Of a DNA stretch of 64,000 nucleotides, positions 1 to 64,000 are shown piece by piece. Each line of letters starts with the position of its first letter. Within the stretch, counting starts at the first letter, position 1. A model generated the notes under the pieces. The model did no database searches, was not told the origin of the DNA, and saw nothing but the letters and a program-made list of their open reading frames with translations. Source of the stretch: Mycoemilia scoparia (taxonomy: Eukaryota > Kickxellomycota > Kickxellomycetes > Kickxellales > Kickxellaceae); assembly GCA_027575805.1 (NCBI GenBank), contig JANBPU010000054.1, forward strand, positions 1-64,000, given 5' to 3'. The position numbers and the translations under genes were made by a program.

Positions 1-77
1 CCGCTAATCAGTGGTGATTATCACCCTATGATCAGCAGCCACCAAAAGTCACCCTTCATAAATTATGACCCATATAT
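1..77 (-). repeat. MITE copy A (partial, cut by window start)
   Basis: This is the right part of a short inverted-repeat element in the opposite orientation to most other copies. Its reverse complement starts TATATGGGTCATAATTTATG and continues into the family core AAGGGTGACTTTTGGTGG. The far end lies outside the window. Confidence 0.75.
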
Positions 78-1371
78 TTAAATTGAACGTGGCTTATAAT
101 ATAATTATGACTACAATGGAACAAGCCGAAACATCTGTGATAGAAAGTGCATAATGACGGCTGATCAGATAGAAGGAACCTAATCCTCCTTGCCTCTTAG
201 TAACAATACATAATTCGAATCTTCCTTTTGAAATTAATTTATGTATAACACCAAAGTCAGGGTCATATTTTTGCATTACACGACTTTGCATACCTTAAAG
301 TAAATGTACATAGAAATTGGTAGCTAAGAAATGAGAAGTGGGCCAAATGCAGCAATTATTTTTTCTTTCGCAGTTGGACGCTGCAATTTATTTCAAAGTG
401 CGCTTGCGGATAGGGCAAAAGTTGCATACACATCTGTCTGAATGCTAAGCAACCAACATATTGACCATTCTAGGGACATTTCACTAGTCCTTGAAGGTGC
501 TGGGTTTCTTAGTTCTCAATACAATATATGCATGTTATTCCTTCCTGAGCTGAAATATTGCCACAACAGTGTGTATTATAATGCCAATGTGTGTACTTGG
601 ATTACTATAGTATTGCCACGTAGGTGCCAATATCAAGAATTAGAGATGACCTATCACAAAATGTAGATGAATATTCAAGCTCTATTGGTTAAGTTGCTTT
701 CAGATATTCCATATTATGAATCAAGATTTTTGAAGGGAACTTTTTGATGACCAACGATTATAGGCGCAATCACGGCCAAACGTATGGCCGTCATTTATTA
801 GTAAATTGTCATCTTTTATAAATTATCGCTCATATTCTAATATCCAATTTCAAATATAACAGAGCTACGGTGACATTGTGAATCAATTGGGCAACTCTAT
901 CAAGAGGCAGTTTACTTTCCTACAGCTGTTCTTCAAAATGTCTTTCGACCTGATATGCTTTAGGACCAATTTTGAAGTTTCAAAACAATCGAAAAAGACT
1001 AATAAATTGGGGGGTTCAACCCATAGTGCTTTAGCCTTAGGGAAATTTAAATATATAATCTTAACCCACCTATGATGAAGTGTACAATAGTTTTGGCTCC
1101 TCGAGTCTAATATATTTCCAACTTTCTTAAATCATATCGAGGATAAGAAAGTGTAACATCCTATACTAGCAGTCTCCCAGCAATATCAGGTACATTTTCT
1201 CACATATATTTCTGCTTCTGAATATCTTCATACATATATTACTTTTTCTTCTCTGCCTCTTAAATAATTGATAAAAGTCATTTACATTTACTTACCCAGA
1301 TATCTCAGCGCTGCCATCATTGCCAAAACCACATTCGGATTTTAATAATAAAGGCGTGATTTTAGGACACA
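78..1371. other. intergenic, no gene supported
   Basis: AT-rich DNA upstream of the DHX29-like gene. Open frames here are short, lack family resemblance and partly overlap repeat DNA. It holds MITE copy B (709-836). The last ~100 bases before 1372 presumably contain the helicase 5' UTR, but I see no convincing TATA box. Confidence 0.6.
709..836 (+). repeat. MITE copy B
   Basis: A diverged copy of the family. It keeps the left end (TTTTTGAAGGG), the GATTATAGGCGCAATCACGG core, the TTATTAGTAAA palindrome relic and the right end (AAATTATCGCTCATAT). It is more mutated than copies C, D and J, so it is probably older. Confidence 0.7.
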
Positions 1372-4300
1372 ATGGTTCGGAAAAGCAAGAAGAAATCGAA
1401 AGTAGGCGGTAATGTAGATCCTCGAACGCTTTACAGCACTACATCTGTGGCATCATCGCGAAAGAAACAAGAGGAAAAGGATGAGCAAGATACTTCTTCA
1501 TTGCCTGCATCACCTGATCCTTCTCAACTTCTGAAAAGCGACCAACAGGGTGATACGCCTCCTGCAAATTCGACTGCAGACAAACAATCCGCAAACATTT
1601 CTGAATTCAATACACCGAAAGGATATGCAGATTCTGGCACAACTACTATGATTGCGGAAATTACAGGTATGACTAAAGGTCTCAGGCTTAAAGAAGGTAA
1701 ATACAAACAAATTACTCACCCTACTTGCGGGGTTCCTTTCTTTGCATCTTTCTAAACCATTGTGCTTTTCGCACATCTTACTACCTCCTCTTCCATTGCG
1801 ACCTCTCCTGGGTCTAATCTCCGGCAAAAATATTTGTAGCTATAGCTAAAATAGATAACTTGCATTCAATTGTTATTGCAACTCACAAGGAGAAAAAAAT
1901 TGTAAATGCTTATGCAAAAATCCAATTAATATATGCTTTTTAATTTATCTGTAATTGGCACTTGTTTCTTTTTCAGATACCCAAAATTCAAATAATAGTG
2001 GCAATAGAAACAATAGTAAAGCCACTGGTAACACCGGATTGACAAAATATACAGAGTGGCAAGTCTATGAAAAGAATCTTGATGACCCAGAGTACAGAGC
2101 TGCCATCGCTGAAGTCCACAGGTTAGCCAAACACCGAACAGATGGATTGAAACGCCTAGAGAAAACTCAAATAGAGCGACACAACTCAATGTCAAACCTG
2201 GTTGATATAAGCTTAAATTTGGAGGACGAAAACAGACTGGTACAAATGATTCAACAAAGCGAAAGCTCCAAAAGCGCTCTTGCAAATCTGCAGAAGGATG
2301 AATCCACAATTACGAATAACATGAAGGTGACAAAGGTATCATTGTCTCTAGGGAAATCGCTCAAGTCAATGTTGACTGACTTGGACGTCAATTTCGAAAT
2401 GATGCTTGGATATGGTATATCTGAAGAAAATGTTCGGATAGCTATTGCAAGTGCTAAACCCAAGACATTGTTAAATCTGTTGGAATGGGCTTGCCTTTAC
2501 CTGTCTACCGATGCTTTGCCAAATGAATTCTGGTGTAACAGGTTAATTGAAAATTTTGACGATAAAAAAGGTTAGTTCTATGTTAATCTGGATATGGTAT
2601 TATTTAATGATAGAGAGTAACTGAACATATATTATTGTAATATTTTTTAAATACTAATATTTGGGTCTGTTGAATGCCTATAAACTTATAGTTATGGTTA
2701 GCAGCATAATAGCGCATATGACAAAGGACAAATCCCAAACTGACAATCCTAGCGAAAAAGAAATAATCCCCAAACAAGAGCCCGTAATGGATATAATCAG
2801 ACCAGTAAAAAAGAAAGTCGATAAAGGCAAAGAACGGCCTGATATAAGTAGTGAAGTTAAAAAGAGAATCATTGAGCAATATGGCAACCTCAGGGATCCT
2901 CTTCTAAATAGCGACCCAGACGAAAAGAAACCAATAAACAAATTCCATGAGAATGTCAACCCGGAATCACTGTTGGGTAAATTCTTCTCATCAATAGCCA
3001 AGACAACGAATTCCAGTAAATCTCGTAAAAGCTCAATTGATGATCCCAATGACCTGTATCCTGATCTTGTTATCGACCTGCGACGCATAAACCTTCTGGA
3101 AAAGTCACTTTTAAAAGAGAATAAGGGCAATAGATTCAGAACCAACCTAAATACATTGAAGGACTTGGCCAAAAAGATAAATTTGCAGATCAAGGGGCTT
3201 GAACAAGATATACTTTTTGATAAGGGCATGGGTGATTCCAAAGCTGATAAGTTGTGGAAGTCGAAGGAAGGAGTCTATTCTTATAATATACATAAGATTG
3301 TTGAGGAAGAAAAAAATCTGTTTGAGCTTTGTGAAGAATTGAATAGCGAAGAAAATGACGCTGGGGGTAATGGGGCGGACAAACAAGGAAATTGGTCGAA
3401 ATTGGATGGAAAGGAAAGCAACGACGAAGCTGGAAAAAAGAGTAATGGTTCCAAAGGTGAGAGTGGTAATCTTGACGATTATGAAGGTGATCTGTTCGGT
3501 GCTATGCTAGACAGCGATAATGAAGATGAAAAGGATAAGAAAGGACAAAAAGAAACAGAAGCTGGAGGCGCAGATCCTGCTAATAAGCTTCCAGAAGCCG
3601 AGATCATTGACCTAGATGTTGAAAAGAGTTGGAAGGGACCTTTGCCAAAGGATTTGCTTGGTGAATTGGCTCGCAAGGTCGACTCTGGAGTTCGAACAGT
3701 GTTTATCAAGGATAAACAACACTCTGGCTCTGGATTTGCCTCAACTTTAAAAATGACCTGGTCGAAGCAAAGTTCATTAAATAATGCAAAGTTGCTTGGT
3801 GAGACAGCGGCCGCAAGCATTGATAAGCTTACAATGAGCTGGGTGATGCCAATGATGGTGGCTTGTAAAGATCAAAAGAGCGCTGATCAGCTGGTTGCTA
3901 TGATTGCTTTATATGATCTGTTCAAAGAGCGAAATATAGCCAGTCGTCTGCCTCATCAGTACAAGGAAGTTTGGGAAAAGTGGCAGAGAAGGGATTCTGG
4001 TGAAGATAAAGAAGCTGAAATACTATCCGACAGAATCGACTTTTTGAAGTCACTTGTCCGTCATCCGGACTCGACATCTCCACCTACTACACCAACCCTA
4101 AAATACATTTCTGATCCCCTCGATATGGCATTGGGCTCCCTGTCATCAGAGGAATTTGAGAAATGGTCCCGTATAAACATGAGCCGCCGATCAAAGAAGT
4201 GGACTTGGCAAAGATTTATGCAAAGAACAAAAGACAATAGCAAGGAGATGGAGGCTATTGACTCGATCAAGAAATCGCTTCCCATTACAGCAGCAAGGGA

Positions 4301-7235
4301 TGAGATCATATCGACCCTTGAAAGTAGTCAGGTCATCATCGTGAAAGGAGACACTGGGTGCGGAAAAAGTACTCAGGTCCCACAGTTTTTGGTAGAGCAC
4401 CTGTTGAAGAGTAAATGTTATAATGGCACCGAGGTTATATGCACGCAACCACGCAGGATCTCTGTTACATCCATTTCGTCACGTATTAGTCAAGAGATGC
4501 GTGATCCCAACTCTGAGGTTGGTGGCACTGATTCGTTGGTAGGATACCAGATACGAATGGAATCTCAGAAATCATGGGCAAATATGCTCTTATTCTGCAC
4601 GACTGGTATTCTTTTGCGTCGCCTAGAATCTGATCCAATGCTTACTAGTGTCAGCCACATTGTTGTTGATGAGGTCCAAGAGCGAACCATTGAGTCGGAC
4701 TTTTTGCTCACAGTTTTACGAGACCTTTTGCCAAAACGACCAGACCTGAAGCTGGTTGTTATGAGCGCAACCATTGATTTGACTCTATTTTCGGATTACT
4801 TCTCTGGCTGTCCTATTGTCTCTGTTTCTGGGCGCACCTTCCCAGTTGCTTCATTTTACCTGGAAGATGTTATTGAAAACACAATGTACTCGCTTGGGAG
4901 TGACTCAAAATATGTTGATAAGAAGGCACTGGAGACAACAGCAGTTCGGGGGTCTTTGACTATATCTGGAAGGGGAGGAAATCAAGAACGAGTCAACTAT
5001 ACATATGACCACACCACCAGTGGCATAAAGGATGGCATTATTGATGACGAGAATAGCCCATATGTAGACTACTCTGTGAGAACAAGAACTGCTCTTGCTC
5101 GTATGGATAAGTCTGTAGTCAACCTTGATTTGATTCACCACTTGATCCGTAAAATTGTCTTGCCAAGATCTGACCAAGAATTTGAAAACGACATGAGTAC
5201 GCTGATTGCTGAACCCAGTGATCGGTCTATGAATGACTGGATAGCCAAGAGACGAGTAGAATATGAACAAATGAAGCAATGCATCCCAAGTGAGGGCGCG
5301 ATCTTGGTATTCCTTCCCGGTATGTTAGAAATCCGTACTCTTTATGGTATGCTTCAGGGAGATCCAGATCTCATTGCTCCTCTGGATCCCAAAAACAAAG
5401 AGTCTGACCAAAGAACAATCGTCATACCACTACATTCGACTTTGATGAATACCCCTACAAAAGGAAGACAAGACAAAGACAGAGCCCCTGACGCTGGTAC
5501 ATCTGCCTTTGCCATACCACCACATGGAGTTCGAAAGATTGTCTTGTCAACAAATATTGCCGAAACTGGCATTACTATCCCTGACATTACTGTAGTTATA
5601 GACTCCGGAAAGTCTAACCAGGTCAACTGGGATCACCAGTTGCGACAAACCAAACTACAAACCAGATGGGTGAGCAAGGCCAATTGCAAGCAGCGCAAAG
5701 GAAGAGCAGGAAGGGTCAGAGAAGGGTTGTGCCTTTGCTTATACACAAGCCACCAGTATAATAAGATGTCGGCATTTGAGACACCCGAACTACTACGAAT
5801 GCCACTCCAGGAGCTTTGTCTGAAGCTTAAGGTATATGGCTATCCAAATATATTGGACTTCCTTATGAAGACTCCACAGCCACCACAGCTGGACTCTGTA
5901 ATTCATTCGATCAGATCGCTTATAGAGGTTGGTGCCTTGAGGAGAGATGAATCTCTCACTATACTTGGTCGCTATATGTCTATGATTCCGGTTGATATAT
6001 TGATTAGCAAAATGCTGATATTTGGTGCAATACTCAAGTGCTTGGACCCAATTCTAACCATCGCTGCTGCACTCAGTTTGAACAAATCCATCATGGTTTC
6101 ACCATTCGAAGAACCAGACAAAAGCAATGCAAAGGCTGCCCACTCTGTCTACTACTCTCAGTCTCTTGAATCCTTTGTTAACAAGTCTGAAATTGACCGA
6201 CACTCTGTTCACTATAGACAAGCTACTCAAGGATCGGACTTTATGGCTATGTATCTAGCCTACCTTGACTGGAAGGAAGAGGCATCAAAACCAGATATAA
6301 ACCGTCGACAAATCATATCATTCTGCAAAAAACGCTGGTTGGATATCAGCATGCTAGAAATGATTGAGGATCTCAAAGAAGAGTATCTCAGACTGTTGGC
6401 TGATATCGGCTTTGTGGCCTTTTCAGAGCTTTTGACTAAGGAGCAAAGGGATAAGGGCAAGAAACTATCACCTCATCAAGTCAACAAAGTTCTCCGACCA
6501 TTCCAGTCCAAGAGAAGCCATGGCTTTAGGAGTGGATTTGTTAGGGTCCCGCCTAGTATTAATGAGTATGCTACTAACACGGCGGTCATACATGCTGCTA
6601 TAGTCGCTGGGCTAGGAAATGTTTTGGTACCTAGCCAAGAAAAGATAGGATCATTTGTACAGCATCAAGTCAAATATGACATGGATTCTGCACAGAGTAT
6701 GACCAACACCGATTCCAAGAAGGGTGTGAATAATGATGTAGTGCTGGATAAAAATCTGTCCTCCAACATTTTGAATTCCAAGCCGACTGTAAAAAAGTCC
6801 ACAGTATATATACATCCATCCTCTGTAAATTTCAATGCTCTGTCCAAAAACAAGCAGCAATCTGAGTCTAGCGGCTTTGATATAAGTGGTACCATTGAGA
6901 AACAGAGACAGGAGCTATTTAACAAGTTCGTTATAGCATATGATATTATTTCGCGAAATGACAGATCTTTGGCATCAAAGACTGCCTGGATATCACCACT
7001 ATTGGCCCTGCTATTTGCAGAAAAGATTGACATTCATCCGTCAGCTAGGATAGTGACTTTAAACGAATGTCTCCATACGAAATGCTATCCAAGAACAGCA
7101 TCGGTATGTCAGTATATGAGGAATGTCCTAAACCAGATACTAAAGTTTAGGCTATATCACCCCAACGAGCCTGTTCCTAAAGAATTACAAGAATGGCAGG
7201 ATTTGATTCTTGGAATCATTTCAAATGCTGCCTAG
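1372..7235 (+). CDS. DHX29: DHX29-like DExH-box RNA helicase (3 exons)
   Basis: Predicted CDS is join(1372..1696, 1977..2570, 2692..7235), 1820 residues. Both introns have GT..AG ends and keep phase 1; intron 2 carries a TACTAAT branch site. Start is the ATG opening a Lys-rich N-terminus. A UBA-like segment (LLEWACLYLSTDALP) near residue 295 matches the DHX29 N-terminal region. Helicase motifs are in order: Walker A GDTGCGKS at about 859-866, motif Ia TQPRR, motif II DEVQ at about 966-969, SAT, LPGMLEI, STNIAETGITI, and QRKGRAGR. HA2/OB-type regions follow. Family role: a 40S-bound helicase aiding scanning on structured 5' UTRs; yeast YLR419W is the related protein. It is longer than animal DHX29 (about 1,370 residues), mainly from a charged, low-complexity Asp/Glu/Lys-rich insert before the helicase core. 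Oddity: the usual His of motif II is Gln. Confidence 0.93.
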
Positions 7236-7393
7236 TTTATGTTCGCCTGATGCATTTCCTTTCTTTGTGTAGTTTTTTTTCGAGCGTTGGTCTTTAGGAA
7301 GTAGTTGATATCTGGATATCTTGCTAAAAAACATTTTTTGAGCTTTATTGATTCTAATATATAACTTCTATTGCAACAACTAAATCGTTAACC

Positions 7394-7399
7394 AATAAA
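7394..7399 (+). terminator. possible polyadenylation signal for the DHX29-like gene
   Basis: An AATAAA hexamer lies about 160 bases after the stop codon in AT-rich DNA. Assignment is by position only. Confidence 0.35.
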
Positions 7400-7533
7400 T
7401 GTTGTGCCCTTTATCACTAAGCCTGTCAGGTCATAACTCAATTAATCAGAGAATTGTTAATCCTAAATCATTTCCAATGGTTCTGAATGAGTCACTCTAA
7501 TTTAGATTCATCCCCATTTTTAATATTCTATTT

Positions 7534-7654
7534 TATATGGCAATAATTTTTGAGGGGTAAATTTTGGTGACTAGTGATTATAGGGGCTATCACAGCCAAG
7601 TGGATGTCCACTTTTACTAGTAAACTTTCACACTTCAAAAATAATCGCCCATAT
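7534..7654 (+). repeat. MITE copy C
   Basis: 121-bp element running from TATATGGCAATAATTTTTGA to AAAATAATCGCCCATAT. It has the GATTATAGGGGCTATCACAG core, GTGGATGTCCAC and the TTTACTAGTAAA palindrome. It lies just downstream of the 7759-8180 gene. The same element sits at the same place beside the second copy of that gene (40795-40916), so element and gene were duplicated together. Confidence 0.85.
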
Positions 7655-7758
7655 TATACTTTGTGTCTTTGTAATGTTTGTTTTGGCATGAATACAAAGA
7701 AATTCATGACAATTTGAATCACAGAGCTATAAATTCCAAGTAATTTATAGATAAATCC

Positions 7759-8180
7759 TCAGCCAAAATTGGTACTTTGCAGGTTCAAGTCAAAAAGTGT
7801 GTATTGGATTTTCAAAAGATTCAAGTGCTTTTCAGAGTATCCAATTACCAGAGTAAAGGGCTTCGAGCTTGCCAGAGAACACCCCATATAATATAATATC
7901 TGGCTTGTATTGATAGCACTACTATCAAATTCGACCAAATACTATAATACATTAAAAAGAACAATAATGAAGAAAATATTAATTAATATCAACATGATTG
8001 TCTGTATCTACGTAAAAACTATGTCTATATAGTATATATAGCTCTGAAAATTTATACACTTACAATGGAGCTTTCATCGATGATTTTGGTAATTTTTTGT
8101 ATGAACTCATTTTCATCATCGATTTTAAGTCCATCGATGTAATATGATTCCAATTCCTCTCCGTGAAATAGACCCAACAT
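7759..8180 (-). CDS. small ubiquitin-fold-like protein, copy 1 (2 exons)
   Basis: Predicted complement(join(7759..7941, 8064..8180)), 99 residues; not visible as a single open frame because of a 122-bp intron (GTAAGT..TATTATAG, phase 0). Support comes from a second copy at 41170-41574 with the same start, same intron position and homologous protein. Exon 1 opens MLGLFHGEELESYYIDG. The order of a strand-like segment, an amphipathic helix (EFIQKITKIIDESSI), VEF.., and a closing strand (FTLVIGY) resembles the ubiquitin beta-grasp layout; this fold call is inference from pattern, not from a match I can compute. There is no C-terminal Gly-Gly; the protein ends NFG. MITEs flank it on both sides, and the upstream one begins at the start codon. 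Function unknown. Expression is unproven, and a decaying duplicate is possible. Confidence 0.62.
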
Positions 8181-8299
8181 ATGGGTAATAATCTTTGAAG
8201 GATGAATTTTGGTGGTTAGTGTTTATAGGGGCAATCACAGTCAAATGGATGTCCAGTTTTACTAGTAAACTTTCACCCTTCAAAAATTATCTCCCATAT
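8179..8299 (+). repeat. MITE copy D
   Basis: Runs from ATATGGGTAATAATCTTTGA to TTATCTCCCATAT with core TTTATAGGGGCAATCACAG and TTTACTAGTAAA. Its left end abuts the start codon of the 7759-8180 gene, so it would supply that gene's leader and promoter. Confidence 0.85.
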
Positions 8300-9345
8300 A
8301 TACTTTTTCTTAGATATTTTCCTAAAAGAGGTTTTTCGATCTTCTTTCCACTTTTTAAAAATCATACTATTATTTTCTTTAATAAAGTTATGATTAAAAG
8401 GATTTAAAGATAACTAATTTTAATTACTGTCTTCCAATAATAATTTTATATATCATTATACATTCTCACTTGTCCTAAATGTATAATAATAATCCTGAAT
8501 AAAGTCTTTTTTAGTTTAACAACTTTCCTAGTAGCTCAAAGTTGTTCTGAACAACCCGGGCCTGTTAGTACAAATGCAAGTTATACCAGCATTACGAGAT
8601 ACATTATGTCGGGGTGCCCTGATAACCTGCTAGATACTAACTGATGATTGTTGTAGATCACCTGCACCTAATGATCTGATCCTGGTTTCGGGTTGCAATC
8701 ATACATAGACTAGAATAGACTTAGTAGAGAGTACTTGGTTAAGCAAGGTTGATATATTGACCATAGCTAACAGACCTTGGATTTTTCAAATGATTCAACT
8801 CTTCAATTCTTTTTTATAAGCCAATAAACTCATATGGGTAGTTATTTTTGAAGGGTGACCATCTGCTAATAAATGGTGATCGCACATTTGGCTGGTATTG
8901 CTCCTATAATCGTTGTCCACCAAAAGTCACCCTTCATAAATTATGATCCATATTATTATTGCTATTATTCAGACCTTGTTGACTTGCTATTATGGAAAAT
9001 TACTTAATCAGACCATGATCAAAACCCAGCTCTTGATTTACTCATTGTTTATATTTTAGCTTTGACTGTTATCATAAACAACCACAATCAATCTAGAGAA
9101 ATATCACTAAACCCATCTTTCGCCAAAGAATATTGACATAAAACTACTACTATTTTATTACTTTTCTTTATTGGGGAAGGGTTTAAACCTCGTTATCAAG
9201 TTCCCAATACAATTCTAACACGCTGAATTGTCATACATACCTTTTTCAAGAAAGGCTGTTCAAGAAGCCTATACACCAAACTACAAGACAATAAATTTTG
9301 AATTCGAGTACAACAAATCAGGGCAAAAAAGAAATATATACACGC
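8300..9345. other. intergenic, MITE copy E and no gene supported
   Basis: AT-rich DNA between MITE D and the checkpoint kinase. The stretch 8520-8780 is less AT-rich than its surroundings, but I find no open frame, tRNA-like box or similarity to the rest of the window. The checkpoint kinase leader must lie in the last few hundred bases. Confidence 0.55.
8831..8953 (-). repeat. MITE copy E
   Basis: Inverted orientation relative to C and D. It runs from CATATGGGTAGTTATTTTTG to CACCCTTCATAAATTATGAT. Its interior resembles copy A (TAATAAATGGTGATCG, CCACCAAAAGTCACCC) and lacks the TTTACTAGTAAA palindrome, so A and E may form a subfamily. Confidence 0.8.
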
Positions 9346-12300
9346 ATGGCGAACCACTCTGGCGAGTATGGCATATCTCCGCCAGCCCAAAGAGAGCCTG
9401 AGGATAATATTGATGAAAAAATAGATGACGCAGTCGATATCACAGTGATTGAAAACCAAAAGGAAAATATACAGCCATTGAAACAAGGACGATCAGCCAA
9501 AACATTGTCAGCACTCTACAGCTCACACCCAGACGCATTGGCCCGTGGAGCAGGTTCAGTAAAGATAGGGCGCGGCGCATTGGCACCAAAGTCCATTGCC
9601 AAATCATCTGAATCGTCAGAGGATGGCGGTGTTGGACCCAGCAATAATAACAGTAATGACGAAGATGCAACCCGTGGTTCAACATCAATAATTGAACAAG
9701 GTCATCTGGAATTTCAAAGAGAAATAGCAGAGATAGACCCAGACTGTGACGACGATCCATTGGATGTTTATTTCAGATATGCTCGCTGGGCAATGGAGGT
9801 TCATACACAAGGTGGAGCACAAAGTGAATTGGTCCAACTTTTGGAAAAACCATTAAGACAATTTCGTGACCAAGAAAGATATAGAAATGATACCCGCTAT
9901 GTAAAGATGTGGATATGGTACACGACAGTAATCAACCAAGGTCAGGAAGAAGTCTTTAAATATCTTTTGGCTAACAAGATTGGTGATGCATTGGCTGTTC
10001 TGTATGAAGAATTTTCGGATTTGCTTGAGAGTCGTGGAAAGTAAGAACAATGCTTTATGTTTTATAACTATTATTATATGCTATGAAGTTACATTCTACA
10101 GTATTAAAAATGGATATGGCTACATTATTAATCTAGATACAACCAAGCGCATGATACGTATTCCCTGGGAATCAACAGAAAAGCCCAACCACTGGATCGC
10201 TTAAAAAGGCGACACGATGCCTTTGAGAAAAGATTAGCCGCATACTTGGCAAAAAAGCAAAGCGAGGGGGAAGATAGTGATGAGGATGCACTGATCAATG
10301 GCCCACCGAGAGAAGGTTCTGGTCCCGCTTCATCCTCAAGAACAATGCTGGGTGTTAAGCGTTCATCTCGCTCAGCAATATCAGCCCATCCAAACACCCT
10401 GCACCAGCCATCTACAAGTCGTGGTCTTGGAGGATCCAGGCTAGGTGATGTAGGAGCAAGGGGCAGAGGAAGAATAGGTGTAGTGCAAAGGGATTCTGCC
10501 AGTAGTAGAGCAGCTACAAATCCAAAAAGCAATAAAGGAAAGATAGCTGTATTTGCAGATCCAGATGGCACTGCAGGACAAAGTGCATCACAAAAGCAGG
10601 GCTCTGCTTGGCTTGACATAGGGACAAGTGCAACACGTTCGAAAGAGAATGTAAGAGAGGCCACGGCATGGCGAGGACAAACGCTCAAGCAGGCTCCCGG
10701 AAGACCAGGAGCATCCAGACCTGCAACACAACCAGTAGAGAAATTTGAAGTCTTTCGAGATGAGGCTGAGGAGGGAAATGATGCAGACCACGAAGATTCC
10801 TTATCACCAAGTCAAAAGGAACAACAGCATTTATCTGGTCAGGTTTTGGCAGCAAAGGATAAAGATTCTGTTGGGGCCACAGGATTCTCTTCCGACAAGT
10901 TCCTTCGCTCTATAGAACAGCCAAGTGAAAAGGAGGGTGCTCAATCTCAAAAGAAAAAAGAGCAGCCTTCAAGTTCGACTCGCTCTGCAGCGCCTTCAAA
11001 ATTGACGAAGCCATCAGCATTCAGTATTGATTTGGAATTCCTTCGAGCTGAGAATATAGACCATTCAAAAGACATTGAGTTTACTATGACACATTCTGTA
11101 GAAGAGATGAGAGCCAATCTCCCAAAGTATAAAATTGAAACAGCTGCTTTGGCTATGAAATTTAAAAAGTCGATGTCTCTCAGAGATGAGCCCAAAAATA
11201 GTGGCTCTGCGCAAGATCCGTCCTGTCAACGACCAAAAAGCCCAAAAAGGGCGGACCCTTCAGGCTATCATGAATACAGCATACCGCTAGGTCCAAATGA
11301 TGGTAAGTTTATCTTAGGAGTAAACTACCTAAATTGTTAATTTCCAGCACATCATTGATCCGCTAAACTGAGACTGTGTGCTTATTATTTATTTAGATGC
11401 CTTGGATGGGGATATAAGTACTAACCCGACAGGAAGAAAGATGACCGGAGATCTGCCTTCGCCCACTATAAATACCCGTGTAGCCCAGGCAGAAATGTTT
11501 GATATATGGAATGAGGCCGCCCCTTCCAGACCATATAAACAAGGTAACCCTAATGATGAGGATGACGACGATGAAACTCCTGATGATGATGGGCTAAACG
11601 AATTCGAGCGCGAGAGGGCAAAATCATCGACAGCTCCAAAGCCCATCTCTAATGCCGCCGCCGACGACGACGACTATCAGTTTACCATGGGCCCAGTTAA
11701 ACCAAACCTGAACCCTTCAAACACCCCTATCACGAGCCTGGGTACTCCTATAGAACAACAACAACACCAGCTGCACCAAGCACCAACTGTACAGCCTATC
11801 CATGCTTCCAGTAAGCCAGGTAGAGATGAAAATGATCCACCCACTATAATGTTGAAGCAACATGGCGATATTGTCAAACCAACGCCTCGCAATCCCCGGA
11901 CAACTGCTTCTGCAGTATCGGCAAGAAGTGGCCGGGCTTTGGCCCCACTATCTGCTAAAAAGACACCTGGAAAGAAGGCTGCCAAGCCAGGCGCATTGTT
12001 TTCAGTATTTTGTGATGACGGACTTCCAGAGGAAGACGATGAAGAACACGCCTGTTTGAAAACTCCAGCACCTCTTGGCAAAAAGTCTGGTGAACGAACA
12101 GAACTGCCATGGCACTCCACCCCAGCTTTTGATGGTAGAATGTGTGATGGGAGCAATACTGAATTCGAAAGAGGAATGAGCCATGGAGTATCCCAAATTG
12201 GAATAGACCCAAGCAATGGACAGACTATGTCGACCATCCACACACTGGGCTTGACTGGATCAGGCAACACATTCGGACAACTAAGTGGGCATGGTGGAAT

Positions 12301-14509
12301 TGATGAAACTGAGGGGTGGACCACAAATGCAGCCGGGACATCAAAATCTAATCGTAACCTGGATATCACTGAATTCAACACCCCAGGGATATCTCGCCAC
12401 ATTAGCACTATAGATGAAGGCCACAATGAAGAGGGATATGATGATGACGATGTTGGTGATGGAGAAAAGGGATACTCGGAAAAGAGCCACGATCTCGAGG
12501 ACGATAATGCACTGATGTTTGATGAAAAGCTCATACAGTCCAGCATCCAAAAAGGGGACCATCAATGTTCTGCAAACAGAAGCCATAGTAATGACGATGA
12601 TGGTATTGAGCACTCCGTTGGCAACTCTGTTAAACCCACAAGAGGCTCTCCGCCTCCATTTAGAGTTTTTAATGACAATGAAGATGAAGACGAAGATTAT
12701 CCTGGATCGGACACCCAGACCAAGGATGATGATGATAATATGGAAGTAGCCCAGCCACAAGGCACAGATCAAAATGCAGTAGTGCCACAACCAGCTGAAG
12801 GCACTGACCAAAATGTGTACTACGAGCAGGATGTTCTGCAGCAGGAAACTTCACAGCAACCACAACAGCTGATCATTATCAAAGCATTCTGGCCACTAGA
12901 GCGAGCTGTTACATTAATCATTCTTGATTCTTCGCCTGAACCCGTAGAGTCATTTGTTGGCTACAGGAACTGCTATGAAACTGAATTTAAGCCATTGCTT
13001 ATGGAGCTCGAAAAGAAATTGGCAACTGTTGAGGCAGAGTCCAAAAGCTCCCTTAAAGTAGGATCACCGCTGAATCTATTCGACGATGAGGATGAAGATG
13101 CCGAAGAAGATGCCGAGTTCCAAAGGCTACGGAAGCGATTGCGGGCTCGCACAGTTCCATTTTATCTGGGAGTCCGTGAAGAGTCGGTGATTGGCAAAAG
13201 TGCCAATAGTGAAGAAAGCGAAGATCTAGCACCAAAGCGGAGGTTCGAAGTAGAGAAGGTGCTTCGTGAGGGAGGATTTGCAACCCTGTATCTTGCCTTA
13301 GACTCACAGGCTGGATTAAATGATGGTGATGATACTACTCAAAATGGCCTATTTGACAGCGGAGATGACGGAAATGCGGCAGAAGATCCAACACAGTGCG
13401 TACTCAAGGTCGAAGCTCCTCCAAATGTCTGGGAATTTTTCATGATGCGGACGCTAGCTAAGCGAATTGACGAAGCAGCAGCGATTCTTGGAGAAAACCC
13501 AAACATGTTTGCCAACACTCAGTGGCTGGTATTCCCCCGCAGCATATATGAATACACAGACTTTACTGTTACGGTTTATCCTTATTGTCACCAAGGCTCA
13601 TTGCTAGACCTTGTCAATGCCTACAAAAAGTCTGTATCCTCAAGTGGCATACGGTCACTCGATAGCAGCCACTCTGGATGCGTTGACGAGCTCTTGGCAA
13701 TGATTATTATTTCCCACACAATAAAGTCTGTGTTGGAGATTCACCGACTGGGCTATATCCACACAGACCTCAAGCCAGAAAATGTCATGATCAATATCAC
13801 AGACAAGGCAATGAAGGATCCAAGTATTTTGTTGAGTTCTGTCAAAGTCTATAATGGAGACGGCGATGAACTGGAGCAACAGTGCCCATCACCTATAATA
13901 CGACTCATTGACTTTGGTCGTGCTGTGGACTGGACTGTCTTTGAGCCAGAACAGGAGTTACGATACAAAGAGCCGAATACCTCTTCCTCAGCCACTAGCA
14001 GAGAGGAAGAGGATTTGGCGGATCCAGTAGACAATGGCGAGGTCCCAGCCTGGTTACCACATGCCGATTGGGTTGGTGTGGCGCGGATAGCCCATATCCT
14101 ATTATTTGGGGTTAGGATGAAAACCAAATTATCCAAGAATGATGAACACAGCCACCATGTTACCCAACAGTTTGCCAAAGGAAACAAGCCAAGAGAATTA
14201 GTAAAAACCAGCTCAACCACATTGCGGAGGTACTGGCAGCAAGAAATTTGGCAAAGGCTGTTTGCCATATGCTTGTCAGGATTCCCTGAGCCAAAGAGAA
14301 TAGACCCAGAGCTGGGACCGGTAATTGAAGCTAGACAAGTATGGCAAGAGGACATCAAGCAGAGGATAGAGCCAGAAATTCAAAACCTACTTGCTGATAT
14401 GGATAGATGGATAGTTGCCCAATACTATAAGCGTGGAAAAGATGTTGACAAAGGACTTCCATCACTGTTGCGCCAGTTGTATCTTAAGGTTTCTGCTTAC
14501 TGTTTATAG
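9346..14509 (+). CDS. BUB1: BUB1/MadBub spindle-checkpoint kinase (3 exons)
   Basis: Predicted join(9346..10040, 10137..11302, 11397..14509), 1657 residues. The intron 1 acceptor (CTAG at 10136) is fixed by protein homology: it joins ESRGK to YNQAHDTYSLGINRKAQPL, typical of the Mad3/BUB1 TPR domain. Order of parts: KEN box at 39-41 (KENIQPLKQGR); Mad3/BUB1 homology region at about 118-271; a GLEBS-like Bub3-binding segment near 530-560 (EFTMTHSVEEMRA); a long acidic low-complexity linker; and a C-terminal kinase. The kinase has glycine loop REGGFATLYLAL (~1242), VLKVE lysine, HTDLKPEN (~1409) and DFG in LIDFGRAVD (~1458). Role: kinetochore-bound checkpoint kinase that delays anaphase, with Bub3 as partner. 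It is much longer than the ~1,000-residue norm because of the linker. Carrying both KEN box and full kinase suggests an unduplicated MadBub gene. Confidence 0.93.
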
Positions 14510-17500
14510 GTAGTGTTTTGGTTATGTATATTTATTGATTTTTAATGGTTTGTTAAACCCAAAAAAATAGTAAAAATGGCTGCTAAGCCAATGCCAGCAA
14601 CATCATATCGCATGTGTAAGATTACATTATATATTTTCACACGAAGGTCTCCCTTTTGGACATGACAATGGAAGTCATTATAGCTCAACGCAAGATTATG
14701 AAGCTTTGATAATATTCGTGAACACTATTGCAGTCTTTGGCTAGTTAGAATTTGAATGTTGGGTTTTGAACAGAAGGATTCAAAATTCCAATACCGGGAT
14801 GCTATAAAATTATAACCAAGTTAGTGTTTGATATAATTTATCTCGGTATGAGTGGACTGGCAGGATCCACCAAACATGTATGGCCGTGTGTTTATAATGA
14901 AATTATTTAAAGACGCTGTGTATCACAACAACAATGATAATACAAACAAATACAACAGTGATCTGCCAAAGCAATACAGATACAAGTGTGCAAGCACAAG
15001 TTGGTTAAAATTCATTGAATTGAATATAATGATGCATAACAAAGCATGGCGCTACCTACTGATGTAGTAATAGTAGTAGTAGTAGTGTGCTTAGCCAATT
15101 GTTGTTTGTTTTGAGGCTTTAAATAGTAGACAGAAGCGATAGTAGCAACTTTAGCAGTACTTTGTATCTCATACTGAAGCTATAAAAAGAACATCTATAG
15201 TCAAGCCATTACTATGGTTGCTACTAGTATTATATGGACATTCAAGAATGGTTGAAGTGTGTAAGCACTGTTCTAGCTAAAGATTAGCAATGCAAATAGT
15301 AATGGTGCATAGAAATCCAAAAGCAATTCCAAGTGGCAATAGATCGAGTATCACATCCACACCGTTGATACTAAAGATTCGACTCAAAAAGTAACTGCGG
15401 TAGTATCATGTATTGGCACTTTCGCTATCATATTTATTAGGACAGAAAGCGGTAAATGTTGCCATCACAAAAGCTTTGTTATCATTTGTTTGTAGTATTG
15501 TGCTTACACAAAACATGGCTTAAAGAAACCAATTTAGAGACCAACATTAGTATGAAGACTGTACTGCATCGATGAGATGCAAATAGCCAACTGCTTTAAT
15601 GGCCGTACAGACACAGCCCATTGTTTTCAAGGAAACAGCCATGGGGCTATGGTTTATGAAGCTAAACAATGGCGATAGAGGCTTTGGCAACACTAAGCAC
15701 ACCGTCTTCTTTTGAACTCAGTTCTTTAGAAATTTTTCAGAATGGATGTTCTATTTCTGCTGCTGCTGCTACTGATTGAAGATACATTGATTTTTGCAAT
15801 AAGACTAAACTACCCGATTCTCTGGACCATGTGTATACAATCTTCTATTTAAGAGATGTAGTAATTATCCGTCAGAATCCTGTTTGGAACGACCAGCCCA
15901 AATAACAATTTTGCAGCTTTAAGCCACACACATGCGTGATAACTGCGTGGCAAACAATGATATTCAAAATCCAGTGTTGTTTTTGGGAGATGGGAGGGAA
16001 AATGTAAACATCAGAATCAACAAATATGTATAAATTGGTGACTAGACTTTTGACCGATGTGTGAATATTCGGGTGAGCGGCGGATATGGATGTTTTAATG
16101 GTGATGGCTTAAAGAGAGGCAGTAAAAAAAATACCCAATTCAAGTTAAGGATTTGGGATACCTGAATGGGTATTTTGATTTTTATGGAATGTGTATGTAC
16201 TGCTTACCAGGCGGTAGATGCAAATTTGTATCAGCAAGATACACCCCTACTGCCCGATATATTTTGGCTTTGGAGGCCTCGCCCAAGGAAGTCCTGAGTA
16301 TTCGTCATGGGTACTGTTTATTTTGATGGTCAGTGAGCTTGTTTAGCGGTCAGGTCTACGACAATGGTAACTGTCAGGCTTTCAAAACAAGCTCTTGTAG
16401 GAGGGATGTAGAAAAGCAGTGTAAGTCGGTCTGGACTCCTTGGATAAGCAGCAGCCAATCCCCTATCAACTGCTGGAGAGTAATAGGCCAGGGAAACCGT
16501 ATTGCAGAATACGAAAGAGCAAAGCTGCATGTCGATTCATTTAGCTTGTGCATCAATGTTTACAGGTCGCTTGATACTATTGAGCTCTTTGCTCTTTACT
16601 GACCAGAGAATGGCCACGCAATTAAAGGGATGTGTGTAACTGTTTGTTTTTGGAATCTTATGGACTATACTGTGCTTCGAAAACCACAGTATGCTCAAAA
16701 TAGGTTTGATTATTACCTGCCTCTAACTATAGTGATCTTGGCGCTGGTTTAGTAATTGTTTGCGCTTATGCAGCTATGATAGAGTAAAGAAATTGGTGAC
16801 GATATAGATGCATGTCTTCAGTGTGAGGGGACTCCAAGCGAAAATTGGGCACATGTATTGAAAGAGGTGACATGTATGTAAATTGAGGAGACAATCCAAT
16901 AAGCGGACTAACGTATCCTTGCACCTACCCTCTCTTTTGTTTGGTGATTGACCAATCCCAAACGAGCTTCATTATTCCTGGTATGCGTTTGTATGTAAAG
17001 GTTAAGTCCCCAGTATTTGTGCTTGCTACTTTCATTTATTGTTACAAGAGCAACAAAGAGCACAAATCTGTAGGTGAGGGACCACGACTTTACTACCACA
17101 TTTGTTTTGGGCTGCACCAGCATGTATCCATCTCCTTAGTACAGCAACAGTCAATATTACAGTAAACGAGAAGGACTTGCGCTTTTGGTCCAGATGTTTA
17201 TCAAAATAAGCGGGACAAAATCGCAACCAATGCTCCCTGTATCACTCGTACATTTTCAGAATCTTGCCTCCATGTAAGCCAGTTTAGCCCACATACATGA
17301 GGCGTTAATACCCGCAAACCTCTGAAGAAATAAACCGTTCTGTGTGGTCTCCTCCATCACTGGCATACTTAAAAACTGTCCGAGTGTATATCAGAGGACA
17401 GTTTCATCAGATTTTGTATCTATTCTTTTCTCTTCGCAACAAGCTATAAATTCCCACTCTTGGAGTTGGTCTTTGTCGATTTTTACGATACACTACATCC

Positions 17501-17620
17501 TTCCCCACCTCATCCTTCCTTTTTTACCACACATACCCTTTGGACCTAACCCTTCCCTTGTAACTCCGCCTAAACTCTTTATACCTTATTGGTAACATAC
17601 ACACTCATACACCTTTCATA
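14510..17620. other. 3.1-kb intergenic stretch, no gene supported
   Basis: All open frames are under 90 codons, several begin at non-ATG codons and none shows domain motifs or a spliceable pattern I could link. It contains a short TAG repeat (15066-15086). No MITE copy was found here, unlike most other long gaps. The distal part presumably regulates the secreted protein gene at 17621. A non-coding RNA cannot be excluded. Confidence 0.5.
17445..17451 (+). promoter_or_regulatory. TATA-like box of the PGNNG secreted-protein gene
   Basis: TATAAAT lies about 175 bases before the ATG at 17621 and is followed by a pyrimidine-rich leader (CCCCACCTCATCC and similar), a common layout for strongly expressed fungal genes. 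Assigned by position. Confidence 0.4.
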
Positions 17621-18619
17621 ATGAAATTGTCGTCATCCATCTTCCTCCTGGCTTCAGCCTTGATTGCCAGTGCTGCTCCAGTTGATCGCAGAGCCCTTGT
17701 TCCTGAGCTCGTTGGTGGTGACATCAGCGTAAGTGCTGAAGTATGCGCATCCGTTCATATCAAGATTGGACCTGATGGTGTTCCATATCAGGATGAAAAC
17801 CCACTTTGCCCTGACTACCGTGATGAGCCTCCCACAAATCCTGGTAACAATGGCCCAGGCAACAACGGTCCAGGTAATAACGGCCCTGGTAACAATGGCC
17901 CAGGCAACAACGGTCCAGGTAATAACGGCCCTGGTAACAATGGCCCAGGCAACAACGGTCCAGGTAATAATGGCCCTGGTAACAACGGTCCAGGCAACAA
18001 CGGTCCAGGTAATAATGGNNNNNNNNNNNNNNNNNNNNNNNNNNNNNNNNNNNNNNNNNNNNNNNNNNNNNNNNNNNNNNNNNNNNNNNNNNNNNNNNNN
18101 NNNNNNNNNNNNNNNNGCCCAGGCAACAACGGTCCAGGTAATAATGGCCCTGGTAACAACGGTCCAGGCAACAACGGTCCAGGTAATAATGGCCCTGGTA
18201 ACAACGGTCCAGGCAACAACGGTCCAGGCAACAACGGTCCAGGTAATAACGGCCCAGGCAACAACGGTCCAGGTAATAACGGCCCAGGCAACAACGGTCC
18301 AGGTAATAATGGCCCTGGTAACAACGGTCCAGGAAATAATGGTCCAGGTAACAACGGCCCAGGTAACAATGGCCCAGGAAATAATGGCCCTGGTAACAAT
18401 GGCCCAGGAAATAATGGCCCAGGTAATAACGGCCCTGGCAACAATGGCCCAGGTAATAACGGCCCTGGCAACAATGGCCCAGGCAACAACGGCCCAGGTA
18501 ATAACGGTCCAGGTAATAACGGCCCTGGTAACAACGGTCCAGGCAACAACGGTCCAGGAAATAACGGCCCAGTTTACAATGGACAACAACCTGGTAAATG
18601 CATCCCTGTACGACCATAA
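17621..18619 (+). CDS. secreted PGNNG-repeat protein with two-cysteine N-terminal module
   Basis: About 332 residues as assembled; true length is uncertain because of an internal gap. Residues 1-19 form a clean signal peptide (hydrophobic core, cleavage near ASA-AP). A dibasic VDRR at 21-24 suggests kexin processing. Residues 34-66 form a compact module with Cys at 42 and 63, ending DENPLCPDY, which is shared with the protein at 21328-22404. The remainder is perfect Pro-Gly-Asn-Asn-Gly pentads, about 12 before and about 30 after the gap, closed by a short tail with one Cys (GKCIPVRP). No membrane anchor or GPI signal is evident. It is probably exported to the wall or outside, with a flexible Asn/Gly-rich polymer-like tail. 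Function unknown. Antisense and other-frame open frames across it are by-products of the repeat. Confidence 0.85.
   Translation: MKLSSSIFLLASALIASAAPVDRRALVPELVGGDISVSAEVCASVHIKIGPDGVPYQDENPLCPDYRDEPPTNPGNNGPGNNGPGNNGPGNNGPGNNGPGNNGPGNNGPGNNGPGNNGPGNNGPGNNGPGNNXXXXXXXXXXXXXXXXXXXXXXXXXXXXXXXXXXPGNNGPGNNGPGNNGPGNNGPGNNGPGNNGPGNNGPGNNGPGNNGPGNNGPGNNGPGNNGPGNNGPGNNGPGNNGPGNNGPGNNGPGNNGPGNNGPGNNGPGNNGPGNNGPGNNGPGNNGPGNNGPGNNGPGNNGPGNNGPGNNGPGNNGPVYNGQQPGKCIPVRP
17838..18570 (+). repeat. coding minisatellite, 15-bp unit (PGNNG)
   Basis: Tandem 15-bp units of the type GGTCCAGGTAATAAC and GGCCCAGGCAACAAC. Units differ almost only at synonymous third positions, so the protein repeat stays perfect while the DNA drifts. 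Variants recur in blocks of three (about 45 bp), showing that expansion happened by higher-order duplication. The array is interrupted by an assembly gap. Confidence 0.95.
18019..18116. other. assembly gap (98 N) inside the PGNNG array
   Basis: A run of 98 undetermined bases within the 15-bp array. The distance between equivalent repeat positions on either side is 99 bases. That keeps the reading frame but is not a multiple of 15, so the stated gap size is unlikely to be the real one. Confidence 0.95.
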
Positions 18620-19161
18620 TTTCATTAAACATTTCAATTTTGCTATTTTGTGATACAACTTTTCATGCTGGCCATTTAACTAAAAATTTCATCAAGTCAA
18701 CAATCCACATTAATAATTCACTTATTTTTCAAATATACAATTATTTTAAACATTTTCCGTGTTTATTTTAATGAATTAACAATTTATTAAAATCACGCAT
18801 CACCAACATCTTTACTCATATTTCATTATATTTGTTTACTTTTTAATCTGCAAGTCTTCCAGTACGTTGTCCAACTACTTTAGTTGTTTACAAAATACAA
18901 TTAATAAATAAAAACACTAATACAAAAGCTTATCATAATGATAAAATTAAGTATTAATTGGATATTTTTGAAACTAAAGTTAAAAGCTAAATTTCAATAT
19001 TTTATATAAAAACAATAATTGATTGAATAAAATTTATACATTTATATAAGATTATATGTGAGGATCTCCTAAAAAAGCACTAGAATAACCTGTGAGGCAG
19101 TAGTCAGAATCTGTGTACAGATTTATGTCTACAATACATCTTATAACTAGCGAAATCTTCC

Positions 19162-19302
19162 CATATGAGCGATTATTTTTGAAGGGCTAAGTTTTACTAG
19201 TAGGCCAGTTTCAACTTGCACATTGGTCACCATATATTCTCATTGACCAATGCCTCATTATGCACTATCTGCATTTAGCCTTTCAAAAATAACTACCCAT
19301 AT
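19162..19302 (+). repeat. MITE copy F (rearranged core)
   Basis: Left end CATATGAGCGATTATTTTTG and right end TCAAAAATAACTACCCATAT match the family, but the interior differs. It holds a perfect 9-bp inverted repeat, CATTGGTCA at 19221-19229 and TGACCAATG at 19244-19252, not seen in other copies. Confidence 0.7.
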
Positions 19303-19679
19303 GCTGCATATTTGATTAAAAATATCTGCCATGTTCTTTAATCAACAGACCCTTATTTTAGCCACACATTCCTATAATTTCTGCCTATAAGTGTAGTTAT
19401 ATTTCATATAGAGTTATACAAAGTAATATAGTAAAAATAGTTAAGAGTTGTATGATATTCTGTACTAGAATGACCCTGTATTGAATGGGGGCACTTTGCC
19501 CTTATTAAAGATACATCTCTTTAGATGATGATAATTAAATATTATAGCAATACGCTTAATTTGGTGCTGCGCTTTTCCTCATCCAAGCCATACCTTTTTC
19601 AGGACCTAATGAAGATGTGCATTCATGGTACGAGACGGCTTTAAAATCCAAGGGCTGGCATGTTAACAAATATATACAT

Positions 19680-19800
19680 ATATGGGCAATAATTTTTGAA
19701 GGGTACCCTTTTGTGGCAAATAATTATAGGGGCAATCACAGCCAAATAGATGCCCTCTTTTACTAGTAAACATCCAGCCTTCAAAAATAATCGCCCATAT
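19680..19800 (+). repeat. MITE copy G
   Basis: Near-complete 121-bp copy: ATATGGGCAATAATTTTTGA at the left, TCAAAAATAATCGCCCATAT at the right, with AATTATAGGGGCAATCACAG and TTTACTAGTAAA inside. One of the best-preserved terminal inverted repeat pairs. Confidence 0.88.
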
Positions 19801-20198
19801 ATTCAAATCTTGAAAGATTTTCGATTTAGTGGCAAACCAACAAATATGTATTGAATATATAATTGATGCTCGACCGACAAGCTGTTGGGCAAGACATGCA
19901 GAAGCCTCAAATACTTTGCAAATATTTACCATGCATTATATGATATGGCAAGATACTTCATACCATTCCACATATGCCATGCTGATTTATTTTCCCGGAA
20001 GGCGTTCCTGCATTTATTACATCCCTTGTTATCACTTGTTTACATGTCTCGAGAGAGCTTTTTGCAATTGTTTAATAGGAACCAAAGGGATCCGCTTTTT
20101 ACATCACAAATCTATAGAATATGAGAGGAAGCACGCGTATTCCTGTAGAAATGGCATGTGTTCTTCTGTCAGCCAAGCCCATAGCACTAAGCACATAC

Positions 20199-20324
20199 AC
20201 ATGAGCAATTATTTTCGAAAGGCTAAAAGCGGACTTTACATGACAATAGATTTACCAATGATAATATAGGTAGGCAAATATGCATGATGAAGCTGGTCTA
20301 CTAGCAAAAAATAATGGTCCATAT
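20199..20324 (+). repeat. MITE copy H (degenerate)
   Basis: Left end ATGAGCAATTATTTTCGAAA and right end CTACTAGCAAAAAATAATGG resemble the family ends. The interior is largely unrecognisable, so this is either an old copy or a related subfamily. Confidence 0.45.
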
Positions 20325-21327
20325 GTGCCCTTACATTGAACCTGGTGCTTGGTGAGTAGCGATTATTCCATGAGAAAAAGGATCATCAAGTTAAAGCAAA
20401 GAACTGTGTCAGGGTCGCATTCAGTATCAATAGGGCGCACCACACACGACTGGGAGAAATTGTGCAGTAATACAAATATTCAGCTATTTACGTTTTGTGG
20501 GAGTCGCTCCTATTTAGGAATTTCGAAACAAAGGTAGTATAAATAGCCGAGTCCTTATTTGTTTGTGTACTTTATTGCTTGAGGAGAGAGAGTGAGTGCT
20601 GGATATGCTAAAGTGCTGATGGACCGACACTGCTCAAACGCCACTTTATGCAATTGCTTGAAGGAAGAACAATGAATCTTGGGTGATGATTAGACTGAAG
20701 GCGAACAGTAGTGTAGGCATATCCAGTGATATTTCCAGTGGAAGTGGTAAAGCATGCTTGTTTATCAACACTGATAGGCCTTCACTGACTCTAATCTCTC
20801 ATTCTTTATTGATATTAGCTGATTTTTTTTCAAATTGAAAAACAGTCGATGCTAGTCTTCTGTTGATTCTCCTTCTACTTGATATATCATATGCGCCTCC
20901 GGAAATTTTACAATGGCTCTGAGTTTTATCTTTTCTCTGGCTCCGTGTCAGAATACACTGTAATGGTCTAAAAAGCAATGCTAGCACTACTACAACTACT
21001 ACACGCTTTGTGTAATGCCCATTGATAGGGGGAAAGGAGAGCGAACTCTGGACTACTTGGATTTATAGGCTTTCTATTGTTCATGTATGCTCTCTCTTCC
21101 AAGTTACAGTCATTGATATAAAGGTTAGAGGAATTGCTCTTCTTGCGTTCCCCAGGCATACATACGATTTCCCTCGAAGCTCCTTTCTTTAACCCACCGT
21201 GTTTTTAGAGCCTTGCTCGATAATATCCTCTCCCCTTTCCTTTACTTACCTCGCATCTCCTACACACACTCTTCAATAGTACTCAAGTCTCTGCAGAACT
21301 TGTTCACTAGAAAAACCAATAATCAAC

Positions 21328-22404
21328 ATGAAAGTTTCCAACATCGCATACACTATTTTCGCTTTGACCGCTGCAAGTGCGTCAGCTGAGCACGAGAAGC
21401 GTGGTCTTCTTGGCATCCTACCTGACATCAGCATTGGTGTCGACATTTGCTTGAGCGTCAACGTCCAAATCGGCGGCGATGGTAAGCCATATCAGTCCGA
21501 GAACCCACTCTGCCCCAACTACGTGTCCCCTACATCTGGACACCCCGACTATGTTGCAACTCCACCATCCCCTCCAGGCAACGGTGGATATGTAGCCACT
21601 CCAGCACCACTACCACCAACTATGCCAACTGCTTCGGTTCCACCTACTCTTCCAACCCCCAACAAGCCTGAGCAACCCCACGGAGGTTACGTTGCCAGTC
21701 CACCTGTAGTCCCTCCTACCAAGCCATCGAAGCCCACTGTTCCTGAGCTTCCCACCGGTATTGAGCAACCCCCTAAGCACGAATACGTTGCCACTCTTCC
21801 ACCCTACCCAATTCCCCAGCCTCCTGCTCCTACCCACTCGGTCTACATCCCACCTCCCGTTTATGTTAAGCCTACCCCTACTCCTGCTCCTCAGCCACCC
21901 AAATACGTAGCTACTCCTCCTGCTCCAAACAACGGAGGTTATAATGGAGGCTACAATGGTGGTAACCATGGTGGATATAACGGTGGCAACAACGGAGGTT
22001 ATAACGGTGGAAACAATGGAGGCTACAACGGCGGTAACAACGGAGGCTACAATGGTGGAAACAATGGAGGCTACAACGGCGGTAACAACGGAGGCTACAA
22101 CGGCGGTAACAACGGAGGCTACAACGGCGGTAACAACGGAGGCTACAATGGTGGTAACAATGGAGGCTACAACGGTGGCAACAACGGTGGTTACAATGGA
22201 GGCAATAACGGAAGCAACGGTGGATACGTTGCTACTCCTGCTCCTGTTTACCCCCCAGTTGCCCCAGTTTCTCCTGGGAATGGCGAACAGCAGCCCCCTT
22301 ATGTCGGTGGTGGATCTCCTCCTGTTGCTCCTGGCAACGGTGGCTACCAAGCTAAGCCACCTGCCCCACCCGCCCATGTTGGTTACTTTGCTACTCCCTA
22401 TTAA
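21328..22404 (+). CDS. secreted YVATP / GGYNGGNN-repeat protein, paralogue of the 17621 protein
   Basis: 358 residues. Signal peptide 1-20 is followed by a dibasic HEKR (22-25), a likely kexin site. Residues 33-65 form the same two-Cys module as the 17621 protein (20 of 33 positions identical; Cys 41 and 62; ending SENPLCPNY). Then comes a Pro-rich section with seven spaced YVATP-like motifs (YVATPP, YVASPP, YVATLPP, YFATPY), interrupted at about residues 205-295 by tandem GGYNGGNN octads, and a Pro-rich end. No anchor is visible. The tail is unrelated in sequence to PGNNG but alike in style (Gly/Asn-rich, flexible), so a conserved head has acquired different repeat tails. Probably a wall-associated or extracellular protein; the Tyr-rich repeats could be cross-linked, which is speculation. 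AATAAA lies at the stop codon. Confidence 0.87.
   Translation: MKVSNIAYTIFALTAASASAEHEKRGLLGILPDISIGVDICLSVNVQIGGDGKPYQSENPLCPNYVSPTSGHPDYVATPPSPPGNGGYVATPAPLPPTMPTASVPPTLPTPNKPEQPHGGYVASPPVVPPTKPSKPTVPELPTGIEQPPKHEYVATLPPYPIPQPPAPTHSVYIPPPVYVKPTPTPAPQPPKYVATPPAPNNGGYNGGYNGGNHGGYNGGNNGGYNGGNNGGYNGGNNGGYNGGNNGGYNGGNNGGYNGGNNGGYNGGNNGGYNGGNNGGYNGGNNGGYNGGNNGSNGGYVATPAPVYPPVAPVSPGNGEQQPPYVGGGSPPVAPGNGGYQAKPPAPPAHVGYFATPY
21935..22215 (+). repeat. coding minisatellite, 24-bp unit (GGYNGGNN)
   Basis: About eleven to twelve tandem copies of a 24-bp unit such as GGAGGCTACAACGGCGGTAA plus CAAC, encoding Gly-Gly-Tyr-Asn-Gly-Gly-Asn-Asn. Copies differ mostly at silent positions. Confidence 0.9.
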
Positions 22405-23263
22405 ATAAATGAATGATCAAGTCTTGACGACATCTACCATAAAACATCATTCCCCTATCATTGATCTCGAGGTTTTTCTAGAGTTTTATTTTTTCACTGA
22501 CTTGATGTCACTTTATAATAATGATTTTCAACAATGATTTTAATTTATATTTAAATTATAAAATCGCATTTGCTATTTCAAACATGGAATCTTTGAATTT
22601 CAATGGCGATCAAATGGTATGGTAGTTAGAAATTGGTTCGTATTATTTGGCCCAATTGCAGTACTTTTGATATGCCATTCCTATAAACCTATTTTTGTTC
22701 CTTTGCACCTGATCGCCATTGAAATCTTGCAGTGTTCATATATCTCAGTAGAATAGAGTCATCGCCATAAAAGCAATCAAGCGACTCAAAGTTTAAAAAG
22801 AGAGTTCATTGAGGCATCGTCAAACTAGAGTGATTTAATGACTTTGCTGATTGAACCCAAAATGTTTTATTGAGATGTTAAGCACTTGACAACATATTGC
22901 GTGTGTGCATCTAATATCCATTACACTCTGACGACTATAGGCATGTAGTTTGGCTTGTCAATACTGTATATATGATGGCAGGTTGAGTATCTAAATATAC
23001 CTTTGGCTTCACATAAATGCTTAATGTGAGCCACCACAAATATCTCACAATGTTTCTCTTGTTTAGTTTTCCTTTTTGGTATCATCATTATATATACACA
23101 CACTAAATAGCTACCAATATTATATATTTTGCAGATTTAGTATAATCCACAAACTACTCACCATTACCCGACATTAAGCATTATCAACACACACACACAC
23201 TCTCTCTCTGTTTCAAAAATCCAACAGTTTTCCTTATTATTTCAAACACTAAAGTAAACAACC
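22405..23263. other. intergenic, no gene supported
   Basis: AT-rich spacer between the second secreted protein and the small kinase. The segment CAATGGCGATCAAATGG near 22600 reappears inverted as CCTGATCGCCATTGAA near 22710, a weak local inverted repeat. An AC/TC microsatellite precedes the kinase gene. Confidence 0.5.
23187..23209. repeat. AC/TC dinucleotide microsatellite
   Basis: Seven AC units followed by TC units about 55-75 bases before the kinase start codon, so probably in its leader or core promoter. Confidence 0.85.
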
Positions 23264-24130
23264 ATGAACTCTGAAATAAACATATTACAACGCATAATAG
23301 AAAACAATGAAAATGTCATAATAAGGGCAGAATACCTCCAAACCGAGCATCAAATAAAATGTGGAACCGAACTTTTGAAAGGTAGATGGGTTGATGAAGA
23401 CCAGGTTGAGAAGTTGTTGAAAAAGCTAGGTAAACAACTAGAAATCAACAATGGATATGTTGTAATAGAAAATGGGGTTGCAACCGAACACAAAAGAAAC
23501 CTCAAATACCGTAAATACGAAAACTTGAATACTATCGAAACACAAGAATATAAAGTCAAGTATAGTTTATCGTGCTTTTATGGCAAAGTCTACTTTTATG
23601 ACGGTGATGGTTGTGATTTCGTTGTAAAAGGATTAGGGAAATTTGGTGACCAGGATGATTTGGATACTCTGTACCGGGAAATCGATGTTTTTTTAGCAAT
23701 AGGAGGACAAGAACACATCAGCGGTATAATCAAAATGCTCGGTGTTGTCAGAAATGAAGATGGTGATGTTATCGGAATCGCTTTGGAAAAAGGAGAAAGA
23801 TTTGTGGCCGAAAATATCACCCAAGCACAGAAAGCCGAGTTATGTGATGGTGTTGCTTATCTTCATAGTAGAGGATATATCCACTGCGATATAAAAGAAC
23901 CCAATGTTGTGATAGTAAACGAACATGCCAAGCTAATAGATATTGGATCATGCTTGGCGGTTGATGACAAAACTAGCGCTATATTTATGACAGAAGATTG
24001 TGGAGATCCAAAGCTTCTTACCGGAGAAAGGGGAAGACCAGGCTTTGAATTTGACATTTATTGTCTCTGTAAACTGTTTGGCCTGGATAGCACAAAGTAT
24101 AAAACCATTGAGGATATCAAAAAAGCTTGA
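23264..24130 (+). CDS. small divergent protein kinase
   Basis: 288 residues, single exon. The first ~90 residues are charged and unrecognised. A shortened kinase domain follows: a VVK lysine (CDFVVKGLG), an acidic helix-C-like stretch, catalytic loop YIHCDIKEPNVVI (H207, D209, N214; HCD instead of HRD), and a DIG in place of DFG at 226-228. The helix-F Asp is in GFEFDIYCL. The chain ends soon after, so most of the usual C-lobe (helices G-I) is missing. The key Lys, both Asp and Asn are present, so catalysis is possible, but the missing C-lobe and altered DFG make a pseudokinase or a very specialised kinase equally plausible. I cannot assign a family. Start is the first ATG after an AC-rich leader. 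Confidence 0.7.
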   Translation: MNSEINILQRIIENNENVIIRAEYLQTEHQIKCGTELLKGRWVDEDQVEKLLKKLGKQLEINNGYVVIENGVATEHKRNLKYRKYENLNTIETQEYKVKYSLSCFYGKVYFYDGDGCDFVVKGLGKFGDQDDLDTLYREIDVFLAIGGQEHISGIIKMLGVVRNEDGDVIGIALEKGERFVAENITQAQKAELCDGVAYLHSRGYIHCDIKEPNVVIVNEHAKLIDIGSCLAVDDKTSAIFMTEDCGDPKLLTGERGRPGFEFDIYCLCKLFGLDSTKYKTIEDIKKA

Positions 24131-24300
24131 TTTGTTAGCTAATTCTTTTGATTGAATTGAACATTTTAAATGAAAATGATATTTTTAAAGCTTGTTACAA
24201 CAAAAAATTCTGTAAAAAATAAAATAAATAGGTAGAACAGTGAGTGCAATTTCATTGCCAATAGTAAATTTGCTAGAAATATTGATATAATGTAAAGGTC

Positions 24301-24371
24301 AATAATAATAATAATAATAATGAATTATTAGCAAACATTTTAAAGCTATAAATATATATATATATATATAT
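24301..24371. repeat. AAT and AT microsatellites
   Basis: (AAT)7 at 24301-24321 and (AT)10 at 24352-24371, in the short convergent spacer between the kinase and the first carrier gene. Confidence 0.9.
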
Positions 24372-24421
24372 CATATAACTTACAATAATGTTTATTCTAA
24401 TAATAACATAAATTAATATTA

Positions 24422-26510
24422 TTATTGTCCAGTCAAATGTCTAACCAACCAAAGGAATCCAGTCATCTCAATAGACATGATGGCAATGGCAGAAAGGTAG
24501 GCCCACATAAGAATCTCAGCGGATTCATCTTCCAACAACCCAATGCTCTGAGTAATCATAATCAAGTTGACAGCAGGTGGGCAAGATCCCAAGATAAACA
24601 GCACCAACAAGAGAATTGGATCATTGACAAATTGCTGGAATACCGATGGAGCAAGCCTGCTGAGAAGAGAAAAGAATACAATGCTGAATAAGGGGACTAC
24701 CAGGAATCGGCCAAGCATCACGATGATGGTTCCAATTAATCTATCACGTTTACAGATTATCAGCTTGGGCATTCTCGCTGTCACCATTGTATGGGGCGAT
24801 GAATTGATGCTAACAGAGTCTTGGTGGTGGTAGCTGTTTTGATGATGGTGGATTTGAGATTGATATTGCTCTTCCATGTTACGACTATATCTAAAGTTGC
24901 TGTTACTAAATGTCTCTGAAGAACGGATATCGGATGCATCGTCCAAAGTTTGTACATCGTATGAAGCCGAAGTCATGTTCTCAACGTTTGGCTGACCACC
25001 ACGGGGTTGTTGGCGGTGGTAGCTGTGTTGCTGCTCTTGGGCCAAGTTGTTGTTACCCTCAACATTGTCATAATATCCGCCACTATATTGGTTATTTATA
25101 GAGCCATGACGTGCAGCAAAGGCGACTTCATTGTGGGTTTCCTCAACCTCATCATCGGAGCTTTCGACTGGAATACCAAGCTGAGCGCCAAGCGCCATGA
25201 TGGTGATGGGAATTGCAGAGTCGCCAATCATAACCATAGCTGCCCACAATGATTTGATAGGCGACCTTTTGTTGATTACCAGCCACCGCAAAGATGGAAC
25301 CGATATCACGAATATTCCCAACAACAGACTAAAGATTGGAGGCGATAACAGCAGCGTGATTGTACTTTCAAGCGGTTTGAGGATACGCTTGAATACCCTG
25401 TAGGCTCTGCGAGATGAACGTCTAACGCTATGGACGCTCAGCCTCCTATCATTATTTCCATTTCTGAAGGAATGCAGTAGTGGTGATCGGTGGTCGTTAT
25501 TATCAGGCTCACCACCACCATTGCCAGTACTACGCAAGATTGCGCCATAGCCCGTAGATCCAGATGTTATCTGGTTTTGATGATTGCCCTGATGGTGACG
25601 ACAGCCATTATTATTATTGTCTTGATGGTAAATTAATGCATCAGATACGTTCTCCACGCTAGCAACCTCATCCTCGTCTTCCTCGTCATTAATAACCTGC
25701 TTGGGAGGTTGCAGCCAAATCATACCAACGCTCCACCGCATAATATTATTAACAAGTCCAAAAATAACAGCATAAGTAATACCACGAAGTGCCAATTCCT
25801 CCGGGGTATCAGTCTCATCGCGTAGCAAAAACTTGGAACCCGGACTGGTAGCAATACTGTAAATCAATGCATATGGAAGAGTATTGCAGTTATTGAACAT
25901 GACTGAGACTTCAATTAGGCGACGATAATAGTATTCGAGACGGCATGCTCTGGCCATTCCCCAAGCAAATGTCAGACCAACCATTGTGTACAAAAGATAG
26001 GTAAGTGGCTCAATCCATAGCTCCAGGACCATCTCCAGGTTGGCATTTTGAACAATCTTTGTAAACAGTAGACAGGGAGTGAGGATCTTCAGATTGACAG
26101 TTGAAATTGCCTAATTTAAATAGTGTAGCAGCAGTATAGACCAGTCAGTTTGTATGTTAGGAAAACATGTATGCGAATTTAGTTATTTTTTAATAAGAAT
26201 ATTTGGTGATCTTTTGAGCCAGGGAGGAGGAGGAGGACGACGACTACTTACATGGACGACTTTTTGGTCAAGCACGTTGCGGCGAGCAAAGAAATATCCT
26301 GGCAATGCGACCAAAACGGTTTCCATAACCGCCTAGAATTAACAATTAGAGTTCATGACAGATCCTGACTGTTGGTAAGTTTCCAGATAAAGTCACGTTT
26401 TCATAATACGTGATATATAATGATGACGACGAGGCAACAAAGCGATTAGACACTAGATTGATCACGCTGATACATACCTGAGCAGAAGTCAAGAAATATG
26501 CAAACCCCAT
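24422..26510 (-). CDS. auxin-efflux-carrier (PIN-like) family transporter 1 (3 exons)
   Basis: Predicted complement(join(24422..26110, 26252..26332, 26478..26510)), 600 residues. Small first exons encode MGFAYFLTSAQ and a 27-residue segment (AVMETVLVALPGYFFARR..); both introns are phase 0 with GTATGT and GTAAGT donors. About five membrane segments occur in the first ~170 residues, including TPCLLF and the family hallmark NCNTLPYALIYSI. A hydrophilic loop, membrane segments around 290-350 with IPITIMALGAQLG, a second His/Gln/Asn-rich loop, and about three C-terminal membrane segments follow. This is the layout of fungal ECM3-like carriers, thought to be ER or plasma-membrane efflux proteins; the substrate is unknown. 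The start is the first in-frame ATG. The second carrier at 29305-31811 has the same exon plan. Confidence 0.88.
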
Positions 26511-27901
26511 TATTGTGGCAATGGCGATAAAATACAAATAGAATTATTCTTGTTTATATTATTATTATTATGATTATTATTACAGATGACTGGATCCTTT
26601 TTGTTGTTTGCGCTTTATGTGTGTATAAGGCAAACGGTAGTGGGCAGTACTAATAGTAGCTGAGATGGTGATTGATACTAAATAAGGATATGGTTCTAGA
26701 AACTGATCATAAGGCAAGAATAGGCGTGGTTATTTTAAAAGAGGCAGGTGTTGTGGAAATTGCAAGATTTGTTTGATCGTTCTCGGCAGTTTATAAATAT
26801 GTACAACAATTGCTCTTCCAGGACTACCAAACAAATAAATAGCTGAATGACGATGTTGCGGATCCACGCCTTCTTCTTCTTCTTCTCTACGAACTATTAT
26901 GAACAAACACACGCACAGAGGCACAATCCAAGCTAAATCGACGGAAAAATGACGCAGCAAATAAGTCCCCAAAAATAAAAAAGCAGTAAACCTATATTCT
27001 CAGCTTTTCGCGATTATCAAGAGATTCAAATGGCATTTGAAAGAAAGAGAGAAGGGCAGGCCACAGCTCCAGGGATGTGCTATTTATACCTTTTGCAATT
27101 TTGGCCATACTGTATGTGTTTGTGCCGGAGAGTGGCTAGAAATAACAATTAGTGCTTTTAGTACCTTTTTACGCTCTTCCTGCCTGTCTATCTATCTCAC
27201 AGCCATGTGCTTTTCCGCTGACGGTAGGGGCAATCAAACAAGTCATATGTTATTATTTCATGTAGGTCAAAGATGAGGGACTGAGAGAGTGCGCGTGTAA
27301 CCTGGTTCATCACCATCGTCTTAAACACACATACATGGGTATCGTCGTCATTGATACCAAACGATGCAGAAACTTGCATTCAAGTCACAAGTAAATGTCA
27401 AGCCAAGATGCACTTTCGTTGCTGACAATCCTTTTAATCACGAATATTTTACATATGGCTCTACGCTTGGTGTTTTATGTATGTATGTGCCACTTTTTAG
27501 TGGTTGGGATATACTTGGCGCAACGACCCGTTGTAACTTGCAGTCCTTCACTCACTCACTGATACTCACTCTCTAGAGTAATGGCTTAAACACGCATATT
27601 GGCTAAAGACATTTGTTATAATATATTTGGAAAAAGTATAAATATTGAACTTTCCAAGTGTTTCCTCAATAATAATGGTAGTGGTATGTATGTACTATTA
27701 TCTTTACACTCTGCCAAGCCATGTTGTTTAACAACATAGTACTGTGTGTAGCCACATAATAACAACGTTAATAATGACTTTTGCTTCAACAGTTAGCTGC
27801 ATTTTATTCTCTGAATTCCTCAATAATAAGAGATCGTCATACATACTTTCGACAACTTTTGTTTTGGTTAATTGTATTACATATTGGCGACGGCGATGAT
27901 G

Positions 27902-27943
27902 ACTACTATTACTACTACTATTATTATTATTATTATAATAATA
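27902..27943. repeat. trinucleotide microsatellite (ACT/ATT)
   Basis: Imperfect ACT then ATT triplets for about 40 bases in the carrier intergenic region. Confidence 0.85.
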
Positions 27944-28209
27944 GTAACATGTTGGACAAGATCAATCTTCTAGATTTGTTTTCTGTTATACAAAACCCAC
28001 ATTCACATACATAATTTGGGTCAAACTATCTCCTACCCCAAGTCTGTATCAACTACTCCATAACCTTCTCTAAAACTTGGTTTCATTTTCATTCCGATAT
28101 ACAATCCCATTGCCATATACAAACATATCTATGCAAATAAGTAATTTCAAAAAATGTATTCTTGAAGCAATAAAAATATCATCATGATTATGACTATTGT
28201 TCAGAATGG

Positions 28210-28237
28210 TAATAATAATAATAATAATAATACTAAT
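28210..28237. repeat. AAT microsatellite
   Basis: About seven AAT units followed by interrupted copies. Confidence 0.85.
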
Positions 28238-29162
28238 AATTCTGAAACAATGGAATTCCGAATCACTACTACGGCAGATAACTTTTTCCGTTCCTTCATT
28301 TTGTTATTTGTTAACATTCCTTTTTTATTTAGTAAATGGGTAGCAAGAGCAAATGTGAGGTAATTTAACATGAAAAAAAATCGGATGACCAGCTTAATTT
28401 TGGGAATCCCCCAAAAAGTGATATATCACGCCACATACACACACTCTCTCTTTGTCAATATCTTTCCCCCTCCCTTTTTATTCCCCCCTTATACAAACAT
28501 TATTATTGTCATAAGCACTAAAATTGTTGTGGTCATCACTATTTTCCATATAACCATCACATATCTCTCTAATTCATGGTGGTGGTGTGATCCCCCAAAA
28601 TAAACTACCTGAACGTTCGATTAATGTATAAAACAAATCCATACAGATAATAACAATGGTAATGAATGAACAAAATAAATTTGCACGCCTTATGTCGCAA
28701 TAACACTTGGGTTGCATCTATTGAAACCTACTACCATTGATATCATCAGCATCATTATTATATTTTGGTTTTTAAGGGGTAATGGTGGTAGCCTGACCGC
28801 CACATTTTGATCACATCCCAACTCCTTGCAATAACTAAACGATTCTATTGGTTATAATTGGAAATATTAAGATACATGTTTGAAGTTGCAGATAGATAAA
28901 AACTAAGTAAGTAAGTAAGTAGTGGGTACTCGAAGGTGGTGCAGGGTAGCAGCAGCAGCAGCAACATGTACTCTTGCATATACGACTTTATCTATATTTG
29001 CATGTTTGTATACAGACATGGATGAATTGGTTTGGGATATATGTTTAAGAATGCATGTTCACCAATGTGATAAAAAATAATAACGAAGAGGGAAATCGAT
29101 GTGTAAAAAGTTAATCCAAGTAAAGTTAAAAATCTATGATATGTATATATCTGGTCGCTGAT

Positions 29163-29198
29163 GATAATAATAATAATAGTAGTAGTAGTAGTAATAAT
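29163..29198. repeat. AAT/AGT microsatellite
   Basis: Compound triplet repeat (ATA then GTA units), about 100 bases beyond the stop codon of carrier 2. Confidence 0.85.
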
Positions 29199-29304
29199 AC
29201 ACAACTATTGGATTGCCATTAACAAACACTGTTTATAGATATATCCTTCAAACGAAAAGTTGCATAAACCCGACCTGTCAGCCAAGTATGAGTTATGTAT
29301 GTAA

Positions 29305-31811
29305 CTACACAGTATTAATTGAATCTAACCCGGCCTGGACATGGTGAGGGGTTGGGAAAAGCAATTGGGTAAGCCACAAAAACCCGGATATTTCGGCCGC
29401 CATAATGACTGAGCCGAGGAGATAACTCCAAAACAGAATAATTGCAGTTTCATCCTGGTAATAGCCATTGGCCTGGGAGACGGTGATTAGGTTGATGGCT
29501 GTGGGACATCCGGAAAGCACAAGCATTGTGAAAAACAGAGTTGGGTCTTGTCTAAGCACCGGAGCAATGTTGGGTGTCACATAGTATAGGAACATTAACA
29601 AGGCAATTGTAAATACTGGGGAGACGATGTATCTGCCAGTAAGTGTAACTATTAGACCAACTTTTTCTAGGTATGACTTTGTAAACTTCGCCTCCCCTTC
29701 TTTAGACTTTTTGGTTCTGGCTTTGTTTGAATTGGCCGACACATGAGAATCGGTTTTGGTAAATTCCTGGTTTCTATGTCTTGAGGTGTTTCTTCTAAAC
29801 TTGGTGAATATATTTAGCCTGCTATTAATGATTCTAGGTGTAGTAATAGGTGTAGTTTTTGGATTTTCGACGGACAAGGTGTCATCCGAAAGCGTCTCAT
29901 TCGCAATGACGACTGAATGGTCAGGCAGCGAGGATGATGATGATGATGAATGGGAAGATGGCTTTTGTAGTATGTCAGGTTTTGCCGAATGATAGCCACT
30001 ACCACACATGCTTTCAAAATATTTGCCACTAGAACTATGATGCTGCTGCTGTTGTTGTTGTCGGTGAAATGTTTCTCCTGTCTCGGCTGGTGTCGATGGA
30101 AGAGTTGAAGATGTGTCACCCCGTGGTGACGGTACCCTCTCGTAGACGGATCTTGTGACTCCTATGTTGGTGGGACTAACATTAGCCGGGTGGTCAGCTG
30201 AGGCCGAATGTGAGCTATTGGCAATCGACGTGGCTGCATGAGCTACGGCAGGGCTGGTGGTGGCTTTAGCGCCAATACCGGCAGTGGTGGCGCCACCAAC
30301 ATGATCACGATAATCGTCGGCTTGATCTTTTTTCTCAGGCTCGTTGCTGTTATCTTCTTCATTCATGAGACCCAATTGGGCTCCTAATGACATAATTGTC
30401 AAGGGAATGCTCGCATCTCCCATTTGCTTGAGAGCACCGAGCACCGAGTACAGCAGGGTTCCTGAGGTTGTCATGTTTTCCCTAAGGCCGGGTATAGCCA
30501 TGGTGATGATCGCTCCAATAATACTATACATGGGGCCACTGAGATAAGGCGATACATACTTTTGATAGGCTCTAGCGGTCGGCACTATGACCATTTTTAG
30601 TACATCGGAGATCTTGTGAACGACCCTGACCATGATGTGCGGTTTGACCACCACTACCAAATGCTGATGCCGCTGCTGCTCCTTTGCATAGTCATATCCT
30701 GATGTATATGAGCGCAAGTCGCTTTCATCATTAGCCTTCTTTGGGTATTGATAGAAGGACACATCTTTTTCCGTTGGAGTTTCTATTTCAACCACATCGC
30801 TTTCTTTTCTTCCTTCTTCCATTTCACTACCACCACCATAAATGTGATTACTGCTATTCCGGTTGTTATCATTCTCTTTATCTGGATCTGCATCATGGCT
30901 TTTGTCATAAGGCCGCATCCATTTAACGCCCACGCTCCACCGCAATATATTGCTTGGAATTCCAAATAGCACAGCGTATGCTATTGATCTAGCAGCCGCA
31001 CTCTCCAAAGTATCTTGATCGCTTTTCAAAAGAAAAGAAACGCCTGGGCTTGTAATGATGCTGTAGAGCAGAGCGAATGGAAGAGTGTTGCAATTCATTG
31101 AAAACACCAAAACATCGATAAACCTGGTATAGCCCTTCGGTAACCCGAGAAACAGCGAGGTGCCTCGTGAATAGATGAACCCAAATACAACGCAAAAGAT
31201 GAAAACAAGCGGAGCAATCCACAGCTTGATTAGCTGGCCGAGATCAAGGGATTCCAGCATTTTGTAATACAAGAGACATGGTGTTAAAAGGTTCATCCCC
31301 ATTTTCGATATACTCTATACATCCAAATAATTATATAAGGCCTACATAAGAACGTACATGAGTGTGTATGTATGCGATACAGCTGTTTAATATACTAAAT
31401 TTTGGCTTTATGACCATTTATAGGCTATATTTACGAACCTTCATAGTATTTCGATTTAGGATTCCAGTTTTGGATAAAACGAATCCTGATAACGAGATTA
31501 CCACGACCTCGACAATGGCCTACACATGAAATTTAGTAATCACATACACGGATATGTTACTGAGTATATATAAATTTGGTGATTCCAGTAAAACTGTGGC
31601 CTTGTGAATGGTATTTTTATTATCAGTACCAAGGATGTAGAGAGTTACCATGACAATATTAAATTAATTTCATCATAATGTTGCTCACAAATAGTCGACA
31701 CACAGGATCCAAACAAACCATATGTGGATTAACTGACCAGTTCAGCCAAAATTGTTGGTGAGGGTGGTTGCGTACCTTTATGGATACCAAGCAATATTGT
31801 ACAAACCCCAT
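29305..31811 (-). CDS. auxin-efflux-carrier (PIN-like) family transporter 2 (3 exons)
   Basis: Predicted complement(join(29305..31314, 31439..31519, 31776..31811)), 708 residues. Exon 1 encodes MGFVQYCLVSIK, exon 2 exactly 27 residues (AIVEVVVISLSGFVLSK..), both phase 0, matching carrier 1. Donors are GTACGC and GTTCGT, the latter unusual. Family marks: LTPCLLYYK, NCNTLPFALLYSI, IPLTIMSLGAQLG, and a terminal block of membrane segments with GCPTAINLITV. Two long hydrophilic loops, at about 180-280 and 365-580, are Ser/His/Gln-rich and differ almost entirely from carrier 1, while membrane segments stay similar. The loops are probably cytosolic regulatory regions (inference). The tandem arrangement with an identical exon plan indicates an old local duplication. 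Substrate unknown. Confidence 0.88.
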
Positions 31812-33700
31812 TGGAATTATCTATAAAATAAGAAAAAGTGGAACAATTTCGAGTGTGGGTCAATATGTTGTATTTATACTACGGCTTTTCCCCTTTGTTT
31901 GCCACTTTTTCAGTCGTTGGCTGGCGGCTGGCTGGCTGGCTGGCTCAGCGGTTCTCCTTTTTCTTTATCTCTGTGCGTATATGTCCCGTATATGTATACG
32001 CCCAGTCAACAAGTTCTGAAAATCTTGGTGGCTTGTTTTTTTTATACTTCGGTATTGCGCCGATTGTTGAACAAACTGGACAGGCAAAATAGTCGATCAA
32101 AAAGAAGTGAGATATTGTATTTGCTAGAGTAATAATAGAATGTTCTAAAACTAGGAATGGAGACCTCTTTGATAAAATATCCTGATATGGCATACACAAA
32201 GCAACTTTGATGATTTTATAATGAGGAGAAGCACAGGCACTGAAGTATACTGGTGTATGAATGTGGTTCAAGATGGCTCGAAAGTGAGATCTTGTTACTT
32301 ATTAGCAAAGAGTTTTTTAATTTGGCCATTATACCATTTGGAGAAGAGGTACGTAGATGATGTTAAAAGGGGTAATAATAGAGGAGGAGGGTAAGTAATA
32401 CACGCATAAAATTTAACAAGATCCTAGCCATACATATTTGCATGTGGAGCAGGAATCTGCAAGAGTACTGAGTGGGCCACATAACATACAACTTTAGCTA
32501 CAATCTAATGTGAAAGAGATAAATAAAGCAGTTATCGATTCCTACTTCGTTTCTTGCCACACAGACACAGACACAAGCAATTGTGCAGAGAGGGTGTATA
32601 CAGGGAAAAAGCCGTAGAAACCTTTTTGAGTAGAACTGAGTATGTATGTTCCTGTACGCTGGTGTGCATGGCCTAGCCTATCAGTCGGCTTGTGGCTCAC
32701 CAGGTCATGCATCCATCTCTGCTGTGTGAGAAAGCTGACAGGGATTCAGGTAACGATATTAGTAGCAGCAGTAATAATTATTATGGCAGTACTACTACAA
32801 TATCATTGTTGTTGGTAGGTATGCTCAGTAGTAATAAACCACCACCGTCCCCACCTCCATAGTAAATATCTCTCAAACTAATTTCCGGTGAGTGAGAGAA
32901 AAAAGGCGTATTCAATTAAAAATAACACCATAAAGCCACAGGTACACCTGTGGAGTAATCCGGGTTTGGCACCTTGTTTCGCCACAGAAAAATCCAGTCA
33001 CTTTAGCTATAGGATTATCCCCATTGTTTATAGATTTATCTAAAAGTATCATCTAGCAATATATATATATAATTGAAATACATGGACTATTGACACAAGA
33101 TTTCGTAAATATGTATATTATACATGAATTTATTTTTATTAATGTATTGACATAGTAATCATAATAATTGTCATCCAATGGCGTGAATCAATTCGTTCAT
33201 ATCCAGCATCTTCATCTACTACTTCTTTTTGTGTCCTGCAACACCTCCGCCTTCATTTTTCTAGCTAAATTTTTATCAATTCATCATTACAAACTGTCAT
33301 CATGATAGGTGTATAGGAACATGTAGATGGAATAACTGTAATTCCGATTATTACTGAATTTAAATGGATACTGGCTCGAAATTTTCGAGAGTTGGGCTAG
33401 GAACTGGAGTTATTGGGATGCATTTAACGTATCTAGATAGTATTCTACAAATAAGCAAAGAAGATATAAATAAGCGGGCTAAAGATGTGTTTGACAATTA
33501 CTCTTAGCAGGTATACAGCACACATCTACTTGCTTACTATTTCTAGTAGTAATGTTTTATATACCGCGTATGCACATTATAAGCCATTATTAATTTTGAT
33601 TGTCTTGTATCAAGCCTTATGTAATAATATCAGTTGTAAACAATGAATATTTTTCAAAGCACTTGGATTCCAATAATAACATCACATGTTGATATACAAA
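31812..33700. other. intergenic, no gene supported
   Basis: Upstream of carrier 2. Contains a GGCT tetranucleotide repeat (31925-31945) and otherwise AT-rich DNA. Three overlapping open frames at 31768-32132 share this low-complexity stretch and look accidental. Confidence 0.5.
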
Positions 33701-33821
33701 TATATGGTTGAGAGTTTTTGAATGGTACCTTTTGGTGGCCAATGATTATATGAGCAACCATGCACAAATTGATGTCCAGGTTTACTAGTAAACACTCGCC
33801 CTTCAAAAATAACTACCCATG
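33701..33821 (+). repeat. MITE copy I
   Basis: Starts TATATGGTTGAGAGTTTTTG and ends TTCAAAAATAACTACCCAT, with CCAATGATTATATGAGCAAC, GATGTCC and TTTACTAGTAAA inside. It is directly followed by a decayed repeat (33822-33926). Copy K at 42245 is followed by the same type of sequence. Confidence 0.82.
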
Positions 33822-33926
33822 TAATAGGCAGAAATGGCTCCTCAGATTTCGACCCAATCAAAAGCCATTTTCAATGCAATTCCTAAGACCCATTTTTTAG
33901 GTGATGTGAAAATTAGCCATATTTCA
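33822..33926 (-). repeat. decayed dispersed repeat, copy 1
   Basis: Similar along its length to 34637-34764 and 42353-42465. Shared landmarks are GGCAGAAATG, TCCTCA, GACC(C/T)AATCA, GCCATT, and ACCCATTTT. Read on the minus strand, it retains a KMG..N pattern with stop codons, so it looks like a relic of a coding sequence. Confidence 0.6.
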
Positions 33927-34636
33927 ATATAGATAGATAGTCTGTCAAGTATACTGTGTTTGTGATTTGAGTTATTGTTGTATAGATCGGTTATAATATT
34001 ATTCCGGTGGCAGTAGATAATGATAATTAGGAATCAGGAATCAAGGTGACAGCACATTTATTTTGATAATTAGCTTAAAAAGACCTTTACTGTATAATGT
34101 AAGGATATTATTGATCCTTGCTTATACATGCTTTAGTTTGAGGGGGACAATTTTTCCCTAAGGCTATATGAAATCTCACTATATAGTTGACATACATACA
34201 CATGATATTTGCTATTATTTAACAAGCATTGGTCATACATCTATTCAATATATGCAATGGTCTTGTTTTACAATACATTGATGGTAGTAATACCAATCAG
34301 GTTTATTCCTTAAAGGTTAGGCGAATAGCCAATGTTATGTCTCCCGAAGGGGTTTTTACTGCATTTTCTCCGATTATATCTAATAAGAATCTATGTGCGT
34401 GTGTATATGTATCTTTGAAACGTGACTTTTTAAGAATAATAGATCACTGCAAGAAAGCCATGCAAACAACGACAATCGCGGCTTGAATTTATACTATAAT
34501 AATAAAAAGATATAAAACAGCACAATTTCTATAAAAGCAAAGCAGCTATTGTGACAAAAGCTGCCAGAGCACTGCTGACCCTTTAGCTTTACAATTTTGT
34601 TGCCACCCTGCCAATTGATAAAAATTCACAAGTGTT

Positions 34637-34764
34637 AAAGAGTTTGGTAGGCAGAAATGCGGATCCTCATCATATTTTGACCTAATCATCAGCCATTCCA
34701 TATGCAACAACTCCTGGGGTCCCATTTTGTCTAAGGCCTTGTGAAATATGACCAAATGTTGCTA
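34637..34764 (-). pseudogene. decayed dispersed repeat, copy 2 (best-preserved frame)
   Basis: On the minus strand this copy reads FHKALDKMGPQELLHMEWLM then IRSKYDEDPHF with no stop, and the copy at 42353 reads a related LCKMCPQELYMKSLVF..KYEGP. The matching protein pattern in two copies suggests a former coding sequence, perhaps part of a mobile element or small gene family. There is no complete gene here and no family I recognise. Confidence 0.45.
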
Positions 34765-35805
34765 GTATTTCGGGAATGGCTTTGGCTTCTTTTATAGCAT
34801 TCTACCCAAATACTAGGCCTATAATTTGATATATCAGAAAAAAAATTACCAAATATCAGAACAATACATTAAATAGGGCCAGGTATAAATTTTAATTCCA
34901 ACAATGACATAGGCACCTGCGACCAGAAGCGATTTACTTTTATTTCATGCCTTTACTCTATTTGGGATGTTTTCGAGTTGATAAATTCCGGAGTCTTAGT
35001 AGAATTAATGGTGGTGCTAGGACCCAAGCTACCAATAAATTTCCCGAAAGTCCGAGGATTACATGTGCTGTTGCTGCACATTATCATAGATTAAGTTATG
35101 AGCCATTGTCTTTTCTATTTTACAATGTTTATTAAAGTCATGAGATTGAGGTACAGGTGCATCACTTGAGGCCAAAAAAGGGCAACTCAAAGACTTTGGA
35201 TCCTAGAACTTATAGAGACATTTAGGGGCCATCAAGAGTCAGTATTACAAAAATGCTTTTAGGACTGAGGGCTTTCTTGTGGCAATCATTTCCAAGATTG
35301 CAACTGAACTTATTTTAGTATTACGTGAGTGAGAACAGCTGTGACTTGGTAAAGACAACGTGATTTGTGGGCTATTTATGGATTATATAAAAGACAATTG
35401 CACAGTCAGGACCCCATATGCACATGCACAGATTTTCTTCCAACTAGTGTGGGAAATAGAGCTATAATATGCAGGTTGTGAATTGGCCCATAGTCAGCCT
35501 GCATATCTTAGGTGTCAACAGTGGAGCTTTCAGGCTGGCTTTGTAGGTGAGGCGCATCTGGGCATCAAGATTAATTATTGCTGAGCTTATAAGCTGGAGC
35601 TTGTTTCTGTGGGGGACCATGGCGATGGGAACAGTTCTATATTTGAAATGTGCGGCATTCACACAAACACGCATATATACTTCATTCACTCGCCTCTACA
35701 TTTCGTTTTCTTGCTTACCTACTTTTTTTTCTCTCTCTAACTTTAACTAAATTGTTTTGATTTTAACAGCTAAACGCTTTTTTGACAACTGACAACCAAA
35801 GTTCA
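34765..35805. other. intergenic and Argonaute upstream region
   Basis: TATATAAAAG at 35394-35403 is a plausible TATA box for the Argonaute gene about 400 bases before its ATG. A strong 3' splice pattern (TTAACTAA branch-like site, then TTGATTTTAACAG ending at 35769) lies 36 bases before that ATG, and a GTGAGG donor candidate is at 35547. A leader intron is therefore likely though its donor is uncertain. Open frames of 60-75 codons here show no motifs. Confidence 0.45.
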
Positions 35806-38376
35806 ATGAGTGACCCTTACTTTTTGCCCAAGAGACCTGCGCTAGGTTCTAGGGGCCGGCACACTGTTGTCACCACCAATGCCTTTCGTGTTCTTCGTCA
35901 GCCCACTGGCATTATTCATCAGTATGACGTTGAGGTCCAGATGTTTTCTGAAAAGCCTGAGCATGGAAAACCATTAAAGAAGGTCAACATCAAGCGCATA
36001 CCAGATATAATCTGCCGCAATGCGTTCAGACAGGCGATAGAGACCCACAAGAACAGTGAGCTCAAAGGAATTGGCCTTATCTATGATGGAAACAAGATTG
36101 CTTACAGTACAAAGGAGATACCATTCAAGGAGAACACCCCCTATCTTAACGCAGTGCTGAACAATGTGGATCAGTACGGTGGTCCACCTGGAGCTATTTA
36201 TTTCCAAATTTGCTTCAAGTATGTTAGCATAGTCGACATGGACAACATTGCCAAGTATATTCGCGGCGAAGGAAATCTCCCAGTAAGCAAGATCACTACT
36301 CAGATCTCAATCCTCGACATTCTTCTTCGCCAGCAGGCTTCGTTCAACTATTACTCTTTCGGTCGCTCCTTCTATATGTCATCCCAGAAGGGAGATCTTG
36401 GTGGCGGTGTTGAGGCATATTCTGGCTTCTACCAATCTATCCGTCCCGCAGAACAGGGGCTCATTCTTAACCTCGACACTACATCCACTGCATTCTATAA
36501 GCCCGGTTACTTGTTGAACAACTTGCTCGAGATAGTTGGTGGTAACCACCCCAATGTACTTACGGAACTTAAGCCCAAAGATGTAGCACAGATCAATGGC
36601 TATCTAAAGGGTCTTTCTGTCACAACCAAAGTTGGAGACAACTTTATTGGCTACTTTAAGTTGAAGGGGATAGTTCCTGACAGCGCATCCAAGCACACCT
36701 TCGACTGGAAGGGCCACGACGGGAACCAACCTTCCCGCAGAATAAGTGTCCAGGAGTACTTTAAAATACGCTATAACGTTTCTCTTCGTTTCCCACACCT
36801 TCCACTTGTCGAGTGCACCAATCGCGGAAAGGTCCCCCTTGAACTGTGTACTATACCTGAAGGCCAGCGTTGTGCTCGTAAACTCAGCAATCTCCAGGTC
36901 AGAGACATGATCAAGTTCACCTGCTTGAAACCCGAGACCCGCACCAAGCGTATTCTCCACGGTTACCAGCAGATGAACTATAGTAACAATCCTGACATGC
37001 GACAATTCAAGCTTGAGATCGACAGAGATATGATGGCTGTCCAGGGTCGTGTCCTTGAACCACCCACACTCAAGTATCACGCTAGCTCATATCGCCCCAA
37101 CATTGTTCCAAGCACAGGCGTATGGAACCTAAAGAACATGAAGGTCATAAACGGAGCTACTCTTAAAGACTGGGGCATAATTGTATTTGAGGGGCCCCGT
37201 TATTGCCCTGAACAAATGGTCCAAGGCTTTGTTCGTACCCTTGTAAGTACCTGCAATGATACTGGCATGGTCATGAGTAACCGCGCTCCCTTGATTCACT
37301 ACGGTCAGAGCTTCCAGGTCAAAAGAACTATGGATGAGTTCTTGAACATATTTAATAGAACGAACAACCGTGATCCCCAGCTCATCTTGTGCATCCTTCC
37401 TACCATGTCTTCTAATACTTACGGTGAAATTAAGTGTCTTGGTGACACATACTATGGTATTAGAACCCAGTGCATGCAAAAGAAGTTTCTCAGAAATCCC
37501 TCCCGTCAATACTGTGCAAATCTTTGTCTCAAGATGAACATCAAGCTCGGCGGTATTTCATCAGAAATCGAAAAGAAGGATCTCTACGACCTTACTACCG
37601 TGCCAACCATGATGCTTGGGTTGGATGTGTTCCATGCTGGACCACAAGATGCGGGCAAACCATCTATGGGCGCACTTGTTGCCTCAATGGACCTTTTGGG
37701 TACTCGCTACCGTGCCATTGCCCTTCAGCAGCCACCCCGAGCTGAAATCATCCAAGGACTCGAGGAATCTGTTTACGACCATCTGAAGTCGTTCAGAAAC
37801 TCCACTGGAGCTTTGCCCCAACGTGTCATAATGTATCGTGATGGTGTATCTGAAGGCCAGTTTGAGCAGGTCGCCAACCAAGAAGTTCCTGCAATCAAGC
37901 GCGCATGCCAGTCGTTCAACAAAAGCTATAACCCCAAGGTTACTGTTGTCGTCGTCTTGAAGAGACACCACATCAGAATGTTCCCCACAAAGCCTAACGA
38001 GGCCGACAGAAGTGGCAATTGCCAGGCTGGTACTGTCATTGACCAGGGAATCACCAACTCTCAATACTACGATTTCTATTTGCAAAGCCACGCTGGTATT
38101 CAGGGAACTTCCAGCCCTACTCATTATTTTGTCATTTATGATGAAAGCAAGTTCCACCCCGATCACATCCAGGGCCTGACTTACAACATGTGCTACAACT
38201 ACATGATTTGCACACGCTCTGTGTCTATTGTTCCTCCTGTTTACTATGCTCACAAGCTGGCAAACAGAGCAAAGTTCTATGTTCAGAAAACATCATCAGA
38301 TGATAGACGCAAAAGAGCCCCTGCTAAACTTATTCCTGTCCATCGTGATATCCAGGAATCCATGTTCTTTATGTAA
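35806..38376 (+). CDS. AGO: Argonaute (slicer-competent)
   Basis: 856 residues in one coding exon, starting at the ATG of MSDPYFLPKRP; a TTG-initiated extension upstream is unlikely because a splice acceptor precedes the ATG. Order: N domain, linker, PAZ (around 230-370, with FYKPGYLLNNLLEIVGG preceding it), MID, PIWI. Slicer tetrad by position: D607 (LGLDVFHAG), E647 (AEIIQGLEE), D679 (MYRDGVSEGQ) and H773 (SPTHYFVIYDE), all present. The C-terminus ends SMFFM, close to the usual eukaryotic Argonaute ending. Role: binds small RNA guides and cuts or silences complementary transcripts. In a MITE-rich genome, repeat silencing is a natural job (inference). No Dicer or RdRP lies in this window. 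Codon use is richer in C-ending codons than the neighbouring orphan gene, which suggests high expression. Confidence 0.95.
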   Translation: MSDPYFLPKRPALGSRGRHTVVTTNAFRVLRQPTGIIHQYDVEVQMFSEKPEHGKPLKKVNIKRIPDIICRNAFRQAIETHKNSELKGIGLIYDGNKIAYSTKEIPFKENTPYLNAVLNNVDQYGGPPGAIYFQICFKYVSIVDMDNIAKYIRGEGNLPVSKITTQISILDILLRQQASFNYYSFGRSFYMSSQKGDLGGGVEAYSGFYQSIRPAEQGLILNLDTTSTAFYKPGYLLNNLLEIVGGNHPNVLTELKPKDVAQINGYLKGLSVTTKVGDNFIGYFKLKGIVPDSASKHTFDWKGHDGNQPSRRISVQEYFKIRYNVSLRFPHLPLVECTNRGKVPLELCTIPEGQRCARKLSNLQVRDMIKFTCLKPETRTKRILHGYQQMNYSNNPDMRQFKLEIDRDMMAVQGRVLEPPTLKYHASSYRPNIVPSTGVWNLKNMKVINGATLKDWGIIVFEGPRYCPEQMVQGFVRTLVSTCNDTGMVMSNRAPLIHYGQSFQVKRTMDEFLNIFNRTNNRDPQLILCILPTMSSNTYGEIKCLGDTYYGIRTQCMQKKFLRNPSRQYCANLCLKMNIKLGGISSEIEKKDLYDLTTVPTMMLGLDVFHAGPQDAGKPSMGALVASMDLLGTRYRAIALQQPPRAEIIQGLEESVYDHLKSFRNSTGALPQRVIMYRDGVSEGQFEQVANQEVPAIKRACQSFNKSYNPKVTVVVVLKRHHIRMFPTKPNEADRSGNCQAGTVIDQGITNSQYYDFYLQSHAGIQGTSSPTHYFVIYDESKFHPDHIQGLTYNMCYNYMICTRSVSIVPPVYYAHKLANRAKFYVQKTSSDDRRKRAPAKLIPVHRDIQESMFFM

Positions 38377-38554
38377 AGGAGACATGGGCATGCACATGCC
38401 ATTTTATATATATTTGGTTTTATGTAAACCTCTTATATCATTCTTTTTTCACCTATTTATTATTTTCAAGTTTTTTTGTTGCCTCTTTAAGTTTTCTTGT
38501 GTGTTGGTTACACCTGGCATTATTTAAGAATGCATTTCGAAGCCGAGATCTGTG

Positions 38555-38560
38555 AATAAA
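38555..38560 (+). terminator. possible polyadenylation signal for Argonaute
   Basis: AATAAA about 180 bases after the stop codon, within GTGAATAAAACATAAAAAT. Positional call. Confidence 0.4.
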
Positions 38561-39031
38561 ACATAAAAATATTTCCCTTGAATAATATTATATCACTACT
38601 ATATTTTGCTGAATTTTGCATGATAACTTGATGATAAATTGGAATTGGTTTGTTCTGAATTAACTTACCGGAGTTAGATCTCTGACTTAAAATGTGAGTG
38701 TTTGATCAAATTGGGGAAGATAGTCATGCCTGATGATGAACAGGAGTCGTTACTTTATTTTGTAAATGAAAGTGATTATAAAGCTTACACACACACACAG
38801 AATCAAAAAGAGCTACAATACACTGATGTATGTCTGAGTAAAAGTCTCAAGAAAAATGATCATACGCTTTAACTGTACAGAAAGTCTAAAATAGAATGTT
38901 CGTAACACAGTACTTCCAGTCTTTGCAATAACAATCTACTCAAAAATAGGGTTTTTGGAATTTGTTTTTTACTCTGTATCATTCGCTCTCAGTAGCATTT
39001 CTCAAGGTGAAACTTTTACCGAACAAAAAAG

Positions 39032-39039
39032 TATAAAAA
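39032..39039 (+). promoter_or_regulatory. TATA box of the orphan gene at 39174
   Basis: TATAAAAA in GAACAAAAAAGTATAAAAAG, about 140 bases before the ATG. A consensus box at a credible distance, so this gene is probably transcribed. Confidence 0.55.
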
Positions 39040-39173
39040 GGACCCATTGGCTGTACAACATTGTTTAATCTTTGTTATTAAATAACACATACTCTTTCCC
39101 TTCCTACTCACCCTATCTTAACACGCTTGTTTGATATTTCAGACCCTGATTACTTTTCAAGAATTTTATCATC

Positions 39174-40166
39174 ATGACAGCTCAGACGTTTCCAAGCATT
39201 GATGTCAGTTCATTTAGTATTGACTACTACAAGAACTACCCTTGGAAATTTGTGGTTCATGACTCATTCAAATCTTTGCTCGATATCTTACACAAACCTG
39301 ACCCATCATGTGCCATTGAAGAAGTCTATAGCAACCGTATCATAATGAAGCTCAATGTTGAAAAAGGCCAAAAGATCTGGCAGGATATTTTTAAAATAAT
39401 ATCAAGAGCTCAAGTCATTTGCGACCAAGATTTTGACAACCAATTGGAAAAATACAAAACAATGGTTTGTAAAAAACATTACGCCCATGATGAGTGTCAA
39501 CAAGAAGATGTTGGCAATAACGAAGATAAAATATTGTCGTTAATGTTCAAAGATCTGAATGAATTCATTGATACATGTTTTCAATGGGTATACTCTCTTG
39601 ACCAGCTATTTGAAGCATTTTCTGAACAATTGCGTGGCCACAGTATTGACTATGCAAGATGCAGTGCTGAAACACTGGGCATGGATGTCTTTAACGATTT
39701 TATTGTTGAATTCCGTGACGCTGACCAAGAAATCATGAGTGCAGAAATATGGTTTAAGTCTTGGGTGAAGAACATAGAACGTTGCAATACGTCTTATTCT
39801 GAGTGGTGGTATGATACAATGCGCAACACATATGATGCTGTTTCCAGAGCATTTAGAAGGTTTCTTCACTTTAGTCGAGTCTTTTGTGATGCCATGAAAT
39901 GTTATTTTACACACAATGGAATTGTGCATGTTTTTATCAGAGACCATGGTGGATTTGAGGACGGTTTAGGTCATTCGCCTGTCCAAAGAGACAGTTTGTT
40001 TGATACGCCAAATTCGAACTTTAGTTATCTTGGTGGTGGGGATAATGGCCAAGATGGTAATTTGGGTTTTGGAAACCCAATGGTTGTTAGACGCGCTAGC
40101 AATGCCAGCAGTATTTCGCATCTTGATCTTGATGAATTTAATGCTGCTCTTACTATCGAGGCCTAA
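39174..40166 (+). CDS. orphan protein, 330 residues
   Basis: Single exon starting MTAQTFPSIDVSSFSIDYYK. No family recognised. It is mostly predicted helical, Phe/Trp/Asp-rich, with about eight Cys spread through residues 45-245 and several Trp in the middle (FQWVYSLDQLF, AEIWFKSWVKN, SEWWYDTM). There is no signal peptide and no clear membrane span. Residues ~265-300 are a Gly/Asn/Asp-rich linker, and the tail holds RRASNASS, a basophilic-kinase-type site, then an acidic-hydrophobic end (LDLDEFNAAL). It has a TATA box 140 bases upstream and AATAAA at 40387, which support a real gene. The bulk could be a helical bundle. No operon-like link to Argonaute is implied; they are same-strand neighbours 800 bases apart. 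Confidence 0.75.
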   Translation: MTAQTFPSIDVSSFSIDYYKNYPWKFVVHDSFKSLLDILHKPDPSCAIEEVYSNRIIMKLNVEKGQKIWQDIFKIISRAQVICDQDFDNQLEKYKTMVCKKHYAHDECQQEDVGNNEDKILSLMFKDLNEFIDTCFQWVYSLDQLFEAFSEQLRGHSIDYARCSAETLGMDVFNDFIVEFRDADQEIMSAEIWFKSWVKNIERCNTSYSEWWYDTMRNTYDAVSRAFRRFLHFSRVFCDAMKCYFTHNGIVHVFIRDHGGFEDGLGHSPVQRDSLFDTPNSNFSYLGGGDNGQDGNLGFGNPMVVRRASNASSISHLDLDEFNAALTIEA

Positions 40167-40386
40167 AATTGTTGTTGAGTTTCAAAACCCCAACAACAGT
40201 GTTTAATTTCATTATTTCTACTATTTTTATAGTATCTATCTTTTAACTTTACTCATCATCCATTCCTTTTTTCTCCAGTCCTTTCATTTATTTTATGCGC
40301 TCATTTTTTGTCATTCATTTAGTTATTTTATGCTTGTTTAAAGGGAGATATGAAGAGAGGTTACTTTTTTAACATTTTTATATGCC

Positions 40387-40392
40387 AATAAA
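40387..40392 (+). terminator. possible polyadenylation signal for the orphan gene
   Basis: AATAAA about 220 bases after the stop codon, followed by a T-rich stretch. Confidence 0.4.
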
Positions 40393-40794
40393 TTTTCTTT
40401 TTTTGACACAATACTTCCGAATTAATTATCAAGTTAGTAAACTCATGACCTTAAAGTGGCTATAAATATTCAAATTACTAGTTTAAAAATTTTAAGCTAA
40501 TTGTGTACTAATTTAAATTTTACTCAAATAATATTCTCAGCAATTATTCACAAGGGATCTAACCTTGTAGAAAACCTATCTTTTCCTATTATTGTCGAAT
40601 AACTACATGTTTCATTTGTCTTTGGATTTTGATTTGAACTATGCTTCCCTTTTATTGGAAATGATAATAATTTGAACGTGTAATGTTTGGTAAAAGCAAA
40701 CAGCCAATTGCACACAAAGATGTCTAAAATCATTCATTAAAAAGAGAATTTCTAATACCACCCACAATTTGGGAAGATTCCACTAGTGTTCAAA

Positions 40795-40916
40795 CATATG
40801 GGTAATAATTTTCGAAGGGTGACTTTTGGTGGCCAAAGATTATAGGGGCTATCAAAGCCAAGTGGATGTCCACTTTTACTAGTGAACTTTTACCCTTCAA
40901 AAATAATTGCCCATAT
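40795..40916 (+). repeat. MITE copy J
   Basis: CATATGGGTAATAATTTTCG to AAATAATTGCCCATAT, with the CCACTTTTACTAGTGAAC core. It occupies the same place relative to the ubiquitin-like gene copy 2 as copy C does to copy 1, including the joined flank ATTATACTTTGTGTCTTTG. Confidence 0.88.
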
Positions 40917-41169
40917 TATACTTTGTGTCTTTGTAATGCTTGTTTTGGCATGAATACAAAGTAATTCAAAGCAATTTGAATCACAGAGCTATAAATTCCA
41001 AGTACTTTACTGATAAATTCTCAGCCAAAATTGGTACTTCACAGGTTCAAGTCAAAAAGTGTGGTTTGGATTTTCAACCTTTGTTTGAATATAAAGTAAT
41101 AAGATAAACTATTATTTACTCAAAAGGAACAAAAATCTAAAGCTTTCGTATTGGTGCCGCCATTAACTA

Positions 41170-41574
41170 CTAGCCCGTGGTATTGAATGTGAACTTTTTG
41201 GTTTCCAAAAGATTGGAATACTTTTTAGAGTACCCAATTATCAGGGTAAAGGGCTCCGAGCTTGCCAGGGAATCCCCCACATATTCTAATGTCTGGCTTG
41301 TATCGATCACATTGCCATTAAATTCGACCGAATGCTATAATACATTAAAAAAGAACAATAATGAAGAAAATATTAATTAATATCAACATGATTGTCTGTA
41401 TCAATGTAAAAACTATGTCTATATAGTATATATAGCTCTGAAAATTTATACACTTACAATGGAGCATTCATTGATAACTTTGGCAATTTTTTGTTTGAAC
41501 TCATTTTGATCATCGGTTTCAAGTCCATTGATGTAGTAGGACTCCAATTCCTCTCCGTGATATAGATCCAGCAT
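41170..41574 (-). CDS. small ubiquitin-fold-like protein, copy 2 (2 exons)
   Basis: Predicted complement(join(41170..41334, 41458..41574)), 93 residues; paralogue of 7759-8180 with identical exon 1 length (39 codons), intron position and phase. Opens MLDLYHGEELESYYINGL. A helix-like EFKQKIAKVINECSI, then VEFNG, SQTLEYVGDSL and FTLIIGY follow in ubiquitin-like order (fold inferred). The C-terminus (KKFTFNTTG) differs from copy 1 because about 120-150 extra bases are present at 41080-41210 relative to copy 1. There is no Gly-Gly end. Over 82 aligned codons, 27 residues differ, yet the 123-bp intron differs by only two substitutions and one single-base gap. Open frames and splice sites kept in both copies argue for real genes. 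Function unknown. Confidence 0.65.
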
Positions 41575-42244
41575 GTTTAAGAGATTATCAAAGAAATATA
41601 ATAATTGATGTGACTATAGGTTTATAGAGGCTTTAACGCCCTGGTTTTATACTTGCGAAGCATACTTGCATGTGCACATGAGTTAGCTGATGGCAATGAA
41701 AAAATATTGATGCCTCCACATATCTTTTGATCCACTTTGATGGCAGTGGTGCAATACTGGTACTTTTTGATGATGGTAAAAATATGACATGTCCACTATC
41801 AATTTTTAATATATCAATGGCCCATTAGTATAATATTAAATGTAAAATTGACACGTCTTGGATACCCACATTGTGCAGCACTTTTTAAAAGGTTGAGCAA
41901 CCCTAATAGTTTACTTTGACTCCGAATTCAATTTCTTCGTTATTCCAGGTTTGAGACTCAACAAGTGTCATTTTCCAATTGAATCTTATAATGACTTCTA
42001 ATAGTGCTACCTAGAGCATGACTATATAATTTACTGTGGATGCATCATTTGACATATAAGAATTATGACCCTATCAAACTGCAGCCACAAAATGAGCTAT
42101 ATGTTTAGTTGGTGAATAGCATTTTTTAGGAGGCAGTCAACTTGATACCCATTTGCGACTAAGGCCACTGCATTTACAGATGCCACTTAAATTGCAAAGC
42201 GATGATAAAATGACATGATTAAAGTGCATATAAAACTATGAGCA
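41575..42244. other. intergenic upstream of ubiquitin-like copy 2
   Basis: AT-rich, no open frame of note. Unlike copy 1, no MITE abuts the start codon here, so this may be the original promoter of the gene family. Confidence 0.5.
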
Positions 42245-42352
42245 CATATCGATCATAATTTTCGAAGGGTGACTTTTGGTGGCCTGCGATTATAGGGGCA
42301 ATCCCAGCCAAATGCGTGACTCTATTGCCCTTCAAAGATTATTACCCATATT
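42245..42352 (+). repeat. MITE copy K (internally shortened)
   Basis: Runs from CATATCGATCATAATTTTCG to AAGATTATTACCCATATT with GATTATAGGGGCAATCCCAG inside. The TTTACTAGTAAA segment is missing (about 13 bases shorter than C or J). It is followed at once by the third decayed repeat copy. Confidence 0.8.
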
Positions 42353-42465
42353 GTAAGCTGAAGTGGTCCCTCATATTTTGGCCCAAATACCAGCGACTTC
42401 ATATACAGTTCCTGGGGACACATTTTGCATAAGGTATCGCGAAGCTTGGCCATACCCGCAGGGAT
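42353..42465 (-). repeat. decayed dispersed repeat, copy 3
   Basis: Shares CCTCATATTTTGGCCC, AGTTCCTGGGGACACATTTT and GCATAAGG with 34637-34764. On the minus strand it reads a related peptide pattern (KMCPQEL). Adjacent to MITE K, as copy 1 is adjacent to MITE I. Confidence 0.6.
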
Positions 42466-43046
42466 TACATCATTATTGTACTTGTGCAAAATACTCCAAG
42501 TATGACTATGGGCCCAAAGTCACGTTATAAGTGGCAATTAGAATTTCCTTTAAAAAACCCCCCCTATTCTTTATTTTAATCAGAAATCGTGAATTCTGAT
42601 TAGATTGATCAAAATGAAAGCCAAATGTCTCTGTTCATTCTGTAATGTGACCCAAGCTGATTTAACAATAACTGTTGTCCAGGCACACTGTGCTTTCTAC
42701 TCTCTGACCCTGTCTCTGTCTCCGTTTGTCCGTTTCCTAGTCCTATTTATTTTGTTTTGTTGTTGTTTCTATATTAAAAGCAAAGCCTGTTGAGTCAAGA
42801 CCCGATTATATATCTTTCATTTATCTACCTTTTCAGTAACATTTACCTAACCTAATCCCCGGAGCTTTGCAATCCCTTCTTAGTGCTACATTGGTCAATT
42901 GCTCCCAATACAATTCCCAAATTACCATCATACCCTTCTATCCTCATCCTCATTCCAACAGACATTACAGTAGTGCCAGCTCAACTCGTATACTGTAACA
43001 ACGCTCTAGATAGCTTATACATACATTATTTGACGAATATTTCGAA
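42466..43046. other. MOB2 upstream region
   Basis: A T/C-rich tract and a short open frame (42605-42793) with a hydrophobic, low-complexity translation; not supported as a gene. The last ~200 bases are the probable leader of MOB2. Confidence 0.5.
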
Positions 43047-44112
43047 ATGAGTTTCTTTGGGTAAGACCTCCTCACTATATTTTAAATTATACTGTAATGC
43101 AATTTGGGACATCAATTTGCAATAAACCAAATGGCTTGGTCCATTTGCTGTTTACACATGTTTAAACAACAATTATAAATGTTATAGAAAATTGGCAAAT
43201 ATCAAGCAAAAGCGCCCAACTACACCTACAACACTAAAAACCACAGAGCCGCCACTATTTATCCATCCCAAGTTTTCCTCCGCCCATCTGGTAAAGGGCA
43301 GTTTTAAAGGAGTTGTCCAGCTTCCCAAGTATGTTGATGTTAACGAATGGCTAGCAAGCAATAGTAAGTATAGTATTTATATGCTACTAAGTCCTTTATG
43401 ATGATATGTTTTAAATGCAATGCAATATAAGCGCAGATACTGTGTGGGGAGAGAGAGAGAGAGAGAGAATACGTTCTGCAATATATCTGGGCATATTAAT
43501 AACAGTGTGCATTACATAATAATGATAATTAATAGCATTCGAATTCTTTAATCTCATCAATTTGTTTTACGGAATCATTACAAACTTTTGTACAATGAGT
43601 GAATGTTCCATAATGAATGCAGGGCCGTTGTAAGTATTGATAGTTCCAACAATAGTAGTGATACCGGCCATATATTATTTATCTAACCGAATTATGTTTT
43701 TTGTTCCAAACCATTATTGCTGCTATTATTATTTAGACACGAATATACCTGGACAGATACACAAAGGAAGACCGTAAAATTGTCAGCACCCCAGTACATA
43801 GACTATGTCTTGTCACAGGTCCAAACCATGCTTGACGATGAGCGAGCATTCCCCACAAAATCAAGATCAGAGTTTCCCAGAGACTTTGGTATCACATTGC
43901 GCGTAATTTATCGACAGCTATTTAGAGTTCTGGCACACATATACTGGTCTCACTATGAGGTGCTGGTCAATCTACGGTGTGAAGGCCACCTGAACTCGTT
44001 GTTTGCTCACTTTATATCGTTTGCGAAAGAGTTTGATTTGATTGACAAGAAGGAGCTGGTTCCTATGAGCGATTTGATTGGACTTTATGAGCAGCAAGAG
44101 GTCATTCCCTAA
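43047..44112 (+). CDS. MOB2: MOB2 co-activator of NDR/LATS-type kinase (4 exons)
   Basis: Predicted join(43047..43060, 43188..43363, 43536..43629, 43737..44112), 219 residues. Tiny exon 1 (MSFFG) is fixed by the phase 2 join to GKLANIKQKRP. All introns are GT..AG; intron 2 holds a (GA)10 tract. Diagnostic segments are VKGSFKGVVQLPKYVDVNEWLASN, split here as VKGSFKGVVQLPKY and VDVNEWLASN, plus MNAGPLHEYTW, SAPQYIDYVLS, FPTKSRSEFP, VLAHIYWSHY and HFISFAKEFDLIDKKELVPM. VQLPKYVD, SAPQYID and HFISFAKEF favour MOB2 over MOB1. Zinc ligands are present: two Cys (NFCTMSEC) and two His (AHIYWSH). Role: binds and activates the Cbk1/Orb6 NDR kinase in the RAM/MOR pathway for polarised growth and cell separation. 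Length matches the family. Confidence 0.93.
43449..43468. repeat. (GA)10 microsatellite in MOB2 intron 2
   Basis: Pure GA tract about 85 bases after the intron donor. Confidence 0.92.
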
Positions 44113-44395
44113 AGCCCAGACTTCTTTTTTAGGATTCTAATGTCAGTAGTATTTTTCTGCTTGTTGTGTACACAATATCAATATAGTTTTCTGGTTTGAT
44201 TACCCTAAATGACAATCTTGTTTTAATTACAATAACCAATCTCCACATTTATCCTCTTTTTGTTTTTTTCTCTATGTGCTAGCGCGGTTGACAGAGTGTT
44301 ATTTGTAATTAATGGTCTGTATTAAATAGAAAATGGCATAATCATTAAAAAAGGGGCAAAAGTTTTCTGGAACAAGAACCAACATTTTGTGTTTC

Positions 44396-45802
44396 CTAGG
44401 CTGTGGCCAGCTCATGCCCGCTATAACCAAAAAGCTTTTGGTATTTGGAAACAAATAGGTCCTTTCCTTTGGTGACCTTGACAAGGAAATCGCCTATACA
44501 GCCTGTAACGTTAAACCCGAAGAGCTGTGCTGATCCGTGGTAAGGACCAATGGGCACCATAGCAGTGTTTGATGGGAATGTGCTTGCAGCCTTTAGCTTA
44601 ATATTCTTCAAAAGTGCACTGCCATTTGCCTCATCGCGGCCATTAGAATTCAGCTTAGATTTGGTGTGATAGCCAGCATAAATCAAAATCTCAATGTTCT
44701 TTGCAGCAGTTTCTCCTTGCAATCCAGCCTTGAATGCGTACTTTTCGGTGTATGGGTAGTTGTTTACATCGCCGACCGAGAATATGTGTGGGAAAGCCTG
44801 ATCATCAAGCTGCATGGTATCCTTGACTAGAATTTGGTTTGTCTTTGAATCAACTAATGCCCCAGAAGTTGAAGAAGACTGATAAAGTGTTTTGAGATAT
44901 CCGCTATTGACTTTATTTCCAACAGCAAGCAGGATAAGATCAGTCTCGAATTCAGTTCCATTCTGGCTCTTGACAATAACCGGCTTATTCATTCTCGAGC
45001 CCACCTTGATGGCAGTGGCCGCGGCAGTACTTGAAGAATCATCAGCGTTATCATCGTTACCACCCTGTGGAAGAGCCAATTTTTCCTTCAAAAACACCTT
45101 GACACCATAGTTTTCGAGCTTCCTCTTCAAGTCTTCGCCCAATGCAGAACCGAAGTTTCCAGGCATCAAGTGCTCGCCATTATGGACAAGCGTAATCTCC
45201 TTTTTATTTTTATCGGACCAAGAAGTCTTGGACTTGCTGCCATATTCATTATATTTTGCCGCGATCTCGCCAGCCAATTCCACGCCAACAGCACCGCCAC
45301 CAACAATCAAAATTTTGGTTGCCTGTTCAATTGCGTTTCTATAGCCTTCGAGTTCGATAATCCCATCTTCACGCGTAGCCGACACGGTCTTTGCAGGAGC
45401 AGCAACCGATGATCCCGTGGCAAGGACCAGATAATCAAATTCAATTTTGCACCCGTCGTCAAGAACAATGTGATGAGGATGCACCTCGGTCAAAGTTCTT
45501 CCCTGCTTGATTACGTGGTGGTGGTCGTCGTCATGCAAATCCTTTGAGTCCTTTTTCCCGGACTCTGCGGCGAATATGCGGTCAATTGGGATGAAGATAT
45601 TTGGTGCGAATTTGCTGTCAACTGTTGCATGAAGTGATCCGACTGCGTGCATAAAGTGGTCACGACGTTCGACTAGTGTTACTTGGATTTTGTAGGATCC
45701 TTGGGCTTGGATTTTCGCAATTGCCTGGGCTGCAGCACCTCCAGCATATGAAGCACCAACCACGACTACTTTAACGATATCAGAAGAAGAAGAGGAAGAC
45801 AT
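44396..45802 (-). CDS. AIF/FSP1-like NAD(P)H flavoprotein oxidoreductase
   Basis: 468 residues, single exon, minus strand. Start is the first ATG of the frame (MSSSSSSDIVK); an extension to 46036 would need a non-ATG start. FAD-binding Rossmann motif VVVVGASYAGGAA sits at about 12-24; an NAD(P)H-binding motif ILIVGGGAVGVELAGEI at mid-length; and the second FAD contact SVGDVNNYP near 370. ATG motif: YLVLATGSS. No transmembrane segment or obvious mitochondrial presequence. Family members (AIFM2/FSP1, yeast Aif1, plant-type AMID) reduce quinones or act in oxidative stress and cell death. Here a quinone-type oxidoreductase role is a family-level inference. It has low-complexity inserts (Asp/His-rich near 105-115, Asp/Ser-rich near 265-275). 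It converges with MOB2 (284 bases between stops) and diverges from MDN1. Confidence 0.9.
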   Translation of the reverse strand: MSSSSSSDIVKVVVVGASYAGGAAAQAIAKIQAQGSYKIQVTLVERRDHFMHAVGSLHATVDSKFAPNIFIPIDRIFAAESGKKDSKDLHDDDHHHVIKQGRTLTEVHPHHIVLDDGCKIEFDYLVLATGSSVAAPAKTVSATREDGIIELEGYRNAIEQATKILIVGGGAVGVELAGEIAAKYNEYGSKSKTSWSDKNKKEITLVHNGEHLMPGNFGSALGEDLKRKLENYGVKVFLKEKLALPQGGNDDNADDSSSTAAATAIKVGSRMNKPVIVKSQNGTEFETDLILLAVGNKVNSGYLKTLYQSSSTSGALVDSKTNQILVKDTMQLDDQAFPHIFSVGDVNNYPYTEKYAFKAGLQGETAAKNIEILIYAGYHTKSKLNSNGRDEANGSALLKNIKLKAASTFPSNTAMVPIGPYHGSAQLFGFNVTGCIGDFLVKVTKGKDLFVSKYQKLFGYSGHELATA

Positions 45803-47115
45803 TATTGAGAATTGTAAAGTATTAACAAGTATGAGTGAGCAAGTGAGTGTAGATAGATAGTGAGGGAGTGTAGTGGGTATTAGTTTAAACGGCCAAATAG
45901 AGATAGTTTGAGAGAAGGAAATAGGGTAATGGTGTGTATGTATTTGGTTTAGTGGTAAGAACCAGAAAAATAATTTACTAGAATCTTTTCTCTTATATGT
46001 AGGATTACGGAAATGAACGGAGATAACGGAAAACAAAAAATATACACTGATGACGAAAGTGCTGAATAATAATCGAAGGTGACGGAAAATGGTGATAATC
46101 CAGTAGCAGCTATTATTATTTGTCAGAATCTTCTTGACAAAACAGAGACGGGGTGGTACCCTACTACTAATACTAGAGTAATTTCTGTAATATTAGCCAA
46201 TAATCGGTAGTGCAAGTCTCAACTCAGCAACCAAAAATGCGTATGGTTGGTTGTGGGCAAACTTTGCATAGCGGATTGAGAGTATTACTTGGCGGTTGCT
46301 TCTTGTGAGGAACTTGCAAATCTGGGTCAAGTAGACAAAAGCACGCCAGAAAGAGCATCCTTGAGAGAATAAAAATGTTTAATAATTACAAAAATAAGCG
46401 TCGGAAAGGACACTGCCAAAGGAATCGGTGTGTCCCTTTCAGCTAAAGAGAAAAAGTTCGAAAAAGTCGTGAAAAGTTATAACTAACTGGCCCACATTAG
46501 AGGTACTATTTCTTTGTCTAAATAATAGCTAAACTTTTACTAGAAGAGTTCCAGTTTGTTCTTAACTTTTCAGATGAACGTATGAGTCGTATGTATTATG
46601 TCTATACATTTTAAAATTTTAAATTACCAACACTAACCTGTTCTTCTATCTAGACACTCTAATGTTTGTCAATAGCGGTTAATCACATTATGAGGCAATA
46701 ATGGCCAGATCAAATCAACGACTGATCTATGATCCAAAAACCACCTAGAAAAAAATAAAAATAAAAATTGATGATGTTTCCTAGATGAATTTTAACAAAG
46801 TTTCTATCACAACTTTTTTCTTTTGAAAAAAAGCTTTTCTAACTTGTACGTACACCGACACACTTAATATTAGTAGTTGTGCGGATAATAGAAGTGTGTG
46901 AGAAAAAGAGATAGAGAGTGAGAGGGTTAGTTGGCTTGTTATCAATTTATATTTTTGAAAACACCTTCCTGAAAGAAAGCTCTATTCGGAATTACCATTA
47001 CAATTTACTAATTAGCATTTGGCTTCAATGCAGAAAAGAATTGCTTTTAGAAAGCCAAAGTCCGAACCCTACCATACTATTTAGGAACGATAGATTAACA
47101 TAATAGTTTCCAAAG
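45803..47115. other. divergent promoter region between the AIF-like gene and MDN1
   Basis: 1.3 kb holding both upstream regions. The frame upstream of 47116 is closed by a stop at 47101, supporting the MDN1 start. Open frames in the region are short. A paired pattern GATGACGAAAGT / GAAGGTGACGGAAAATGG near 46050-46090 was noticed but has no clear meaning. Confidence 0.5.
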
Positions 47116-50100
47116 ATGAATAACAGCAGCAGAAGTAGCAGCAGCATCAATAGTAGTAGACAGACATCAGCGAAAAAAGAGGTAAGGAAAAAGGAGAAAG
47201 AGTCAAGTTTTGATATTTCTCAAAAACTAAAACATATACATTTAGACGAGGAAGACCTCCAAAACAACAACAACAACAACAACAACAATATCACAAAAGA
47301 AAACGACAAAGCCGTTACAGAAAATGAAGAAACGAGTTTGAATAACTTGCCACCAACGCTTGATCCATTTTCGGTTAATCTACCTGAAGCTATAAAAACA
47401 CTCATAAAAGAAATCGAAAACCCCCAAGTCTCCAGCGATATTGCGTTACCAAAACAAGCCAAAAGGTTGATCAAAAGCCTGAAAGAATGGTTAAAGAATC
47501 CCAACCGTGAACAAGCCGATAAAGTATTAAATTGGTTATCAGCACTACTCCTTATCGACGGATTCTACAACAACAAAATATCAAAAAGCCATATTTTAGG
47601 CGATCAACAGCCACCAAACTGGATCCAGATTGAAGCCAACAAAAGTATTTGTACCAAGATCCTTGAAATATTCAGACCCTTGATTATCGATCTGGTGGCT
47701 CGTTGGGTTGTTCCTGAAGCCCCCATTCAAGTATTTTCATATTTATCTGATAATACCACTTCAACTGCCGATTCTGAAGACGACGATGATCAACAGTATA
47801 TTTGGTCAAAGTGTGTTGCCTATGCTACCGGCCTGATCATTTCAACTACACCTCAAATCAAAAGATTGGTCATGGCGTTCTTTACAAAATCCCCAGCTCC
47901 ATTTTCCATCCCCACCACCAACAACAAAAAGAAGAAGATGATGAAGAGCAATCAGCATATCCAGGAGCTTCTAACACTATACCGACTATTGAATGCCATT
48001 CCTGAACTCTTGGATAGCACATCCAGTAAATGGAATTGGTATGATTATTTATATGCCGGATTCAATGACTCCGATCCAATGGTTAGATATTTGTCCTGCG
48101 AGTGCTATAGTCTAGTATACGGGCTAAGTGAAGGCGGAAAACAGGAGTTGTTGGCCAACAAATTTTCCCAAGATTCCATCACCACTTCTTTGGACCTAGC
48201 AAAAATTAGAGTTCAAGTATTGGTTGGTGAGCAGATGCGTATTAGTCAAATGAATGAAAATATGCTAAAGAAAGCCCAGGAATTTAGTGGATCTGGCAAA
48301 ATTTGGATAGCCTTTACCAATAACAATAATAATAATAATGACAACAGCGACGATGAGGATGACGATAGTAATAGTGATGGCAATGTTATCGAAAAAGTTC
48401 CGTGGGTTAGTGAAAACAATCTTTCGGATTGTACAGTCAATGTTAGTGGCATGTTATTGCCTAGGCTAATTTCCAACAACAACCATCACACCACCACACC
48501 CACCACCACCGCCAATGTTGATAACAACAAACTTGTTCATACCCAAACAACTGCCCAGAATCTCCAAAAAATGGCATTAGCCAGTTCACTATCCTCTCCT
48601 ATCTTGTTGACTGGCTTGACTGGATCAGGAAAAACCGCACTAATCGAAGAACTAGCTCGACTGACAGGTAACGAACTAATCACGATCCATTTGGGCGACC
48701 AGACTGATTCGAAAGTTTTGCTGGGCACATACACGACCACGTCACAACCTGGAAATTTTGAATGGCTGCCCGGTGTTTTGGCCAGCGCTGTTAAGCTAGG
48801 AAAGTGGGTTGTATTTGAAGATATTGATCTTGCTTCTGGCGAGGTTATTTCGGTCATTTTGCCATTGCTTGAAAGTGGAGAGCTATTTATTCCAAGTCGA
48901 GGTGAACGGATTAAGGCTCATAGTCAGTTCTTGTTATTTGCTACCCGTAGTTTGTTGCCATCCAATCGTGGTAGAGGTGGGAAGGCTCAACCACGCAGAG
49001 GAGTTTCGGCCACTACTGATTCAATGCTTTCGAGTAGCTTTTGGTCGAAAATTGATATTGAGCCGCTTAAAAGAAACGAGCTGTGCGATGTTATTAGAGG
49101 GAGGTTTGAAAGCCTTGGACCGGTGGCGTCGACCTTGGTTGATGTGTTTATGAAGGTTTCTGATCCTTCCTCCAACTCTTCTTCTTCTTCTTCCACCGCA
49201 TCTATTGTTGAAACTGGCGATAATGATGGTCAAGAAATGGTTGTTGAGAACACCTCTACTATGACTAGCGGAGGAGGAGGAGGAGGAGGAGGAGGAATTG
49301 GGAGATTTATGTCTGCTCGAGATTTACTAAAATGGTGCCACCGTGTTGACCACCTTATCAGACAAAGTAGTGGAAATGGCAACAGCAGCAGCGGTAGCAG
49401 TTTGGCAATTCAAACTCGTGGCTCAGACTTTTATTTAAATGAAGAGGGCCGACAGTGGTTATTCCAAGAAGCCTCTGACGTTTTCTGTGGAATGGAGCCA
49501 TCATATCCTGCATGGTTATCCATGCTCAAAATCATTGGGACAGCTTTGGGAATTCCAACCGAAAGAGTTGACCATTTTGTTGAGCGTGAAGTCCCCAATT
49601 TTGATCGATCCGAAACTAGAGTCAAAATTGGAAGATGTACTCTTCTCAGACGCAGCGCAGCCAAATCTAGTCAGCAGGCTACTGCAGGTGCTGAGCGTCC
49701 ATTTGCTGAAACTAGACATGCACGCAAATTAATGGAGCGTATTGCTGTTTCGGCAAAACTCAATGAGCCCGTAATCCTGGTTGGTGAGACCGGTACAGGA
49801 AAAACGACTGTAGTCCAGAGACTGGCAGATTTATTGCACCAGAAGTTGGTTATTGTCAATTTATCCCAGCAGAGTGATTCTTCGGATTTGTTGGGTGGGT
49901 TTAAGCCGGTTGATGCCAAGACTTTGGTTGTGCCGTTGAAGGAAGAGTTTGATGGGTTGTTTGAAAAGACATTTTCGCTGAGAAGCAATGCGGCGTATGT
50001 TGAAAGCGTAAGGACTGCGTATGGTGCTAGGAATTGGAAGAGGCTGATTAAATTGTTTAGGGAGGCTTGTTTGAGGGCTTATAAGCTGATAGATAAGGCT

Positions 50101-53100
50101 AATGCGGCAGCAATGAAAATCGAAAGCACTAAGGATTCTCAAGGATCAAGCGATGTTGTCACCAAAGAGAAGGGCAGTGATAAGAAGTCGCCTAAAAAGG
50201 AAAGAGATGATACTACTGCTGCCGACGACAGTAGTGGAAAGCCAAAGAGACAAAAGAAGAGTAGTGGAAAATCATCAAGACAGCTGAAGATCAACCCCGA
50301 AATATTAGAGTTCATGTGGAAACAGTTTGAAAGAGATGTCATATCATTTGAGGCACAAATGGAACAAACCGACAAACATCTGGTATTCAGCTTCATCGAA
50401 GGCACTTTAGTAAAGGCAATTAAACAAGGAGACTGGATTCTTCTTGACGAAGTCAACCTTGCCTCACCAGAAACACTAGAATCTCTCAGCGGACTGCTCC
50501 AAGGCGCATCTCGTTCCATCTTGCTCGCCGAGCGTGGTGATAGTAAACCCATCCCCCGCCATCCCAACTTCCGTATATTTGCATGTATGAATCCCGCCAC
50601 TGATGTTGGAAAGCGAGATCTCCCCCCTGGTCTTCGGAACAGATTTACCGAATATTATGTTCACCCGCCTGATAGTAACCAGGACGATTTGCTTGCATTG
50701 ATCAACTGTTATCTGGACAGGTTTGTTCGAACCACTCCGTTTATGTCTAATAGGGTGGCAGACTTTTATAGGGAAGCTAAACGGCTTTCGGGTGACCATT
50801 TGATTGTTGATGGTGCCCAGCAACGTCCTCATTATAGTTTGAGAACTTTATCCAGAGCTCTGACATTTGCTCGTGACCAGGCACCGGTTTATTCAATTCG
50901 CCGTGCTCTGTATGATGGCCTGTATATGACGTTTGTGACTCAGCTTGAAAATGAAAGCCAGAAAAAGTTGGTTGCCAAGTTACAGAGCATTTTGTTTAAA
51001 GATGATAAAAATATCAATGTCAACCAAGTTCTTAGTCTTGCTCCAGCACAGCCACCAAACCCATCCAATTCTGGCAATTCACATAATAACCCGAATCCGC
51101 CGTTCATCAAGTACGGTGGATTTTGGCTGCAAACTGGTCCAATTCCTATCAACTCTGACGAAACCAAACATTACATTCTAACCCCATCGGTTGAATACAA
51201 CTTACATGGCTTGGCACGCGCTGTGATGTGTGGACTCTATCCGGTTCTCATCCAGGGCCCTACATCAGCCGGTAAAACCAGTATGATTGAGTTCTTGGCT
51301 AAGCAAACTGGACACAAATTTGTCCGTATTAACAACCATGAGCACACTGATCTTCAAGAATATTTGGGATCATATGTATCCCAGAGTGATGGCAAACTGG
51401 TATTCCAAGAGGGAGTGTTGGTTAATGCTCTTAGAAATGGCCACTGGTTAGTACTAGATGAACTCAACCTTGCTCCAACTGATGTTCTTGAGGCCCTTAA
51501 TCGATTGTTGGATGATAACCGTGAACTGTTCATTCCCGAAACCCAGGAGGTCGTCAGGCCCCACAAACATTTCCGGCTGTTTGCTACCCAAAACCCAGCT
51601 GGTCTGTATGGTGGTCGGAAAGCACTTTCTCGAGCATTCCGGAATAGGTTTGTGGAGCTTCATTTTGGCGATTTGCCACAGAATGAACTGGAAACCATTT
51701 TGACTGCTCGTTGTGAAATTGCACCGTCGTATGCCAAGAAATTGGTTATGGTTTACAAGAAATTGACTGAGCAGAGACAACAGTCCCGAGTATTTGAAGC
51801 GCGCCATGGGTATATTACATTGCGTGATATGTTTAGATGGGCTAGTAGAGGTGCCATTGGGTACCAGGAATTGGCTGAGCATGGGTATATGATACTTGCG
51901 GAGAGAGTAAGAAATGTTGATGAGAAGGAGGTAGTGAAGAAGGCTTTGGAAGATGTTATGAGAGTGAAGATTGATGAGGCTGATATGTACTCGTTTGAGC
52001 GGCTGAATCAGCTCCCTGAATATAAAGGGTATCTTGCACTTAAGGATTTTGCCAATGGTAGTGGCGGCGAGCAACAACTTCCTCGTTTGGCGTGGACCCA
52101 TGCCATGAGGAGATTGTTTACGCTAGTATCGTTGTGTCTTCGTCATCATGAGCCGGTGTTGTTGGTTGGAGAAACTGGGTGTGGTAAAACAACGGTTTGT
52201 CAAGTACTTTCGGCAGTTAGGAAACAATGTTTGCATATGGTGAATTGCCATCAGAATACAGAGACTTCTGATCTGCTTGGTGGACAGCGACCGCTTCGTG
52301 ATCGGTCCAGGATTATGCATGAAGCTCAACAAAGATTGATCGATGTGTTGGTTGAGCTTGGTAAACGTTTACCGGTTGTTGCCCAGATTGTTAATGAAGC
52401 TATAACCCAAAATAGTGGAGATGGAGATGAAGGTGCTAGTATTGAGGAATTGCCGTTTGATAATCTAAAAGCTATTTGGGCACGAATGGTCGACAAGAAG
52501 GGGCCAACCTTCAGTTCTATACAAGAATTGCTAAACAACCCCCTCGACAGCCATCAAGAACTTACCAGCAAAGTCAATGCCATGGTAGATTTGTTATCGA
52601 GATCCAATATGTTGTTTGAGTGGTGTGACGGTCCTCTAGTCCAAGCCATGAAGAATGGTGATCTCTTTTTACTTGACGAAATTTCCCTAGCTGACGATTC
52701 CGTTCTAGAAAGATTGAATTCCGTGCTTGAACCTTCAAAGTTCCTTATGCTTGCTGAGAAGGCAGGAGAGTCGGGTGGTTTGGAGGTTGAGCCTATACTT
52801 GGAGCAGATGGTTTCGAATTTCTGGCTACAATGAATCCAGGCGGTGATTATGGAAAGCGTGAATTAAGTCCGGCTCTGCGTAACAGATTTACTGAGCTTT
52901 GGGTACCTGCCATTTCTGGAAGATCCGATTTGGAACAGATTTTGTCAGAAAGATTAACTGAGAAGTTACAATCTGTTTCTTTGCCTAGTGATCATAGTAT
53001 TCCTGAAAAGAGCAGTGTTAGTGGCTGTGTAAACTTGGTGCTTGATTTCGTTGAATGGTTAGTCAAAACTCTTGTCCCATCAGTCTCAGGCGGTAGTGGA

Positions 53101-56100
53101 AGTAGTACTAAAGGGGACGAGGTCGCTGCCTTGTCGATTATTAGTTTGCGTGACTATTTGGCATGGACTGATTTTATTGCCTGTACTAGCCATATTTTTG
53201 GAATGGGTCAGGCTATGGCCCATGGTGGTTGCTTGGTTTTGCTCGATGGAATTGGGTCTCATGCTGCACTCGGTGGTGCATTCTCTAGTCAGAACATTAA
53301 GCAGCAGATCAAGAATAAATGTGTTAGCAAGCTTATATCTATGACCAAGAGCTTACCAGGAAACCATAACAACGGGGATGGTGGGATCCAACATTCATTA
53401 GTTGGACTTGTCGATGCATCTGAACTGATCAAACAAAACAACATCCAAAGCCTTGGTAGTCTGATCGAAAAGAAGCAACAAAGTCAAGACGGTCAAAAGA
53501 CATTGATTGGAGTCAACCCTTTCTGGGTACCTATCGGGTCACTAAAGCCAAAACGCGATGATTTTGCATTCCAAGCTCCTACAACATTCGACAACTTTGT
53601 TCGTGTACTTCGAGGCTTACAGATTACAAAGCCAATCTTGCTTGAGGGAAGTCCTGGTGTCGGTAAAACAAGTCTAATCTCTGCTCTAGCCAAGTTGACT
53701 GGCAACAATCTAGTCCGAATCAACCTTTCTGACCAAACCGATCTGATGGACTTGTTTGGATCAGATTTACCAGTTGAAGGCGGAGCGCCCGGGGAGTTTG
53801 CCTGGAGAGATGCTCCATTTTTACAAGCGATGCAAAATGGAGATTGGGTACTTTTGGATGAAATCAATTTGGCATCCCAATCAGTATTGGAAGGCTTGAA
53901 TGCCTGTCTTGATCATCGTGGTACTGTTTATGTATCCGAACTTGACAAGTACTTTTCAAGAGCACCAGATTTCCGACTATTTGCTGCCCAAAATCCCATC
54001 CACCAGGGTGGTGGACGCAAAGGACTGCCCAAGTCGTTTATCAATCGGTTTACCCAAGTATATGTCAATGCACTTGATCGAGATGACTTGCTGTTGATCT
54101 GTACTCACCTTTATGGACATGCCTTTTCTAATGAGGTCATCCAGAATGTCTTGGATTTCAATTATGCAATGCACGAACGGACAATGAGTTCCAGGCAGTT
54201 TGGTCGTGATGGGAGTCCATGGGAATTTAACCTTCGTGATGTGGCTAGATGGTTAGAGATTGCTTCAGCATCCAAACGGACCGATGGTAGCTTCCCTGCT
54301 AGGGCTGTTAATGATGGTGATGTTACAACAACGAAGCCTAGCAGACCACTGCTGGCTCCGATCGGATACTTTGCTAGACTCATGTATGTTGATAGAATGA
54401 GAACTCGCCAAGATCGTGACCAGGTGGTCCATCTATATAAGGAAATATTTGGAGAAAAGGATATTCACCAGCTCACAGAAACACCCAGATTTTCGTTAAC
54501 CAAGTCTGCACTCCAAGCTGGCCATGCTGTTATGCCTCGTCAATCGGTCTCAAATGGACCTACCAATTCAACGGTTAACATTGATATTCTAAAGAGCCAG
54601 CTGGGTCCATTAGAGTCGGTCATGCATTGCTTGTCAATGTCGTGGATGCCTATTCTGGTTGGCCAGTCAGGAGTTGGAAAAACAACCCTTGTTAGATGGC
54701 TAGCAAAGGCTACTGGAAACAGGTTGGTAGAATTCTCTATGAATTCTGGAGTCGATACGCTTGAACTCCTTGGTGGATTCGAACAGGTTGATCTGATCAG
54801 ACATATCTCTCGTATATTGGATTTATCTTTCCAAGTTCTACAGTCGCTTGAGTACAAGATCACTATTGAAAATAGTGGTGTTGCTGTAACCAAGTCAGAT
54901 TCTCTAGTCAGCTTACAAAAGCTGTTTAGTCTCATCAATTCAGAGAAAAGCAAGGCGCCGACTGGTGAGCTATTCTCTCTTATGGATGATCTGCTTTCCC
55001 AACTAAGATCGTTATCCGGTTCCATTCACCATTCTATCTCAGATGAATTTTCTAACGACCATGATAACAACTCAGCAACAACAGGTGTGATCCATAAACT
55101 GGAAAATATAGCAAGCCAGCTGGAAATGGTCAAAGATGTGGCCAGAAAGGGAGTAACCGGTCAGTTTGAGTGGGTAGATGGTGCTCTTGTCGAGGCCCTT
55201 GAACATGGGCATTGGCTGCTAGTTGATCGCGCCAATCTCTGTAACCCGTCAGTCTTGGACAGATTGAATGGATTACTTGAACCAAAGGGTGTTTTGATTA
55301 TGAACGAGCGGGGAATGGTTAACGGAAAAGTCAAAATTATCAAACCCCATCCTAACTTCAGGATTATAATGACGGTTGATCCCAGGGCTGGCGAATTATC
55401 TCGAGCTATGCGTAACCGTGGTACAGAAATTTGCATGCTTCCTCTTCAACAACAACAACAGATGAATAGGCAGCAGGGTACTGGCACAAATAATTGCTTG
55501 CTGGATTGGTATTTGATTGCCCAAAGTAATGGCGTCAATGGTTTGGGTGTTACCAAGAGACTTTTGGAATCTGTCAAGCTAGAAGAAACTTCGTCAAAGA
55601 TGGCGGCAGCTGTAGTTGATGAAAGATATTTTGTCATGTCTTGTCGGTTTATAGCTGAGAAACTACAGAGAGGCGTTCCACTTCCAGTCGTCGTTGTCGA
55701 TAATGAAGATGGCAAATCCAAGAGTTTCGAAGAAGGTATATTCTCGAATATGCTTTTGTGGCTGTCTCGCTTGCCCAAGATCAATAGGCTAGACTCTTCG
55801 GATATTATCAGCCTATTGGGTCAAATTGGATTGGCTCAATTCTCGGAATCGGATCTTTTGCTTTCGAGTGGCACCAATGACAAGTCTGACCAAACTACCG
55901 CACTCCAAGATCTTAGCCAAGGACTTTTGAATGCAATCATTTCTTTGGCCAGCTATCCAGGAAGTTCAGTCGAGGCCGATAAGCTGCGAGTACAAATCGA
56001 AGCAGTCAATGAACTCATTTCGAGCAGTAACCAAATGAATGATCCACAATATCAGAATTTACTGGAAGAGTTCTACGCTTTGATTTCGGACCACCCAGTT

Positions 56101-59100
56101 ACTAAATGCCTTGGGTCTTGTACACAGTCGTTACTTTGTCAAGCTGGTTTGCTTAGCACTGGTACTGAGGACATTCCACTTGACCTGGAACTTTGTAAAC
56201 CCATCAGTCAACTTTTGGAAATTGCCGATAATGATGATAGCCTCAAGAATGATGTAACTTGGAAGTTTGGTCGTGACCTACAAAAAGCTTTGTTCCAACT
56301 CCTTCTGTTGTTGATCCAAAGAAACTGCTTCAAGAAGAAATCTGAATCCAAAGACATTTTACCTACCAAAGGTAGTCATTTAGAAACTCCAAAGAGCATG
56401 TCACACTTGAGACAGGCTTATTTGTACTACGCCACCGAAGGGCAGAGAATGACAAGCACGCAGCTTAGCCACTCTATCCTAGCATCTGTATATCCAATGC
56501 TTGAGTCAGTCAACGATCTGGTTGATTGGTGGCAGAGTGTTTTGGTAGGTTTAGCACAAGACGCTCACCATTATCCTCAAGTCACAACGGATCAGGTTCT
56601 TTTGAAAGTAACATCATCGATCCAGGCCCTTATTACCTACCGAGGACAGATTTGGAATATACTCAAACAATCCAGTGGATCAAATGTTAACGTCAGCAAC
56701 ATGTCTGCCAATAGTGAATGGATACAGAAAACAATCAAGTATATTCATGAAGCATTACATTCAAGTGGGCTATTATCGTTGCTAGAAAGCAACGGCGATT
56801 CCGTCGTAGATGCGAAGCCACTTGATAATGCCATTTACCACGTTGACAATGTTTGTTCTCAAATGGACCAAACCGGGTTGTTTGTTAGCCGTGCAATTTG
56901 GAAGAACTCACATCCTGTGACATTGTCTGATCCCGAACTTCGTGACCTTGAACAACGACTGCTAGACATCTCCAAGGATCTAAATACCTTGGACAACGAA
57001 GACGGCGATGAGAAAAAAGAGTGGCAGAATTGGATAACCGAAGGTTTGGCTACGATCTACACCTTGGCTGACCAAGGAAAGCAGGAGAGAATCCAAGGCC
57101 ATGTTGCGAACACCTATTATAGCGATAGAGCCAGACTGGTGAAGGCTTTGAGCCTATTAGTTGATAATATGGAATCAAAAAAGGACAGCACTTCTAACAA
57201 AAAGCCTCACAGCCCTAATGAAGACTACCAAGATACTCAAATCCAGCTTTCAGCTACTCCGCATTCGTTTGTTGAGCACGTATCTGTATTGAAGATCCAA
57301 TCTTTTATTACGCAGCTTCTAAGTCTTATTACTAATCTCCCCGATGTTGGTTCCGATTGTCAAATATCAAATGAGGAGCTTTCGGTATATGGTCAGATAT
57401 GCGATAATATCACTAAACGAGTCTTGACAACGCTTGGATCCGTGAAGCTTGATATTAATATTGTTCGTTCATCATTGAAAGATCAGATCATAACTGCTAC
57501 CAGATTACTCTATAATTTCCAAAGATTGTCATGGCTACTAGAGGGATACCAAAGTCGCACCTTTAATGCTACTGATAGCGATCGAATTTGGCACTTTATT
57601 CGTCAAGTCAAGGCAATCATAACTGATCTGATTGCACCACTTCACAACATTTTGTGGCAACCATTTCCTGAATTAACTGTCGATGGAAGCCCCATCATTG
57701 AGACCGAAAGCGCCACCCGTTCAAACGCCATGGCGATATCGTATATTCCACCTTCTGGCAGCAGTAGTGCTATTGAAACAGCAACACTTACTCCTCTAAT
57801 GTGGTCTTTGGCGATTGCTTCAAAAAATGTCCCATTGCATGGTCGTCTCGATCTGTTTACAAATAATCAAGAGCTGTTGATTGCATGTGTCAAAAAAATT
57901 TCGAGCCCATCGGCTGTAGAGTATCAGGGGCACCAGCAGATGAGTTGTGTCCAACAAGGCAACACCGAAGATGTGCCATCATTTGTGTTGGGTGTGCTTA
58001 ATAGTTGCAGTGAAGCAATGGGCCATATTACTCATCTACTTTGGATAGTTTCGACTATTGCTAGTGTTGATAACATTAAGCTAAAGAATACTCTTCATAC
58101 TGCAACAAAGACTTTGTCTAATATGATTTGTATTGTTTCGAGCAGAAACGGTCTGAGGTCAGATGATGGCCAACTTTCAAATGCTTGTAAAGAGTGGGCA
58201 ATATCTGTTGAACAGGCTCTCGCTATACTGCCATCTAACAGCAGTAGTGCCATTCTTCGAGCTATAAGGGAAGCATTCAAATCAGCATTCAATCTTATTC
58301 GAGAGCTCTTTGTTGATGAAGGCCTTTGTCAAGCTGCTGCTGTTACTGCATGGATTAAGAAAAAGCCAAGACTCAATACTGCATCTGCCAGAGTTTCTAT
58401 TAACACGTCGTTGATGATGATCGTTGCCTTAGTTCCAGAAACACCAATTGATCCTGCCATAAGATCCCAAGCCCAATGGAATTTATTTAAAGACCAGCTA
58501 TCAGAACTCAAATCAGATAAATTGGCTCACGAATTAATCGAAAGGTACAGGACCGGCAACGATAGTAGCAACGACAAGATTCGAAGACTCGATGAGCAAA
58601 TCTCGTATAAGGTTCAGGAAATATCCAAGGCAGAAATTGAAGTTGTATATCGACCATCATCCCAAACTTCAGTACTCGCAAAGAAGATTAAGTCTAGAAA
58701 CGATGGTGGTCGGTCGTTCAATGTACTGTGGAAAGAAATGCGTATGCTTGTTGATGGGCCATTGGCATTTACAAAGGTTTCCGAACTCTTTGAGTTAGCT
58801 ACTGCCACCACCGCTACATCAGCATCGCCAATAGTGAGATTCATTTCCAGAGAACAAGCTATTCAGCGCTCACTTGCCCAAGCAATTCAAAGAGTTGAAC
58901 ACCACTACTACGATGGATACCGGGATATTGCTCAAGTATGGATTACTTGGCTCCAGAAATTCCGCCAAGGGTTACAAAAGTTAGGCTTTGCTGCCCAACA
59001 AACAATGGTTCATAATGATCCGGTTTCCGAGCGGGTATTTAGGTCGGTTACTGAGTGGCTTCCAAGATATCCTTATTCGCTAGGGCTATTTTCTCTCCAA

Positions 59101-62100
59101 GATTCGACAAATAACGGTGATGATGATAGTTGGATGAAGTTGACCGATTTGCAAACTTTGGTTGCAATCAAACATGCACTTACCACATCCAAATCCTCTG
59201 CAGGAACCCCCACTTCCATGGTTACTTTGTATACTCGATTCTTGATCCTACTGCTCAAACATGTTCAACAAATAGCTTACACAATAGGCTACTTGAGCCC
59301 CGAAATTGTGATTGGAATTGATAACATTCTTTCCGAGATGTTCAACATTTGGCACTGGGCTGAAGAACAGAGAAAGAAGAAGGAAGCAGAAGAATCTTCG
59401 TTGTATAAGACTCGGGATTATGAAAATGAGGATATGAGTGATGCGGCAATTGCAGAGAGAGAGCTGATGGAATTGTTCCCTTCATATGAAGACTCGTTTG
59501 ATGATGTTGCCGATGTGGATGAACTCAATTGTAGTGATAAAAAGACTGGGGCCAATGAAGGTAGCCAAGCTAAAAAGAAGAAGGGAGGCGTTCCCGGAGT
59601 AATTAATCCAGATGTGTTGACCGAGTTAGTAAAGACTCATCAGGACATGATTAGTTTGTTATCTTCTGGACCAATCACTTCATCACAGCTATCTGGTCAG
59701 GAACGCAGGGATAGTCTAAAGACACTTGTTAGAGAAACACAAAATGTATGTTCGCTGATATTTAGCGCCTTGGATAATACTGATATTGGCGGTAGTGGTG
59801 AAGATGGACAATACTTATTGCCTATGGATGAAAGCACTGACAAACAGCTCAGAATTTCCCATGCCATAGCAACAGCCATTAACCAACTTGAATCTTTCGA
59901 TAACGCCCAGAGTGCTGTGGATACATCCTACAAGTTTGCAAAGTCCAAGAGATCGATAAACAAAGTGACAAAGCCATACAACTTTTATAAGGATCCCAAC
60001 GCTTCCGAGTGCGATAAACTTTGTGGAGTTGTTGGGCCTCTCAAGAAACGTATCGCCCAACTGCTTTCTGCCTGGCCCGATCATCCCGTTCTTCAACAAA
60101 TCCAGCAACTCGCTGACCGAATTCTCTCATTCTCAGTTGACTCTCCGGTTGCCCGGCTACTTACTGGCATAGAGATGTTGTTCCAGAAATCTCAAGAGTG
60201 GCAGCTCTATGCTAGCAAAGATGTGTCAATCAAGGACGAACTTGACCAGATTTCTGCCCAGATTGTGGCATGGAGACAAGTGGAGCTGAACACTTGGCCA
60301 CATCTATTGAAGTTGCAAGAAGTTGAAGCAGCAACCAATTCACATTCATGGTGGTTTAACTTATATTCTACACTAGTCCTAAGCGAAGCTGGAGCTCAAG
60401 GCCATGATAGTACATCGGGCGGAAAGGCTGTATTGCCTTCAGATGTTGTCTCATTAATTGACCAGTTCCTTCAAATGTGTCCAGTTGGTGAATTTGAAGA
60501 ACGATTGAATCTAATCTCAACGCTCCATTTACATCGCCAAGCCAAAAACCAACTATTGCCACTCAATGGAGAATCGAATAGCAATGGTGATGGGATACTG
60601 TATGCCATTGATAATTCAGTTCGTCATTACTCCCAGTTCATTCCTACTCTACGCAAACATCTTGAAATGTGTCGCGCTCCGATTTCAAAGAATTTGGCCG
60701 AGTTTGTAAAGATTTCCACATGGCGTGATGTCAATCCAGCAGCTCTAAAGGAAAGTGCGCAAAAGACTCATCGCAACTTGACCAAATATGTGAGAAAGTG
60801 GCGTGAGATTTTGTGTCAACCTATTAATCAAATCATTGAGAGTGATATTACTCAGTATGTATCGAATGCTGGTGAATCTGAACGTGTATTTAGTGCTCTT
60901 ACTACACCCAAGAAGGCAACTAAGCAGAGTAAGCGGAAATCGAAAAGGTCCAAGAAACCAAAGAAAGATTCTACTGGTGAAAATTTGGAGGATGCAGATG
61001 ATCAAACAGGGTCATATCCTGGAACAGCCAGCAGTGGTCTATTGGATGTTGAGTATAAGCCAATTCCAGAATCACTCAAACAAATCGTGAGCAAAGGATC
61101 TACTGCTCAGACTGTGGAGACACTTGCTAAATTGGACAAGAATCTGGAGATGCTCCAACGCAGGTGCTCAAAAGAACCCACGCTTTCAAACCAAATATCG
61201 TGGGAGCAATACATCACAGATCGGGATCCGGCGTCTAGTGAAACAGGTCTTGACAAGACTTATGCTTCCCCATTAATGGAGTTTGGTAAAGAAATTGCCA
61301 GAACCATTCATAAATTCCAGACTATGCAGACACCGCATGAGATTGCCAACAAAGCAGAAATTTTGCTTAACCAGCAAGGTAGTAATAGCGATGAAAATAC
61401 TGATCCAGCGATGAAAGTCAAGAAGGGTAAGCGAATGATTCAACTCATGGCTAACAAAAAGAGCAAGAATGATACTGAGGATGGCTCGACGATGATTACC
61501 GAAGAGGAAGCCAAGGAAGCACAGAGACAAGCTATCAAAAATTTCTGGGCTCATCAGAAACAGGTCAAACATAAGGTTATGGTCGACATGCTGAGGGAAA
61601 TGAAGAAACTTGGGTTGAATCCACACTTTTCTCGCAAAGCAAACTCCTATACCAATAATAAGGCTTCTGCAGCTGCTGCCTCTTCCGAAGAACAAAAAGG
61701 AAAAAAGGAAGACCAAAAATCAAATACTCAAGATTTTGTCCATCTTACCAAACCTGCCTTTGAGTTGAATCAGTTTAACCAAACACTCGAAACATTCTGC
61801 AAGCCATTTGTATCTGTGGCTGATGCTGGAAAATCACAAAAGCAACCATTGTTGAAGTTTGACCATGATGGTTTGATTATGGCCAGAGATGAACTTTTGG
61901 TTTCTGATAAAGCATTCTATGAGATCCACTTGCTTGTACAAAGACTTAGAGCTTCTGCTTTATCACCATCTCTAATTGCTCCACAAGACCTTACTCCAAC
62001 CCAGATATCAAGGATCGTCAATATGATGGAACATTCTGTACATTTGGTTAGTGAAGAACGGAGGGTTGGTGTTAAGGCTATTTCGCAAGCAGGTGACTGG

Positions 62101-64000
62101 ATTCGACTTGTATCAGCAGTTTGGCAGTCGCTATCCATTGAAAATCAGCATCAAGAGAATGCCAACACCAATAATAATACTGCCACTTGGAAATCGTTCA
62201 AGGCATTCAGTGATAGCAAACATTTATTAGACAGAATTGAAGAAACTTATAACCAAATGATCTTGGCTATCGAACTTGTTGATCAAGCAAAAGGTTGGCA
62301 GTCCTCATCAACCACTGATGATCAAAAGTTGCCTTTGCTTGAAACTCTTCGCTCGACCCAGAAACAACTATCAGGCCTAAAAGACAGAGCAGCCAACTTG
62401 TTTGCTAAACACGTATTGTCAACAAGATCGCTCCAAAATGAGTCGTTTGATATTTCGGAGATTGATTTCCTTTTGAATTATTTGCCTGATCTCAATCAGT
62501 TGTATAATGACCTTGTCAAAGGATTGAACGATGCTAGAGATTCTTTGACTCGACTTTCAGCCATGTATCCACAACTACTGCCATGGTTTGGTGATCTTTT
62601 ACCAATGGTCGAATTCGCACTTTCCAAGAGCACTAATTCTAATGGCAAGGATTCCACAAAGCCATTGACTACCAAGAAAGAACAGCAAGGCTCTTCACCA
62701 GGTAGCAATAATGGTTATGTGGATGAATTGACAGAACAGATACATAGGGTATGCCACGCTCTGATGGTCTTGCTACAAGCTTACTTTGAAGAATGCTCTC
62801 AATTCCGTTCCCAAACCTCATCTTCCAACAGCAGCAAAGACAATGATGGCCAAGATGGTAGTATGAGCGAGGGCGAAATCAGGAATAGATCAAAACACTA
62901 CTCTCGGTTAATCCAACATCTTCAACTCTCAAAAATGACCCAACATTTCCATAAACTAACCAAAGTCATTTCCGGGGCTGCCACTTCTTCTATCTCTTCT
63001 GGTCATAATAGCAGCGAGATTTTGGAATATATAAAATGGATATTATCTTGTCGTGCCAAGCCATTGATTGCACAATACACTCTTATTGTCCAACATACCC
63101 TCATACAATACATTCAACATCATTATCGATTCTCGTATTGTACAAGCACATTGCTTCGGACATTTACTTCGGTCTTGATTAAAGGAATTCGCTCACCAGC
63201 TGAACAGCAAGCTCTTGAAGAAGATGGTGAAGGCGAAGAAGGTGATGAAGGTACAGGAAAGTTCGAATCTGGCACTGGAATGGGTGAAGATAATACTGAA
63301 GGAGCCAAAAATGTGTCCGATGAGATCGAAGATGAAGAACAAGTGCTTGGCACAAAAGATGAGCAGCAGCAACAGCAGGATAATAATGAAAACCAGCCGA
63401 GTCGTAATGAAGATGCAATTGAAATGGAAAATGATTTTGCGGGCGAACTTGGTGAGGCTGATCTTGAAACTGATGATGACGATATAAGTTTACCGTCGGA
63501 TAGTGAGGGTGAGGAGGATGATATGGATGAACAGATTGGTGATGTTGATCTGGATGATCCAACAGCGTTTGATGAAAAGCTTTGGGAAGATGATGGTGAA
63601 GATGACGATGAAGATGGTAAACCTGAATCTAAGCAGTCAGAGGAGAAACAGGTTGAGCAGAAAGCAAGTCAAGGTAAAAAGGACCAGGATTTGGTTGCCA
63701 ATGAAGATGATGAGGAAGGTGATAATCCTGAAGCGAATCAAAAAGATGGAAAGGATTCGAACGAAATGGATCAGGAAGAACAACAACAACAGCCGGAGCA
63801 GCAAGATCAGAACGATTTCAATGCGTCCCCGCCTCCTATGGCAGATGTTGAAGATGCTGGTGAACAGTTTGAGTTGCCTGATGATCTTGACTTTGGTGAC
63901 GACGATGATAATGATGAGGGTGGCGATAATGAGAAAAAGGAAAGCGAAGATAAGGACGATGGAGAAGACGAAGAAGGTGGTAAACAAAAGGATGAGGACA
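47116..64000 (+). CDS. MDN1: midasin, AAA+ ribosome-assembly ATPase (3' end beyond window)
   Basis: A single open frame from ATG 47116 to the window end, more than 5,600 codons without a stop or intron. Six AAA+ units have Walker A at about residues 500 (GLTGSGKT), 890 (GETGTGKT), 1381 (GPTSAGKT), 1685 (GETGCGKT), 2178 (GSPGVGKT) and 2516 (GQSGVGKT). Walker B regions include LLDEVNLA, LVLDELNLA, LLDEISLA and LLDEINLA; AAA1 has FEDIDLA and AAA6 the degenerate LLVDRANLC. A long helical linker follows (to ~63,200), then a strongly Asp/Glu-rich stretch from about 63215. The C-terminal MIDAS domain must lie beyond the window. Role: with Rsa4 and Ytm1 substrates, it removes assembly factors from pre-60S particles in nucleolus and nucleoplasm. 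It is already longer than yeast Mdn1 (~4,910 residues). Poly-Asn, poly-Ser and poly-Gly runs account for part of the extra length. Confidence 0.96.
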   Translation, partial: MNNSSRSSSSINSSRQTSAKKEVRKKEKESSFDISQKLKHIHLDEEDLQNNNNNNNNNITKENDKAVTENEETSLNNLPPTLDPFSVNLPEAIKTLIKEIENPQVSSDIALPKQAKRLIKSLKEWLKNPNREQADKVLNWLSALLLIDGFYNNKISKSHILGDQQPPNWIQIEANKSICTKILEIFRPLIIDLVARWVVPEAPIQVFSYLSDNTTSTADSEDDDDQQYIWSKCVAYATGLIISTTPQIKRLVMAFFTKSPAPFSIPTTNNKKKKMMKSNQHIQELLTLYRLLNAIPELLDSTSSKWNWYDYLYAGFNDSDPMVRYLSCECYSLVYGLSEGGKQELLANKFSQDSITTSLDLAKIRVQVLVGEQMRISQMNENMLKKAQEFSGSGKIWIAFTNNNNNNNDNSDDEDDDSNSDGNVIEKVPWVSENNLSDCTVNVSGMLLPRLISNNNHHTTTPTTTANVDNNKLVHTQTTAQNLQKMALASSLSSPILLTGLTGSGKTALIEELARLTGNELITIHLGDQTDSKVLLGTYTTTSQPGNFEWLPGVLASAVKLGKWVVFEDIDLASGEVISVILPLLESGELFIPSRGERIKAHSQFLLFATRSLLPSNRGRGGKAQPRRGVSATTDSMLSSSFWSKIDIEPLKRNELCDVIRGRFESLGPVASTLVDVFMKVSDPSSNSSSSSSTASIVETGDNDGQEMVVENTSTMTSGGGGGGGGGIGRFMSARDLLKWCHRVDHLIRQSSGNGNSSSGSSLAIQTRGSDFYLNEEGRQWLFQEASDVFCGMEPSYPAWLSMLKIIGTALGIPTERVDHFVEREVPNFDRSETRVKIGRCTLLRRSAAKSSQQATAGAERPFAETRHARKLMERIAVSAKLNEPVILVGETGTGKTTVVQRLADLLHQKLVIVNLSQQSDSSDLLGGFKPVDAKTLVVPLKEEFDGLFEKTFSLRSNAAYVESVRTAYGARNWKRLIKLFREACLRAYKLIDKANAAAMKIESTKDSQGSSDVVTKEKGSDKKSPKKERDDTTAADDSSGKPKRQKKSSGKSSRQLKINPEILEFMWKQFERDVISFEAQMEQTDKHLVFSFIEGTLVKAIKQGDWILLDEVNLASPETLESLSGLLQGASRSILLAERGDSKPIPRHPNFRIFACMNPATDVGKRDLPPGLRNRFTEYYVHPPDSNQDDLLALINCYLDRFVRTTPFMSNRVADFYREAKRLSGDHLIVDGAQQRPHYSLRTLSRALTFARDQAPVYSIRRALYDGLYMTFVTQLENESQKKLVAKLQSILFKDDKNINVNQVLSLAPAQPPNPSNSGNSHNNPNPPFIKYGGFWLQTGPIPINSDETKHYILTPSVEYNLHGLARAVMCGLYPVLIQGPTSAGKTSMIEFLAKQTGHKFVRINNHEHTDLQEYLGSYVSQSDGKLVFQEGVLVNALRNGHWLVLDELNLAPTDVLEALNRLLDDNRELFIPETQEVVRPHKHFRLFATQNPAGLYGGRKALSRAFRNRFVELHFGDLPQNELETILTARCEIAPSYAKKLVMVYKKLTEQRQQSRVFEARHGYITLRDMFRWASRGAIGYQELAEHGYMILAERVRNVDEKEVVKKALEDVMRVKIDEADMYSFERLNQLPEYKGYLALKDFANGSGGEQQLPRLAWTHAMRRLFTLVSLCLRHHEPVLLVGETGCGKTTVCQVLSAVRKQCLHMVNCHQNTETSDLLGGQRPLRDRSRIMHEAQQRLIDVLVELGKRLPVVAQIVNEAITQNSGDGDEGASIEELPFDNLKAIWARMVDKKGPTFSSIQELLNNPLDSHQELTSKVNAMVDLLSRSNMLFEWCDGPLVQAMKNGDLFLLDEISLADDSVLERLNSVLEPSKFLMLAEKAGESGGLEVEPILGADGFEFLATMNPGGDYGKRELSPALRNRFTELWVPAISGRSDLEQILSERLTEKLQSVSLPSDHSIPEKSSVSGCVNLVLDFVEWLVKTLVPSVSGGSGSSTKGDEVAALSIISLRDYLAWTDFIACTSHIFGMGQAMAHGGCLVLLDGIGSHAALGGAFSSQNIKQQIKNKCVSKLISMTKSLPGNHNNGDGGIQHSLVGLVDASELIKQNNIQSLGSLIEKKQQSQDGQKTLIGVNPFWVPIGSLKPKRDDFAFQAPTTFDNFVRVLRGLQITKPILLEGSPGVGKTSLISALAKLTGNNLVRINLSDQTDLMDLFGSDLPVEGGAPGEFAWRDAPFLQAMQNGDWVLLDEINLASQSVLEGLNACLDHRGTVYVSELDKYFSRAPDFRLFAAQNPIHQGGGRKGLPKSFINRFTQVYVNALDRDDLLLICTHLYGHAFSNEVIQNVLDFNYAMHERTMSSRQFGRDGSPWEFNLRDVARWLEIASASKRTDGSFPARAVNDGDVTTTKPSRPLLAPIGYFARLMYVDRMRTRQDRDQVVHLYKEIFGEKDIHQLTETPRFSLTKSALQAGHAVMPRQSVSNGPTNSTVNIDILKSQLGPLESVMHCLSMSWMPILVGQSGVGKTTLVRWLAKATGNRLVEFSMNSGVDTLELLGGFEQVDLIRHISRILDLSFQVLQSLEYKITIENSGVAVTKSDSLVSLQKLFSLINSEKSKAPTGELFSLMDDLLSQLRSLSGSIHHSISDEFSNDHDNNSATTGVIHKLENIASQLEMVKDVARKGVTGQFEWVDGALVEALEHGHWLLVDRANLCNPSVLDRLNGLLEPKGVLIMNERGMVNGKVKIIKPHPNFRIIMTVDPRAGELSRAMRNRGTEICMLPLQQQQQMNRQQGTGTNNCLLDWYLIAQSNGVNGLGVTKRLLESVKLEETSSKMAAAVVDERYFVMSCRFIAEKLQRGVPLPVVVVDNEDGKSKSFEEGIFSNMLLWLSRLPKINRLDSSDIISLLGQIGLAQFSESDLLLSSGTNDKSDQTTALQDLSQGLLNAIISLASYPGSSVEADKLRVQIEAVNELISSSNQMNDPQYQNLLEEFYALISDHPVTKCLGSCTQSLLCQAGLLSTGTEDIPLDLELCKPISQLLEIADNDDSLKNDVTWKFGRDLQKALFQLLLLLIQRNCFKKKSESKDILPTKGSHLETPKSMSHLRQAYLYYATEGQRMTSTQLSHSILASVYPMLESVNDLVDWWQSVLVGLAQDAHHYPQVTTDQVLLKVTSSIQALITYRGQIWNILKQSSGSNVNVSNMSANSEWIQKTIKYIHEALHSSGLLSLLESNGDSVVDAKPLDNAIYHVDNVCSQMDQTGLFVSRAIWKNSHPVTLSDPELRDLEQRLLDISKDLNTLDNEDGDEKKEWQNWITEGLATIYTLADQGKQERIQGHVANTYYSDRARLVKALSLLVDNMESKKDSTSNKKPHSPNEDYQDTQIQLSATPHSFVEHVSVLKIQSFITQLLSLITNLPDVGSDCQISNEELSVYGQICDNITKRVLTTLGSVKLDINIVRSSLKDQIITATRLLYNFQRLSWLLEGYQSRTFNATDSDRIWHFIRQVKAIITDLIAPLHNILWQPFPELTVDGSPIIETESATRSNAMAISYIPPSGSSSAIETATLTPLMWSLAIASKNVPLHGRLDLFTNNQELLIACVKKISSPSAVEYQGHQQMSCVQQGNTEDVPSFVLGVLNSCSEAMGHITHLLWIVSTIASVDNIKLKNTLHTATKTLSNMICIVSSRNGLRSDDGQLSNACKEWAISVEQALAILPSNSSSAILRAIREAFKSAFNLIRELFVDEGLCQAAAVTAWIKKKPRLNTASARVSINTSLMMIVALVPETPIDPAIRSQAQWNLFKDQLSELKSDKLAHELIERYRTGNDSSNDKIRRLDEQISYKVQEISKAEIEVVYRPSSQTSVLAKKIKSRNDGGRSFNVLWKEMRMLVDGPLAFTKVSELFELATATTATSASPIVRFISREQAIQRSLAQAIQRVEHHYYDGYRDIAQVWITWLQKFRQGLQKLGFAAQQTMVHNDPVSERVFRSVTEWLPRYPYSLGLFSLQDSTNNGDDDSWMKLTDLQTLVAIKHALTTSKSSAGTPTSMVTLYTRFLILLLKHVQQIAYTIGYLSPEIVIGIDNILSEMFNIWHWAEEQRKKKEAEESSLYKTRDYENEDMSDAAIAERELMELFPSYEDSFDDVADVDELNCSDKKTGANEGSQAKKKKGGVPGVINPDVLTELVKTHQDMISLLSSGPITSSQLSGQERRDSLKTLVRETQNVCSLIFSALDNTDIGGSGEDGQYLLPMDESTDKQLRISHAIATAINQLESFDNAQSAVDTSYKFAKSKRSINKVTKPYNFYKDPNASECDKLCGVVGPLKKRIAQLLSAWPDHPVLQQIQQLADRILSFSVDSPVARLLTGIEMLFQKSQEWQLYASKDVSIKDELDQISAQIVAWRQVELNTWPHLLKLQEVEAATNSHSWWFNLYSTLVLSEAGAQGHDSTSGGKAVLPSDVVSLIDQFLQMCPVGEFEERLNLISTLHLHRQAKNQLLPLNGESNSNGDGILYAIDNSVRHYSQFIPTLRKHLEMCRAPISKNLAEFVKISTWRDVNPAALKESAQKTHRNLTKYVRKWREILCQPINQIIESDITQYVSNAGESERVFSALTTPKKATKQSKRKSKRSKKPKKDSTGENLEDADDQTGSYPGTASSGLLDVEYKPIPESLKQIVSKGSTAQTVETLAKLDKNLEMLQRRCSKEPTLSNQISWEQYITDRDPASSETGLDKTYASPLMEFGKEIARTIHKFQTMQTPHEIANKAEILLNQQGSNSDENTDPAMKVKKGKRMIQLMANKKSKNDTEDGSTMITEEEAKEAQRQAIKNFWAHQKQVKHKVMVDMLREMKKLGLNPHFSRKANSYTNNKASAAAASSEEQKGKKEDQKSNTQDFVHLTKPAFELNQFNQTLETFCKPFVSVADAGKSQKQPLLKFDHDGLIMARDELLVSDKAFYEIHLLVQRLRASALSPSLIAPQDLTPTQISRIVNMMEHSVHLVSEERRVGVKAISQAGDWIRLVSAVWQSLSIENQHQENANTNNNTATWKSFKAFSDSKHLLDRIEETYNQMILAIELVDQAKGWQSSSTTDDQKLPLLETLRSTQKQLSGLKDRAANLFAKHVLSTRSLQNESFDISEIDFLLNYLPDLNQLYNDLVKGLNDARDSLTRLSAMYPQLLPWFGDLLPMVEFALSKSTNSNGKDSTKPLTTKKEQQGSSPGSNNGYVDELTEQIHRVCHALMVLLQAYFEECSQFRSQTSSSNSSKDNDGQDGSMSEGEIRNRSKHYSRLIQHLQLSKMTQHFHKLTKVISGAATSSISSGHNSSEILEYIKWILSCRAKPLIAQYTLIVQHTLIQYIQHHYRFSYCTSTLLRTFTSVLIKGIRSPAEQQALEEDGEGEEGDEGTGKFESGTGMGEDNTEGAKNVSDEIEDEEQVLGTKDEQQQQQDNNENQPSRNEDAIEMENDFAGELGEADLETDDDDISLPSDSEGEEDDMDEQIGDVDLDDPTAFDEKLWEDDGEDDDEDGKPESKQSEEKQVEQKASQGKKDQDLVANEDDEEGDNPEANQKDGKDSNEMDQEEQQQQPEQQDQNDFNASPPPMADVEDAGEQFELPDDLDFGDDDDNDEGGDNEKKESEDKDDGEDEEGGKQKDED

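Follow-up and report, generated by a model that had tools for sequence, protein, structure and literature searches.

Diverged exons around an ordinary intron in a dispersed, MITE-associated gene family of Mycoemilia scoparia

Why should two copies of a small two-exon gene differ more in their exons than in the intron that separates them? The question is raised by a pair of genes in a 64,000-nucleotide stretch of Mycoemilia scoparia (Kickxellales) DNA, positions 1 to 64,000 of contig JANBPU010000054.1, which is referred to as the window. The original prediction, made from the letters of the window, described the intron as nearly frozen between hypervariable exons and named diversifying selection on a conflict-type protein as the apparent cause, with constraint on a structured intron or homogenization by gene conversion as the alternatives. 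Both copies lie on the minus strand and follow one splice plan, and re-derivation of the coordinates confirmed this layout, with a GT...AG intron in copy 1. The identical splice junction is found in the NCBI gene model for another member of the family, the C344 copy (P0001), a model that is a prediction and not RNA evidence. The two copies and the units in which they lie consist of the following features.

8182..8296, minus strand: left MITE of copy 1, with ends TGGGAGATAATTTTTGAAGGG ... TATTACCCA, then TA; stops at the start codon (sequence and end-matching script)
8064..8180, minus strand: exon 1 of copy 1 (C417a), 39 codons (sequence)
7942..8063, minus strand: intron of copy 1, 122 nt, GTAAGT...TATAG (sequence)
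7759..7941, minus strand: exon 2 of copy 1 up to TGA, the 3' part of which runs on into what is non-coding DNA in copy 2 (sequence)
7538..7651, minus strand: right MITE of copy 1, with 1 base missing near the outer end (sequence comparison)
42249..42348, minus strand: left MITE of copy 2 (sequence and end-matching script)
41575..42248, minus strand: type A 5' region of copy 2, non-coding, with a TATAAAA box, identified by eye, at 41651-41645
41458..41574, minus strand: exon 1 of copy 2 (C417b), 39 codons (sequence)
41335..41457, minus strand: intron of copy 2, 123 nt (sequence)
41170..41334, minus strand: exon 2 of copy 2 up to TAG (sequence)
40914..41169, minus strand: 3' region of the copy 2 unit, with a 120-bp segment that is missing in most other gene copies
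40799..40913, minus strand: right MITE of copy 2 (sequence and end-matching script)

The counts for the pair were nearly reproduced in the exons, where 41 bases, 27 residues and 7 silently changed codons differ over 80 alignable codons (42, 27 and 8 over 82 in the original prediction), and in the intron 2 of 122 positions are substituted and one gap is present (1.6%), as claimed. The 3' flank, given before as ~7% different, is instead ~10% different, the repeat being 90% identical over 277 nt with the MITE included.

The window also holds other genes. At 17621-18619 and 21328-22404 on the plus strand are adjacent genes for secreted-looking proteins that by eye have similar N-terminal parts and unrelated repeat tails, composed of GPGNN (interrupted by a run of N) and GGYNGGN, respectively. 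An Argonaute gene of 864 open codons with N, PAZ, Mid and Piwi domains (Pfam) is found at 35782-38376 (plus strand). A membrane-transport gene with a Pfam Mem_trans match lies at 24422-26032 (minus strand), and a second, at 29305-31302 (minus strand), is similar to it by eye only. The 288-aa protein encoded at 23264-24130 (plus strand) has a kinase-like look (HCDIKEPNVV), also by eye only.

Gene copies and the units that carry them

The 21.16-Mb assembly was searched for further copies, with match counts that are lower bounds: at least 10 matches to the intron, at least 10 to exon 2 and at least 15 to exon 1, 10 of the last covering at least 35 of the 39 residues. The copies found are ten intron-bearing genes, together with eight units that share one common internal deletion of the gene. 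Type A units (C417b, C1, C344, C266 and C464a) have a 5' region of ~670-730 nt, and in type B units (C417a, C409, C113, C256 and C33), which lack this region and its TATA-like box, a MITE lies immediately at the ATG. Type D units (C464b, C19, C465, C157, C421, C375, C290 and C109) are those in which most of the gene is gone, the deletion lying between two copies of the 8-nt repeat GACTTGAA. Exon 1 comes in HGEE-like and RREG-like types, which are found in units of all three kinds. The 120-bp segment of the 3' region is kept in C417b and C1 and is missing from all seven of the other gene copies that reach that point (C33 ends earlier); we read its absence as a deletion that would have joined exon 2 to one-time 3' sequence. 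Damage is apparent in four of the ten genes: C113 and C33 carry a one-base deletion, and C266 and C1 have an ATC in place of the ATG.

The gene start is arranged differently in the different types. In type B, the MITE ends at the gene start and the A of the ATG is part of the TA border of the MITE (8178-8182 in the window; likewise in C409, C113, C256 and C33), and the start context is TATG, compared with CATG in the type A units that retain a start codon. Several type D units retain a frame of 25-26 codons in which the start of exon 1 is joined to former 3' sequence (L029-L036).

The gene copies adjoin, and in most units sit between, members of one MITE family. The left MITE end was matched by script (at most 6 mismatches) in 18 of 18 units, that of C109 being degenerate, and the right MITE end was matched in 13 of 18. 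The five units without a scripted right end are three that run off the contig, C344, which lacks its 3' end, and C464b, the right MITE of which is rearranged. The terminal core of the MITE end has 340 exact matches in the genome, compared with 0 for the pattern read backwards. The left MITEs of the units belong to different subtypes, and MITEs of the family are also observed in tandem, sharing or abutting CATATG-like ends (the upstream ends of L026, L028, L030 and L031).

Comparison of 33 pieces of outer flank yielded one cross match, which is MITE-sized. Since the flanks outside the MITEs are unrelated, the units appear to be dispersed through the genome and are probably mobile, and movement would depend on a transposase that acts at the ends of the MITEs. 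A transposase with such ends was found at none of the nine loci inspected, which were drawn from 16 matches to two families, DDE_1 and DDE_3. In 8 of 13 units, the 2 nt just beyond one end match those beyond the other, which may mark a target-site duplication around the unit or the TA borders of each MITE alone. Among these eight agreeing pairs, those of C1 and C421 are AA rather than TA, and C417a, the right end of which is short by one base, was scored as a mismatch yet has TA on both sides by eye.

The encoded protein has a predicted length of 93-99 aa. In ~5.8 billion sequences, the sole protein relative found, both by sequence (1 match from 1 candidate) and by profile (1 of 62), is the hypothetical protein H4219_005828 of M. 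scoparia, which is the C344 copy. The two spliced proteins have no Pfam match above the cut-off, the best being Tweety (E 0.006), with 15.8 bits where 31.8 are required, and a PDB profile search gave one match only, with an E of 9. An AlphaFold2 model of P0001 alone has a mean pLDDT of 55.8, which is too poor for a fold search. None of the literature matches listed is a publication on this gene family, and the M. scoparia genome literature matched there concerns another gene.

Divergence of the exons and of the non-coding parts

The excess of exon over intron divergence claimed from the pair extends to the ten-copy set, in which the mean pairwise difference is 17.5% in exon 1, 14.8% in exon 2 and 5.6% in the intron (exons versus intron by block permutation, p = 0.0002-0.0005 for a block length of 20 nt and 0.018 for one of 40 nt). 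The 1.6% intron difference of the window pair is near the low end of the ten-copy range of 0.8-12.2% (pairwise alignment). Comparison with the rest of the unit leads to a different description of the intron from that of a nearly frozen one. In the five type A units, exon 1 and exon 2 differ by 20.1% and 19.6%, the 3' region by 10.0%, the non-coding 5' region by 7.0% and the intron by 6.9%, where the 3' region is restricted to columns 1253-1334 of the long alignment and C344 is misaligned past its lost 3' end. The exons of these units are distinguished from all of the non-coding parts with p = 0.00002 (block permutation), and the intron is at the baseline of the other non-coding parts (block lengths of 20 and 40 nt give p = 0.33 and 0.31, respectively). 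Measured by site, type A diversity is 0.21 at third positions, 0.19 at first and second positions, 0.077 in the intron and 0.062 in the 5' region. The intron is ordinary for its unit and looks frozen by contrast alone; the exons are the outliers, with roughly threefold the difference of the non-coding parts, silent positions included, and the unusual feature is how old the exon lineages appear to be.

Pairs of copies with similar exons bear on this age. In three pairs, which were chosen for close exons (2.6-9.7% different), the introns differ by 2.5-5.0%, and the exon excess therefore lies in older splits. The excess is not present in every pair: between C417a and C409, exon 1 differs less (3.4%) than the intron (4.9%). 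The exon-1 remnant of the type D units has a diversity of 0.219, compared with 0.074 around the remnant. These units are gene-dead, and in-place selection on the protein therefore cannot act on them; the excess in the remnant was brought by exchange or inherited. The boundaries of the excess are sharp, with diversity dropping abruptly at both splice sites and no tailing off, and this drop is the least explained feature of the family. Upstream of the gene in type A, diversity is 0.115 from the TATA-like box to the ATG versus 0.063 further upstream.

Two properties of the intron were considered as causes. An A/T-rich base composition is not the whole cause, with A and T sites being 3.5 and 3.3 times more variable in exon 1 than in the intron; for exon 2, in which A and T sites are 1.6 and 2.7 times as variable as in the intron, base make-up may be a part of the cause. 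An introner element was also rejected, as 10 of 10 intron matches are inside this gene family, in a DNA search that scores best candidates only.

The main rival to the explanation that we prefer is constraint on the non-coding parts, in which the exons would change near the neutral rate (dN/dS near 1) and the 5' region, intron and 3' region would be held back for expression or movement. A maximum-likelihood dN/dS that is not clearly below 1 (0.87) and the uniformly low divergence of the non-coding parts are consistent with such constraint, as is the absence of almost any codon-position signature in exon 2, where divergence is 18, 16 and 16% at the three positions (0.179, 0.158 and 0.159) compared with 21, 9 and 19% in exon 1. 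We nonetheless consider it unlikely. Constraint of equal strength would be required on ~670 nt of 5' DNA, on the intron and on the 3' region, and 5' diversity in the gene-dead type D units, at 8.4%, is scarcely above the 7.0% of type A. Intron deletions of 4 and 23 nt are present in two of the ten copies, C1 being the copy that lacks 23 intron columns, and no conserved intron structure was detected: 0 of 29 predicted pairs have changes on both sides, and the folding z is -0.31. These results give no support to the structured-RNA intron that had been put forward as an alternative. Rfam gave 0 matches at the gathering score within the window.

Selection on the protein and exchange among the copies

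The count of 27 replacements to 8 silent changes, originally taken as a signal of selection, loses that meaning after division by ~192 replacement and 48 silent sites. In NG86 comparisons pooled over 45 pairs, pS is 0.249, pN is 0.134 and the intron value is 0.061; C113 and C33 contributed only the part of exon 1 that precedes the frameshift, and both were left out of the protein alignment. In all 45 pairs, pS is larger than the intron divergence; pN is larger than the intron divergence in 42 pairs and larger than pS in just one. Codon statistics (four-fold sites and dN/dS) were obtained from eight of the ten copies, the frameshifted C113 and C33 being left out. Four-fold sites give 96 differences in 469 comparisons (20.5%) versus 6.1% for the intron of the same eight copies. 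The dN/dS of both exons is 0.49 by NG86, 0.65 by LWL85 and 0.87 by codon maximum likelihood, the last method giving 0.63 for exon 1 and 1.11 for exon 2 with little likelihood gain over 1. YN00 (Biopython) gave 1.02 for both exons, a value based on 21 of 28 pairs; for the single exons, values were returned for 2 of 28 pairs (exon 1) and 16 of 28 (exon 2).

With diversifying selection as the only force, silent sites would stay at the rate of the intron. Silent sites lie far above that rate, and selection alone is therefore insufficient: positive selection on the protein by itself does not explain the exon excess. The original prediction had named in advance the combination of a dN/dS at or below 1 and an intron divergence equal to silent divergence as evidence against selection; dN/dS is mostly at or below 1, and the two divergences are unequal. 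A modified form, in which diversifying selection acts on the protein and silent divergence is inflated by the estimators and by linkage, would accommodate the replacement divergence above the intron in nearly all pairs and the values above 1 for exon 2 by maximum likelihood and for both exons by YN00. We judge this form improbable, as the four-fold difference is free of any estimator, pN rarely exceeds pS, and exon-1 diversity is equal in the gene-dead units. In the aligned exon frames of the ten copies, 0 stops were seen versus 2.9 expected (P 0.05), which is weak evidence for a maintained protein. Tajima-like values are weakly different among the segments (exon 1 +0.53, exon 2 -0.23 and intron -0.86).

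The copies appear to recombine, with segments that have different genealogies. Mantel r values among exon 1, intron and exon 2 are 0.10, 0.24 and 0.23 (p 0.30, 0.10 and 0.22), the value between the two halves of the 5' region is -0.36, and PHI is significant in both data sets (p 0.003 and 0.010). The nearest neighbor of C417a is C409 in exon 1, C33 in the intron and C113 in exon 2. Linkage (mean r2) is 0.25 in exon 1, 0.17 in exon 2, 0.24 in the intron (6 sites) and 0.14 in the 5' region (10-copy subsets). Incompatibilities within the intron are few (0.09; 6 informative sites), unlike the prediction of heavy exchange inside the intron. Homogenization by gene conversion, the other alternative offered at the outset, is supported as to exchange, by the uncorrelated segment histories, and falls short as an account of the intron alone, all of the non-coding parts being needed. 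Exchange among dispersed copies would place non-coding segments at one similarity level and would leave the window pair with a near-identical intron despite unlike exons. Exchange by itself does not explain the older exons.

The explanation that we prefer, and to which we assign an even chance, is a recombining transposon-borne family in which the non-coding parts are homogenized and old exon lineages persist. The gene would be the cargo of MITE-bracketed, non-autonomous units of ~0.75-1.6 kb scattered through the genome, the copies of which would swap short tracts via ectopic recombination or gap repair, a molecular route that we infer. Under such exchange the three kinds of non-coding sequence (intron, 5' region, 3' region) would share one level of difference, 5-10%, and the exons would retain older lineages at 15-20%, at silent and replacement sites alike. 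The exon lineages may be kept by selection for diversity, by a failure of exons that have become too diverged to convert any longer, or by both. Selection maintaining variants and failure of diverged segments to convert are the standard answers for such old lineages (PMC3924837, PMC3728101, PMC2474615, PMC6771003).

An artefact of assembly, in which the draft would have merged or switched near-identical repeats, creating mosaics and flattening the similar non-coding parts, is a more doubtful alternative still. Contigs do end inside units (C33, C266 and C465), and exact shared stretches reach 120 nt, with stretches of at least 55 nt in 70 of 153 unit pairs and of at least 77 nt in 21 of 153, lengths at which short-read switching is possible. 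Most units, however, are within contigs and have unrelated flanks on both sides, and merging would not be expected to halt at splice sites or to leave non-coding differences of 6-7%. Least probable is an exon-level process (for example, exchange via spliced RNA copies that is confined to single exons) that would import or keep silent and replacement variation and stop at the splice sites, which has its basis in the sharp drop there and would suit the more diverse stretch after the TATA box, but for which no intron-less copy exists among the matches (10 to the intron for 10 to exon 2) and the kinds of change are similar by eye in exons and non-coding parts.

The family illustrates that positive selection is not demonstrated merely by numerous amino-acid changes next to a quiet intron, and that silent sites and other non-coding baselines need checking.

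Comparison with known systems

Pack-type elements carry pieces of genes between inverted repeats. The Mycoemilia units are similar in that inverted-repeat ends bracket the gene and the dispersed copies include internal-deletion derivatives. They differ from Pack-type elements in having a whole MITE at each end, with left MITEs that vary among units, and neither a parent gene nor a transposase tied to the ends was found. The family also recalls the wtf killer meiotic drivers of fission yeast, which are described as a fast-changing fungal multigene family with inter-locus exchange, as here. No sequence relation was seen, and nothing in the Mycoemilia family shows drive or a poison/antidote pair.

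Introns that are more alike than exons among paralogues, as observed here, are described for two snake gene families, the viperid three-finger toxins (PMC2474615) and the small serum proteins (PMC6609765). In both families, exon segments differ among copies, again as here, and some pairs of small serum proteins have KA/KS values above 1 (1.74 and 1.54; PMC6609765). The snake families have known secreted products, whereas the Mycoemilia gene has a putative product, lies in dispersed transposon-like units and has silent sites that are equally raised.

Islands within exons where silent and replacement differences stand out from homogenized sequence, like those of the Mycoemilia units, are described for GOT1p1 and GOT1p2 of Tigriopus (PMC3728101), where they are discussed as possible selection maintaining divergence; theory for gene-converting paralogues with islands of divergence is presented in PMC3924837. 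Unlike the Mycoemilia units, GOT1p1 and GOT1p2 are two linked loci without introns, and the other pair of that study, GOT1Sd and GOT1Sr, has the opposite pattern, with exons converted and an intron diverged (PMC3728101). In the Arabidopsis RPP8 NLR family (PMC6771003), inter-locus exchange is accompanied by diversity beyond neutral simulation, and exchange appears to occur in Mycoemilia too; RPP8 has population data and a known function, and the Mycoemilia family is read from the sequence of one genome. Beside these systems, the Mycoemilia family would provide a compact case, from an early-diverging fungal lineage, of gene copies in transposon-like units that behave as a recombining population in one genome, where exons lie within bases of non-coding parts that appear to differ from them in age.
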